From positions 592,923 through 656,922 of the forward strand of contig CM041204.1 of the NCBI GenBank assembly GCA_023078555.1: a DNA stretch of 64,000 nucleotides, in the 5' to 3' direction. Shown here one piece after another: positions 1-64,000 of this stretch. Source of the DNA: Ulva prolifera (taxonomy: Eukaryota; Chlorophyta; Ulvophyceae; Ulvales; Ulvaceae). Made by a program: the position numbers and the translations under genes. Every line of letters begins with the position of its first letter. Positions within the stretch are counted from its first letter, which is position 1. Under the pieces are notes generated by a model, which was not told the DNA's origin, did no database searches, and saw only the letters and a program-made list of their open reading frames with translations.

Positions 1-862
1 TCGAGTCGTGGTCGCGGCCGCCGTCCGGGGGCACCGTGAGGAAGCAGCCGAGGGTGTCCTCGCCACTGCCGTCACAGTTCGCCTTGACCTGGAGCACCTT
101 CTTGCCGTCGGCCTCGGCGAATGTCCACACGGCGGCCTTCTCGCGGTCGGGGTGGACGATGGCGCGCACGTGGCCGGGGAAGAGGGCATCGTCCGGGAGC
201 GCATTATGCACTGCGAGGAACCTGCACAGGCACAGGAGGTAGCTGGGTTCCAATTCAGGTTGGCCGTGCATGCATGTTGGCCATGCACACAGAAGAGGTG
301 AGGATGGAAAGGGGGATTGGGGGGGAATGTGGCAGTGATGATGACCATGCAGGACGGAACAACATTTGGTCTGCCATGGCTGCCTCTGTGGCTGCCTCTT
401 GTCCCCGTGGCATGTGCACACTCTGAATTCAGCCACAGCGATCGTGCGACGTGAGGTGGTGTATGCTGCTGGTGTAACACATGCACGGCACGGCAGATCA
501 CGTGGCTACAGGTGCATCAGGGTGCCACAAACAGGCCCAGCACATGCCTGGCACGCGCGTGCCACAGGGCGGAGGCGGGGGGGCCGCACATGCCGTCTGT
601 CTTGCCGCGGCCGCCGCCGGCGCGGTTCTCCACCGCCTGCAGCAGCAGGCCCTCGCGCTCGAGGTCCACGACGAAGAGGAACACGACCGGCATCTCGAGG
701 TCGTTGCTCGCGGCCGCGTACAGCGTGCCGCCGTTGCGGGCGTCCTTGTCGTACGTGTCCGAGATGTGGAGGGTGCGGGTGCCGCCGTCGACCTCGAGGT
801 GGACGGCGCCGATGAGCGGCAGACCCTCGTACTGCGCTGCGCTGGCGGCCATGGTCGTGTGC
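1..862 (-). CDS. Uncharacterised protein, partial (paralogue of the 15680-17646 gene)
   Basis: Two exons are visible: 862-590 and 221-1, joined by a 368-bp GT-AG intron (donor GTGCGG, acceptor TGTGCAG). The first visible exon is preceded by a good acceptor (CCTGCAG before 862) and starts in phase 2, so an upstream exon probably exists, though an ATG lies four codons in. The peptide contains YEGLPLIGAVHLEVDGG, then FLFVVDLEREGLLLQAVENR. After the intron come FLAVHNALPDDALFPG and VWTFAEADGKKVLQVKANCD. These align segment by segment with exons 3 and 4 of the gene at 15680-17646 (YAGVPMLASL, FLLVAADGGFLLHAAESR, YLAAHVFYDSD, LWQLEQSAGNTLLAY), with both intron phases conserved. The alternating hydrophobic pattern suggests an all-beta fold, perhaps beta-trefoil-like, but I do not recognise the family. 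The 3' end lies beyond base 1. Confidence 0.7.
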
Positions 863-3800
863 CTGCAGGCACGCTCTGTGATTGATCTGTCAGAGTCGCA
901 GGCGAGGGTGTAGCAGCCAGTGACCACTTACGTTGCTCTGGAAGCTATTGCATGGGAGTTCATATGAGTACAGTCAGCGTGTGTGGATGGGTGGTGTGTG
1001 TCACGATCGTGCTCAAGCACCCAGGCGGAGAGGCCAGGAGCACCGGCGGGCGTACATACAAGAACACCATTGCCCCAGCCATCAGCTCAGCAGGCCACTT
1101 ATGTCCACGGCATTCCTGTACATGTGCAGCGGGAGTGCGACACTCCACGGCCGCGTGCACGAGAACATGCATACACATCCCGCGGACACCCACGCACCCC
1201 ACCCGCACGCCTGTAGCCCCACACGCACAGAGCGACCCCGCCGCCTCCAGAGCGATGGGTGGTGTGTTGCAGAGACACAGGCGGAGAGGTAGGTAGCACC
1301 TCGCAATTGCTGTTTGCCAGCAGCACGCGGCTCCATGGCAGATGCGGTAGTGTGTGTCTGATCGGGAGGGAATGCAACTGCGTGTGCCAGAGTTGAGAAT
1401 TGAGGTCTAACAAAAACAACTGAGTTGCGGTCACAACATGAGGTGTGCTGTGTGCACTGCTTCTACCTGTGAAGCGGGGTTGGCAGGTCCAGAAACCGCG
1501 GCATGGCAGACAATACGCATGGCAGACAATGCACATGGGAGGAGCCATGATTCGCCTCCACAGCCAAGCTGTCACAAATCACCATGATTCGGGGACACGC
1601 CTGTTCACAAGGAGAAGAGTCCCCAAGAAGGGGGTTGTCGATCAACTTCTGGCAGATGACTACCACTGCAGAAGATGACTATCACTTCCTGCCTACTTCA
1701 CTCAGCTGCCAGCCTCAGCACCACCTTAAATCCTCTGCAACCATTAGGGGGTCCTATGAGCCAGAGACTGGGAGTGCCTGTGGCTGTGGCACCTGACTGC
1801 TCTGACTGCTCTGAGTGCAGCTGCATGAAGACAGGTGGCATCATGCAGACAGGCAGCAGCACTGCTGTGCATGCAGAGCTGAACATTCACTTGTGCAGAC
1901 ACCACTGCATGTCACGATGCCTGAACTTGACAAGGGAGGTCACTTGAGTGCACCCTTGCCTCCAAGTCTGTCAAGAGAGCTGTTCTTGAGATGATGGCAT
2001 GAAGGTGCAAATCCAAACTTGGGCTTCATCAGTGCCAGTCAACAAAAGAATAACAAAATAGTGTGGTAATGCAGTCAATGTGAACTTGGTGCTCATGTGT
2101 GTAGCATCAGCATGCACTGCATTGAAGTAGTATCAACCTCCGTGAAGGGCTGTCAGCTTGATGGTGTCCAGATAGAACTGTCGCATTGAGATACACGGAT
2201 TACGTTTGCACAGGATGCAGAATGTGCTATGAATGATGTGTTATGAAGAATGTGTTATGATAAGATGAAGGTAGCGGCATGTTGTGTAGTCCCTCTGGCA
2301 GTGAGTTGGGCATGCAGGATTCTGAGCGCAGAAGAAAGGCTGCAGCACTGGCTCCGTGGGTCAGGCATGCAGAGTGTCAGCATCGCACACGCTTGTTCAC
2401 ACACACTATTTTTCCACACAACCCACAACGGTAGAATCCACTCAAGCCACAGACGAAAAAAGCAGCCACAGCAGAAAGCATGTTAGGCAAAGCACAGACT
2501 ACCTTGTGTGCATGAATGGAACATGGTCATGTGCTGGCAGAGTGTATCTGGGTGCTGATACCCTGGCTGAATGTATGACAGCTAGTTTATGGTCAGAGAT
2601 GATGTGCCCTGAGGTCACCCCAGACAATAAACCAACCAACCCCATCAATGGGTATGTGCCATTCCCACACAGTCCCCATGAGGTCAAAGATATAGAAATT
2701 GATACTCAACAGGAGCACATCCGCCCTTATGTACTGGTACATCACTCCTGAACCACCATACATCAAACCAGGCAATGCCGTCACCAGTGCAGACGGGAGC
2801 AGTTACGAGCCACCTGTGTGATTGGCTGTGGAAGTTGTTTCTGCCAGATGATCCCAAGGCAGAGGCAGCCAGGCATCCAAGACAGGGGAACAGACATCCT
2901 GAGGAAAGATTCACCACGTGCCCACATGCTTCTGGAGTGATTGTATAGTGCGGTGCCTGGTCATCCTATGTGCCCATGGGCATGTGGTCGTGGAAGCTGG
3001 ACCACTGGCGAATTCAATGCAGTATCTGACTTGCACATGTGAACTCAACAGTTGTTCATGGTATTGCTTGCCGTCTACAGTGATTGCTAAAAACACCTAC
3101 CCACGACATTGAAAACTTTCATAGCGGAGAAGCTGACAGAGGCTGAGGAGGCTGCAAAGCACATGTCCTTGTGCTCATGAGGAACAGAAAATTCAATTCT
3201 GAAGCTTTACCTCGTCATCCGGTAACACCTTGCAAGCCAACACACACCTGTTTAAACTACCAACAGATACATATGTGAGGAGGCAGAGGGTGCCTGTGCT
3301 TCGATGCTAGCCGTGACAGCATGCAGCAGCTGTGCACTTGCTGAGAAGCAACACCATGTACAATCCGCAGGAGCATGCTCTCCTCATGCAATGCACATGC
3401 AAATCTGACCGCACGAATTGTTCCTTTCTGCGGCTGTGGTCAGCTGCAGGGGAGCGCTAGCATGTCGAAGCTCCCTGTCGCCGGTTGTTGGGTAAGCATG
3501 TTTTACCTACAGAAGCGCAGCAGAACTGCGAGAATTTTTGCGAGCTGCCCATAAAAACCTTTCAGCCAATCTGATGTATGTTACATCAGCAACGCCGAGA
3601 GCGTAAGTTTGAGGATGCTGCGAGGGCGCGATGAGCGTGACGATACCGACAACGATCGCATTGCCATAGAAGTCCAGATCGCAGCGTGAGCACCCCGATA
3701 ATGTAACGCGCATCGGAGGTGATAGAAACTCATTTCCATGCGGTGTTGTTTACATTCGTGGTGACGAAGTGATACCCGCCAGAGCAAACACGCAACTGGC

Positions 3801-5902
3801 GCGTTTGCGTAAGTTTCTAGATCTGTCAAGTCAACACGGCAGGAATTCGCTGGAATGCTGCAACACAGTGGCACATGTCGAACATTAAGCAAGCACTCGA
3901 TGCGATGTGGTGTTTGGCAACAAGCAGACGATGTATATCCATGAAAGCTGTATTGCTCGAGCAAGGAAGCGTACCGCAAGAGGTTGAATTCCACAGCCAA
4001 TTCACTACTGGACAGGCTCAATGATCTACACATTTACACACTTATATCAGCAGGTCAGCAGGGGTGTTTGCAACCAAGGCGATTCTCCGTGATCTTGATG
4101 ACGTGGCGTCAATGCGAGCATCTCCGCGGGTGGCCATGGCCACGGGTGCGACATTTCCGTCTTGCAGCGATGCTTCCTTAATGGATGTCACAGGTGCAAC
4201 TCGGCAGCTTTGAAATCTATCTGGGACGCAACGCGACTAAGCCTTCAATGCGGGCGCCCACATCCAAAACTCATACGGTGTCCAGTCGGCAATGCACACG
4301 CTAGACCTTTGCAGTTCAGACCATGGTACAGATTTCTGTCGGGAGCACTCCATCGGTCAGAGCTGGCTCCATTAGGCAGAAAACTGAGCGATGGTTTCGA
4401 TGTCTTTTCGTTCATAGTGAGCAGGCGCCGTTGAGAGCCTGCCCCCAGAGCCACTCAGCTCGCAGCGAATGGGCGACGCTTTTCGATTTCCAAGTCAGCA
4501 ACTGACATTAACGCAAGCAAAGTACACCAAATCTAGCTGCTGCTAGTCTGCTGTCGAAGGTCTTATGCATGCATCGCAGGAAGAGCAGCGGTGGCGCCCG
4601 GGCCCTCTGTGCCACGTTTGAGCAGCCTCGTGCAATCGCAATTCCTACCTTTCAGGCTCAGCATATTCCAATATTAATATTGTGTGAGGCACGTGATCCA
4701 GGTGTCGGCACACAATGCTCTAGGTAGGCGTCCCTCTAGATGGGCAGAGTCACGTCGCATGGCTCGATCTGCCTGCATCATCAGCAAGAGTCCTTTCATC
4801 GACGCCGCCAATTGCATGACTGACATTCTCAAACAGAACAGAAGCAACACCACAGGAACCAGGCGTTCGGAGCTGGATCTGTCAGCCCCAATCCATGGAA
4901 CGGCCTCAGCTGGCAGAGTGTAAGGCCTGACATCCGTGGGTACACGGCAATGGTGGTACGTCACAGTGGTGCAAGAGCTTGGTACGACATCTCGGGATGA
5001 ACCAGCCATACTGGTACTTGGAACAGGATGGGACAGCGCGTACAGGCGTGCCCGATCGGCGAGAGAGCCCATCAAACCAGCTGGTATGCTGTAGCTATTA
5101 TACTGTAGCTACAGAATCACCACCATGCCGTCCCCGGGATTTTCTACCCAGTCGGACATGACGAGCCCTCGCGCTCAGGAGGTCTGGCAGCCTCAATCCT
5201 ATCCCTATCCAGCCGAGCCGGATCTCCAAGCCCGTGTCCATGAACCGGCGTCCGAATAGCAAGGTGTGGAGGGCCGGCCTGCCGCCCTTGGATACACAGC
5301 AACGGTGGTGCGCAGCAACAGCACAACACAGTGGGGCTACACAGCCATACGTCACAGTCAGATTACACACCGCGTGGCGCCGTGCATACCCTCTTCGAGA
5401 GCCCAGCAAACCAGCTCATGGCATCACAGCCTCGCCCCGTCCCCCAGCGCATCTACCCGGGCACACAAAACGAGACCGGATGCCCAGCCACATTCTTTGG
5501 TAGAGTATATCTGTATTTCTTAGACTTCCTAGCAGGTCGGGTGGCCTGAATCAACACACATGCATGCAATACCGTCACGAAACAGCTGCGACGGTGCATT
5601 GGGCTGCTGGAGCATCTCCAGCTGCAAATTGCATCTACATGGCATGCTTGGCTGAGTTGAAAGGAAAGACAACCTGGCATCATGCTCTCAGTTTATTATT
5701 CCTTGGCCACTTCCAGGTTTCCACGCACGGGTCAGTGGGAGGCCGTCGTTGCATCACATCGGAGGCCCCACAGCACAGAGGCAGTCTCAGCAACAATCGT
5801 GGCGGACTACAACACTCGCGGCCTGCAATGCGCCATTCCCAGCGGTGACCCGGCGGCCGGGCACGCGGCGGCCGGTGCTGCAGTGGCTCACACACAGGCT
5901 CA
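863..5902. other. Intergenic, no supported gene
   Basis: About 5 kb between two minus-strand genes. Open frames here are short, overlap on both strands, and show no recognisable motif or matched splice signals. The upstream exon of the gene at 1-862 should lie somewhere just right of 862 but I could not place it. Two similar stretches near 983-1045 and 1255-1300 share GGTGGTGTGT and CAGGCGGAGAGG followed by AGCACC, which suggests a small local duplication or an interspersed repeat. Confidence 0.5.
5692..5697 (-). promoter_or_regulatory. Possible AATAAA polyadenylation signal
   Basis: On the minus strand a canonical AATAAA lies about 206 bases beyond the stop codon of the aldo/keto reductase gene. 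The position suits a 3' untranslated region, but a single hexamer is weak evidence. Confidence 0.25.
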
Positions 5903-8900
5903 TCAGTCGATCCACTGCGGGCTGCGGTTCTCCATGTGGATGTCGTCAATGGCTGCAAGGGTGTCAGCGGACAGCTCGAGCGAGAAGGCGTCGAGGTACT
6001 CGTCCATCTGGCCGACCCGGGTGAAGCCGGTGACCACCGCAGCCACATGCCATCTCTGCGCCGCCCTGCACATGCATGCCACTCAGGCATGGGTATCTGA
6101 TGTGGCCTGTCACGAGCACACATACTCCCCACCACAGACTGCATCTCCCAGATACGTCTGAGGCACGTACAGCCCAGACGTTACGCCAAACACAGCTCCC
6201 ACCACACAGGCAGTAACAGCATGACTCGTACTCCAGGCGGCGTGCCGACACAACACCAACTGATCAGACGGGCAGAACCTCTCATCGCCACGTGGTCTCT
6301 GTGTCAGTTTTAAGCGAATCTGCAGCACGCCCGGCACGCACCAGGCGACAGCCAGCTGGGTCAGCGAGATGCCCTGCCGCTGCGCCACGGCCGCGTAGCG
6401 CTCCACGGCCGCGGCGACGGCGGGGGTGGCGTAGCGGGGCTGGAAGTCGGGGAGGGCCGTGTGGCGGGCACCCTCCGGGGACGCCCCGTGGCGGTACTTG
6501 CCTGACAGGTACCCCCCGGCCAGCGTGCCGTACGGCAGGTGCGCGACGCCGTATGCATGGCACGCCTCGGCGATGTCGAGGTCAAAGTGCCTGCGGGACG
6601 CGCCTGGCGTGAGTCGCACGGCTCATGCATACATACGCTGGACGGCGCTGGTGGGTCAGATACCGGCCCATCGGCTCTGGCTTCCTTGGTTTGCTGCACC
6701 TGGTCCGTGATGTGGACTGGAAGCAGTCCGGCTGGAGCTTGCCGGTCACATGCATGCCGCACATGCGCGCCGGTGGTTACACAGACGTGCTGGCACCATG
6801 GCAAGCACCAGGTCGCGCTGGATACGAGCGGAAGGCCAAGTTGTGGTTCGTGGACACGCTGAAGCTTCCAATATGACCGTCCAAAGGCGTTCACTAGGGA
6901 AGCACCGACCCGGTGGCTCCGATGCCCAAGATGCGAAAGCATTGGTGTGTACACCATTCCCCTTGCCCCCTCCACTTCGTGGGGCAGGGCCGCACCAGCC
7001 GGCGTGGGTGCAGTGATGCGGCATCATGGTGGACGTCACAGTGACAGAATTCTTACGCTTACCGGTCGGAACACACTCCAATCTCTGGCGCAAGGTGCAC
7101 CGCATTGGTGCCAAAACTCCAGGCGGCGGGTTGAGTGTGTTTGCTATGAGGCTACGGCCTTCAGGGCAGCATGCACGCACACAGCCGCGCAGTCCGAGCC
7201 GGCAGTGCGGGGCGCACCGGTCGCAGAGGGAGTAGTCATTCTGCACCGACACCGGCAGCGGCACGGCCAGCCGCCGCGCCGCCTCGCACATCGCCGCCAC
7301 GCCGTACGCCGTCTCGTTGCTCAGGCCCCAGTGCCGCACCTTGCCGGCCTCGATCAGCGCGCCTACCGCCTGCAGCCGGACGGGGCAATGCTTACGGCTG
7401 CAACGCCAGTCCGTGGGCCCTGCCATGCATTGGCCAAAACTCGTGCGCTTCATTCTACTGTGCGGTGTTTCAGGGCCTGCAGCAGCCGCGGCACAGAGCA
7501 CGCCCAAATATTGGGCGCACTCACAGCAGCACAATCTCGATGTTTACAGAGGCACACGCCAGCGGCGGGTGCCTGAACTCTTTAGAAGAACTGCACCGCC
7601 CGTGGACAGCATCATCACACGTGATAACGAAGAGGTGCCCTTGCCCGCGCGCCCGTATGCTGACACAACAGTGTGACTGCGAGTCGTCTGAAACCAGATA
7701 ATCAGCGGCCGAGGTATAGTGCGTGGCAGCACAAGAGAAGTGAATCTGGATTTGGCAGCCACGCTGCGCTGACAAGCTACACGTACAAGTGGAGTCAATC
7801 CAAATTTACTGCTGGTTTAGTATACAGGACTGCATTGTTGCTGCCAAGCAGCAGGGCGCGCACCCCCACGAGCTCCTCGCAGGTTGCTGCGGCACGCACT
7901 TGCGCTGGCGTGAACTGCCGCCGGCCGAACACCGGCAAGTGGCGCGTCGGCCAGTGGATTTGGTAGAGGTCGATGCAGTTGATCTGCAGCCGCCGCAGGG
8001 AGCCCTCGGCGGCGGCAAGGATGCTCTGGCCAGTTAGATCCGAGGAGGCCTCGGGGTCTGGCGGCACGGTGCTGCACAGCACGGCAGCGTCAAGGGGGGG
8101 GGGGGGGGGGGGTCTGCTGCCGCAGCACTGGCGCAGTGATGCGCTGTCAGGGCTGGTCGCATGCGGCCTGTCCGGAAGTCTGGGTGTGGCTGTACAACTG
8201 TACAGCCATATCCAGACATCCAGACATGGCATGTAAATGCAAGGCCACAGAATCAACAAAAGTGGCACCAGTCGGGCTCGGAAGTTACGCAGCGTCTGTG
8301 CCATGAGACAATGCGCATGCGGTATTGAGAAACTGGCATTGCAAAGGCACGGCCAAATTGCAGATATACAAGCTGTGCCGGGGAAGAGCGATCAGCATGG
8401 GAGGTATGTGACCATGTAGGTGCGAAGTTGAGCATGTGAATGCGACAGAGATACATAGGTAGGTGGAGACGCAGGCACCAACGATGCACAACTGATCGAG
8501 CCGACAACATGGAACACCGCCACAGCGCAGCAAGACGAATGTTCAACTGAGACGCATGGTTGAGGCAGACCAAGGAAGCCGCACCGGTTCTTAGCTATGA
8601 ATGTGAACTCGTCAAGCAAAGGCCCTGCCACCTGCACTCTCACTGTAAGAGGTTTGTGCCATGGCTTGCCTGGGCGCTACGTGCACGTGCCACAGATACG
8701 GGCCGCAAGGATGGCAAGAACGCGTGGAACGTAGGAAGCCGGCGGCTCTGGCATGCCCAACAACATAAATTGTAAATTTGGTGAGGGGCTGTAGAACAGT
8801 GCAGAGTACAAACAGGATTCCCTCTGAATGCACAGTGGTCAACAACTCCGCATTTGTCTGTAGCTCTCGGTGCATCCTTGTGTTGTAACAGGTAGTCCCT

Positions 8901-9861
8901 CTGCCTAGGGGCCTGTGTCGGCCTGACCGGGACTCAATGTCTGAATGAACAGATGCAGTGTGCGAGGGCGTGGTGCCCACCTTGGTTGCGATGATAAACT
9001 CTGCTCTGCATCCCCGAGCCTTCAGCCAGCGGCCGACGATCTCTTCAGAGCGCCCGACATTCTGCGGCCCGATTGGCGCGGGGTACAGCTCGGCTGTGTC
9101 AATAAAGTTGCCTCCTCTCCCTGCACATGCCCGCGACATGCATCGCCGATGGTTCACTGGTGCCTGTGATTGCTGCGTATTTGTATGGAGAGAGCATGCA
9201 GACACAGAGCCTCGCGGCACGAGCACTCAGTGATTGGCAGCATATACTCTAACGTGTCAAGAATCCAAAGTTGCTCTGAGGTGCGAGCGATATCGGCTGC
9301 AGCTGCAACGACAGCTGATCTGGTGCTGCCCCATGAAGCTGGGCAAGAGCGCCTGCATGGGCTGCCGCATCGACGGATGGTTCGTACCGCGGAAGTGATC
9401 CAAAATTGCGCAGGAGTCCTCCTCTTTGGTGAATGATCCCATCGTCTGCGCACACGGTGGTTGTGTTGCTCAGCATCGAGACGCAGGCCCTCGGCATTCA
9501 TGTGCATGCTTGATTCGCTGAGGCGTTTCAGCGAGTGTCACAAGCGATCAAGAATACATTACGAGATGATGATTAGATGAGCACGCAGTTCATGTTAAGC
9601 TGACGGAAGCATCTGTTGTGTTCGTGCGGCAAAGACGGTGGCTCAACAACGCTCCAGCTTCCACAGCTGGAGTGTGTGACCCCGGCTCGCAGCAGGTATA
9701 GACCTTCCCACCGACTTTCAAACATGATTACATATGTATGACTGTAGCTTGTATATCAGGCGCCGCATGCCGATACTGGCGTCAGCGCCAAAACGCACCG
9801 CAGTGCCGAGACATGCCACCGAAACCTGGAGGTCGGATGTTCCAAGCTGAACTCTTCTCAT
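5903..9861 (-). CDS. Aldo/keto reductase (Tas-like), eight exons, 347 aa
   Basis: NADPH-dependent carbonyl or aldehyde reductase of the aldo/keto reductase superfamily, presumably cytosolic because no signal or transit peptide is evident. Exons on the minus strand: 9861-9799, 9445-9388, 9120-8981, 8631-8585, 8071-7900, 7369-7218, 6590-6342 and 6065-5903. All seven introns are GT-AG, all phases match, and the joined frame is 1044 nt ending in TGA. The N-terminus [20 protein letters not shown] is the usual first strand. The catalytic tetrad is complete: Asp48 and Tyr53 in [10 protein letters not shown], Lys87 in IATKV, His142 in LYQIHWPTR. Further hallmarks are [51 protein letters not shown] and a C-terminal [18 protein letters not shown] in the cofactor-binding position. 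Length matches E. coli Tas (about 346 aa). The substrate cannot be inferred. The start is the first ATG giving the conserved beginning. Confidence 0.92.
8094..8112. repeat. G(19) homopolymer in an aldo/keto reductase intron
   Basis: A run of 19 G lies in the intron between 8072 and 8584. Read on the gene's strand it is a C run about 20 bases before the acceptor at 8072-8074, so it may serve as the polypyrimidine tract of that splice site. Its length is probably variable. Confidence 0.8.
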
Positions 9862-12800
9862 GGATGTCATCAGACACGGCAACAGTTGAAGATCGAGTTT
9901 GACTACTTCCTAGCCCAGCATGGACAGGTCCGGCAACGCAGTACTGGTCAGATCTCGAAGCGCCATCAATATTGATTCTGCACGCACTTCGGCTGCGAAG
10001 GCAACAAACGAATTCTTAATGAGAAACTCATGTTTTTCATTGATTAGTCCGCCGTTTGGATGGTCGAGGAGCGAGTTTTGCCGCGAACCCGTGTGGTCGG
10101 GGGTGGCGTGGTGCCATGTCAAGTGCCAATACATTCCGCACGATGGACCAATCAGGTGTCATGACGTGACCAGTGATGTGGAGCTGCTCGAGCGTGGCGA
10201 GTACGCGCTTGCGCTATCGCTTTCCACCCCGTCAACAGGCTGTAGTTCCTGTGAACCCAGTGGCTGTGGTCCCAGAGCGCTACTGGCAGATCCATGTGAT
10301 GTTGGGATATAAGAGAGCTTCGCGGAGCACCACTGGTCAGCACCTCTCCAAGCAAAAATCGACGACGACCTGTGCCCCAAAGGCGCTGCCATCAGCGCTC
10401 GGTGATGTGGAAAATCATTCAGTCATTGAAAGGGCTGGAACAGTGATCCGGCTGCCCATTCCTTGGCTTGGTCACACTCCCGCAGTCAGAAATCATACAG
10501 GGGGCCCCGACCGCACACAGGAGGCCATGCCGGACAGCGAGGCAGGGTCCATACACACGCACTCCAAAAACACTCCCAATCCACGACCCACAACACCGCA
10601 TAAACACCCCCCCTCCGACGTTGCTACCGCGGCCTCCCCCAATGTGTCCTTGTGAAGTGAAGTAAATCTGAATTTACTGCGTGTATTACACACTCGCCCA
10701 CACATCGCCTCGGGTCACCGATGACGTGTAGAGGTGGCAGCAGAGGTGGCTAGCGTATGCCGTGTTCGTATTCTTGTCGTGCACGAGTACTGCGAGACCG
10801 TTCTCTGCGGTGCTGCCTGCCGCTCGGACTCTGTTCATGTATCACAAGGCATGGGCTTGCAGCCATCACAGCCAGGACGCAAAGTTCTGATACAGTGGCC
10901 ATACACGCATATACCGAGTAGAGGTGCATCGTATGCCTGTGAGGCTCTAGGCCCATACTGTGGTAGAGCTTGCATATTTGGGCGAGTAGTGGAAAGCCCG
11001 CCTGGTATTCTCTGCGCAAGTCGGGTAGTGGCGCACGAGTATGGCTGCAGCCTGCGCGCTGAACAATCCGTCGCAAATACCTTGCCGTTTAAAGAACGGT
11101 TTCGTGCATATCATCAACAAAGTCTCATTGATCCCTGCTCTGCCGCCAGTGTGGAGTTTCTGTCAACGGGTCGCTCGCAAGCAGCGAGCAAGGAAGCCGT
11201 ATAGCGGGTGTATGGAACGACGTTGCTGTGGTATATGACTCGTATGCAGGCGCCGTCTACCAGTTCATATCCACACTCCGTGCACATTTAATTACACTGA
11301 TACATGATTTACGTTCTGCATACTGTTTCGGTCAAGCAGCTGCACAAAAGCAGCGCCAGAGCTGCAGGCTACACTGCAGTATGGACTGTATTGGCATTGT
11401 ATGGAGCACACAATACAGCACAGCAACACCTGCCAGCGGCAGTATAGATGAGCCGCAGCCAGCGGAAAACACGCTTCACCAGAAGCCCATTGCCTTCAAC
11501 AGGTCCTCTCGCTGAGCATCTGGCATGACAGCCAAAATGGCAGCACGCTGCGCCGCTGGCATGCTCTCAATGGCATGTGCTGCTGAAGGAATTGCGTCTT
11601 GAGCCTGCCCTCTGGCAACGTGTGCCTGTAGTTGTGCCTGCATTTGTTCAAACCTATAGTGGCACAGCTGTTGTAAAGTGACACCAAGTGTATCACTTAC
11701 ACAAATGACACATACCCAAATCCGAGTCGAGTTCCTGGTCTGCTCATCAGCTTCAGCTGAATCTACTTGCTTGTGATTCATTGCTAAATTCCCTTTGCCA
11801 CGACAACAGTGAACCTGTGGCTCCTGACCATCTTGTGAAGTATGCCTCGCAGATCTGTGACTGTGGGAAACATTCTACTCATGGAACTGTGTAGATTGAC
11901 TCCAATTCTAAGTGGGAATCTGTCAAATCAAGTAGATGTGTCTCCAGCATTGCTGAAAGAAATGACATTTGCTGCTCTGTAAACTTCCAGAGTTGTGTGT
12001 CCAGTTGTGCTGCCATTTGTGAGCAGTGTCCAGTACCGTTCTTGGATCGAACCTGAGAAAACACCAGCCACTGCCTGAGCCATTTGTCACACAGGCTCCA
12101 CAGGTTGTGTGCCTTCTGTTCTTCCAATGTGTTTGCAATGACTCGAGCCAGAACAGCCCATGGCTCGAGCCAGAACAACCCAGTGGTTGTTCAGCTATAT
12201 GATGAGTTGCTGATCTGCAATCGAGAGTTCTTGACGCATACATCCACAGTACACATGCTGCAATTTCACGTACGCACATGCAACCTTCTCAATGTGCCCC
12301 AGCCACAGTCCTTGACCAGGGCATGGATTGCAAGTAATACATCACCTGCGACATACCACAATCCAATGTTGCTGCTGCTTGCATGGTTGTGCATGTCTTC
12401 GCCAGGTTGCATCCAGCAGCTGTGTCCAGACTTGACACGCAACATTCGTTACGTTGCTCTCCAAACCAAACATCAGCCCCACTCTGTGTGACAGAGATGT
12501 ATAGAGCCATCCTGATAGTTATGACGACGTCCCGCTTGGGCGCTGCAGCACAAGAACTGGCCGTGACGTTGTTGACCTACAAGGAAGTTGGGAATTCGTT
12601 GCCACCGGAACGCAGAGACATAGGCAATGCAATAAATTTCAAAACGAAGTGCGGAAGCAACTTCTCGTAGGCATCGCGAATTGTTCTACCGGTGCGATAC
12701 AGAGCACGGTCAGCACGTGCAATTGGACACAGCCAATACAGCAGTGGATATGATAGTCAATTTATCTTTCTGCATTGCGTTATGAAATCAAAAGCAGACG

Positions 12801-15679
12801 ACAAGCTTGATGCGAACGGGCCGCAGCAGCAGTGGCGACGAGGGTGTGCATCGACCAGGGACCGGCCAGCACGAGGACATGGCGGGCAGCGCCCAGCTCG
12901 GAGCAGGAAACCAAACCTGTTAATATGTCGTTGATAGATGTTGTGCCATAGCATGTGCAGAGGCGTGCAGTGCCACAGATAGTATGACTTGCATACATAC
13001 AGGTGGGAAATACCTCCCCGTACAGTGCTGCGAAGGATGCGGCTCTATACCGCAGAAAAACAGCCCCTCGGCGCAGCGAAAGGCACAGCAAACTATTAAT
13101 TGTAGTTGCATGGACTCACGACCATACACCGCAGCGAAAATGCAATAAATAGTGCAGTAAATAACGCTGTCTATACTGCGGTCAATAACACAGCAAATAC
13201 TGCAGCCACTGTCATACGCAAAACTACCTTCGAGTATATGGCAGGCAACAGCAGGCTTACGGCAGGCAACAGCTAATGGAGTATGGTGGCCAGAATGAGC
13301 GCCATCTAACATTCAAAGCTACGAGGTGCATCAACTTCACAGAAGGAAGCAGGAAATACCTTCTATACAGCGCTGCGGGAGGTGCGGCTCTATACCGCAG
13401 CAGACACAACGCCTCGGCGCGGGACAAGTCACAGCAGACATCTAATGACAGCTACTTGCTGTTGCGAATTAGCTGTGAGAGTATCCGGTAGCTGGCAAGC
13501 TGTTCCTAATTCGGCGTCGAATACCGTCCGGCATACCGCCTATACCGCCATGCAGGACAAAGCACAAAGTCAATGACAGCAACATCAAATTTAACAGCGA
13601 AAAAGATGTATGCAATCGTCTTGAAAGTATGTAAACGCTGGGAAAGTCTCGGGACGTTTGGCACTGGTGGCCATTTGGCCATTGGTAGAGGCGCGGAGTA
13701 TTTGGCTCAAAGCGGGTATATCCGGTGTATGTAAAGTTCACTTCCTGGCTGTGCATGGGCACTGATGTGTACTGCTCGGTTGAAGGAAAGTTTAAAACCG
13801 CTCTCACATTGGTGGTTTGGCCTTGCTCATTGAGGACGTGGGCATCAGAGCTGCAGACTGGTTGTTATGCCATTCAGAACGATGCACACAGTGCTTGGAG
13901 TGTGAGCCTGTCAAGGTGTGTGTAACAAAGTTTGCATGGGGGTGGAAGTAGGCATTAGAGTTGGCATGCTGGGGCTGCAGCACATTCCTGCTGTCTCCTG
14001 TATCGAGGCATTGCCATTCCACAGCCAGCCAGTGGCAGTGCCCAGCTTTGACAGGGCTGCTTAAGGGACTGGACGGGTTCTGCAAATCTGCAAATGGAGG
14101 TGTTAGGAGCGCCATGCAGGCGACTGGTGCATGTGTGTCACGCCCAGATGGTTCATACCAACGGTGGTGCGCACATTGGTGAATGCCGGGAGAACCCCAC
14201 AGGATTGAAAGAACTCAACGAACTGCAGCTGCTAGGCCTCGCAAAATCGAACGTGCGGTGCTATAGCCATGTGTACTGCCGATAAAGCGTCTGGGCAAGC
14301 ACGCGTGCTACAGGCGCGCACATCTGGGTGAGAGTGCAATTCTGCGTTCGAGTCCAGCAAGCGCTCTTGACAGGTTCTGAAAGTGGTTTAACTGCCGTTG
14401 CTATGTGGACAGATTACAGCTGTATACAGTCGCAACGCAGTGCGCAGCTAGCAACGGCCTCGATCGATCGTGCAATTCACACCTGAAGGTGCCAGCAATA
14501 AAGGCGCTACCGATATATGGCAGGGTCTATCCATACCTAGATGTAGATCAATATTTTTCGTGCTTTGTTAGCTTGGGAGCTAAGGAGTCTGTCCGCGAGC
14601 TGCAGTGGACACACACCACAGTCGGCGAGCCAAGGACACACCGATCGAAGAAAACCAGCGCCTCTGAATCGCACTGATAATTTGGTGCTTCTATCTGCGA
14701 ACACTTTGCCTACTTAGTGGGCCATCACTGAAATTGACCCAGGTGTGTGCTCGGCTGCGCTACGCCCAACGTCCATCCGGTCGCTGCAGTGACACAATAT
14801 CCAGTCCACGGCGGATCTGAAGTCCTGGGCTCTGAAGCTTTGGGGCTTCCTGCGCAAGTGACAGTGCCACAGCGTCGGCCATTGCCGCCGCGGCTGCGTA
14901 GTACTGGTCGCCTACGGCTCGTGCCAGTCCTGCCGCCCGGTCAAAAGCTCCAGAGCCTCATCCGGCACGAACTGTAGACTACGTGGCTGATCTGGAATTA
15001 CTGCTACCCCTCTGTGCATTCACGGCACACAACCATCGCTGTTGAGTGATGATGGGACCGGTATCTCTCGAGATGCTGCATGCAGCAGCCTGCACCTCGC
15101 ATGCACGCCTACACCTCCTGCATCTGCACACGCTCCGAGAAGGTCCGCACACAAACACGAAACTGTGCACCATCCACGGCCTACCTATCATGTACTCATG
15201 TACTTGCAGCAAGCATATGCTAGGTGAAGCCAACATGCAGAGGAAGAAGCCGTCCATCTTGTGAAGAACCATGCACAGTTCCTTGGCTTCAATTCACGGG
15301 CACAGATATCCCACAGGAGATCATAAAGCATGTACCTGCAGAGACGCATACAGTCCATGCTGTACTGCCGCCTAGGAACAGTAGTCCCAACCGGCGCAGG
15401 CAACCGGCGTAGCCAGCCTGTGCAGCACGTGCTGAACATACGAATGGCACCTTGCACGGTCCACAGAGCGTGGCCCACATGCATGCACACAGACAAGGCA
15501 CACCTGCAACCCCACCAGCAGGACACGGACGCAGTGGCCAGGTCACCTTCTAGTCACCGGCGCAAACGTCGACACAAGTGTGCAGGTGACCGGGAAGCCG
15601 GGCTCGCCGCGCGCCAGCTCTAGACCTCGAGATCCAGGCCTGCCCCACCACTTGCTCGACCTCGAGGGTTCGCCCGGCC
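9862..15679. other. Intergenic between divergent genes
   Basis: About 5.8 kb between the starts of the aldo/keto reductase gene (minus) and the gene at 15680 (plus), so it should hold both promoters. I found no TATA box or other element I would defend. The only peptide-like frame is at 11476-11781. A tRNA-like TTCGAGTCC near 14347 has no matching stems. Confidence 0.4.
11476..11781 (-). CDS. Hypothetical Gln/Ala-rich open frame
   Basis: An open frame of 101 codons whose second half is low-complexity and helix-like: FEQMQAQLQAHVARGQAQ, then AAHAIESMPAAQRAAILAVM and a C-terminal AQREDLLKAMGFW. The region may contain a 48-bp GT-AG intron (GTATGT ... CAACAG) dividing the frame in phase 0, which leaves the frame open either way. 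A second minus-strand frame just upstream (stop at 11879) contains QMAAQLDTQLWKFTEQQMSF and might be an earlier exon or a diverged repeat of the same unit. I do not recognise it. Confidence 0.25.
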   Translation of the reverse strand: MNHKQVDSAEADEQTRNSTRIWVCVICVSDTLGVTLQQLCHYRFEQMQAQLQAHVARGQAQDAIPSAAHAIESMPAAQRAAILAVMPDAQREDLLKAMGFW

Positions 15680-17646
15680 ATGTCAATGCTGCACATCCCG
15701 ACACGTTACGCCCCCCTCTTCAACCGCGGCGCCGCGTGGGGGGCCCTCCTGCTACGTATGCTGCACCTGGCGTGTGTGGCAATGATGCTGTGCCGGGTCC
15801 CCACTGCAAGTGCGTTGGGGGCTTCTGCCGCAACCGACATGGTGCAGGGGGCTCGCGTCCGCACAGCTGCAGACGGCCGCACAGGCAGTCTGCTCCTGCC
15901 TCCTGGCGTGGCTGCAGGGGCGGCGATCATGCATGCGTCGCCGTCTGGCAGCCGCACCCTCGTCCACGATGAAGGCTGCACCCGCCCCTCGTATGCCTCC
16001 CGCGATGTGTTATATACCTGAAGAACTGCCAATGCCCCTGCATGTCACCTGTTGAGCAGTGTCGCTCCGGTGGACCGAACAGAGGCGTTCCCCGCAAATT
16101 TAAAATCGATCCGTGTCTCTGCCGCGGCCGCAGTTGTTCTGATACGCAACCTCGCAGGCACCCCCCGGCCCCCATACACAAGGTCATCGGAATCTACACG
16201 TGTTGCCTGCTCTGCGGTGCATGCAGCATGTACCCCAACAGGTTTCTGACACCTGTGGGTGATCAATCATCCGAAAGGCGCTCTGCGGTGCTGCAGGTGC
16301 ATGGCGGACTGCAACGACTGCACCATTGCCGACGGCGACGATGTCGGCCACTGCCAGCGCCGGGGCCGCTACTTCAACTGCCTGCCCTTGCGTGGCTCCG
16401 GCGGCACCACGCAGCCCGCGCCCGCCGCCCCCGGCGCCCTCCCGGACACCGCCACATTCGTTGGAGACCCTGATTCTGTTGGCAACCGCGGCATCAGCTT
16501 TGCCGATGCAGAGGCTGAGTGCGGCACCTGCGATTCATTTCGTGCTCTGTGCAAACGTTCTGGGTCAGATTTGCGTGCTCTGAATAGAGTCCTGCTGCCA
16601 TGCTACATGTGTGTACACTCTCAAACAGAACGGCGTGGTGCCATGTGCATCCGCAGCCGACACGAGTGATGATGGGACACAGCCGAGCACGCACGCGCAC
16701 TGTTCAGGCGTGCACGCATGCGTGCGTACGCAGTGCCAGTGGTATCGGTTCGTTGGGCCCCGCCACATAGGACAATTCCCAATATTAAGACTTAATATCT
16801 GCATGGTAGCCCTGAAAATTCGGCAGTTTTGTGACCCAGCACCGCTGTGCAGGAGGCCGTGGCGCTCGTACGCCGGCGTCCCGATGCTGGCGTCCCTGCG
16901 CACGGAGTTCCCCGCCTCCGGCGAGTGGTGCATTTCGGTGGGCCTGAGCTATGACGCGGACGTGCGGGACGGCGACGAGGTGGTGCCGTACAGCGCCTTT
17001 GCGAACCTCATCAACGACTGCGAGCAGCGGGTGACGTTCCTGCTGGTTGCGGCGGACGGGGGCTTCCTGCTGCATGCGGCCGAGAGCCGGGGCGAGGCCC
17101 TGGGGAGGACCACCGGCTGGTGCGCCTCTTTACAATTGCGAACATTCAAGTATATTGTCTGGATCGTTGCCCCAACAAAGACGCTAGACAACCCAACATG
17201 CTGTGCCTGCATCTGCATCAGTTGGGCGTTGGGCCTGATAACAGAGAGAAACGTTTTTTTTGTAAATGTCAAGGTAGATAGACTCGCGTCATGCGATCCA
17301 ACACTGCTGCGCCGGCCCACGCAGCCTGTGCCTGTGCAGGTACCTGGCAGCACATGTATTTTATGACTCTGACACGAACGACGATGGATCTGTGAAAGTA
17401 TTCTTCCACGCCGACAGGGGCAACGCCGGCCTGTGGCAGCTAGAGCAGTCTGCCGGCAACACCCTGCTGGCGTACCGCAGGCCCTCGAGCTTCGAACTCC
17501 CAAGCCTCCCGCAAGCAGAAGATGGGGACGACGATACGCAGTGGTACCTGGGCATCTCGGGGGAGAGGGACGAGCAGTCGTTGAACCTGGCCATGTACAC
17601 TTCACGGGACAGGGCACTGCCGTTGACGTTTGCGGCCGAGGTGTGA
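15680..17646 (+). CDS. Uncharacterised four-exon protein, 368 aa, putative signal peptide
   Basis: Exons 15680-15990, 16297-16518, 16853-17119 and 17340-17646. Every intron is GT-AG and phase 2, with donors GTATGC, GTGCGG and GTGCGC. The joined frame is 1107 nt ending in TGA. Residues about 17-45 are hydrophobic (AAWGALLLRMLHLACVAMML, then small residues), consistent with a signal peptide or N-terminal anchor. The second exon is Cys-rich (CMADCNDCTIADGDDVGHCQ, YFNC) and then Pro/Ala-rich. The third and fourth exons match the gene at 1-862 and carry FLLVAADGGFLLHAAESR and LWQLEQSAGNTLLAY, a beta-strand-like pattern. A secreted or membrane-anchored protein is the simplest reading. I know no family for it. 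The first of two near ATGs was taken as the start. Confidence 0.65.
16772..16826. repeat. Short interspersed repeat, copy 1
   Basis: About 55 bases inside the second intron of the 15680-17646 gene resemble 33851-33904 just beyond gene C. Shared blocks are CAATTCC, AATATT, TAAT, TCTG, TGG, AGCCCTG and AAAT in the same order and spacing. Shorter relatives of the first block (ATTCCAATATTAAT) occur near 4665 and 26687. Confidence 0.4.
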
Positions 17647-19759
17647 GCGTATGGCTGTGTACACCTCGCGATCAGGCGCAACTGTGAGCAGCCGTGCGTG
17701 TGGTCAGCTCCGGGCCCAGAAGGCACAGTGGTGGAGTACAGACCGGGGATGCCAGCACACGCTGGCCTCCAGAACACGGTCTTTCTCTGTTTCCTTCTTT
17801 GACTGGATTCGCCGCCTGGCACCCCCGTGCCAGGGGCAGCGAGCATCGCCGCCCGGGCACTTTGACCACCCGCATATGGTGAAACAACAAGTCAGAGTGC
17901 GTTGCCTGTTGGTCTGCAGCATTTTGGCGCGCTTCCCGGACGGGGGGTTCTTGGCTTAGCCGTGATAGATGATCAGGGGGTTTAGGGTCTTTGCACATTC
18001 ATGTACAGGCCGCGATGTTGATCAGTGCGGCTGTCGGGCAGACACCCAACGTTGAGAGCCAGCCTGACAGCCGCACTGGCTTTGACCTTGGCCACCAAAT
18101 GAGCAATGCAGTAAAAAAAACAGTGCTTCTGCAGTAGTATTTTGCAGTACAAAAAATCAGACCACAGGGAAGACATGGCAGTAGCCTTCTGCATAATCTA
18201 TTGTGGCCGCTCGCGGGGGCTTGCTGTTTTGTGCACTGAAACAGGGACATCGTATGAGGGCAATTGAATATGGGAGGTCTGTTTAAAATTTTCTTGAGTT
18301 TCGTCAGCACGTTGCCAATGCTGAGTGTCATGACAAGCAATCCCGCGATGTTGCTCGCAATGACTTTGTACGCCTTATGGATATCCTCGTTGGTCATGGA
18401 CCCGGTGCCACCACCGATTCTGTGAGGGCCCCAGGGATCAGTAGAAAGCTGACTTGCTCCTGTTAACAGGTTTGCTATGAGGACAAAGCTGGTGCACTCA
18501 AGCTCTGTATAGATCTTATATGATCTTCGAGAAGATGTTTTGCAGGCATCGCAATGCCGCCAGCGCAATAGAACTATTCATGTCAGCACTGCCGTCACAG
18601 ATAGACCAATCTCGGCTCACCCCAATCGCTCTGGCGCAGCGTCTGTAGAGATCCTCTTGAGCTCATGGCGCACTGGGGGCATGTCCGCTGTGGCTTGAGA
18701 GGCCCAGCTGTGTGCGTTGATGACCCTGAGCGTGCTGATCGAGTAGATGATCTGGCGACAGGCCTTTTCTTGAGCTGCTCGCGGTGCCACTAGTACCTGC
18801 CGACCTCTGGCGCCAAAGCGCCTTGATTTATTGCAACACCCCCCGACTGAAGGCCCGAAGCTCCGAGTCACCGCCTCTCATGCACGCACATCTTGGCTAC
18901 GGCTCGGACTCACAAACTGGAGTCTGTAGATATGTATGCACCGGTGGCCATGTCGGCCGTGCCTGGCCGCTGCAATTTAAATGTGGCATAGAATGGGCAT
19001 AGAATGGCCATTCTAGATGGGCATGCCACATTCGCGGGAGCGCTCGCTAGACTCCATTCTATGCCACATTCGTGAATGTTGTGCACATTCTAGGACATGC
19101 TCCACAGAAGTACGATTGTTTCGGCCAGGCGGTTTGTGTGATGCGCTTTTCCAATGACTATGGCTTGCACCTCGAGATTCGCCGCAGCACTTCTCGATGC
19201 ATGTGGCCTCAGCCTCCGGCATGTCGACCGGGGCCCCGCGCGCGACGCAAATCTTACGAGGTGAGGTACAGGAAAACCACGACATCGATGGATCGAGGAC
19301 ACACGATTTCTGAGATCTCCCGCTACATGAACTCTCTGTGGAAGCGGACGGCACCTCACCGTGGCAACGGTGCCCGCTGCACAACCGTCATGCGACATAA
19401 TCTTTGGGTCAGCTGCATTCAGAGGATGAGGTGCTGTGGGCGTGCTGACCAACGCCGGTCGCGATTTGTGTCACCTGAGGCCATGACTCCGTACTGACAC
19501 GACATGCGGAAAGCTGCCTGTGCATCTGCCCGAGGTACTGAGTTAGAGCATTTGTTTACATACCTTGCCCAGAACGCTGTCTTGCCAGCAGTTCCAGTCA
19601 ATAACGCTCAGCGTTGAGGCGGTGCTGCTTGGTGCTGCCTATCGTCGGTCTTCCCCCACACTCGGTGCTAGACAGCCGCGTTGAGTCTTCCCTTCCTGAT
19701 CCCTACCCGTCTATCTTGCGTATTCATCGGGATTCCGGCTGTGTTGCTGCTCGTCCGGG
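17647..19759. other. Intergenic, no supported gene
   Basis: About 2.1 kb between two plus-strand genes. On the minus strand 18871-17999 has two adjacent open frames with peptide-like stretches (SISTLRVINAHSWASQ and ASNIAGLLVMTLSIGNVLTK, the latter like a membrane helix), but I could not find a splice pair that keeps frame. The inverted repeat at 18980-19070 lies here. Confidence 0.4.
18980..19070. repeat. Inverted repeat with 17-bp perfect arms
   Basis: AATGTGGCATAGAATGG at 18980-18996 is the reverse complement of 19054-19070, with a 57-base loop. The loop repeats pieces of the arms (GCATAGAATGGCCATTCTA, GCATGCCACATTC). This could be a small foldback element or the end of a larger repeat. 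Confidence 0.6.
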
Positions 19760-22700
19760 ATGGCGAACATGCTAGCCAACGAGGATAGTGACGCTGGAGA
19801 CCCATACAAGCTTCATCACAAGCTTGATGACTCAGCTCAGCTTGCTGAAATCATGATTGGGGCGGATGGGATGCTTCATCTGCAAGGCCACGCGGATGTG
19901 CTCAAGGAAGACGTCGTGTCGAGGAGCAGCGTCTTGAAGAATGCGGCCAAGACTGCAGGAAGCGGGTCCAAACAGCATCTACCTGTTGGCACAAACACAG
20001 TGCTTCTTTGGCTGTCTGTGGTGAAGGAAGATGACAGGCAGCTTGAAAGCCTGTCTGCGATACAATTTGCAAGAGTGCTCACGGTACGCACCCACAATCT
20101 GGCAGTCATAGATGTCTGTGATGCCTTCACCTTCGTCCAAGTTGTATTGCCTTGCGGAGTGGCTATGCACTATCCCCGGAATCGATGTGCACGGCACGGC
20201 TAATGTCGCTGATCAGGCAGCTTGCCGGCACGATCGCCTCACATCAACGTTCGGCGTGGCTTTAGAGATTGGCCTTTCCGCAGGAGACCCTGCATAGCAC
20301 CTCTATGATGATAATCGTGCCCGTCATCGCTCCGAGGTGAAACATGTCTTGCGAATGTAAGCGGGCACGCGCTGACTGAGGCCGTGCAGCGGCATACATC
20401 CTCGGCGCTGCGCCGTCTCATGTTGCACGCACCGAAAATGAACCTGTCATTAAATATAGCAGATGTGTATCCAATCTCGTGCAAATGTGGCGTTCCGCAT
20501 GCCGTGCTGCACCACATGCCGTACGAAAACCGTCCTTCTGAATTACGCCCGGATGAACTTGCAAGGTAGTTTGCTGGCTGAATGGTATCGATTCATTTCC
20601 TAGTTGCCTTTGTCGCTCAGCTGGGAGTTTAAGCCAGATGTCGCCAGGTGGCTCTGTCACTGGCCGACGATTGGTGCAAAGCTCTGACTACTGTATGTAC
20701 CACAGCAGCATGCTGCGCAAAATAGACCCGGCAGCCAACGACCTGCCCATACCTTGAGCACTAGCATATCATCAGCTGCATTTCGCTGGGCAAGTGTGGT
20801 TTGAGAGGCTGCACAGCGGGCAGCATGGCCAGGTCTCTGCTGATCAGCACTATCTCCGTGACGCCGTGTGATGCGGATCGCCAGGCACAGACAGTGACAT
20901 CAGGCATGCAATTGCGCCTGCCCTAGCAAGGAAAGCCCTGCCGCTACCCCAAGGACTGCCCAACACCACGGCACTGCCTTGAAACATGGCGCCGACCCAC
21001 TGAAATCCCACCGACTCACCGCAACACATGCAGCCAACGAGCTCACTCATGAGCGCCACCAGTCCACCAGCAGACCCACACCCATGCATGCACCGCAATG
21101 CACAGCTTCACACGGACAGCCACACACTCGAGCCCTGGTGTAGTCAGCGTGTGAGCGTGTGGTGCTGTCCTCCCCGTATTGTGCATGCTTCCTGCGGTGC
21201 TACCTGCCCCTCCGAACGTGTCCTTTTCCCAGAAATCCACGCGCTAGACATGGCCTCTCCACTGCCCAACATGCCGAAAAGGTATGCATCCACAGGCGGC
21301 CATGCCCAGGAGGCGGACCACGCCGTCTTGATGCAACGGCCCCGGGTCCTGTGGCTGCTTTGGCCTGTTCCGCAATTTTGCGGCCATTAGGGCCCAGTGA
21401 GTAATTACGTTCTTTGCCACCTGTGTGCCGTCAGACTGAGGCCTCACTAGGCGATCGATGCGGACAATGGCATGCTTGTTGTGAAGTAGTTGTCTGTGAC
21501 AGGGCTCGTGGTGTAGTCGGCTCTGGCAGTGCCCATGCATGCGTGTGAGGCCGTCATGGCACCCATGCCTGGCTGTGCAAACTCCACACATTCGCATTGT
21601 CCAATGAGCTGGAGGTGTTGCGGAGGTGCATTTGCGTGCCTCTGCATGCATTGCTCACATTTGCGGGCGGCGTGATGTGCTTTATCTCGTTATCTTATTT
21701 CGTGTCGGTTTTCTGGGCCCTGGACGATTCTTCCAGTCTCAGTCATTCTCGCTTTAGAGGACTGAATATCAGGGAACTTGCGACCTGGTTCGGTGTTGGT
21801 TGCTTGACTCACGTATTCGTCTGATGAGGCCCTTTGGCAAGGCCGCAACATGTGATGCCGGTCCGTGATGTTCATGTAATATATACAGCATCAACCAGTG
21901 AACTTTCTACCTCAGTATACAATGGGCATCTTATCCACATGCGTACCCTGGTGGACACCCTTGGAAAACGCTGAGCATTGTCTCCATTGAAAACATATGA
22001 AAACAGGATGATGTATACATCATCCTGTTAGCTGTATGAATTCATACTGTGCATGCATGAAAGTCATGCAGACCATGTGGCTTCACGCATGCCATGTGCA
22101 TGCACAACACTGACGCGCTGTGCACAGCCAGAGGCCACCGTGGCCAGCATCAACCAGTCCATTTTTTGCCCCAGATACTACACAGCCACAATCAACCACC
22201 TGTTGCAGTTTGCCTCATTTCATGATAGTTGCCCTGACACCTGATTGCATCATCTCTCAGCCAGTGCTCTCAAGCAAACACATGGACCACAAGGAGGCTT
22301 CATTGGCATGACAGGTGTAGACAATGGTCATGCATGAGCTCCACTGACTCAGTTTGTGGCTGTGCACTGCAGACAAAAGAGTCGTGCAGAGGCAGTATAC
22401 AGCCACAGACTTCTGTGCCTGCCGAACTTGTGCTCCCGCATGCGTCCGTGAATTTCGTGGTGTCATTCCCTTTTCTGCACCGCCACTGCGCGGGTACTGG
22501 GAGGCAGCCCCTAGCCGCTGTTCTGCACTGTGCAGGGAGATGACCGCCCAACGTCGATACCGTCAAAACATGTCGGGACAGCCACAGGTGCACTGTATCA
22601 TGCTGTTTCGTCAGGATCTGTTGCCGTGCACAAACCATGTCCACTGCCAGGGACTGTTGCAGGACCCTAACATCCTGCTGCACAGGCCATGCTCTGCCCG

Positions 22701-25700
22701 AATCGCGCTCTCGGATTCATCAGGGAGGCTGTGCCCCGAATGCCCCGGCACTGCTGCAGGCGGTGGAGGCGATGGAGGACGACACGACCCTCCGCGAGAT
22801 CTGCGCGGCGCAGCGTGACCGCGTCGTCGCCGCCACAGCCACCCCCGTCGCCGCGCCCCGCGTGTCCCCCTACGCTCGCATCCCCCTCTCCGGCTCCCTC
22901 GGCTCCCTGCGCCGCCTCGCCCCCAGCTCCCGCGGCCGCGACACGCTGCAGCGCTCTGCAAGCCTCAGGTCAGATACGGACGGCCCGCCGGTGCACAAGG
23001 GGGCGGGGGCGGCGCGGGGCGCGTCGGGGAGCGTCGCGCGGGAGGTGCCGGCAGGCAAGCCGCCAGGGTGGGCGAGCCGCCTGCTATGCTGCGGCGGGCA
23101 TGGTGTGGCTCTGCGCGGTCAAGGCTTTGCCGCGATGCACGCTCATGCGTTACAGCGTGCGCCGTGGCGCCGTATCCCGTTGCTTGTTGTAGCAGATGTG
23201 TGCTGCTTGCTGTGGCTTTTGTGGCAGCCTCAGCCTGTGCTGGTGCCTGTGGACGGTCTCTGCAACTGGTGGAACTACAACCCAACTTGAGGTGTTGGAC
23301 TCGGACTCAGGCTGACACCAGGTGATCGTGTGCCAGAAGCAGCAAGCCCCGCCCCTGCCAAGCCCAGTTGACTCTCACCTATGCCCTAGCAGGGTCCTGA
23401 CTGATGTCACTGGACAGCCATACGGTTCAGGACAGGCTCGATCCAACATCGATCTGGCGGAAATCTCCGCGGCGTACATGCGGCGCTGCTTGGGCTCGGA
23501 GTAGGTCCCGCACCTGTAGCAAGCGTACCTGGACTGCGTGGCTACGTAGCGGTTTTTTGCAGCCATGTACTGAGCAGTATGGTGTTGTGCAGTGGCAGGC
23601 GAGGTGGACGGTGACACGCGGCTCGAGAGGGTTGTGACCACCGGCAGCGGCGGCACGCGCAGCGGCAGCCTGCACAAGCAGCCGACCTTCAACTCGGCCG
23701 CCTCCGGCCACACCGGCCGCTTCCGAGCCGCGGCAGATGCCGCAGCCGCCGCGGGGGGCGGGGACGCCGGCGGGGAGCGGCATTTTGAAGGCGGCGGGGA
23801 GGCGCCGCTGCTGTGGCTGGAGCAGGTGGGCCCCGCACTCTGCCACGAACCATGAATCATGGGTCTTGACACATACATCCTCTCAGTGTGATAGAAGGAC
23901 AACACCAGTGAGGCAGGTACCACCGCAGGCCACACATAGGGGCGCCGCACACGCACGCAACCACCGGCACGCAACAGGCCAGCACGCTTTGTCAGTGTGT
24001 CAGGCACTGCGTGGGCCACATGCGGATTCAAATTGGCTGAACTTGCCGTACGCACGGTGCATGTGAACACACGCCTGTCCCTCGAGATCCAGCGGCTGAA
24101 TGACTCACCCTGATCCATGCCACACCACAAATCACGGTCCTTTCGAGCTGGCCTGTTCGATATCCCTCTGAATGCCCGACCATGGCCACCCTGCAACGGT
24201 TTGAGCAATTCCCTCGTGCAGGTCGTCGCCCACATATCACCAGACCTCGCCCTCCGCCTCTTCCAGCCCGCCTTCGCCTCCCTCCTCTTGCCCCGGCCCA
24301 CCGCCGAGCCCCCCCGCGCCGACCTCCCGCTACACCTCCGTCTCCACGTCGCCCATGCAGCCCTCCCCCGCGTCCTCTCCGCCGGAGACTTCACTGCCAC
24401 CCTCACCTCCGCCCCCCGCGGCGCCTTTGCCGCCGCCGTCCTCCCGCAGCTCCAGGACGTCTCCTCCGTCACCCTCCAGGTCGACGCATTTGATGGCTCC
24501 GAGGCCACGCTGCGCGACGCCATGCATGCCGCGTGTGGCCTGCCGCAGCTGCGGGACCTCCGCCTCTCACTCCTCAACCGCGACGCATGCATTACACCCC
24601 CGGACCTCCACCACATGGCCGGCGCGCTCACCCTCGCGTCGTCGCTGAGGTCTTTCGCCATGCATGCCGGCTGCGCTGCGGACGACGCGGCGGCGGCTGC
24701 GTTCTCCGCCGCGCTGTGCCGCCTGCCGGCGATCACGGAGATCGAACTCACCGGTGCGGCCGCGAGGTCGCTTGCGGCCGCGCTGTCCGGCCAGCTCAGC
24801 AGCCTCTCCACGCTGCAGGCGCTCCACATCGATGACAAGGACGTGTCAGATGCATGCGTGGTGCACCTCGTGCGCGCCGCCGCAGCCCTCCCCGGCCTCA
24901 CCTCCCTCCACCTCGATGCCGAGGGCCACGTCGACCTCCCGAGGGAACGGTTCTGCGGCGGCCGCCGCACGCGGCAGCTCATCGGCGCCGTCGCGTGTGC
25001 GACGCTGCTGCAGGCGCTCAGCCTGTACGGCCCGATCGCCGAGGGCCGCTCGCTGCATGCATGGTGCGGCCTCGGCGGGGAGCTTGCCGACATCGGCGCG
25101 CGCTTTGCGCAGCTCACCCGTCTCGAGCTGATTGGCAGCGTGAGCTGCAACCAGCTTCACGGCGTGACGACTTTCATCTCGGGTCTGACCCGTCTCCGCG
25201 CGCTCCACATCGAGACGGGTGAGAACTACTGCGGGGATGGCTGGGAGGATGATGCGATCGGCAGCTTCACCGGCGCGCTGTCAGCGCTGACTCAGCTCAC
25301 TGCAATCGGGCTGACCGGGCCGGACGTTGCGGCGACGGACACGCCGAAGATCCTCCGTGTGCTCGGGCGGAGGACAGGTATGAAGAAGCTGAGCATCGTC
25401 GGCGGCGAGAAGGGCACGGCGCGGGAACTCGCGGCGATGATCGCGTCGTGTTGCCCGGGGCTCGAGGACCTGACGCTCGAGTGTGATCGCGCAGTGCAGC
25501 AGCTGCACGGCTGCCGGGGTTACGCCGGGCTGCTTGCGCAGCTGACGCAGCTGCCGCGGCTTGCGTCGCTGTGCGTGATCATGCGCGGCAGGCTGGCCGC
25601 GGACTCCGAGGCCGACATGCTCTCGCTCGGGTTGCGGCGGCTCACACAGGTGCAGGAGCTGCTTCTCGGTGTGAGCGTGAGCACCGCTGCCGTTCTGCAG

Positions 25701-25973
25701 CCGCTGCTGCAGCTCATGCCGGAGGCCGGAGTCGGTGGCAGTGCCGCGGAGCGGGCCGGTGCGGGGATGTCGGGGCTGGAGGTGCTGGACTTGAGTGTGG
25801 TCAAGGTGGGGAGTGGCGGGGGCCACGCACTGAAGCTGGCGGAGCTGCGGAGGGTGGCGGAGGGGGATTCAGCGGGTGCACCGAAGGGTGCGCTGCTGGG
25901 GCTGCCGGCACTGCAGGAAGTAGTGCTGGCGGAGGGGCCGCTGGCCGCTGCAGATGTGATGCGGGGCAGCTAG
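19760..25973 (+). CDS. Gene A: SKP1/BTB-like domain plus leucine-rich repeats, about 881 aa
   Basis: Exons 19760-20083, 22760-23102, 23599 (or 23593)-23825 and 24222-25973; phases 0, 1, 0 agree and the frame closes at TAG. Exon 1 is the SKP1/BTB-like domain (MLHLQGHADVLKEDVVSRSS, then IQFARVLT). Exon 2 begins AVEAMEDDTTLREICAAQ, which continues the same C-terminal helix. Its end, RLLCCGGHG, corresponds to HLICCCLKPG in gene D. Exon 3 ends in LLWLEQ, a family signature. Exon 4 (583 aa) is a ribonuclease-inhibitor-type LRR array (LRDLRLSLLNRD, ITEIELTGAAARSLAAALSG, LTRLELIGSVSC). By analogy with SKP1/BTB and LRR receptors it may bind a cullin and a substrate. It is the most diverged member and the only one on the plus strand. 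The start ATG has a good context (gggATGGCG). Confidence 0.8.
22002..22029. repeat. 28-bp perfect palindrome in gene A intron 1
   Basis: Two 14-base arms (AACAGGATGATGTA and its complement) meet with no spacer. The site is in the 2.7-kb first intron of gene A. It could extrude as a cruciform, bind a dimeric protein or mark an excised element. Confidence 0.85.
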
Positions 25974-26909
25974 CTTGATGGGTCCCGTTGGTGAGCCGGC
26001 TGAGCGTCCGTGCCTGCGTGTGGGCTGTGTTGGTGATGCAGTGGTAGTGCTGCTGTCTTGCGGTAGTGTGCGAAAGGGGTTTAGCCGCAGTGATTGGCCA
26101 GCATCAGGGGTGCAGTTATGGAATGCTGTAGCAGTGCCGACATCTTGGGACAGTGGCCAGAGGGCACCCTGGACTGCAGGTATAGCCTCATGAATGTGCG
26201 CTGAATAACCGTACCGTTTATAAGGAATAGATGTGTAGTGTTCTACGGACAGGGCTACCTTGGTAAACAAGGTACACCTTGTGATTCGTTTCAGCTACCG
26301 CGGAGTCGTGGCTGTAAACAAATGCGCTCGAGGCGGTCCTTGTGCACGTGATGTGATGGCACCCCTCGGCCCGCAGGGCGAGGATGTAGCCATGAGCACG
26401 CACTCTGTCAGTGGGTCACCTCAGCCACAACTCAGCGCAGACGAGGCTCTTGGGCTGCAACGGCAGTGCCAGTAACGCGCACGCTGTGTTTCATTCATGT
26501 GGACTGCAGGTGTTCAGTAGTGCATGCACACAGCTCCCACCACAGCACGACCTGTGTCCCAGTGGACACGGCATGGCGCCCACATGATCTGGAACATGCT
26601 CATGGTGCGTGCACGTGCTGCCCTGGAAGAACACCGTATTCGTTTCCGTGTGATTCGCTCTGGAGTCTGCATCGGCATCTCATTCCAATATTAATGAAAC
26701 TTCTCCCCAGCCACATCGGGTCCGTTCCCGGCCACAGGCAACAGCATCACTCAGACATGTCTACCTCAGAGAGCGGAACAGTGACTAGCACGTGCAGCCC
26801 CGATGCCCGCTGCTCTACACTCTTCTCCACAGTCATGCACAGGTTAGTGTCTGTGGCAGGTTACACAGGACAGCTAGCCAGGAGGCTGGTCTCTTCAGCA
26901 CACTCGTTC
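25974..26909. other. Convergent intergenic region between genes A and B
   Basis: Genes A and B end tail to tail here, so the 936 bases should contain both 3' ends. On the minus strand TGTAA, the polyadenylation signal typical of green algae, occurs about 45 bases beyond the gene B stop, and TGTAA occurs on the plus strand about 340 bases after gene A. Neither is decisive. No gene is seen. Confidence 0.4.
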
Positions 26910-29900
26910 TCAGGCTCCAGCCGCCTTGAAGTGCAGCCCTGCTACATCCGGGGGACACACGCTCACGTTCACGCCCCATTCCGAAGCTAAGGCGAAAGCG
27001 TCGGCGCCTGCTGCCAGAGCCCCTCCCAGCTTTACCTCTTGCAACTGCGGCAAGCTGCCCACGGCTGCTGAAAGTGATGCCAGCCGCACCGGGCGCCCAA
27101 CGCAACTGTTGCAGCGCACCTCCAACACCCGCAGCTGCCGCAACCCTGGGCATTGCAAGGGCGCCGCGTGGATCCGCCCCACCTGGAGGCTGGACTCATC
27201 ACGAAACCACAGCGGGACATTACGCCGCGTACGCTGCGGAACACAGTCACCATTTACGAGGCCCGACCCCGTGATCCCACGTGGATAATTGCTGCCGGTG
27301 CCCACACCCGTGCGCTCTTCCACCATGAGACTCGCGCCTACTTCCCTTAACACGTGACCATCTATCTGTATGAAACCAAGCACCAGCTCCGTCAGGTTGG
27401 AAAGCTGGTGCAAAGCAGGGATGAGGGCTTCCAGGCCAAAGTTGAGCTGGCCCAAAAACAGGCGCCTCAGGTCAGATAAGCGCGATAAGCTTTTCTCGAG
27501 CTCCGGCATGAAGTCTGGCTGTGATGAATCATCGACACAGGAGAAGTGTAGAGACGTGAGCGTGGTCAGGCCACTGAGAGACGCCGCGACGAGCTTCAAC
27601 TCGTAGCTTGGGACCTCAGCACCCTCGAGGTGAAGTTCTCGGAGCGCCGTAAACCACGTCGTGGACCCCATCGTGCCCGCACGAGGCACAGCGATAGGCC
27701 ACCAGTGGCTACCGGTGGCCGTGTAAGGTTGGTGATTGACGAGCGCCAGCTTGTGCAATGCCGGCAGCCTTACAATGCTTGCCACAACATGTGCAGCAGG
27801 CCTGGGGGGCGCGTGCAAGCAGAAGCCCGTGAGGGCGAGGGTGGTGAGTCTTGACAACTCTGTGAGCCCCACAAACAGGCAGCACATCGCAATGATGCAT
27901 CGTGACCTGCGGCCATGTCTCAGCTCGCCGCATGACGCATGCCCCGGCACAGACACCTCGAGGGCCTGCAGGTGAGGCATGCTCGTGAGTGCACGTGCAA
28001 GCCCCCCCACATCAACGCAGCGCACACAGTTCACCAACGCGAGGCGCGTCAGGCGCGCGAGTGCAGATGCATTGACCGTCATCGCGGCACCGATGTCAGC
28101 CCATGTGGGCGGGTCCAGACTTGGCGTGTCAGAAACACCATACGGGGCTGTGGCACCGAGGTGGAGGGCTCGAAGGTGTGGCGCAGAAGCAATCGCTGCC
28201 ACCACCTGCCCTGACAATTCAACCGCCGCCTCCGCCGTGGCAGCACCATTCCCATCATGCATGCCGCTCATGCACACGATGCCCAGTGATGACACCGCAG
28301 TCAATCTAGACACGATGTGCGCCAGCGTGTGCGCGTGCGGCAGGGCCACGTCGCTGACGTCTACTTCCCGCAGCGCCGTGAGCGCCGTCATGCATGTGGC
28401 CAGCGGCCTCAGAAGGCGCTGCGTCAGGCCAGCGCCGCTGAGCTGGAGGGACGTCAGGCTCGGCAGGGTGCAGATGTGCTGTGCGAGGTCTGCCGCGGCA
28501 GCAGAGTCACTGCACTCATCCACGCGCAGCCTCAGCCGCTTCACCTCTGAGCTCCGAGCGAGCCCGGCTGCCATGGCACGCATGGGAGCCGAGGACTTCG
28601 AGGCACCGGTGTCGCTTGAGGTGAATGTCCCGCCTCCACGTAGATCTCTGAGGGTGATGCCGAGCGACTGCAGGTGCCTCGGGGAGAAGGCAGCTTGCAC
28701 TGCGCGCTCGATGTCACCGTCCGTGAGTCGTCCGGACAAACAGCGCCTGCTGCTTGAAATTGGGATCACATCCACCAAGTCCAGCTTGACGGCCGTGAGT
28801 CCAGTCAGCAGGGGCAGGGTGTCTGAGATGCTTTGAGCTTCGCGGGCGAGGTGCACAGTCGCCTCGAATGCGTTCTCCGAGGAGACGCAGGCCTGCAGCG
28901 CGAGCGTGCGCATGCGTGCGGGCATGCTGCCCAGCAGCGGCAGCACGTCCTGGATGCGTGGTGCCGGCTGGAGTGCCGCATGCATGAGAGCCAGTGCCAC
29001 GCCTGTCGGCACTGCAGCCACTACCTGCACGGCGGCTGTGAGTGAGGCGCTTGCAGGACTGGTTGACCATGATGCATGCAGACCTGCGGAGTCACTAACA
29101 CGGTGTTGACACGCATGCCAGGGGAGGAGCACGCCGGACGTAACTGCCATACGTATATACACGGCCTGCGACCGTGTGTGCACCGCGCTAGAGCCAAATT
29201 TGAAGTTGTGTGAATGCGGCGCCTGTCGCCCAGTGCTCGCCAAGACTATTACTCCCCACATCAGCGGTCGGTCTCGTCGACCAGAGCTGCACATACAGTC
29301 CCCCCAATGGACTGCTGGTGAGGCTGTGCAGGGTGAAGCACTGTGATCATGGCTCACGGGCACGCGCAGACTTGTACGAGTTTGTGACGCACAGCTGACG
29401 CACCTGCGCGGCCGTGGCCGCTTGACACAGCGTGCACAGCACAGCATAGCACGTAATCCGGGGCTGCACCTGCTCAAGCCACGGCAGCGAGTTGACCTCC
29501 GAGTGCGTGCAGTCCCACCCGGCTTCAGGCACATTGTTAGCATCCCATGCATCATGCACTTGTCTTCCAGCAGCCGAGGTCGGCTCGCCTGCCGGCGAAA
29601 TCGGCACCGCCACAGACAGGTCCGACAGGGCAGAAGGGAGGTCCGCATTTGGTGCTCCAGGAGTTCCTGCACCCGTGACGCTGTATCGGTCCAGGCCGGG
29701 TGTACACGCGGAGGCTATCACATGTGAGAGCCTCCGCCGCGCCTCTGCATATGCATGAGACGACAGAGCTGCACCTGCAGTACTAGTTGACCCTTTGCGC
29801 ATGGCGAAAGCTGTTGCAGGTCTACAGGCGCCAGGGTGTACATGCGTCTGGTTGTCTGAGGGGGATTCGTAGATGCATATGGTTTACCCCTCCGGCATGT

Positions 29901-31761
29901 GGTCCCGTTACCTCGGAGTTGCACTGTCCCCTTCAGGATACGGATCGGAAAATCTAGATTGACTTGAGCGTCACATTGGATCGGCGAAACGACTCATACG
30001 CATACGCATGCTGTACACATGCACATGACCGGTGCTGTCGTTGTGCACTATGGCTGCTGGTAGTAACTCAAGGTTCGTGGACGAGGCGATGGATCTTCAG
30101 GCAAGGCGGTGCGCACCATGCCGCAGACGTCATGCAACAGGCGTGGCGCGCGCGCGCGCGTCGCAAGCCGGGCGCTGGTCGGCTGCAGGGTGTGCTACAC
30201 GGACAGTGCCGGAGAGGCGGGCTGCTCTGCAGGCACCGTGCGCACGACCCGAACAGGATCAGCGCACACACACGCAAGCCACGGACACACGCAAGCCACG
30301 GACACAGGCAAGCCACGGACACACACAAGCCACGTACACACTGTACATGGGTACACTGGCGGTGTATGGCGCACACACGAGGCACCGCTGTCACGTTCCG
30401 CAGAGCCTCACCCAGGCACTCTTGCGATGCAACACCACCTTACGCCTTGCACGTCAGCATGTTCATATGAAGTATATACTTCCACGCCCCGACCCACACC
30501 AGCACACGCGTAAGAAAGGGTGTACTTGCACAGTACTGTATTGATACTCAAACACATGTGGGGATCATGATGTTTGGTGTCATGTCCTCAACTTTGCTTG
30601 TGAATCAATCAAGCTGGTGGTGGCCCACCGGGTGCGCACCTCGGCGGATGCGGCCAGACTCGCCTTGGATCACGCCGCCCCAACGGACGAAATTTGGTGA
30701 CCTTGAGAGTTCTGGGGCGGGACTGGGTGATGCAGCGAGCCCGTGGCGCACCCGCGGGCGAACTGCGGCGCACATTCGGTGCACTGTCTCCGTGTCCGCC
30801 ATGGAGTCGGCCGCCTGCATGCATGAGGCGTAGCTATAGCATGATGTCAGCGGCAGCAATGCTAGTGCAGCCAGATGCAGGCCTAGGCAGCCTGAGAGTC
30901 ATATGCTGCTGCTTGCGAGGGCTGGATGTCGATAATGAGCGTGAGACTGTAGAACCGACGTACATCTAGACCACAAGGTATAGCGTGTAGCTGTATACAT
31001 CTACACTGTCACTGTGGTCCAGCAGTCATGAATGGCGCCACATCCAGCCGGCAAACAAGAGTGGCGACAGGTGCTAGACTACATTGGTGGCTGCACGCGG
31101 ATATAGCAGGCACTTGAGCAAATACTATCGCATGCAGCTGCATACGGGACCTCAGCCGTTGCTGAAGCCAGACTCACGTCGACAGTCGTGGCCATGTGCA
31201 CGGGGTATATTACAGCAGAGCAACGGTCAGGCAGCACAGGCCGGCAAACACAGCACGCGGGTACCTTCCGCGGCCGTGCACTGCGGTGGCTCCGGGGTAT
31301 CCGGACGTCCGGATCGATCGATGCCAGAGCTGCACGGCACAGTCGTGCCAGCAGGCCACTATTGCTGAGGCCTCTGAAGTCTGGAGGGCTACTGGTGTGC
31401 CTTGTCAGCTTCGACAATGCGGGCGTGCGTCGCGTACCATTAGCGCTGATGCCAGCTGCCGCGACGACAAGGCGAACCCGCGGAGCACCGACCCCTCCGT
31501 CGTGGCAGCTATAGCTGCAAGCCAAGCATCAGCCATCTCTCGAGAGATCGGCAAGGGAATGACATCCCCTGCTGAGCCAGTCTCTGCAACATTGGAGAGG
31601 ATCGTGTTCCGTGCCACCAGGTCAGGCGCCAGCGCATGCACGTCGCTCCGGCCTTGCAGCTTCAGCGCCCCGCCTGTCTCAACAGTCACAGATGACAAGT
31701 TGAAATTTTCTTCTGCGGGAAGTCCCGATTGCATATCGCAGGGATCGCGCGAGTGTACCAA
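26910..31761 (-). CDS. Gene B: SKP1/BTB-like domain plus leucine-rich repeats, 972 aa
   Basis: Exons on the minus strand 31761-31438, 30814-30640, 29774-29470 and 29024-26910; introns GT-AG with phases 0, 1, 0; joined frame 2919 nt. Exon 1 carries the SKP1/BTB-like core (VTVETGGALKLQGRSDVHAL, LVARNTILSNVAE, VIPLPISREMADAWLAAIA, SSRQLASALM). Exon 2 continues AADSMADTETVHRMCAAV, matching the SKP1/BTB helix pattern. Exon 3 is a low-complexity linker ending SEVNSLPWLEQ. Exon 4 (704 aa, the longest of the family) begins VVAAVPTGVALALMHAALQP and contains many RI-type LRRs (VKRLRLRVDECSDSAAAADL, LTSLQLSGAGLTQRLLRPLA, LTTLALTGFCLHAPPRP). Same architecture as genes A, C and D, with a more diverged sequence. 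The first intron is 623 bp. Confidence 0.82.
30274..30341. repeat. 17-bp minisatellite, four copies
   Basis: Four tandem units based on GCAAGCCACGGACACAC lie in the second intron of gene B, the last unit diverged. Copy number is likely polymorphic. Confidence 0.8.
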
Positions 31762-32435
31762 GTGGTACGGGTACGTATCTTGCTGATTGCTTCGCCAAGC
31801 TCAAGGCAGAAGCTGGCACGTATAGCCTGTGAAAATATGAGGTATTCTACGGTGTGTACCTGAGTAGACATACTGGTTCAAACCGCTGGCCACGGGGCCT
31901 GTTGCTGTCGGAGAGCCAGTCTATCCGGAATTCAAAGCTCCCGCATGCACACGCGCAAGCTATCCATAAACCACTGAGATTATCAACAAATATGCAGCTT
32001 CATTCAGCATCTTGCAAGGCAGAAAAGGTCGACGCCGCGTTTGTTCAGCAACGTATGCTCCCAGCTTCTTTTGAGCGGGGACATGCCAATCGTGTTGAAC
32101 AGCCTGTGCCACAAATCTCAAGGATACTAGTGCCTGTTGAGATGAGCCTGCGCTGGGAAAAGGAGATGGTGTTATCGCAGAACCAGAAACCCGACCATTG
32201 CAAACTTGCTCACGCCGTACAGGCCAGCCCATCAACTCAGCCCCAAAAGTGAATTGCCCACCAAATCCCAAACGATGAATACGGCATGTGCGTTAATGCC
32301 ACAATTGTGGACCAGCCACTGGCTGGCAGCCTTAGAATTTCCTCCTGAACCTACGGCAGCCAATATTCTCACCTTCAGAAACCCGCCCGCATGTGGGCAC
32401 ACGAGAAAATTTTGAAGCGTGCTTTTGTTAGTGGG

Positions 32436-32770
32436 GGTGTGCACGTGCGTGCGCGTGTGTCTGTGTGGGGCTAGAGTTGGGGCGTGGGGGTGTGTGTCGT
32501 GGTGTGTGACAAGGACAAAGTAAGCAAGGCAGGTAGTACTGCGAGCAACAACCAGGGGAATCGCACACCACGCAACAAGCCACACGCATCACACACCAAC
32601 ACACCCATGCAACGCCAGCACCGGCGCCGGCCACAGCCACACAGCCACACACACACACACACACGACCACACACACCCAGAAACACACACAAGCCTCCCA
32701 CCCTACACCCACAACTACACCCACACGCCCACCCCCACCCACACCCCGCCCACCAGCCAGGCGCTGTGGT
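32436..32770. repeat. GT-rich tract followed by CA-rich tract
   Basis: Bases 32436-32512 are dominated by GT and GGGTG words, and 32570-32770 by CACA and ACACC words, so the two halves are roughly complementary. The block could form Z-DNA or a loose foldback. It is low-complexity DNA, not coding, although long frames run through it. Confidence 0.7.
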
Positions 32771-33850
32771 GTGTGTGGCGTTCGAATTAATTGATATTCC
32801 CGCCAGCGTCAGCTGCGCATGCGGCGACCGACCTCCTGCGGCAATCGATGCATCGCCTTGGCTCTTCAAATGTGATCGTTGATGGCCACACACAGGTGAT
32901 ACAGTATGAAGCAGCCAGTGTGTTGCGGGCCAGAGAGTGCAGCCCATGGCAGGTGCCGACACATTTGCGGCCTCGAGATATGCGAGCTCACACCCATGTT
33001 CCGTATCGCCACAAGTGCACCCACTCACGCAGTGGGTCGCGCGATCTGCAGGCGTCACGCCACGGTGCGACCGCTTCCGGGCGAATCTGCCTGATTGATC
33101 TAGCCATCCCATCCACTATCGGTTTTGGGCCCGCCACGTCGAGAGGAGTTGAGAACAGCGCCGCGTGCCGGCACATGCGCAATTCTATCATGCAGCTGAT
33201 GCACATTGCCCACTGGCCAGCCATGTGACTACCGGTAGCCATGCAGTCCCCAGCCTGGGTTGAGGCTGGGCAGGCTGTGTGGGTTGGCGTGCATTCCAAC
33301 TTTGGTAGCGCACGGCCCCATCTGCTGTGCTGTGCCCAAGATTGGGCCTGTGGGTGTTGTGGGCCTGATCGGGGCGTGTGTCTGGTCATGCGAGCGCAGG
33401 GGTGTATACGGGAGTTCAAGCGAGAGCGTGTCAGGCATGGGCTGCACAGCTGTTGGTGCTGTTGACAGAGTGGATGGTGTTGTGCATCGAGTGACTTCGC
33501 GCTGTTGGCCTTATGCATGGCGTGCGTGGCCGATAGTTGTGCTGCGATTTTGGGTGTGTGCTGTTGAGGCATCGTGGCATGCTGCCAGCTATGCAACATG
33601 TCTTTGTACTAGTAGGGCTGTGTGGGAACACTGTGCTTCGGCAAAGCTTGTGTTCGCACCTAGGGCATGTCATACATGGCAACACGAACACGTGGCCCAA
33701 AGACAGCAGCCAGACAGTGACTAAGCATGCTGAGCTTGGCAGGTATGCAAGCGCTGCGCTATCCCAACCACTGCACAGGTGCAGGTACGCGATTGCATAC
33801 GTACGGCCACGTGTGTACTAGTGTTCGGTCGTCGAGCCCGATCACCTGTA

Positions 33851-33904
33851 GCAATTCCGAATATTCAGGTCTAATTTCTGGGTGGCAGCCCTGGAAATGC
33901 TGCA
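33851..33904. repeat. Short interspersed repeat, copy 2
   Basis: Matches 16772-16826 in block order (see that entry). It lies about 50 bases beyond the stop codon of gene C, so it is probably in or next to the 3' untranslated region. Confidence 0.4.
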
Positions 33905-36356
33905 ACGCGATCCAACACTGGTGTGTACAGCCACAACATTCACCGTCGAGCTCAAGCCCCACCAGTCACCTTCACGCCCCAATCAGAAAACGCAGACAGG
34001 TCATCGCCCAGCAGCGGCCCCACCCTCACCTCCTCCAGTCCCGGCAAGGAATCAACCACCACCTTCAGAAGCTCCACATCTAGATCCACACCCGCCAGCA
34101 GCCGGATCAGACTCACGTCCAGCACCTTCAGTCCCAGCAGCCCCGGCCCACAGCTGACGGGGAGGTTGTGACGGTAGCACAACAGCCAATTACGCAGCCG
34201 CGCCATCTGCCCCAGGGCCGAGTTCTTGCTCCGCACCACGAGCGCAAGCGCCGCCTCCCACAGCATCGCCGCACTCAGCCCCTCGTACTGCACCCGCAGC
34301 TCTGTCAACGCGGTGAGGTGCTGCATCCCCGGCGCGAGCAAGCGCAGACCCGGCCCCGTGACGTTTGCCGCGCGCAGGTCCAGCCGCCGGAGGCCGGTCA
34401 ATCGCTGCAGGCTGCTTGACAGTCCCGCCATGATGACGTGGCTCGCGTCTTGGCGTGAAATATCAAACTTGAGGGATGTCAGGCCGGAGAGAGAGCCGAA
34501 TGCCTCCGAGAGGGCCACCAGCTCGTCCCCGTGCCTGAGCCAGCTCGGCAGGTCGAGCTCGCGGAGCGCAGTCAGCTGCGCCCCGCTCCGCATCGCGGCC
34601 GCGAGCCCGGCGGCGGCTGGTGTCCAGGAGTGGGTGCAGTGTTCGAGGTCGCCGAGAGCTAGATTCTGCAGCGACGTCAGGGCTGCGAGGGCTGCGACAG
34701 AATCTCCCGAAGAAGCCTTTGGTATGTCAAGACCGGCAAGAACGAGCTCGGTGAGGCGGTTGACTATCGAGAGTCCCCGCAGCAGACGCGGCAGCGCCGT
34801 GCCGCACGCGGCATCACACAATTCTTGGCTCGTGACGCCGTACGCATAGCCCGCAATGCCAATGTTTAGTGACTGCAGAACCGGCATGCATGTGAGTGCG
34901 GCGCCGAGGCCCGGCATGTCCTCACAGCGCACGCAGCGCACGAGCGCGAGGCGCGTCAGCTGCGAGAATCCCGCAGAGCTGGCCTCCAGAGCGTGGCCGA
35001 GCCTGCCCCAGCTCGAGGCGAGACGGTCTGCCTCGCAGATGGACAGCGCACGGAGCTGCGGTGCGGTGCTCACAGCCGACACCATCTGCTCAGCGTCGTA
35101 CACTGTCGTTGGGGTTGGGATGCACACGCAGAGCTGCCGGACGCCAAACAGTAGAAAGTCGAAGAAACCCCCAAAGTAGAGCGACGTCAGGGCCGGGAGA
35201 GTGTTCGCCGCACGCGCGATCGACACGGCATACATGTGAAACATTTCCCCGTCGTCGACGTGAAGCTCCCGCAGCGCAGCGAGCTTCGCCATGCATTCGG
35301 AAAAGGTCGCGGCGAGGGGCGCGGCCAGGTTGATGCCGCTGAGATGTAGGCGCGTGAGGTGCGGCAGCCCACACAGGCCGCGCGCGAGGGCCGCCGCGGT
35401 GTCAGGGTTGCCGCAGCCGCGGCTCGCGATCTGCAGGGACTCCAAATCGGACGCCTGAGCCAGCGCTGTGGTGAGCGCCGTGGTAAGGCTTCGGGTCAGG
35501 GATTTGGTGACGAGGGACACGGAGAGTGTCTTGAGGTGCTCCGGGGCACAGGAGGCCAGCAGGAGGCTCTTTAAGGCGGTATCGGAAACGTTTGAGGGCG
35601 GATTCCCCTTGCCTTGGACACACAGGCTCACCTTGGTCAGGGCAGGAAGGTCGTGTAGGATGCTTGCAGCGGTTCTGGCTGCGCAGGTGGTGGTGACGGT
35701 GGCGTCAAACTCGCCGTGTGCATCAACGCATGGCGCGCATGCTTGAAGCGCGAGGGCCTGGAGCCATGCGGGCATGCCGCACAGCAGCGGCTGCAGCTCG
35801 TGGAACTCTGTGGCCGGCTGGAATGCCGCATGCATGAGCTTCAGAGCAGCTCCAGGGGGCACTCCTGAGGCCACCTGCACCGAGGAACCTGTGTAGCCTT
35901 GTGCTGTCATTGCAGTTTGTACGACCGTCTGGCAAGCGCCTGTCGGGGGTCCCCGATGACACAACGGCTTCATGCATTGGCATATGCCACTCGAGTAGAG
36001 GCTGTCCCTGACGGCAGTGATGATGCAATAGGAGTTCACTCACAGTGTGGCATGCATATATATGCGCGCCGACACAGCATCACGGTCCACCGCAGCACAC
36101 CCACACGGCATGCGCTCCGCGAGGTAATCCCCAGGCAACAACGTTGTACATGTGCGAGAGGAGGGTTTCACCTTTGGCGCACACCATCAAGCCAGGCCAA
36201 CAGACACCTCGTCAGCAGAATTCTCGCATGCATTGCAGGCCGTCGCAGCGAACATCACTGCGTCGCAGCACATCACATCGCAGCACAACGCGGCAAAGTA
36301 CAGCACAGCACAGCTCGGCAGCAGCGCCTCACCTGCTCAAGCCAAGGCAGCGTGTG

Positions 36357-36361
36357 TGCCT
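36357..36361. repeat. Target-site duplication of the copia element (left)
   Basis: TGCCT here is repeated at 42955-42959, immediately outside the two LTRs. Five bases is the usual target duplication of copia integrases. Confidence 0.92.
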
Positions 36362-36721
36362 TGTCACAATGCATGAGCCTGCGGGCAGTAGTGTGGTGAC
36401 AGGTGCACCCATGCACGGACGATCCGCGGATCCAGTGTAGGGGTAAGCCGCCAGTCGGGATTGTCTCGATGTAGCGGGAGAGATCCCGCGAGGGTTTCCC
36501 GTCGTAACCTTGAATGTTGTGTGTTCAGTGTGCATATATGGATGTGCACACTGAGATCTGTAACCATTCTCTTTACTGTCTTACGGTATTAGCATTTATC
36601 TCCTCTCAAGCGTTTCCTCGGTTCTACCTCTGTGCGCAGCAGGTATGGAAACGCTGGCTGACCTGATGTGACCTGAACTGAGACTGCGCGTCTGACCTGC
36701 AAGCTGTAACGGTTTCTGACA
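36362..36721 (+). repeat. 5' long terminal repeat
   Basis: 360 bp, TG...CA termini. A TATA-like CATATATGG at about 36533-36541 could be the promoter core. It is identical to the LTR at 42595-42954. Confidence 0.95.
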
Positions 36722-36736
36722 TGGTATCGATGACTG
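36722..36736 (+). promoter_or_regulatory. Primer-binding site
   Basis: TGGTATCGATGACTG starts directly after the LTR. The first seven bases match the TGGTATC used by many plant copia elements, which pairs with initiator Met tRNA. The rest deviates from the usual plant sequence. Confidence 0.65.
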
Positions 36737-36924
36737 TTAGCGTTATGTCTGTTTATGGTCTTGTTCAGGAAGCTGTCGGCCAATGTCTGTGCGCAGACAC
36801 GGCGGGCATTCCACTGTTCTGCCGGCGCTCAGACTGCGGTCAAAAAGCGCAGGCATCATTTAGCTCTCTCGTAGTATATTGTTGTTAGACACAATTCGAG
36901 AAGCTTGTTCCAATGATCAGCGCT

Positions 36925-36957
36925 GAGAAAAGCGAACGCGTTCGCTTGTTTTTTCTC
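36925..36957 (+). repeat. Strong hairpin in the copia leader
   Basis: GAGAAAAGCGAACG pairs with the following CGTTCGCTT and TTTCTC, separated only by a short bulge. The core AGCGAACGCGTTCGCT is a 16-bp palindrome. It lies about 75 bases upstream of the polyprotein start, where packaging or dimerisation signals of retroelement RNA are usually found. That role is inference. Confidence 0.6.
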
Positions 36958-37030
36958 AACCTGTCGGCTTGCGAGCCACCCCATCGGTTAGTTGCTGCGC
37001 GCGACGAACAACCGTCTGTCCTAATGCAGG

Positions 37031-40000
37031 ATGTCTTTCTCCAACGCTAATTCTAACGCCAACTCTCCTCGCGAGGAGAGGCGTGACGATGCTGACCAGC
37101 AGCCTCTCGTCGCCAGGGACGCTGACCAGCAGCTCCCTGACGGAGAACAACCCGCGGGCATGTTGCTCCGTGGCGGACGGATTGTCCGGCCACGACCATC
37201 TTCCAATACTGGGCAGAGTAGCCAGCAGGTGCCTCATTCCTCTCATGTTGTGAACGATTCTGGTCACACTGAGTCTCTCATATCACTCGCAACGTTGACT
37301 GAGGCGCTGCGCGCATCTCGAGGACGTAGCGAATCTGATTTGACAAAAGGAAAGTTTCCTGAGTGGAATTATAAGACTGAAAGCTTTGTTGCGTACGAGC
37401 AGAAAGTCTTTTTGTGGTTAGGTCAATTCGAGTTAGACCATTTGTTGCAGCACGCACCGTCTGCGGACGAACAACGTGTTCATGCTAGGGCGAGGACACA
37501 GGTCCTAATGTCTTTGCCTGACGCGGATAGGACGACTGTCTATCGCATGTCACACCTGTGTGAAGCATGGTCTTACTTGACTGCCAAGTACAGACCCAGC
37601 ACCGAAGCCGAAATCCACAGGTTGTGGAGTCGGTTCAATTCTTTATCACAGCACAACAAAGACGTTGCGACGTATTGTGGTGAAGTGATGAGTGTTTACA
37701 CTCAACTGGAGGCACTAGGTGCCGATGTGGGCCAGCGATGGCTTAGATTGAAACTTTTAGAAGTGGGGGAGGAGTTCAACGCTGTGCGCGGCGAAGTACT
37801 ACACTCCTCCCCCCATGTAATTATATCACGTTTAACCGAGCACGCTGACTTGCTCAAACAACAGCGGCAGCTGCAGGCTAGGTCTGGGGCGCCCGCGGGC
37901 AAACCAGGCTGGCGCAAGCAGGCCCGTGGTGATGGTCCTGTGGTCGCCGCTCTCGCGGCTGGCCAGGCTCCTCGCGAGGAGACCAGGACCTGCTTCTTCT
38001 GCAAGAAGAAGGGACATCTGCGTGCGAACTGCCCCCAACGCAAACATGCTGCGGCCAAAGCTGTTTGCACTGTTGAAATTCCTGAAAAGTATCCTCAGCC
38101 AGACGCGTCTCTGCCGTGGAACATCATTGTAGATAGTGGGTCGGACATGCATATCGTAGGCAATCGTGAAATGTTCACTGAGTACGGCCCGTGTCAGAAA
38201 GTTGCCAATCTCGCGGGACCAGGGCAGCTTTCGATCATGGGTGGGGGAACCATCTTGGTGAACCTGGGTACTTATGTAGACAAGTGTGGGAACAAGCATC
38301 CGTTAGATGTGGAAATCCCTGGTGTTTACTACGCGCCTGAATGTCCGTACAACCTGCTCAGTACGATGGGTCTTAGGCATGAGCAGATGTTCTTAGACAC
38401 GCGTAGAAATGTGTTGTATGTTCCTGGTCTGGGTGATATGGCTACCGACGTAGAGGACGACGTCAAGTATCAGGAACTTGACGTAGATGGTCACCCTGTC
38501 TTTGCTTTCAAAATGGCAGTAGAGACCAAACCTATTCTCGTCGGTGCGCCGGTCAATAGGGGGGTAGTCTGGTCCAACCAGAGCAGCCCAACCTCAGTTA
38601 TTGAGGACCAACAGCAGTGGCATCATGTGGCGGTCGCGGCCGTTGACCTGAAGCGACCCAATGCTGGGGGAGCTGAGGTCCCACATGATGCATACTTGAT
38701 GGAGCCTGCTTTTCTTGCACACTTGTCATTTCACCAGTCAACGTGGGTCCTAAAGCGTATGCAAGCCAACGCTGAGTTTTATGGTAATTTAAATTTGAAA
38801 GTTGATTCCGAGCCATTAGGGAATCGTTGTCATGGCTGCAGAATTGGCAAAGTGCCTGCGGGCAAATTTTCTGCCAATGACCGTGAGCTCATGGGCCAGG
38901 CCAAGTTTCCTGGTGAGCAACTGCATGCCGATTTAGCTGGTCCTGTCTCTCCTGTCGGAATTGGTGGTGTGAAGTATGTTTTGTTTGTGATGTGTGCCTT
39001 TACCCGTTATACTTTCGTGGTCGGTCTGCGCAAAAAGAGTGAGGCTGCGGCCATGATCTCTTATATTATTGAAAGCATTCGGGTGAATGTGGTGAAGCCA
39101 GGTGAACCGGGTGTGCGCATCCTACACACCGACAAAGGGGGAGAGTTCATGGTCGAGGCCTTAAAACTCTACCTCCAGCGTCGTGGCATCACTCACCGCT
39201 TGACCCCCACAGCCGCTCATCGCTGTAATGGCATGATTGAGCGGAGGATCGGAGTTGCCTTTGAGTCACTCCGTGCTGTGCTGCTCGCGAGCGGCCTGCC
39301 TCTGTTCCTGTGGATAGAATGCCTCGCCAGTGTTGTCCATGGTCACAATCTCACGCCGTCCTCGGCGCTGTACCATGACAAGTTGGCGAGTATCCTCAAG
39401 TCCCAGAAAGGTCAGCATGCTGTCAACGCATCTGCGGATGTTGACGAAGCTGAACGGAGCTTGGGGAAGGGTAAGCGCATGAAAAAGGCCGAGCGCGATA
39501 AGTTGAGGGAAGAGGAAAAACGCAAGTACAAGTTGCTTGCGACGACAGAGTTAGATGAGTTTTTAGTCCGGTCTTGTGATAAGGATATCATTCCTTACAT
39601 GTCCTTTTTCAGAGACACCTCCGTTGAGGTGTTCCAAGATCTGCTGCGGCAGCAGCGTCCGTGGGGGGTTGAGGTGTATGCATACCCTAGGGATGACAAG
39701 CTGCGGAAGTTATCCCAAAGGGGTGTCCTTGCATACTGGGTCGGGGCTGGGCTGGGCCCCAGCATGCAGCGTGTGTACGCCCAGGATGTTCCTGGGGGTA
39801 GGGTTTTTGTTGTGCGCCAGGTTGTGTGCACTGCGGATCAGATGATCCGCCACGTACGAAAGTACGATGCGTCCGCCGTTGTGGACAAGAGGGAGCCTGA
39901 GGAGTTTGCGAACTCCTATACGGTTGCCTTCGAGGGTGACGATGAGGGTGAACGTGTTACTGACGCCGATGTGCCTCCTTTCGCGGCAGAACACACGTAT

Positions 40001-42577
40001 GACGGGGGAGTGTTGCGCCGTCTGCGTTACCAGCTTCACACCCCCCCTGGTCATGGTAGGGTTCCTGTCATGGAAATGACTTTCCGGCAGGATAACCCTG
40101 AGCCTAGTCCTGCTGTGTTTTCTCCACGATTTGGAGCTGGCTCCTCCGCGGAGATTATCCGGCGTGACCCTGCTCGGGCCACACCGGAGATAGCCAGAAC
40201 AGCTTTGCATCGCACGCGTGCGACATCCAGAGCTGCTGTCCACCCTGACGTCCCTGTCCCCTCTCGTGTGCGTGGTGAAGTGCATCACCCGGTCGCCGTG
40301 CCCTCTCGCACTGCACATTACGTTGTCACGCGTAACGCTGCACTGCACGACCCTGGTGTAGAAGCTGCGTTTCCTGTTCGAGTGTCTGTCAATGCGTCTG
40401 ATGACGCCATGGAGGAGGATGATGACAGTCCTGGCATCTATGACGACGATGACGAACAGCGCATGGACTACACCGTCTCAGATGATGAAAGGGCTGCGGC
40501 CCATCAGAATCTGGAGGCTCAGCGGGTCCGTTCTGGGAGTAATTCGGCAGCGGCCTCAGCATCTGGCGCGGGGGCAGTTGCTCAGCCCTTGCGAGGAGCT
40601 GAGGCGCCGAGGCCCTTCTGGGAGGATGAGCCAGATGAGGTGGAGACCGGGTCCGAATTAGGGGGAGAGGATCCGGACCCCTCAGCCGCAGTTGGGGTTG
40701 ATTTGCCTGACGAGGTGAGGGCCATTCCAGCTGCCTTACCCCGTATTAAAATCAATCCTCTTGTACGCAGACGCCTTGTTCCATTGGCTGCGGATGTAGC
40801 AGCTGTACAAATGCATGAGCCTGCGGGCTCTGACATTGCTAGTAGTGAGACCGTTGTAGCTGCTATTGATGTTTCAACTTGCGATCAGGACACATCAGCC
40901 GCGGCTGACTGTGGAGTGTCCTGTGCAGGCCTGAAGCCTCAGCATGTGGAGTCTGGTGAGCAGCAGAATGCTCAGCGTCGTGGGTCGCGCAGAGCAGCTG
41001 CCGCCAGGAAGCCGAAGCCTTCTGACCCTGATCTACCTTCTATGAAGGAAGGACTCGCGGGTCCGGACAGGGATGCTTGGCTGCGTGCCATGCAGGAGGA
41101 GGTGGAAGCACTGGGTGAGCACGGGACTTTTCAGTTGTGCTATCTGCCTGCGGGTAAGAAAGCGATCTCGGGCAAGTGGGTGTTCAAGATCAAGCGCGGA
41201 CCCGCTGGTGAGATTCAGCGGTACAAGGCACGATATGTAGCTCGTGGTTTTTCTCAGGTAGAAGGAGTAGACTTTTTCGAGACCTGGTCCCCTGTTGGTA
41301 GTTACGCGACACTGCGTGTGTTGCTGTCTATAGCCGCTCAGGAGGATTTGGAGATTAGGCATATAGATATACAATGTGCTTTTCTGAACGGTGACCTGGA
41401 GGAAGAGGTTTTCGTTGAACAGCCCCCGTACTTTACAGACGGGACAGCACGTGTATGGAAGTTGCATAAGACTCTGTATGGCCTGAAGCAAGCCGCTCGC
41501 GAGTGGCATAAAGCTTTAGTAAAGGTCTTGGCTGAACTGGGATTTGTGTGCGCACAGAGTGATCCCGGACTGTATGTCAGTAAAACCAATCGGTGCTTTA
41601 TTTTTCTGTGGGTGGATGACTTATTTATTTTCAGTTGCTCTGCGGGGCTGCAGGAAATAATCACTGTTATTCTCACAAAATTTGAAGGCAGAGATTTAGG
41701 TGACCTGTCTTGGGCACTTGGCACTGAGATCACGCGTGATCGAAAAGCCAAAACAATCACAATGACACAACGTAACAAGATCCAGAACTTGCTGGAAAAG
41801 TACAGCATGTCTGACTGTCGTAAATATCCCACTCCATTAGTGCCGCGGCAACAACTAAGGAGTGTGAAAGAGCATCCTGACCTGGAGAAAGCCAGTGCTG
41901 CTGAGCATTCCAGGTTCATGAGTGCTGTAGGAAGCATCCAGTACATTGCAGGAGTGACACGATCTGACCTGAGCTACGTGGCACATGCCCTGGCCCGGCA
42001 CATGTCTAGTAGTCTGAAGGAACATTGGTCTGCCGTGCAACACGTTCTGAGATACCTGCAGTCCACGAAAAATCTAGGAATAAAATTTGTAGGCTCTGAG
42101 GGACATGGGTGTTTGCTAGAAGCTTTTTCGGATGCAGATTTTGCGAACTCTGCTGATCTGAAAAGCGTGTCTGGTATGATTATTCGAGTGTATGGGAACT
42201 CTGTTCTCTGGCATTCGAAGAAGCAGAGTATAGTGGCTGGGGATACAGCAGAGGCTGAACTCATTGCGATGAGTGCAACAGCCAACGAGTTGATGTGGGT
42301 GAAGCAGTTGCTTCTCGACCTGAAGCTCGTCCCATATAAGCCAACTCTGTGGGGTGATAATAAGAGTGCCAATATCTTGGCTGTTAATGCTGTGTCCACT
42401 GACAGATCCAAGCACATTCGTGTGCGGCACTTGCGAGTGCGGGAATATGTCCAGATGGATGAACTTAAGGTGGCATGGGTTGGCACTGTTGATCAGTTAG
42501 CAGATGTGTTTACTAAAGTGCTGCCCGGACCTGCTTTGCTAGAAGTTCGTAATAAACTCCAGCTAGTGGAGACGTAG
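37031..42577 (+). CDS. Copia gag-pol polyprotein, 1848 aa, intact
   Basis: One uninterrupted frame. Order of parts: a UBN2-type gag with AWSYLTAKYRPSTEAEIHRL near residue 180; a CCHC zinc knuckle (CFFCKKKGHLRANC, about residue 320); an aspartic protease with active site VDSGS (Asp at about 368); an HHCC pre-integrase zinc region (HLSFHQSTW ... CHGCRIGK); an integrase core with Asp in LHADLAGP (about 634), Asp in LHTDKGGEF (about 701) and Glu in NGMIERRIG (about 737); a reverse transcriptase with VARGFSQVEGVDFFETWSPV, TLYGLKQAAREW and the catalytic WVDD (about 1529); and an RNase H with SDADFANS (about 1701), DTAEAELIA and a C-terminal DQLADVFTKVLP. All key acidic residues are present. A second, out-of-frame ATG lies seven bases before the start. 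Confidence 0.95.
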   Translation: MSFSNANSNANSPREERRDDADQQPLVARDADQQLPDGEQPAGMLLRGGRIVRPRPSSNTGQSSQQVPHSSHVVNDSGHTESLISLATLTEALRASRGRSESDLTKGKFPEWNYKTESFVAYEQKVFLWLGQFELDHLLQHAPSADEQRVHARARTQVLMSLPDADRTTVYRMSHLCEAWSYLTAKYRPSTEAEIHRLWSRFNSLSQHNKDVATYCGEVMSVYTQLEALGADVGQRWLRLKLLEVGEEFNAVRGEVLHSSPHVIISRLTEHADLLKQQRQLQARSGAPAGKPGWRKQARGDGPVVAALAAGQAPREETRTCFFCKKKGHLRANCPQRKHAAAKAVCTVEIPEKYPQPDASLPWNIIVDSGSDMHIVGNREMFTEYGPCQKVANLAGPGQLSIMGGGTILVNLGTYVDKCGNKHPLDVEIPGVYYAPECPYNLLSTMGLRHEQMFLDTRRNVLYVPGLGDMATDVEDDVKYQELDVDGHPVFAFKMAVETKPILVGAPVNRGVVWSNQSSPTSVIEDQQQWHHVAVAAVDLKRPNAGGAEVPHDAYLMEPAFLAHLSFHQSTWVLKRMQANAEFYGNLNLKVDSEPLGNRCHGCRIGKVPAGKFSANDRELMGQAKFPGEQLHADLAGPVSPVGIGGVKYVLFVMCAFTRYTFVVGLRKKSEAAAMISYIIESIRVNVVKPGEPGVRILHTDKGGEFMVEALKLYLQRRGITHRLTPTAAHRCNGMIERRIGVAFESLRAVLLASGLPLFLWIECLASVVHGHNLTPSSALYHDKLASILKSQKGQHAVNASADVDEAERSLGKGKRMKKAERDKLREEEKRKYKLLATTELDEFLVRSCDKDIIPYMSFFRDTSVEVFQDLLRQQRPWGVEVYAYPRDDKLRKLSQRGVLAYWVGAGLGPSMQRVYAQDVPGGRVFVVRQVVCTADQMIRHVRKYDASAVVDKREPEEFANSYTVAFEGDDEGERVTDADVPPFAAEHTYDGGVLRRLRYQLHTPPGHGRVPVMEMTFRQDNPEPSPAVFSPRFGAGSSAEIIRRDPARATPEIARTALHRTRATSRAAVHPDVPVPSRVRGEVHHPVAVPSRTAHYVVTRNAALHDPGVEAAFPVRVSVNASDDAMEEDDDSPGIYDDDDEQRMDYTVSDDERAAAHQNLEAQRVRSGSNSAAASASGAGAVAQPLRGAEAPRPFWEDEPDEVETGSELGGEDPDPSAAVGVDLPDEVRAIPAALPRIKINPLVRRRLVPLAADVAAVQMHEPAGSDIASSETVVAAIDVSTCDQDTSAAADCGVSCAGLKPQHVESGEQQNAQRRGSRRAAAARKPKPSDPDLPSMKEGLAGPDRDAWLRAMQEEVEALGEHGTFQLCYLPAGKKAISGKWVFKIKRGPAGEIQRYKARYVARGFSQVEGVDFFETWSPVGSYATLRVLLSIAAQEDLEIRHIDIQCAFLNGDLEEEVFVEQPPYFTDGTARVWKLHKTLYGLKQAAREWHKALVKVLAELGFVCAQSDPGLYVSKTNRCFIFLWVDDLFIFSCSAGLQEIITVILTKFEGRDLGDLSWALGTEITRDRKAKTITMTQRNKIQNLLEKYSMSDCRKYPTPLVPRQQLRSVKEHPDLEKASAAEHSRFMSAVGSIQYIAGVTRSDLSYVAHALARHMSSSLKEHWSAVQHVLRYLQSTKNLGIKFVGSEGHGCLLEAFSDADFANSADLKSVSGMIIRVYGNSVLWHSKKQSIVAGDTAEAELIAMSATANELMWVKQLLLDLKLVPYKPTLWGDNKSANILAVNAVSTDRSKHIRVRHLRVREYVQMDELKVAWVGTVDQLADVFTKVLPGPALLEVRNKLQLVET

Positions 42578-42587
42578 CAGGGTTTAT

Positions 42588-42594
42588 GGGGGAG
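42588..42594 (+). promoter_or_regulatory. Polypurine tract
   Basis: GGGGGAG directly before the 3' LTR, the expected primer for plus-strand DNA synthesis. Confidence 0.75.
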
Positions 42595-42954
42595 TGTCAC
42601 AATGCATGAGCCTGCGGGCAGTAGTGTGGTGACAGGTGCACCCATGCACGGACGATCCGCGGATCCAGTGTAGGGGTAAGCCGCCAGTCGGGATTGTCTC
42701 GATGTAGCGGGAGAGATCCCGCGAGGGTTTCCCGTCGTAACCTTGAATGTTGTGTGTTCAGTGTGCATATATGGATGTGCACACTGAGATCTGTAACCAT
42801 TCTCTTTACTGTCTTACGGTATTAGCATTTATCTCCTCTCAAGCGTTTCCTCGGTTCTACCTCTGTGCGCAGCAGGTATGGAAACGCTGGCTGACCTGAT
42901 GTGACCTGAACTGAGACTGCGCGTCTGACCTGCAAGCTGTAACGGTTTCTGACA
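42595..42954 (+). repeat. 3' long terminal repeat
   Basis: 360 bp, identical to 36362-36721 and followed by the right target copy TGCCT at 42955-42959, then by gene C exon 2 sequence. Confidence 0.95.
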
Positions 42955-43723
42955 TGCCTCCGAGTAGAGCCAGTCATGTTCGGCCCCAGCAGCGGCGGAC
43001 CTCGCAGCGGCGGCACGCGAACGCAGACGCGCGTCCTCAGCAGGCTCGCTCGTGGCTGCGACGACATCGGGGCGCAGCCAGGCGCGGAGCCGCTGGCGGC
43101 TGGGACCAGCACCGGGCAGTCTGCAGGAGGAACCGGCTTGGCGCGGCAGGTCCCCGTGGTCACAGGCGTGCACTCGCGCCGCGGAGCGCACGCGGCCGCG
43201 CTGTGCTGCGCACACCTTCTCGAGGGTCTCCACGTCAGCCATCGCATCAGCTGCCTGCAGACGTGCAGCGCATGTGGTAGGAGTGGCGAAAGGTGCGACC
43301 CGACGCACCGCTGCGGATCTTTGCGGGTGAGATCTAGAGAACGTCGCAGCTGCCTGGGTGTCCAGCATACCCTGCAATGCTAGTTCGCCTGAGAGTGAGT
43401 ATGCAGAGGAAGGGTGACACCAACATGCTGCTGAAAGGCAATCTGCTGCGGCGTACATGATTCAGTGCAAGGTCATCGTGAGCGGACATGGACGCCCTGC
43501 AGCTGCTGTGGCCATCTCGCTGACGAGAGTTCACTGCAGAAGACATTTGCACGCCATGCATACCTACCCATCATGGACGACCGTGCAACAGCTGCTAGCT
43601 GCAATGCATCTCTACTTTCATGAAGAATTGCTCAGTTTTCACGGTCAGACAGTTGCATGCATGCTTGCTCTGTAAAGTAAAGTAAGGTTCAATTTACTGA
43701 GCCGTATCCTGAAAGGACACTGA

Positions 43724-45148
43724 AGGGGGGTCGGCACTCAGGCCTCATGCACGTCCGATTGAACCGCGAGCACCTCAGAACGCTCCAGAACACAAGGAAA
43801 AGTCTTATAGACTCACAATAACCTTCTGAATCGATTGTAAGTAGTCTGGGCGAAACAGGCGAAAACGCCCAGCGAAACCGGGGTTTTTGGACCAAAACCC
43901 CCGTTTTGCCCAGCGACGCCTCAGATGGCCTCAAACGGTGCCCAGCGTATGCCCATCGTGCTCAGTGGGCGGAGAGCACTCGAAAAACACCATAATATGT
44001 TGCCCTTATGTTCAACCGTCTGCCATCACGACTTGGGTGACCATCAAGTGTTCGCGTCCGACTAGCGTCATGGCGGGCGCCCTTACGAGCGGGATGAATC
44101 CCAACGATTACCATAGTTTCGATAAGCTCACTGGACTGTTAGCGAATATGCAGTTGTCTTGTGTGGTGAACAAAGAGCAGGTGGACGCAGATCTCCTTGC
44201 AGAGAGGCTGTCTGTTGTCCTCCCGGACGCCGTTAAGTCAGGTGCCTTGACCCCGTTTAGAGGCTACCACGCCCACCTGCAAAACATCGATGGCAAATAC
44301 TACGGGCAAGCACCACTGCACTGCTTGCGAGGACTGCGCAGGCGCATGGCCTCCCTTCCGAGTGCACTGCCTCACGAATGACAGTGTGCAACAATCTAGT
44401 AGGTGACATCATAACACAGTAGACCTCCAGGTTTCGAACAAACGCCATGATGTGTTGATGTGGTCGACACAGTGCTCACCAAGAGTGCAGAGTTTCACAT
44501 GTATGTAGCCCGGGGCCCACGGTGGGGCGGGCTGGCACGTACGTGGTCGCACAGTCCCAGATCATGCCACCCTGCTATACTCTGGACATGTAACTGAATC
44601 TAGCTGCATCAGGGATTACTTTTGATACTGCACAGCACCAGGCAGGCAACAATAGAGAGCGAATTGCCCTGTCCACCCAGGAGAGGGCAACTCAACACGA
44701 ATGGCAGACTGTAAAAGCACGAGTGGTTATCTATGGCGTTGATTAGATACATATCAGGTACTAGACTCTAGTCAGACTAGCGTTCGGTGGCCTCCCAGTG
44801 ATCGGAATAAGGCAGATCAGTAGTTGTACCGCCCACAGCAACACGACAGACCATTTAGAACACATCAGGATGCACTACACGCATATTAAGGGTACTCTGA
44901 GGCCATTGGGCATGCTTCCGGTGCCGTTGGGCACGTTCTCGCGCTCGCTGGGCACAATGGGGCTTTTTGCCCAGCCATGCACACGGATTTCCGGCCAAAG
45001 GTCGATTTCGCCCAGCGACTTTAAACAAATATACTGCAGCATTCAAAAGGTTATTGTGAGTCCATAGACGTTCCCAGCGTTGTCTGGAGCGTTCTGAGGT
45101 GTTCGCGGTTCAATTGGACGTGCATGAGGCCTGAGTGCCGACCCCCCT
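43724..45148. mobile_element. hAT-like DNA transposon, 1425 bp, non-autonomous
   Basis: Terminal inverted repeats start AGGGGGGTCGGCACTCAGG. The first 66 bases agree between the ends except at two positions, and a second matching block (ACTCACAATAACCTT) extends the similarity to about 110 bp. The 8-bp duplication GACACTGA flanks the element exactly (43716-43723 and 45149-45156), the size typical of hAT. The word GCCCAGCG or its complement recurs at least six times inside both ends (for example 43868, 43909, 43940, 44946, 45010), like subterminal transposase-binding repeats. It is too short for a hAT transposase. It lies in intron 1 of gene C. Confidence 0.85.
44070..44381 (+). CDS. Hypothetical 103-aa frame carried by the hAT-like element
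   Basis: Begins MAGALTSGMNPNDYHSFDKL and includes DADLLAERLSVVLPDAVKSG and LTPFRGYHAHLQNIDGKYYG. The composition is protein-like, with no low complexity. It shows no hAT dimerisation motif or BED finger. It may be a captured host gene fragment or a remnant of an element protein. I do not recognise it. No intron is required, but one could follow the GKYYG stretch. Confidence 0.4.
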   Translation: MAGALTSGMNPNDYHSFDKLTGLLANMQLSCVVNKEQVDADLLAERLSVVLPDAVKSGALTPFRGYHAHLQNIDGKYYGQAPLHCLRGLRRRMASLPSALPHE

Positions 45149-45156
45149 GACACTGA

Positions 45157-48100
45157 CAACTGTCACCCAGGAGCTCACATCAACATATCTACAACAGGAG
45201 ACAATATCAGCGTACATGTAGTTGCTCAAGGTCACTTTGCAGGTGCTGCGTGCTTGCATGCCGTGTGGATTGTGAATGTTTGGCTTGTGTGGAACCTGCT
45301 TTGTTGGAGATCATTTTGTCGTGTTCGTTGTATCGCCTTCATGATCACTTTTGTACAATCACAGGGCAGACGACCAGCATGCACACCCATGGGTGAGCAT
45401 GTTGGGTGCGCAAGCTGCACTGAAATATAAAATGTGCTGAAACAGCTTCAATTTGGCTCGCGAAGGCCCACAGTAGTAGATATGTACATTTAATGGGTCA
45501 GTGAAGCATTCCGAAGGTGATCGCTGGAGAACTTGGCCTCCCGTCGCTTCATGATAGTGGCTCGGACGCGACGCAGCGAACGGCGACATGGCACGCAGGA
45601 GACATAGCATTGTGCACAGACCGTGAAATAATGTTCTTAGTTACTTAGTTTGTACACATGATTGGTTTGCGGCACGGTCTGCCATGATCCGGCTCTCTCG
45701 TGTCCGCTCCGTGATGCCATGGCTCCACGGCAACGCAGCACGAATTTATAGTGCAATCCAGATCCAAGGCCGGAAACGGCTAAAATGTATGGCTTTAGCC
45801 AATTGGCGAAGTCTAGTTATGGTAGTATGCTGCTGCATGCCACCCTGTGACTGGTGCGCTTGCAGTGAGACAGATACATGTGCGGCCATCGTATGCTCTG
45901 TATGTTGGACAGATCCACTATAGGTGCCGTGCGCGCGATAAGTCTACGTCAGGAACAATAGAAAGCTGTTTGGTATGTATGGGAGTGCCGACTCCAGCCA
46001 AATCAGGACATGCCAGGTGTCGTGTGTGTTCGTGCTGTTGCGAAAATGCCCAAGCTGTCTGCTGTCATCCCTGGCAAAGCCACGATCATGTCCACAGTGT
46101 TTTCACGATGATGAAATCTGATTATCTCAGCCGCGGAATGGTGTGGCAAAAGCTTCTGGTTACGTGGCGTTGCCAGTTAAGCAAAGCGCACTGCAAGCAT
46201 GAATGTGAGGTTGCAGCCCTCGCGAACGCCCCTCTCAACACAACCTCGCTGAATACAAGTACTTTTTCATATGATAAGTGCACAGTACCAGTTGCACGAT
46301 GACAATGTGGAAGCCTCCGTGCGTTACGATTCGCGAGCCACTGCACACCGATCGATATTCATCAATTCGATGTCGCTGGACACACTTTTGCCCAGGATCA
46401 CTTATGCAATATAATAGCGGGCAATAAGCCTTGATTGTGTGCCATATGGCACGTCTTCTAGTTGGCGCACTCTGCGTCTGCGCACCCACTCGCGTTTGCG
46501 CGCCTGTGAAACCAAGGCTCACCCATTGGAGTGCGCCATCGAGTGCGCGACACATGAATGCGTGAGCATGCTGGGTGCGCTGAATTGCATGAATACGCAA
46601 ATCATCAAATAGATGCTTCATGATCAGGTACAGCATTGTAATACGTGTTTGGTACATTCCTATCATCGCTGGCGCCCATCTACGGTGGTCCTTGAACCAC
46701 CTCAAGTCGCTCCCACCATGCACTGCTCAGTCTTGCTCAAATTGCTTACTACCATACGTAAAATACACTCAACATTCACCATCAAATCCACACTAGCTGG
46801 TATATACTTGCTCCCTGCACAATTGAACGTGGCCTGATCGAGAGGAGGTCTGCTCCTTCGCCAAGTCTGCTCCTGCATACCAGAGATGATATGACGCCTT
46901 GTTGCACAGACCAAGGTATCTACGGGGTAAAAATTCATGGACAGAAAATAATGAAGGTGCAAGGTGGCGTTCAGAGATGCAAGACAGTGTATGCACACCT
47001 GCCATGCTAGGCTTACTGCATCGGTCTAGATCTTGCGCTTGTCAGGTATCCAAAGCTTGTCAGGTATCCAAAGCTGTGGCAATTGCCATCCTGCATGCGA
47101 TCAGTTTTTTCATTCAGATCTAGAGCACCTTCGTACGAAATAAGTCTATCGATCGACTGAACACGTAAGTCGACCTAACACAGCAGCAAGCTATCGGGGC
47201 AGCAGCAAACCATTTGGACCATCAGGCCACTTCGGTTAGCAGATATATGCTGCATGTCCTCATTGTGGCTGTACCGATTGTCGATGCCTCAATCTCCGTA
47301 TGTTGAAGTCTGGGTGCTGGTCGTAGACCTACATGAGCAAGTATTCCTGAGACGTCCAGAGCTGGCAGCCGTCCGTGTCAGGACATCAGCTACAACAGCC
47401 AGGCGTTGTGACCATTTACAGCAAATGTATCAGTATCATGTGACCGACCGTTTGTGCCAAAGCTGCAACGAAAAGTCAATAGCTAGCTTGACAGTCTCAG
47501 AACGAACCTCTGCACAACAAAGGTCTCCGAAGTTGAAGTTGAAAAATACACATTGACTGTCGGATCTGTGTCTCAAGTTGGAGAGGTTTAGCAAGTGCAC
47601 CTGCATGCACGCACAGCTCTTGACATCAGGCAAACGCTTCGAGGTATGCACCATTCCAAGACACTCTATGGAACAAAGAGTCTAATCAACGTCACTCACG
47701 CGAACACAAGCTCGCCCTTGTCTTCGCCGGGCCCGGGGCCTGCTCGAGGGGCTTGATCTGATCAACAACGAGCGCTCGTGAAATGTGCGCGACAGCACAG
47801 TGTACAGACATAAAAGATATTACGCCATGGAGGATCAAGTAATACATACTTGCGAAACGATCTGCGCCATCGGTGAATGCAGATCACCTGGTTATACTGC
47901 AACGGGGAGCTGCAACTGACACGGCGACATGCAAGAGCTGATCAACGCAGCATCAAAAGCCTTCCCTAACGCACCGAAGTTAAATATCCACTTCAGAAAG
48001 TAATTATGTTTCGTAGCGACGGCTGCCTGCAAGCGACGCTACCGCAAGTAGAACACGCGAATGTTGTGTTGTGGCCGTTATATGTCCATGCAATCGCTTC

Positions 48101-48750
48101 GACATGTAATTGCACCAGTATATAACATGTCTTGCACTGGCGTACACGGGATAGCTGTCAGCTGCACGGGTCTTCTGATGTTTAACCATGTGTGGCGGAG
48201 TGGCAACGATGCACTGATCTACAGTTGTTCGTACCTCGGCGACGTCTAAAAGCATGAACACCATCGCGCGCCATTGCAATGCGCCGCATTAAAGGATGCT
48301 GCACTTTGTGTAGACCGTTGGATATGACATGACGGACTTTTTCACGCCTTCAACACCATTGAACGGGCTGTCGATGGCTCTGTGTGGCCTTTGCTAGGAC
48401 AGACCTTGCGGACAATCGACCACGGATTACAGCATGCTCTTCAATGGTGACAGATTTATGCGAAAGCACGGATATCTGATCTGGTGTATGGCGCAGTTGG
48501 CTCGTACTTCAGTCACACGGCATGGACACCACGTGCAATCTCCATTCACCATTCACGGACACATCCCAGCTGATTTAAGCCAACTAAATTCACATTGGCA
48601 TGTGCAGAGGGTGCTGAGCCCGCCTCAGTGTTGACTTGAACAGGCTCATCCACAACCTTCACATAGTACACACTATCCAACCAGCAGACTGAGCCTAGCA
48701 GCCTTCCTCCACTTGATGAGATGGTGTAACATGCCATGCTCTGCGAATCC
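45157..48750. other. Part of gene C intron 1, nothing recognised
   Basis: About 3.6 kb of less GC-rich DNA with only short scattered frames. A direct duplication of GTCAGGTATCCAAAGCT occurs at about 47041-47075. No transposon ends were found. Confidence 0.4.
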
Positions 48751-49032
48751 TTATGACGCTGGGCCTTTCACCGGCCAGGTTCCCACAAAGCGCACCTCAC
48801 TCAGAACCATGGCACACCCGCTGGGTGAGCTGTCGTAGTGACCCACGCTCCAGGAACCCAGCTCCACATTCCAACAGTTGTACATCAACTCTGGTACTGT
48901 GATTTTGTATTCCAACACGATTAGGCCCGCCGCAGACCCGGTTGCAGTGACTTTGCTAGACCAGCTCACCCACAATCGGCGCACCCTTTGACGTGGAGCA
49001 CCCACCAGGTGGGCAGAAAAGGTGATGGTGGC
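48751..49032 (-). CDS. Hypothetical small protein or exon inside gene C intron 1
   Basis: Frame starting MATITFSAHLVGAPRQRVRR and continuing LWVSWSSKV, LIVLEYKITVPELMYNCW and ELGSWSVGHYD, closed by a stop at 48751. Alternating hydrophobic residues with several Trp suggest beta strands. It lies 1.2 kb beyond the two-exon frame at 50243-50835 on the same strand and might be a further exon of that gene, though no splice pair was established. Family unknown. Confidence 0.3.
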   Translation of the reverse strand, partial: ATITFSAHLVGAPRQRVRRLWVSWSSKVTATGSAAGLIVLEYKITVPELMYNCWNVELGSWSVGHYDSSPSGCAMVLSEVRFVGTWPVKGPAS

Positions 49033-50242
49033 CATCAGATGCATCTCCTAGCTATCACAGAGGTTCCAAGCCCACCAACGTATGTTAAATTGACTCTAGA
49101 GCACAATGATACCTTTAGATCATCAAATCTCGCATTTCCGAAGGACTTACGATTCTGCTCACCCCAAGATCGCGCACCCAGTCCAGTGGCGCACCTGGGT
49201 GTGCAAGTGTGGCGTAGGACCTGTGATGATGGCGTCTCTTATGCCGTGAAAGTGTTGTTGAGGCATTTGTGTCATATGAAAACCAGAATCGTATTCTTCA
49301 GCAGCACAGTGTTCAGAGAGCCTGTACAGAGCCAACGCCACAGGGCAAAGGAGCTCTTGAAAGGTATCTTTCATACCATTCCGCAACGGCCGGCACCAGT
49401 GCAAATCTGAACGTAAAAATACATGCCAATGTGCACTGCTTTAAGTTGACGTTGACGATCGGTCCAAGCACTACAAGAACGACTTGACCCGAGACTCACA
49501 CCCGAGGCGCGATTTGAGGGGGTGTATCTCGGGTGCGCGCAGCCGAATGAGTGTCACGCGGACAGAGTCTGTGGAAAGCTTTTTGCTTCGGAGATCGCGA
49601 TGGAGTCTTCCAATATGATCTGGAAGACGGTTTGCGTGCGCTGGTCTGTTCCTGGAGATGCATGTCGGGCTCTCTGGTCGGTTGTTTGTGCGTGCATGAG
49701 CTACAGGTAGACGGCTGGTTAGCGTATTTCACTGCTGTTGTCGTGTCAGATGACACCGAAGCGATACATTGGAACAATGGGTCGCGTAGGGGTAATTACG
49801 AGGCCATTCGACGTCCGCCTGTGTTGTACTCTACGCTGCCGCATGCCAGGTGTGATAGGTCTGCATCTCGTATTGCTACGATCGGACGGGTACAGGCGGT
49901 CAAATATCAAGTAGAACGTATGTCAAATCGCTGGAGCGTGTATTCGTCGCGAATGGTCGCGGTATCCGTGCCTGGCGTGCAGTGAGGACTTGCGATGCTG
50001 AGGTGCGAGCATTGTCCCCGGGTGTCTGCAGACCCGGTGCTGGGTAAGGTGAGTCACCAAAAGTATAACATATGCATTCCAGTGCTGCTCGCTGTGGTCG
50101 GTTGGCCTGTCTTCGTCGCATGTTGTGATACCGTCGTCGGTTGACTTGGAGAGTAGGTGCGTATGCCCGGCTGTTCGAGCGCGCAGACCGTATCTTGAAC
50201 ACGCTTCTTGAAGCTGTAGCTACATACTGCAATACTGCATTC

Positions 50243-50835
50243 CTATGCGTGCAGTATCGCCCAGTCGACGGCGGTCTGGTCTTCTTCGTGCCGTACACTC
50301 TGCGTCGCTGTTCTCGCTGTGAGAGACCGCTTGGTCGCTGCCGACGCCTCCCCATCTTTGAATAACTCTTTCAGTTCTTTCTTGACAGCCATCATCTTAC
50401 GAGCAGAGGGTGCCCCGGACTTGGTACTCATCCTGACCTCCTCAAGGCTCTGGAACTTCTTGAATATGTCTGGAATCCGTGTTGGCCAGTCGTCGGTACT
50501 TGACAGAGCAAGGAAGTCTGCTAATAGCATGGGCTCCATGTACTGCACGTTTGAACCAAACGTGTGGCTGCTGCCACCAGCAGTGCTATGTGAGGCACGC
50601 ATCATGATATGGCAGTGCTTGACGCCCCATGGCACACCTCCCTGTGGTCGCTCAGTCCGTCTGCCCAACTCTTGCTCAATGAAGCTCTCACAGCAGCCTC
50701 AAACTCTGGCTTGTTCTTCCCGGCGCATGCCAGTTGTCCCCACTTGTCCACGACCATCGCCTTGAAGAACTTCGTCTGTTCCCATGCTATATCGGATAGG
50801 TGCCTGAGCTGAATAGCACAGGCAACCTGCCATTC
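50243..50835 (-). CDS. Putative nested gene inside gene C intron 1, two exons visible
   Basis: Exon 50835-50638 (66 codons) is bounded by an acceptor (GATTCCAG) and a donor (GTGTGC). Exon 50542-50243 follows an acceptor (AACGTGCAG) and ends in a stop. Both boundaries are phase 0. The peptide includes RHLSDIAWEQTKFFKAMVVD, KWGQLACAGKNKPEFEAAVR, MEPMLLADFLALSSTDDWPT and KKFQSLEEVRMSTKSG, and then becomes basic (ARKMMAVKKELKELFK). An upstream exon is needed. A candidate lies near 51.2-51.3 kb with FNKPSRSGELSYAP. It could be a transposon protein or a host gene. I recognise neither. Confidence 0.45.
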
Positions 50836-51528
50836 CTGGAATCAACAAACCACGACAGTGTTAGGTGAATGCCAGTATAGTAGCTTGGTATGAAATATAA
50901 TCGACGTGCACTATGGCACATAACCGATGTGATTCTGTCACACCTCCGGCTCTTCCTGGTCTGGTCGCATTCTGCAGGCGTCGAGCACCTGTACGTATCA
51001 GCATACATGATTGCAAGTGCTAGTCCAGAATCGGCTTTTGTAATCCTACTGAGGCATTGTCTGGGATACTTCTGAGGAGTTTGCGAGATCTGTTGCTGGT
51101 GGGGGACTGCATACCTGTGATGAAGTGCCAGCAATATTGCGGTGTGTCTTGAAATGGAAGGTACATCTTCAGGCTTTACCGTCCTGCGCGCTGAGTACGT
51201 TCTTAGACATAGTGAGATCGCTCCGCGTGCTTTGTCGGGGCGTATGAGAGCTCTCCGCTGCGAGATGGCTTGTTGAACGAGACCAGCGCAATGCAAACAG
51301 CTGGGCAACCACTCATCCCCCAGATACACATGTTATGAAGACAATATGTAGCAATTCGATGTTGAATTCCACAATTCAACGTATTCGGGAATGTTCGCAC
51401 CATCATACGACGAATTGTCAAGCTTCAGCTGAAGGCAAGGTCGCTTCGCTGACACATTGATCGCTGCGGTACCACTATCACTGTGCGACAATAATGTAAT
51501 GTATTAGGCAAATGGTCTGCAGTGAACT

Positions 51529-51570
51529 ATCGTTTTTGGCATATATGCCAAAAACGATCTATATAGATCG
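51529..51570. repeat. Two overlapping perfect palindromes
   Basis: A 30-bp palindrome (51529-51558, arms ATCGTTTTTGGCATA) overlaps a 16-bp palindrome CGATCTATATAGATCG (51555-51570). Both are perfect. See findings. Confidence 0.9.
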
Positions 51571-52248
51571 ACATGGTGGTGGCCAGACGCTTGGCGGGAC
51601 GAGAAGTTGCAGTACCGATTGCATGGCGGGAGAAAGAGTACATCTGCCCGAAGTCAATGCGCATTCCCTGTCTCAGTCATATCATAGCATTGAACATGTC
51701 GAAATGTATTCAATTCTCCCGATGTGCAGCATCTGGCGCAGACGATGTCGACATGCTTGCTCATGCTCATGCGTGTGTCGACAAGGCCCCGCCGGCCGGA
51801 TGGCCGTGGCTCTGATATGCCACGAGACATGCCGTCAATGCGCACTGCAGATCAAGGACCTTGATGTGTATGAGTTACTGCGGAATACTGTGCAATTCAA
51901 TCCAATGCAGGGGCGCCTGCACTGTTACAAAATGCTGGAACACTCGTGACGTCGACACTTCACGCACTGCTGTCATTTGGAGAAGATGTGCGAGTGTGCC
52001 CACACTGCTGTTGAAACAATTTGGACGTCAGGCTGGCGTCAACGGGTACAACTCGTTCTTGTAATGTGCATTACGGGCCCAGGCGCGAGCTCCAGCCCAC
52101 TCTCCACTGCACCTTACATGAATACCCGGGCTACATGCGCCGAAGGCAAGTCACAACCTCATATTGAATGACAGTGTGGCTCAACTACGAGTGACAGCAA
52201 CGCATAATACGAATTCCCGCGCGCAATTCAATATTAGCCGGTATCAAT

Positions 52249-53354
52249 TAGGGCTGTAAATTTAACATTTGGGAGCCTGGTTTAACGTTAATTAAGAAAG
52301 CTAAAGTAAAATAAAAGTAAAATAGCTTCAAAAAGCTTTACTTTAGACGTGTTTTAAACAAGTGTTTTGCCGCTTTACCCTTAAAATTGTTAAACACGTC
52401 GAGGAGGCCTGACACAACAACTAGACCGCCTTAGAGCACCACAAACACGTCCGCAGAGACCTAGACAGACCTCTTGCACCATCTACCAACTGTCGGCGCC
52501 TCCTGAGCAAATTGACAATGATGCGCATGATCCTAGACTAGCAGAATCAAGGTCACATGCCGCAGCACCCTTGTTCTGCAACACCAGCTCCTCCTCATCC
52601 ACTTCATCGACAAACTCAAACAGGTCTTTGAATGCTGGATTCTCAACTATAGCCGCATCACAACCATTAAGAGATGGGCATAACCAGCATCATGATGATC
52701 GCTTGAGCTGCGTAGATGGAGCTTCCTTGCTCTTCAGGCAGCTGGTCGAGGACATAAGTCGTAGCACACCATTCGCCTTGCTCGCCTCGCTGACATTTTC
52801 TGCCCTCTTTCGGGTTTTGCCCTTCTTCGTAGATGCTTTCTGGACCGGCTTCTTCTTTTGAGCCACCGCAATCGCAGCAGTCTTTCTACGTTTTCTAGAG
52901 CCACCAACACCTACCACATCATCAAGACTTTCCTCGTCAAGACTATCAGTATCTTAAGAGTCTACAGGCCGCTTGCTTCGCGGCATGCCTGGCAGTTGCT
53001 CACTGCCAAATCAAAGACAGGTGCACACAGAGACTACGGAATTTGACTCCCAAAGCATTAGAAAGCGCATAGTGTCACACATTGAACTCAGCAACATGTG
53101 TGCTAGTTCAACCATGGCCACCGTGCATTGCTAGAGTTCTTTGTCCGGTGAGGTCGGTCGAAGCCAATGTGAATGCAGCCGTTTTTGGTCTAAATTTTCA
53201 TTTTAAAGCACCCTTAACGTTACAACACGTTAAAGTAAAATAAAAGTAAAATACCCCCTTTAACGCCTCTGAATCGGTTCAACTTGAAAATTGTAAAGTA
53301 AAATAGCATTTTAAACTGAGTTAAAATGGGGGTAAAGTTAAATTTACAGCCCTA
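52249..53354. mobile_element. hAT-like DNA transposon remnant, 1106 bp
   Basis: Terminal inverted repeats TAGGGCTGTAAATTTAAC, perfect over 18 bases, are flanked by the 8-bp duplication GTATCAAT (52241-52248 and 53355-53362). Both features fit the hAT superfamily. Subterminal regions share the AT-rich word AAAGTAAAATAAAAGTAAAA near 52303 and 53232. The interior encodes, on the minus strand, a basic stretch and a peptide VENPAFKDLF (about 52612-52641), similar to a motif near the N-terminus of hAT transposases (VVENxxFRxL). The catalytic and dimerisation regions are missing, so it is an internally deleted copy. Confidence 0.82.
52690..52917 (-). pseudogene. N-terminal remnant of a hAT transposase
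   Basis: A frame rich in Lys and Arg (GSRKRRKTAAIAVAQKKKPV, KKGKTRKR), preceded by an acidic run (DSLDEESLDD), resembling a nuclear localisation region before a BED-type finger. The frame closes at 52690. The hAT-like VENPAFKDLF lies downstream in another frame, so the gene is broken. No catalytic part remains. Confidence 0.35.
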
Positions 53355-54154
53355 GTATCAATCAGACGCCGGGCTGTTTCAAAGTGCCACGCACCCCAAC
53401 GTATAATATAATCAACTAATTCCCCAGGAGCAGTCGGAGTTTGATGTATCGGGCAGGTGTGGACTCCTCTCCCACGACAGGGCACCCGCTGCACTCAGAT
53501 CAAACTGTCACGGGCAATCGCTGGGGAAGCCACGAGTCGATGGACCCGAATCAGCACACCCGCGACTGTATCACGGGTGCAGCCGTCCACCCGAGACAAG
53601 TCACGGGTGCCGGTCGTTCTTGTAGTGAAGATGCCAGGATGCCGCTGACCTTCGCGAGCCCCGAAGGTCCTAGCACTCGCGCACGAACATCGATGTGTGC
53701 AACCTCATGCATACTGTCAAAGCAGTGCTGTAGCCTCGGGGCAGCGCACCGCAAGCGTCAGCACGAGTTGCTGGGCAGACACGCCCAGCTCCAGCAGAGC
53801 GTCGCTCCCAGGTTGCGCTGCAACAGCGGCACACCACGCCGCAGCCATCACCCGGGTGATCGGCAGAGGAACCAGTGCAACCCCTGTGGCGGTTTCTGCT
53901 ATGTGGGACAGGATGCCATTGCGTGCCACCAGCTCGGGCGTCAGTGCAGCATGCTCCCCGGGATGGGTGTCCAGCCTCAGCACCCCGCCAGCCTCCACAA
54001 GCACACACGCAATGGCCCCGCTACAGCTGGATTCAACAAACATAGCAGACTGCTTGTAATTCGAAGTTCCTGGTGATGAAGCCTCTGTTCCGGTCCTCAC
54101 ACCTGTGCTCCGCAAGCAGGCTTCACAGTGCAGCACGGAGGTGTACGCGTGCAC

Positions 54155-56608
54155 ACAGACCTACCAAGGCGCTACCATAGTTGCCAAAGATTAGCCTTGT
54201 TTCACTGACACCGGAGTTGATCGTGAGCAACGCACATCGATGAATGCGGTATGTGCACGCTGGCCAGGAGATACAGGAGATACAGGAGATACAGGAGATA
54301 CGCAGTATGCAGGGTCTGCATTACATTTGTTCCAGATGTTCGAAGTTGTCCGCTAGTAGCTTCCATTTCAAGCTTTGTGATGCCGAGGAGATTGTAAGTT
54401 CCAAGGCAAGCAATTTTTCTGCGAGTGCGGTAGCGGCTGTGCGAGGCCGAGTGGCTACAGATGTCCACGTCATCAGCACTGTAACTGGTGCAGACCTGTA
54501 TACACAACCTTCGGTAGTGCAGACGTGCGAGATGACTGACGTTGTGAACTTCTGGTCACCGAATGGAGGTACTGACCAGTCAGCCCTCCATGCCCTTGGC
54601 ATTTCCTATCCGTGGTCAGCGTCTCCAAGGAGTAGACGTGTGCATCCTCAACTCTGCGGGGTTCCCGGCTCAGGACATTATTCGGTAAAGATGTTCAAAT
54701 GTTATATCAGCCCTACCGCACTCGTGCAAGCTATGCAGACGTATTCTACACAGGCGCGATGCAATCATCGTCTTCCAAGTCCCACATGAGATAAGCCCCA
54801 CAGGAGATATGACCTGCTAGGAGTTCAAATTCCGACAGATTGATTTTCTTCGTCTTGCCTGTCGTCGTATCGACGGGACGTAAGCACTTGCGAGGTGGTG
54901 GTCCGTGGGCAGCCCAACGTCCTGGCTGAAGAAAGACACTTGCTGCTTGACGTCAGGCGCGTGATCAGCATTCTGATGTGGAAATTTGTGGGCTTACAGT
55001 CCAGATCTAGGCTGCTACAGCGCATAATATGCTGTCCCTGCGATATATGGTATGTTACGGTGTGAAAGTTACAGCTGGTCAGCCTGTCTCCAAGCGGTCA
55101 GGTAAGAACGTGTGCGTCCTTACCTCTCCGAGATTCACCGGTAGCTGTATCTCTAGAGGTCAGAGTCATCGGCCTGCCTTGACCACACTCGCGCAAGCTC
55201 TGCAGACATGTTCAACGAAGGCGTGGTGTTGTATTCTGTTTCCTTGGACCAGCGCGGATCATGGCAGGCTGGTGTTCACGACCGCGACGAATGCGGTTTT
55301 AATTTCTTCATTCATGCTCTCATGCCGACGACATGTCAACGCGCTTTTAACCTGGTGGTCTGAGGGAGGGCGTCCTGGCTTGAGGGAAGACAAATGCTGC
55401 TTGCCGTCAGCGTCGTGAGAAGCATCATCATTTATGAACATCTGCAATTACATATGGGACTCTGTGGCTGTGCAGTACAGTTTTAGAACATAGCGCACAA
55501 TGCGCCGGCTGGTGACATGTTCATTGTCAGGCACGTACACTGTAAGACGCGTGAAGAGATTCACACGGTCTAGTAAAATATGTATGATATAGCTTCGACG
55601 GGCCGCCCTGCATTTGCATCAGGCTGGCGAAGTACACCCCAGTCGACCTGCTGCATGTGGCAGCTCTGCTCTGGTTTCTCACATTGACCACCTGGTACAA
55701 ACTGAACCATTGCATGTACTACAATTTCATGTCACTAGCAATGATGCAGCTGCAGTAGCTGTGGTTGCACGTGTCGAAACGACGTGCTCAGGCTTGAAGG
55801 TGGAATGTCATATACAGCAAGCACAGGTGCGAGCTAACTGCGCAGCGTCAAGTAAAGAAAAGTAAATCTAAATTTCGTCAGCCGGTTCCTACAGCACTGC
55901 CTCCGGGGCTTGATTTGGGGTATAGCTGCCTAGGCCAGAGCGCGTGCATGGATGTTGCAGGCATGCTCCTGCACTCGCAGTTGAATGCAGGCAAGCTACC
56001 CGTTTGAGTGCCAGTATGCTATCCGTGCAAGAAAGACGGAAAACATGCTGATGTCGCGCCCATGTGACTCTGCCATGGCCCCATGCAGCCACACCACGAG
56101 TTCACCTACAGCTGCTAGTCGTTCCCAGAGACTCTTTCCTTCCCTTTCCTGGTCCTTGTCACACAAGCAAGTTCAGGGGAACATGGCACACCATGGACTG
56201 CCATGTCTGCAAAACAAGCCAACTGCAAGCAGTCATCCACTGTACCAGTAGCTTGGATCGGTACAGAATGGAGATCAGGCTCCGCAATCCTCGGGCACCA
56301 CCACTCATTACTGTCAAGATCCCTCTGCGATTTGAACTGGATTTGGCTGGAATGGCTGTAACGGGAGCTGCCCCTTTGCACGACATGAGTGGTATGGTGT
56401 GGGTGCCAAGCTGCATCATGGAGAGCCAACACTCACATGACATCCATACATGACGACATTAGATGTCAGGTCTCAAACATAGGGTCCCCAGGACAGCATC
56501 CCAGACGTGACTATCTCTGCAGAATTAGAAGATAAGCTACAGAGGCATCCATACGATGCAGTTACTACACACGCAAATGTACAGAACACACACAGAGTTC
56601 ATCCAAGC
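54155..56608. other. Intergenic between the gene C start and the gene D stop
   Basis: About 2.45 kb that should hold the gene C promoter and the gene D 3' end. A plus-strand frame ending at 56453 has a peptide-like segment (ITVKIPLRFELDLAGMAVTG) but no supporting context. Two diverged copies of a roughly 170-base segment may exist (54.5-54.8 and 55.0-55.25 kb, both with CTCGCGCAAGC- or CTCGTGCAAGC-like and GCAGAC words). I see no gene. Confidence 0.35.
54265..54300. repeat. 9-bp tandem repeat, four copies
   Basis: CAGGAGATA is repeated four times without change, about 110 bases upstream of the gene C start. A copy-number change in this stretch could alter promoter spacing. Confidence 0.85.
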
Positions 56609-59600
56609 TCAAGCTCTGCCAGTCACTTTCACCCCCCAGTCGGAGAATGCAGACAGGTCATCCCCCAGCAGCGGCCCCACCCGCACCTCCTCCAGCCCCG
56701 GATACGACTGTACCACGTCCTTCAGCAGCACTGGCTCCAGGACCACGCCCTCCTCCAGCCGGCAGCCGCCCACGTCCAACACCTTCAGCCCCAGCAGGCC
56801 CGGTCCGCAGGGGTAGGGGCCGCCGATATCGATGTTGGAGTGTCGCAGCATGCGCACCCGCGCCAGCGCCTCCTCCCCAAGAATCGATGCGCCGCTCGGC
56901 ACCACGAGCGCGAGCGCCGCCTCCCACAGCATCACCGCAGTCAGCCCCTCGTACTGCACCCTCAGCTCCGTGAGCGCAGAGAGCTGCTGCAGCGCCGGCG
57001 CGAGCGCGCGCAGGCCCCGCTCCGTGATCTCTGCGGCCCGCAGGTGCAGCTGCCGGAGGCCGGTCAAGCGCCGGAGACTGTCCCGCAGGCCGTCCATGTC
57101 AAACTGACCAGCCTCGAGGCACGAAACGGCAAACTTGAGCGACGAGAGGCCGGAGAGGGCGCCGACGGACTGCGAGAGGGCTGTCGCCGCGTCCACGTCA
57201 ATGCGCCAGCTCAGAAGGTACAGGTCGCGAAGCGCGGTCAGCTGCGTCCCGCATCGCATCGCGGCCGCGAGCGCGGCTGCAGCCGGCGCCCAGGTGTGGC
57301 CAGAGGGGGCCGCGTCGCTGAGGACTAGGTTCTCAAGCGCCGGCAGGCTGGTGAGGGTCGCGACAAAGTCGCCCGAGCAGGGCTCTGGCACGTCGAGACC
57401 CGCGAGTATGAGCGTGGTGAGGCGGGGGGCGGCACGAATCCCGCGCAGCAGGCGCGGCAGCGCCGCGTCGCAGGCGTCGGCGCCAACCCCACAGCTCGGG
57501 ATGCCGTGCGTGTGGCCCGCGAGCACAACGTTGAGGCTCTGCAGGTGCGGCATGCATGCGAGCGCTCGGCCGAGGCCCAGCATGTCCTCGCATCGCAAGC
57601 AGCGCACGAGCGCGAGGCGCGTCAGCTGCGCGTGCCCCAACGAAAGAGCGTCCAGCGCGCGGCCGAGCCCGCACCACGCTGAGGAGATAGGGTTCCCTTC
57701 GTAGATTGTCAGCGCCCGGAGGTGCGGGGCAGTGCACATGGCTGATACCATCTGCCGGGCACTCTGATGCGGCTCCGCAGCCGCTCCGATGAGGCTGCCG
57801 CGCCGGGCAGTGCTGACACCCCCGAAGTACAGCGACGTGAGGGCTGGGAGCGTGGCGGCGGCACGCGCAATGGCCGCGGCATCCTCTTGCGGCATCGCCC
57901 CGTCATCGATGTGAAGCTCCCGCAGGGACGTGAGGTTGGTCATGTGCACGGAGAGGCTGTCCGCGAGCGCCGCGACGGGCCCCTGTCCTCCGAGGTCAAG
58001 GCGCGTCAGGCGCGGCAGCGCGCACAGCGTGCGTGCGAGGGCACCCGCGGTCACAGGATCGCCACAGCTGCCTCCGGCAATCTGCAGGGCTTCCAGTTCG
58101 GACCCCCGAGAGAGTGCCGTGGTGAGCGCAGCGGCGGGGCTCTGAGCCAAGGAGGAGTCGGAAAGAGACACAGAAAGTGTCTTGAGATGCCCTGGGGCAC
58201 AGACAGCCTGCAGGAGGTCCTTCAAGCTGTCCTCGGAGACACTTCTGGAAGGCCCACCCTCGCCTTGGACGCACAGCTTGACCGTGGTCAGGAAGGGCAG
58301 GTGGGGCAGCATGCCTGCAGCACTTCTGGCTGCTCTGGAGTCATGGATGGCGGCTTCAAACACGCCTTGGGCATCGATGCATGGCGTGCATGCTTGGAGC
58401 GCGAGGGCCTGGAGGTGCGCGGGTTTGCCGATCAACAGTGGCTGCAGCTCCTGGAACCCTGTGGCCGGGTGGAATGCCGCATGCATGAGCTTCAGGGCGG
58501 TGCCTGTGGACACTCCAGAGAACACCTGCACCAACAAACCCATCACATGACCTGCTGTTTGCCTCACAGCGTGTTGGTCATCCAGCCGCGTCCCGTCGTC
58601 GGATCGCTGCTCCCGAATCAGAATCGATTAGCTCGAGTTGATGGTATACCGGCTGCGTGCCGGTCAACGACAATCTGGTATTGGTATCGCCGAAAACACA
58701 CCAGCAGCGCGTTCGACAATGTAAGCGTGTTGTGCACACAAGCGCGCCACCACAGCCCAGGACATCTTCATTGCAAAACACACAACTTGAATGCATGCGC
58801 TCCGACAAGCTTGCACGGTCAAAACCGCCAGTACCGGAGACTTCAAAAGCGTACGAAAGGAAATCCCGCCAACAGACACATGTGCCGCCCGTCCAGCAAG
58901 CAAGCCGGAAGCAGATTCAGTGTACCGGCAAAGCACGTTCGCGCTTCACAGCGCAGCGCAGCACACGCACAGCATGCCGGCAGGGCCTCACCTGCTCCAG
59001 CCACGGCATCGGGTTCCTCTTCGAGTAGTTGCAGTCCTGGATCACCCCGGCGGTGGCGCAACCAGGCGGCTGCGGGGGCAATGGCAGCTCCAGCGAGGCG
59101 GAGGCATGCTGTGCGTGCTGTGCCCGCAGCACGCTGGTGTCAGCTGCGGAGGGCGCGCTCGCAGTTGCTGTGTCGGTCGCAGCTTGCAGAAGCGCCGCGG
59201 AGGTGCGTGCCTGTTCTCTGTCGGGCGTGCTGCGACCTGCACAGGCGCGCGGCGGTGTGTGTACACTGGGACTCTCAGTCCGAGACGCTTGATCCGAGAC
59301 GTGTCCGCCATGTCAGCGGCAGATGCATGTGCTGCGTTCAGATATTCAGACAGCTGTTCGGCGGTGGCATCCGGCCCGGTGCGTCAGCAGGTGCAGGTAA
59401 TCTGCGACGACAGCGAAGCGCTTCGACAGCAGGAATCTCCGAGAAAAAAGACATACATCAGCCCACGCAGGCAAAGGAGATCACGAGCCAAAACACGCGC
59501 ACACACAGGTGGCAGGCTCAATTGTCAAGCTTATCCTGCTAGCAGGAGTCCCGCGTAGTGGGACGCACCGGGCTTGAGGCAGCAGCAAATCAGGTGCTGC

Positions 59601-60918
59601 AGCGCGCTGGGGGCCTTGCGGGTGCGGACGCTCGTCGAGCGCCGCCGCAGCCGCGGGTCCTCGGCAGGTACAAACGTGGCCACGGTGTCGCCAGAGTCGC
59701 CTGTGCGCTGCCAGGCGCGGTGCCGGTGCCGGCCAATCCCGCCACTGGACGTCCCGCCAGAGGTGTCGCCCCGACGCAGCTCCCCCACGGTGACGGTGTG
59801 CGTTGCGAGGCGCACCCGGTCGCGCTGCGCCGCACACACCTTCTCGACGGTTTCCGAGTCCGCCATGGCATCAGCTGCCTGCATGCATGTTGAGCATGTG
59901 TTTGAGCGGCGACGGGTTTGACCCTTTCGAAATACTGCAGCAATGTGCATCCACCTCGTCGACGGTGGACGTCCTGGTGCAAGACTTGGCTGTGCTTTGT
60001 GTGCTTTGTGTGCTGAGTGTGCTTTGTGAACACCTATCCAGGGGGTGTGTGTTGTGCTCTGCGGTGCTACCTGCCTCTCAGGTAGCCTCTCGGGCTTTGT
60101 CCTTGTAACACCTCAACAGGTGACGGGCTTCACTGCGATGGGGAGACTCGCAGGTGTCTAGACGCTGTAGCTCTACATGCATGGTTCGTCTAGCCTACCT
60201 GAGGTTGAGGATGCAGGGCCTCAACATGCCGCTGAACAGCTGTACACTGGTATGCACTTGATGTGAATTCGTGCTAGGTGGTCGTGAGCGGTTGGATAAC
60301 CCACAGCCACATTGGTCTGCATACATGCAGTGGAAGACGACCCATGCATGGCCATGCCCTGCATGTCGTCAGCAGTGCAGCAGATTCAGCACATCTCTGA
60401 TTGATGGCTTCGCTTCTGTATTCTGATAGTCGCAACAACCCTTCGTCCAGCGCCCAGCAAGCTCGAAATCACAGAATCCCAGAAACGAGGCTGAGCCAGG
60501 ATGACCGGATCGCGACCCCCAGAGGCCTGACTATCGCGCACGCAAATTGAACCATGCAAAATGAAACACAAGACCATCAAAGTATTGGTGCGGACTGGGG
60601 GTAACGCACCGCAAGCGTCAGGACGAGTTGTTGTGCCGACACGCCCAGCTCGAGCAGCGCCTCGCTCCCAGGTTGCGCTGCAATAGCGGCACGCCACGCC
60701 GCGGCCATCGCCCGAGTGATCGGCAGAGGAACTACCTCACCCTCTGTGGCCGCATCCGCGATGTTGGATAGGATCTCATTGCGTGCCACCAGATCCGGTG
60801 TCAGAGCATCACTCTCGCCGTCCAGCCTGAGCACAGCACCAGCCTCCACAAGCACGAGCGCAATGGCACGCCTGTCTTCAGAAGACATCATATGTACAGC
60901 CTGCCTATTTTCCGACAT
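56609..60918 (-). CDS. Gene D: SKP1/BTB-like domain plus leucine-rich repeats, 926 aa
   Basis: Exons on the minus strand 60918-60610, 59878-59569, 59236-58992 and 58525-56609; GT-AG introns with phases 0, 1, 0; joined frame 2781 nt. An in-frame ATG at 60972 would add 18 residues. Exon 1: VLVEAGAVLRL, LVARNEILSNIADAATEGEV, VPLPITRAMAAAWRAAIA, SAQQLVLTLA. Exon 2 continues AADAMADSETVEKVCAAQ, so the junction reads as one SKP1/BTB C-terminal helix (compare the pattern ILAANYL...L...C of SKP1). Exon 2 ends HLICCCLKPG, and exon 3 ends RNPMPWLEQ. Exon 4 (638 aa) holds RI-type LRRs (LTRLDLGGQGPVAALADSL, LREDLY-like LRDLYLLSWR, LRQLHLRAAEITERGLRALA) and ends FSDWGVKVTGRA. It is the best preserved member and the closest relative of gene C. 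Confidence 0.85.
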
Positions 60919-60972
60919 GCCGTGTGATGCGGGCCCTGATGGTGTTTGCATAGCCGGCCTCGGCGTCACCAT

Positions 60973-62410
60973 CTATGCACTGTGCTGAGCTTATCCAAGG
61001 TTGTGCAACACGGCTTCGAGCGCTGCAAGCGAGCACGGCTTCCTTCCGAGGAGTCAGCAACTTGACTTGGGTGCAAGTTTCAGAGATACTGGAGTTGATC
61101 TAAAGCGACGAGCGGTGGTCAACGCCGGGTGTACACACCGGCCAGGATGCCCGCGGCAGGCTGGTATCGATCGAGATATGTTGATGGCGCCTGCTCTACA
61201 GGCATCCAGAACGTACACTTATATGTAGCACCTACCAGAACAGGCACTGAGACGCTGAGAATCAATTTGTTCCTTGGCAGAGGTGCGCTTGGTGAGCGCG
61301 TGGTTTGACGCTGCAGATCATATCTCACACCTTCATCGCGAACGTAGTGACTGTGTGAGGCCCAGTGTCGACAGGGACCCGATGCACCACCAGCGAAGAC
61401 CTGCGTGCACGATGTCTCGTTGTGCAGAAGAAAAAGATAAGTAATTGTGGGAAGACAACCACCGATACACATGGAATACATAGGGCCTCATGTGTCCGTG
61501 TATCCCGTACAGCTGGCCAGCGCGTCCCACAGCAGTGCATTCTGTGCCCACTCTATTTTCCGATTCTTCTAAGTCATGATCCTGAGTTCTAGAATATGGT
61601 CAGCTCCGCATTCGTGCCAGCGCTGCGGCGACATTCTGCAGATTCTCGGGGCAGCGTTCGCTTCCCAAGCCAAGGGAAAGTCTGGCAGACTGGTGATCCC
61701 AGGTCTGCGACAAAAATCGCATCGGTTCTTCCGTATTCTTCATGATCGCCTCTTGACGAGGCGGCAGCACGCTTGCGATCTGGTGGTCCATGGCCTCAGC
61801 AGGACACTGAGGTGGCCCCGTCCTCAGCACTTTCTGCCGTCACATGCTAGCCACCGGTGAACACGGGGAATTATCCAAGCGACTCCCAGCGATGCTTTCG
61901 TGCAAAACACGATTCATCCGTTCATGCAAACAACGAAAGCAGTGCTAGTGCAGAAACACTGCAACTCTGGCGGCGATCCATACAGCCACGTCGATACTGC
62001 TTTTATGCACCCGCCCCTGCATGTAGTTTCTACACAGACGACTGTCATGCAAAAGCATCCAGCGTGTGCACCTGTCATGCAAAAGCATCCAGCGTGTGCA
62101 CCTGTGCATGACGCAAAGTCTGCAGGCCAGGATGAGCATTGGGACCTGGCTCGCTTGAGGAAACCGCACCACACGCTGGAAAACCTTTCACTCACAGCGG
62201 GGGGTTCACAGAGTAGATGGGTCTTACCGTCATCGAACCAGCAGCTGATTTACATCCACTTCCATGTTGAAGCTAGGAGAATGTTGCTTTTACAGGCCGC
62301 TGCAGTGACTCTGGCGGGTCACTGGTGCACCACTGCAGCATCTGCCTGTCACTCATCGCCGTCCTCAAGCGCTCCAGACCACCACACACACTGGTCGTGA
62401 GCAGCAGCAG
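60973..62410. other. Intergenic between gene D and gene E
   Basis: About 1.4 kb with only short frames. It should hold the gene D promoter. A 30-bp unit is duplicated at 62045-62104. Confidence 0.45.
62045..62104. repeat. 30-bp perfect tandem duplication
   Basis: The unit starting TCATGCAAAAGCATCCAGCG occurs twice in a row without change. Confidence 0.9.
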
Positions 62411-64000
62411 TCACAGGGCGCCACAATCACACAGTTCCCATGACCTGCAAACCACCCGCGGCTCTGCCTGCGTCCCCCCCCCCCCCCCCCCCCCCCTCCC
62501 CCCCCGACGGGCTGCCCGTGCCCTCCGCCTGGCTTCCCGAGATTCCGCAGGCGCCTTGGGCACGGTAACTGAGGCCTGGTAGCACATGCGCGAGGTGCAC
62601 ACTCTCAACCCCTGAGCCCCTTTCACAGCTAGCAGTGCTAGCTCCTCTGCTGCCTCCTCAAGTGCCCCCCGCAGCCGCACCTCCTGCAGCCGCGGCAGCG
62701 AGTGTGTAGCATACTTAACCATATCCAGCGAAATCGGATGCAAGCGCGTGCTAGTATCGTTGACGCCGTAAAGCTCCAGCACCCGCAGCATCTTCAAGCC
62801 CCTTCCCCTCCTCCCCTCCTCCACGCCCATCTGCCCCGCATCGGCGACCGCTTCCGTGTCCTCGAGTTTCACCATTGCGATTGCAGCGTACTGCAGGTTC
62901 GGATAGTTGCAGTTCGTGATCTGCACTGTCAGCTTCGTCAGACAGGTAAAGTGCTGAAGCACGCGCATAGTGGCATAATGACCGATGAGTGACAACTGCT
63001 GCAGGCCGGGCAGGTGGCAGTGCGCTGTTTCAAGGGCCCGTAACGGGGACACATCACAACTCTCTTCGGCAATGGATTCCAACGTGGTGGCTTGGACGGC
63101 AAAGTTGAGTGCCGACAGGCGGCCGACAGCCGCCGCGAGGTCCCTCACATCCTCCGTTGGGACTTCACACAGAAGATGCAGGTCCCGCAGCGCGCGAGAG
63201 CGCGCCCCTGAGGCCAGCACGTTGGCGAGCACGGCGGCTGCTGGCTTCCAGCTGTGCCCAGAGGGGGCCACGTCACTGAGCACCAGCTTGTGCAGCACCG
63301 GCAGCCCTGAGAGCACCCGAATGATCGCTTCTGCCTCACCTTTTCGAACACGCATGATCACCCCCGCAAGCACAAGTGAGCTGAGGCGCGTGGATGCTGC
63401 AAGGCCACGCCAGAGATGCTGTACAGCATGCATCTCTGCGTGGCTCATGCGGGGGCACGGCGTCCAGTCGCGGTCGCCCACCACTGGTGCGTCATCGGGC
63501 ATGTTATATGCCATGACGGAGGAGACAGACTGCAGGCGCGGCATGCATGCGAGCGCTGCGCCGGGGCCCGGCATGTCCTCGCAGCACACGCTGCGCACAA
63601 GCGCGAGGCGTGTCAGCTGTGGAAACCCTGCAGCGTGGGCCTCCAGCGCCGCGCCGAGGCCGCGCCACTCCAACGCTTCGGCTGCAGTGTCGTTGTTGTG
63701 GGCCGTCAGCCGTGTTGCACAATCAGCGGGACACGGTGGTAACGCGAAGGCACAGTGCTGCTGCTTCCGGGATCGCGGGCACGCACCAGTCAGGGAGGGT
63801 GTGCATCGTGCATGCCGCGCCGCCGAGCAGCAGGGCGCGGAGCTCCGGCAGCTCGGAGGCGGCCCCCACGATGTCCGCGGTGAGCGTGCTGGGCATGCAG
63901 TCGTTGGAGATGTGGAGCCGACGCAGCGCCACAAGGCGCGGCATGCATTCGGTGAGCGTGGGCGCGAGCGACTGCACGAGGCCCGGGCCGCAGAGCTCGA
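62411..64000 (-). CDS. Gene E: partial LRR exon of the same family, with a frame break
   Basis: From the right edge the minus-strand frame reads CGPGLVQSLAPTLTECMPRL, LRRLHISNDCMPSTL and LRALLLGGAACTMHTLPDW, then runs to a stop at 63723. A second frame takes over from about 63.72 kb (RGLGAALEAHAAGFPQLTRL, LVRSVCCEDMPGPGAALACM, VLHKLVLSDVAPSGHSWKPA, LQQLSLIGHYATM). Compared with genes C and D, one LRR module (…MVSA…APHLRALTI…) is missing exactly at the break. I found no GT-AG pair that keeps frame there, and the LRR exon has no intron in A-D. The C-terminus also departs from the family after LPRLQEVRLRG and runs through a glycine tract coded by the C run at 62474-62505. It is probably a decaying copy. 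A new intron or a sequencing error is possible. The 5' part lies outside the window. Confidence 0.6.
   Translation of the reverse strand, partial: SSSAARASCSRSRPRSPNACRALWRCVGSTSPTTACPARSPRTSWGPPPSCRSSAPCCSAARHARCTPSLTGACPRSRKQQHCAFALPPCPADCATRLTAHNNDTAAEALEWRGLGAALEAHAAGFPQLTRLALVRSVCCEDMPGPGAALACMPRLQSVSSVMAYNMPDDAPVVGDRDWTPCPRMSHAEMHAVQHLWRGLAASTRLSSLVLAGVIMRVRKGEAEAIIRVLSGLPVLHKLVLSDVAPSGHSWKPAAAVLANVLASGARSRALRDLHLLCEVPTEDVRDLAAAVGRLSALNFAVQATTLESIAEESCDVSPLRALETAHCHLPGLQQLSLIGHYATMRVLQHFTCLTKLTVQITNCNYPNLQYAAIAMVKLEDTEAVADAGQMGVEEGRRGRGLKMLRVLELYGVNDTSTRLHPISLDMVKYATHSLPRLQEVRLRGALEEAAEELALLAVKGAQGLRVCTSRMCYQASVTVPKAPAESREARRRARAARRGGRGGGGGGGTQAEPRVVCRSWELCDCGAL
62474..62505. repeat. 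Poly-C tract (32 bases, one interruption)
   Basis: C run with a single T at 62497. On the minus strand it would encode a glycine tract near the end of gene E. Such runs are unstable and error-prone in sequencing, so the reading frame beyond it is uncertain. Confidence 0.9.

Follow-up and report, generated by a model that had tools for sequence, protein, structure and literature searches.

The window, by which we mean the whole stretch of 64,000 nucleotides analysed here (C9:592923-656922 within a eukaryotic genome of 88.9 Mb), carries five related LRR genes, named A to E, from position 19,760 to beyond its end, and the cluster is extended past it by at least one further gene, F (C9:662045-666005). 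Gene A lies on the forward strand and genes B-E on the reverse strand; the tandem array of the preliminary description therefore holds as a tandem family of five related genes, which are not all arranged head to tail. Genes A-D follow a shared plan (Table 1). An exon 1 encoding a domain of about 100 residues, upstream of the LRR exon and on the same strand in all four genes, is followed by an exon 2 that opens with the pattern AAD.MAD....C (AVEAMEDD in gene A), by a WLEQ end with its donor, and by a single long LRR exon starting directly 3' of GTGCAG. The four junctions placed in each of these genes (exon-1 donor, exon-2 acceptor, WLEQ donor and LRR acceptor) are all GT-AG and in phase 0. The helix pair at the start of exon 2 of gene A matches SKP1 LAANYL..C. 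With LRR exons of 583 to 704 codons and an exon 1 upstream of each, the earlier assignment of a SKP1-type domain and 580-700 LRR residues to four genes was borne out. No RNA family reached the gathering score within the window. Adjoining the cluster, at 6746-9226 on the reverse strand, are two aldo/keto reductase exon matches, one of them above the Pfam cut-off.

Table 1. Features of the LRR gene cluster (positions within the window)
Feature	Position	Strand	Remarks
Gene A exon 1 (first part of the SKP1-like N-domain)	19760..20083	+	donor GTACGC follows; E 4.6e-5 against B exon 1
Gene A exon 2 start, AVEAMEDDTTLREIC	22760..23290	+	acceptor CTGCAG; given end is open-frame end
Gene A conserved WLEQ exon end	23799..23825	+	donor GTGGGC follows
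Gene A LRR exon, 583 codons and stop	24222..25973	+	
Gene B LRR exon, 704 codons and stop	26910..29024	-	
Gene B conserved WLEQ exon end	29470..29493	-	donor GTGCAG follows
Gene B exon 2 start, AADSMADTETVHRMC	30605..30814	-	given end is open-frame end
Gene B exon 1, SKP1-like N-domain	31438..31734	-	
Gene C LRR exon, 640 codons and stop	33952..35874	-	
Gene C exon 2, downstream part, HTLPWLEQ and target-site copy TGCCT	36333..36361	-	far side of copia element
Ty1/copia element in gene C	36362..42954	+	LTRs 36362-36721 and 42595-42954; ORF 37025-42577
Gene C exon 2, upstream part, AADAMADVETLEKVC ... EHDWLYSEA	42955..43254	-	interrupted by copia
Gene C exon 1 (putative assignment), SKP1-like N-domain	53750..54043	-	about 10 kb upstream of C exon 2
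Gene D LRR exon, 638 codons and stop	56609..58525	-	
Gene D conserved WLEQ exon end	58992..59015	-	donor GTGAGG follows
Gene D exon 2 start, AADAMADSETVEKVC	59531..59878	-	given end is open-frame end
Gene D exon 1, SKP1-like N-domain	60610..60918	-	structure predicted
Gene E LRR exon, 3' part	62411..64000	-	frame broken near 63,73x-63,81x; runs past window end

The coding exon 2 of gene C is interrupted between EHDWLYSEA and HTLPWLEQ by the copia element; without it, one frame would span both halves. The element has a single long open frame with gag, integrase and RVT_2 matches and a target duplication, TGCCT. Its insertion is a recent one, since the two LTRs of 360 bp are identical at 360 of 360 bases. 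Related LTRs gave at least 43 matches on several other chromosomes (40 of 930 candidates scored), and most of those among the matches listed are 88-98% identical. The exon 1 placed in gene C was probably part of it, judging from gene order and from 74-75% identity to exon 1 of gene D. An intact gene C is ruled out by the copia element inside exon 2 and by the distance of its exon 1. The gap between these exons also holds an inverted repeat (43724-45148), whose two 108-nt arms are separated by 1.2 kb and are 86% complementary; it may represent a second mobile element.

Gene E is a pseudogene, and the decaying copy mentioned in the preliminary description. Its exon 1 lies outside the window (C9:660169-660426) and contains an in-frame TGA, its exon 2 has an apparent frameshift when inspected by eye, and its LRR frame is broken. 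Stops are also present in the copies at C1:10.10 Mb and C9:3.06 Mb. In the metagenome homologue P0009, which by eye resembles E and F, the LRR frame is open.

Pairing of exon 1 and the LRR exon across the genome

Searches with exon 1 of gene B led to 25 genomic places at E ≤10, and those with the LRR exon of gene D to 22 at E ≤1e-5; another LRR query found 23 places, adding more distant LRR exons. Of the 16 strong exon-1 matches (E ≤1e-3), 12 are followed on the same strand by a family LRR exon no more than 6 kb downstream. A 13th is gene C itself, whose LRR exon lies at a distance of about 18 kb, with the copia element and the 10-kb gap in between. The weaker matches have a downstream LRR exon in 4 of 19 cases, against 0.02 expected. 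LRR neighbours on the wrong strand were found for 1/16 strong and 0/19 weak matches. Nineteen exon-1 places (4 strong, 15 weak) are partnerless; the four inspected downstream all show LRR-type frames by eye, and three of these (L052, L053 and L054) an exon-2-like helix as well.

In addition, the Ulva gene model P0024 (811 aa) carries the N-domain and the LRR in a single chain, with the same exon junction as placed here, between LTNILL and AADALAD. The gene model and the genome-wide pairing indicate that the one-chain SKP1-like/LRR architecture is a trait of the family and not a local misreading, upholding the junction of exon 1 to the LRR exon that had been proposed from the window. The closest named protein is jgi/Ulvmu1/1748/UM117_0025.1 of EukProt, with 75% identity over the N-terminal query; gene names such as UM033_0004 are in use for Ulva mutabilis (PMC8891106), which makes the alga probably an Ulva or a near relative.

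Two near-identical exon-1 copies on different chromosomes, L015 (C7:93521-93766) and L016 (C1:4704435-4704680), reflect a recent dispersed duplication. The genome also gave 38 light-harvesting-protein exon matches, of which the two translated look like green-plant chlorophyll a/b proteins. One pattern of plant-type telomere was searched across the genome and not found.

The SKP1-like N-terminal domain

The profile search proposed in the preliminary description gave a divided answer. The Pfam models Skp1, Skp1_POZ and BTB did not match any of the 17 members of alignment A1, eight window ORFs, three joined models or P0024, and the family profile found neither SKP1 nor BTB among PDB sequences. 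By profile-profile comparison, the N-domain scored 23.3 against SKP1, a value reached by 0/399 shuffles, and in a second run the score was reached by 0/499 shuffles; the score against the BTB set was matched by 10/399 and 59/499 (400 and 500 shuffles were made, one of each being without a score). Three rows were left out of alignment A1 and the 21-row profile: exon 1 of gene E because of its in-frame TGA, C1:10101212 because of a stop, and C1:4704435 because it is near-identical to C7:93521.

Structure prediction, also proposed there, returned the SKP1/POZ topology in two different members, with weak fold scores. The best-scoring VIA-align chains for the predicted N-domain are nearly all SKP1, elongin C or BTB. 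Foldseek gave no confident match for the D exon-1 model: its 39 matches all have E ≥2.2, with 13 SKP1 rows and one or two of elongin C, and the top two rows are isocitrate lyase and IDH3. Of the SKP1/BTB-like domain described earlier, the SKP1 part was thus retained, by profile-profile comparison and weakly by predicted fold. Classical BTB was not matched by sequence, with no Pfam BTB match and a BTB-set score within the shuffle range. From these profiles and models, the N-domain probably has the SKP1/POZ fold.

SKP1 touches CUL1 through strand 3, with its PxPN motif, and its added C-terminal helices hold F-boxes (PMC1257465). PLP is retained in most family members, and the Asn is replaced by I, L, M, V or F in 17/17 aligned; the host genome's own SKP1 reads PLMN at this site. 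For the F-box-binding helices alpha7-alpha8, eight of the ten members tested score no better than shuffles, D (3/300 shuffles) and L035 (1/300; glutamate-rich) being borderline. A covalent fusion of SKP1 to its receptor would permit the loss of the F-box-binding part; the loss of the Asn counts against cullin docking.

A candidate cullin receptor and its alternatives

The genome holds one canonical SKP1 locus, as far as found, and three cullin loci, one of them clearly CUL3-like; a cullin fragment is present on C6. There are four BTB exon matches and ten F-box-like ones (PF12937 alone). In the mechanism that we propose, the chain would run from the N-terminal SKP1-like (POZ-superfamily) domain through a disordered linker to the ribonuclease-inhibitor (RI) type LRR solenoid. 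The SKP1-like domain would dock on a cullin of the CUL1 or CUL3 type, the LRR would bind a target, and ubiquitination of the target would follow. The adaptor and the receptor, which are two chains in SCF (SKP1 and F-box-LRR), would be merged into one protein. Such a one-chain cullin-ligase receptor (CUL3 or CUL1) is our first choice and plausible, with a probability of roughly 0.5. The wider proposal is more tentative, namely that the sea-lettuce SKP1-RI-LRR fusion, in dozens of genes, is a one-chain cullin receptor class bypassing SKP1 and F-box and unannotated because no HMM sees its N-domain. Because the Pfam copy consulted does not see the N-domain, annotation based on Pfam would miss it.

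The POZ-fold domain could instead serve self-association, a common use of POZ domains (PMC1257465), the proteins acting as scaffolds or sensors with LRRs, oligomerising by way of this domain and not binding cullin. The missing Asn of PxPN and the undetectable alpha7-alpha8 in 8/10 members tested would fit this explanation, but the profile signal prefers SKP1 over the BTB set, and we consider it less likely than the cullin role.

The LRR consists of strand-helix repeats of about 28-29 residues, and the ribonuclease-inhibitor fold was predicted in the Ulva protein, in agreement with the RI type claimed earlier. In the structure comparison of P0024, the rows of which cover residues 243-811, the LRR fold is near those of NLR proteins. 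dN/dS was calculated by NG86, including only paralogues with open LRR exons. The values for LRR exons of close paralogues, 0.52-0.60, are raised but below 1 (0.56 pooled over five C1 paralogues, 0.52 for the C-D pair), and those for exon 1 are 0.45 in the core (C1 paralogues) and 0.39 over the whole exon (C-D). By site class, dN/dS in the LRR is 0.18 at hydrophobic positions, 0.36 on the strand face, 0.43 at positions 2-3 and 0.58 in the remainder. This pattern suggests that the LRR is being maintained and argues against strand-face diversification; it bears on the strand face, not on the loops. Diversifying selection was looked for on the strand face and not found; conservation there exceeds that of the remainder, so that diversifying recognition is unsupported. 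The preliminary description had likened LRR divergence to that of recognition genes and suggested the dN/dS analysis; with ratios below 1 overall and the strand face below the rest, the likeness was not sustained. The first 15 residues of exon 1 in the C1 paralogues, unlike the domain core, have a dN/dS of 1.19 (150 codon comparisons).

The raised LRR ratios, the stops in E and in the C1:10.10 Mb and C9:3.06 Mb copies, and the splitting of C by a transposon would also suit a fast-turnover, weakly constrained expansion without a single ligase role, in which many copies decay and persistence is a matter of birth and death. We regard this as improbable: the low ratios at LRR hydrophobic positions and in the N-domain core argue against it, as do the intact placed splice sites of A-D and the 75% identity of one subfamily to an Ulva gene model over the N-terminal query. 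Least likely is a chance likeness to SKP1 in an alanine-rich helical domain, for which the unmatched HMM searches and weak fold scores would speak, but which is opposed by the SKP1 profile score that no shuffle reached in either run, by the topology predicted in two different members and by the VIA-align top chains.

Comparison with known systems

In SCF, SKP1 and the F-box-LRR protein (FBXL) are two chains, where the Ulva proteins have one; no F-box was found in Pfam scans of exon-1/exon-2 ORFs, LRR exons and P0024. The helices with which the SKP1 of SCF holds F-boxes are mostly undetectable in the Ulva N-domains. Like the MATH-, Kelch- and ankyrin-BTB receptors of CUL3, the Ulva proteins couple a POZ-superfamily domain to a recognition domain in one chain, but by profile their N-domain sides with SKP1 rather than with the BTB set, and the LRR replaces MATH, Kelch or ankyrin. 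They resemble NLR/NBS-LRR proteins in their LRR fold and in being clustered and expanding, with decaying copies. They differ in that no NB-ARC was found in Pfam scans of the same kinds of pieces (ORFs, LRR exons, P0024) and that the strand face lacks a diversifying signal.

Should cullin docking by the N-domain prove real, the family would be a eukaryotic receptor class doing the job of SKP1 and that of the substrate receptor in one protein. Its LRR exons (22 with one query at E ≤1e-5) outnumber the F-box-like exon matches (10, PF12937), two lower bounds from searches that differ in kind.

The one-chain architecture, contrasted with SCF and the usual BTB receptors in the preliminary description, is not unprecedented, because the PEX1 proteins of Protochlamydia already couple BTB and LRRs. 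As described in PMC4209131, PEX1 has 73 members, with an N-terminal BTB in all but three and C-terminal LRRs in all. A full-text literature search for BTB-LRR and LRR-BTB found no paper, and green-algal reports of a SKP1-like/LRR family were absent among the matches listed, in a coverage that mostly excludes subscription journals. The likeness to PEX1 is by architecture only, an N-terminal POZ-superfamily domain and C-terminal LRRs in one chain, and extends to a large, partly tandem family with birth-and-death turnover. PEX1 proteins are bacterial, have a BTB seen by HMM and are putative effectors thought to be secreted into amoebae (PMC4209131), whereas the Ulva genes are eukaryotic, contain introns and encode a domain that by profile is SKP1-like and not BTB and is missed by Pfam. 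This eukaryotic, intron-bearing, SKP1-like version looks new. If our reading is true, the BTB-LRR effectors of Protochlamydia would resemble an architecture that is also used by eukaryotes.
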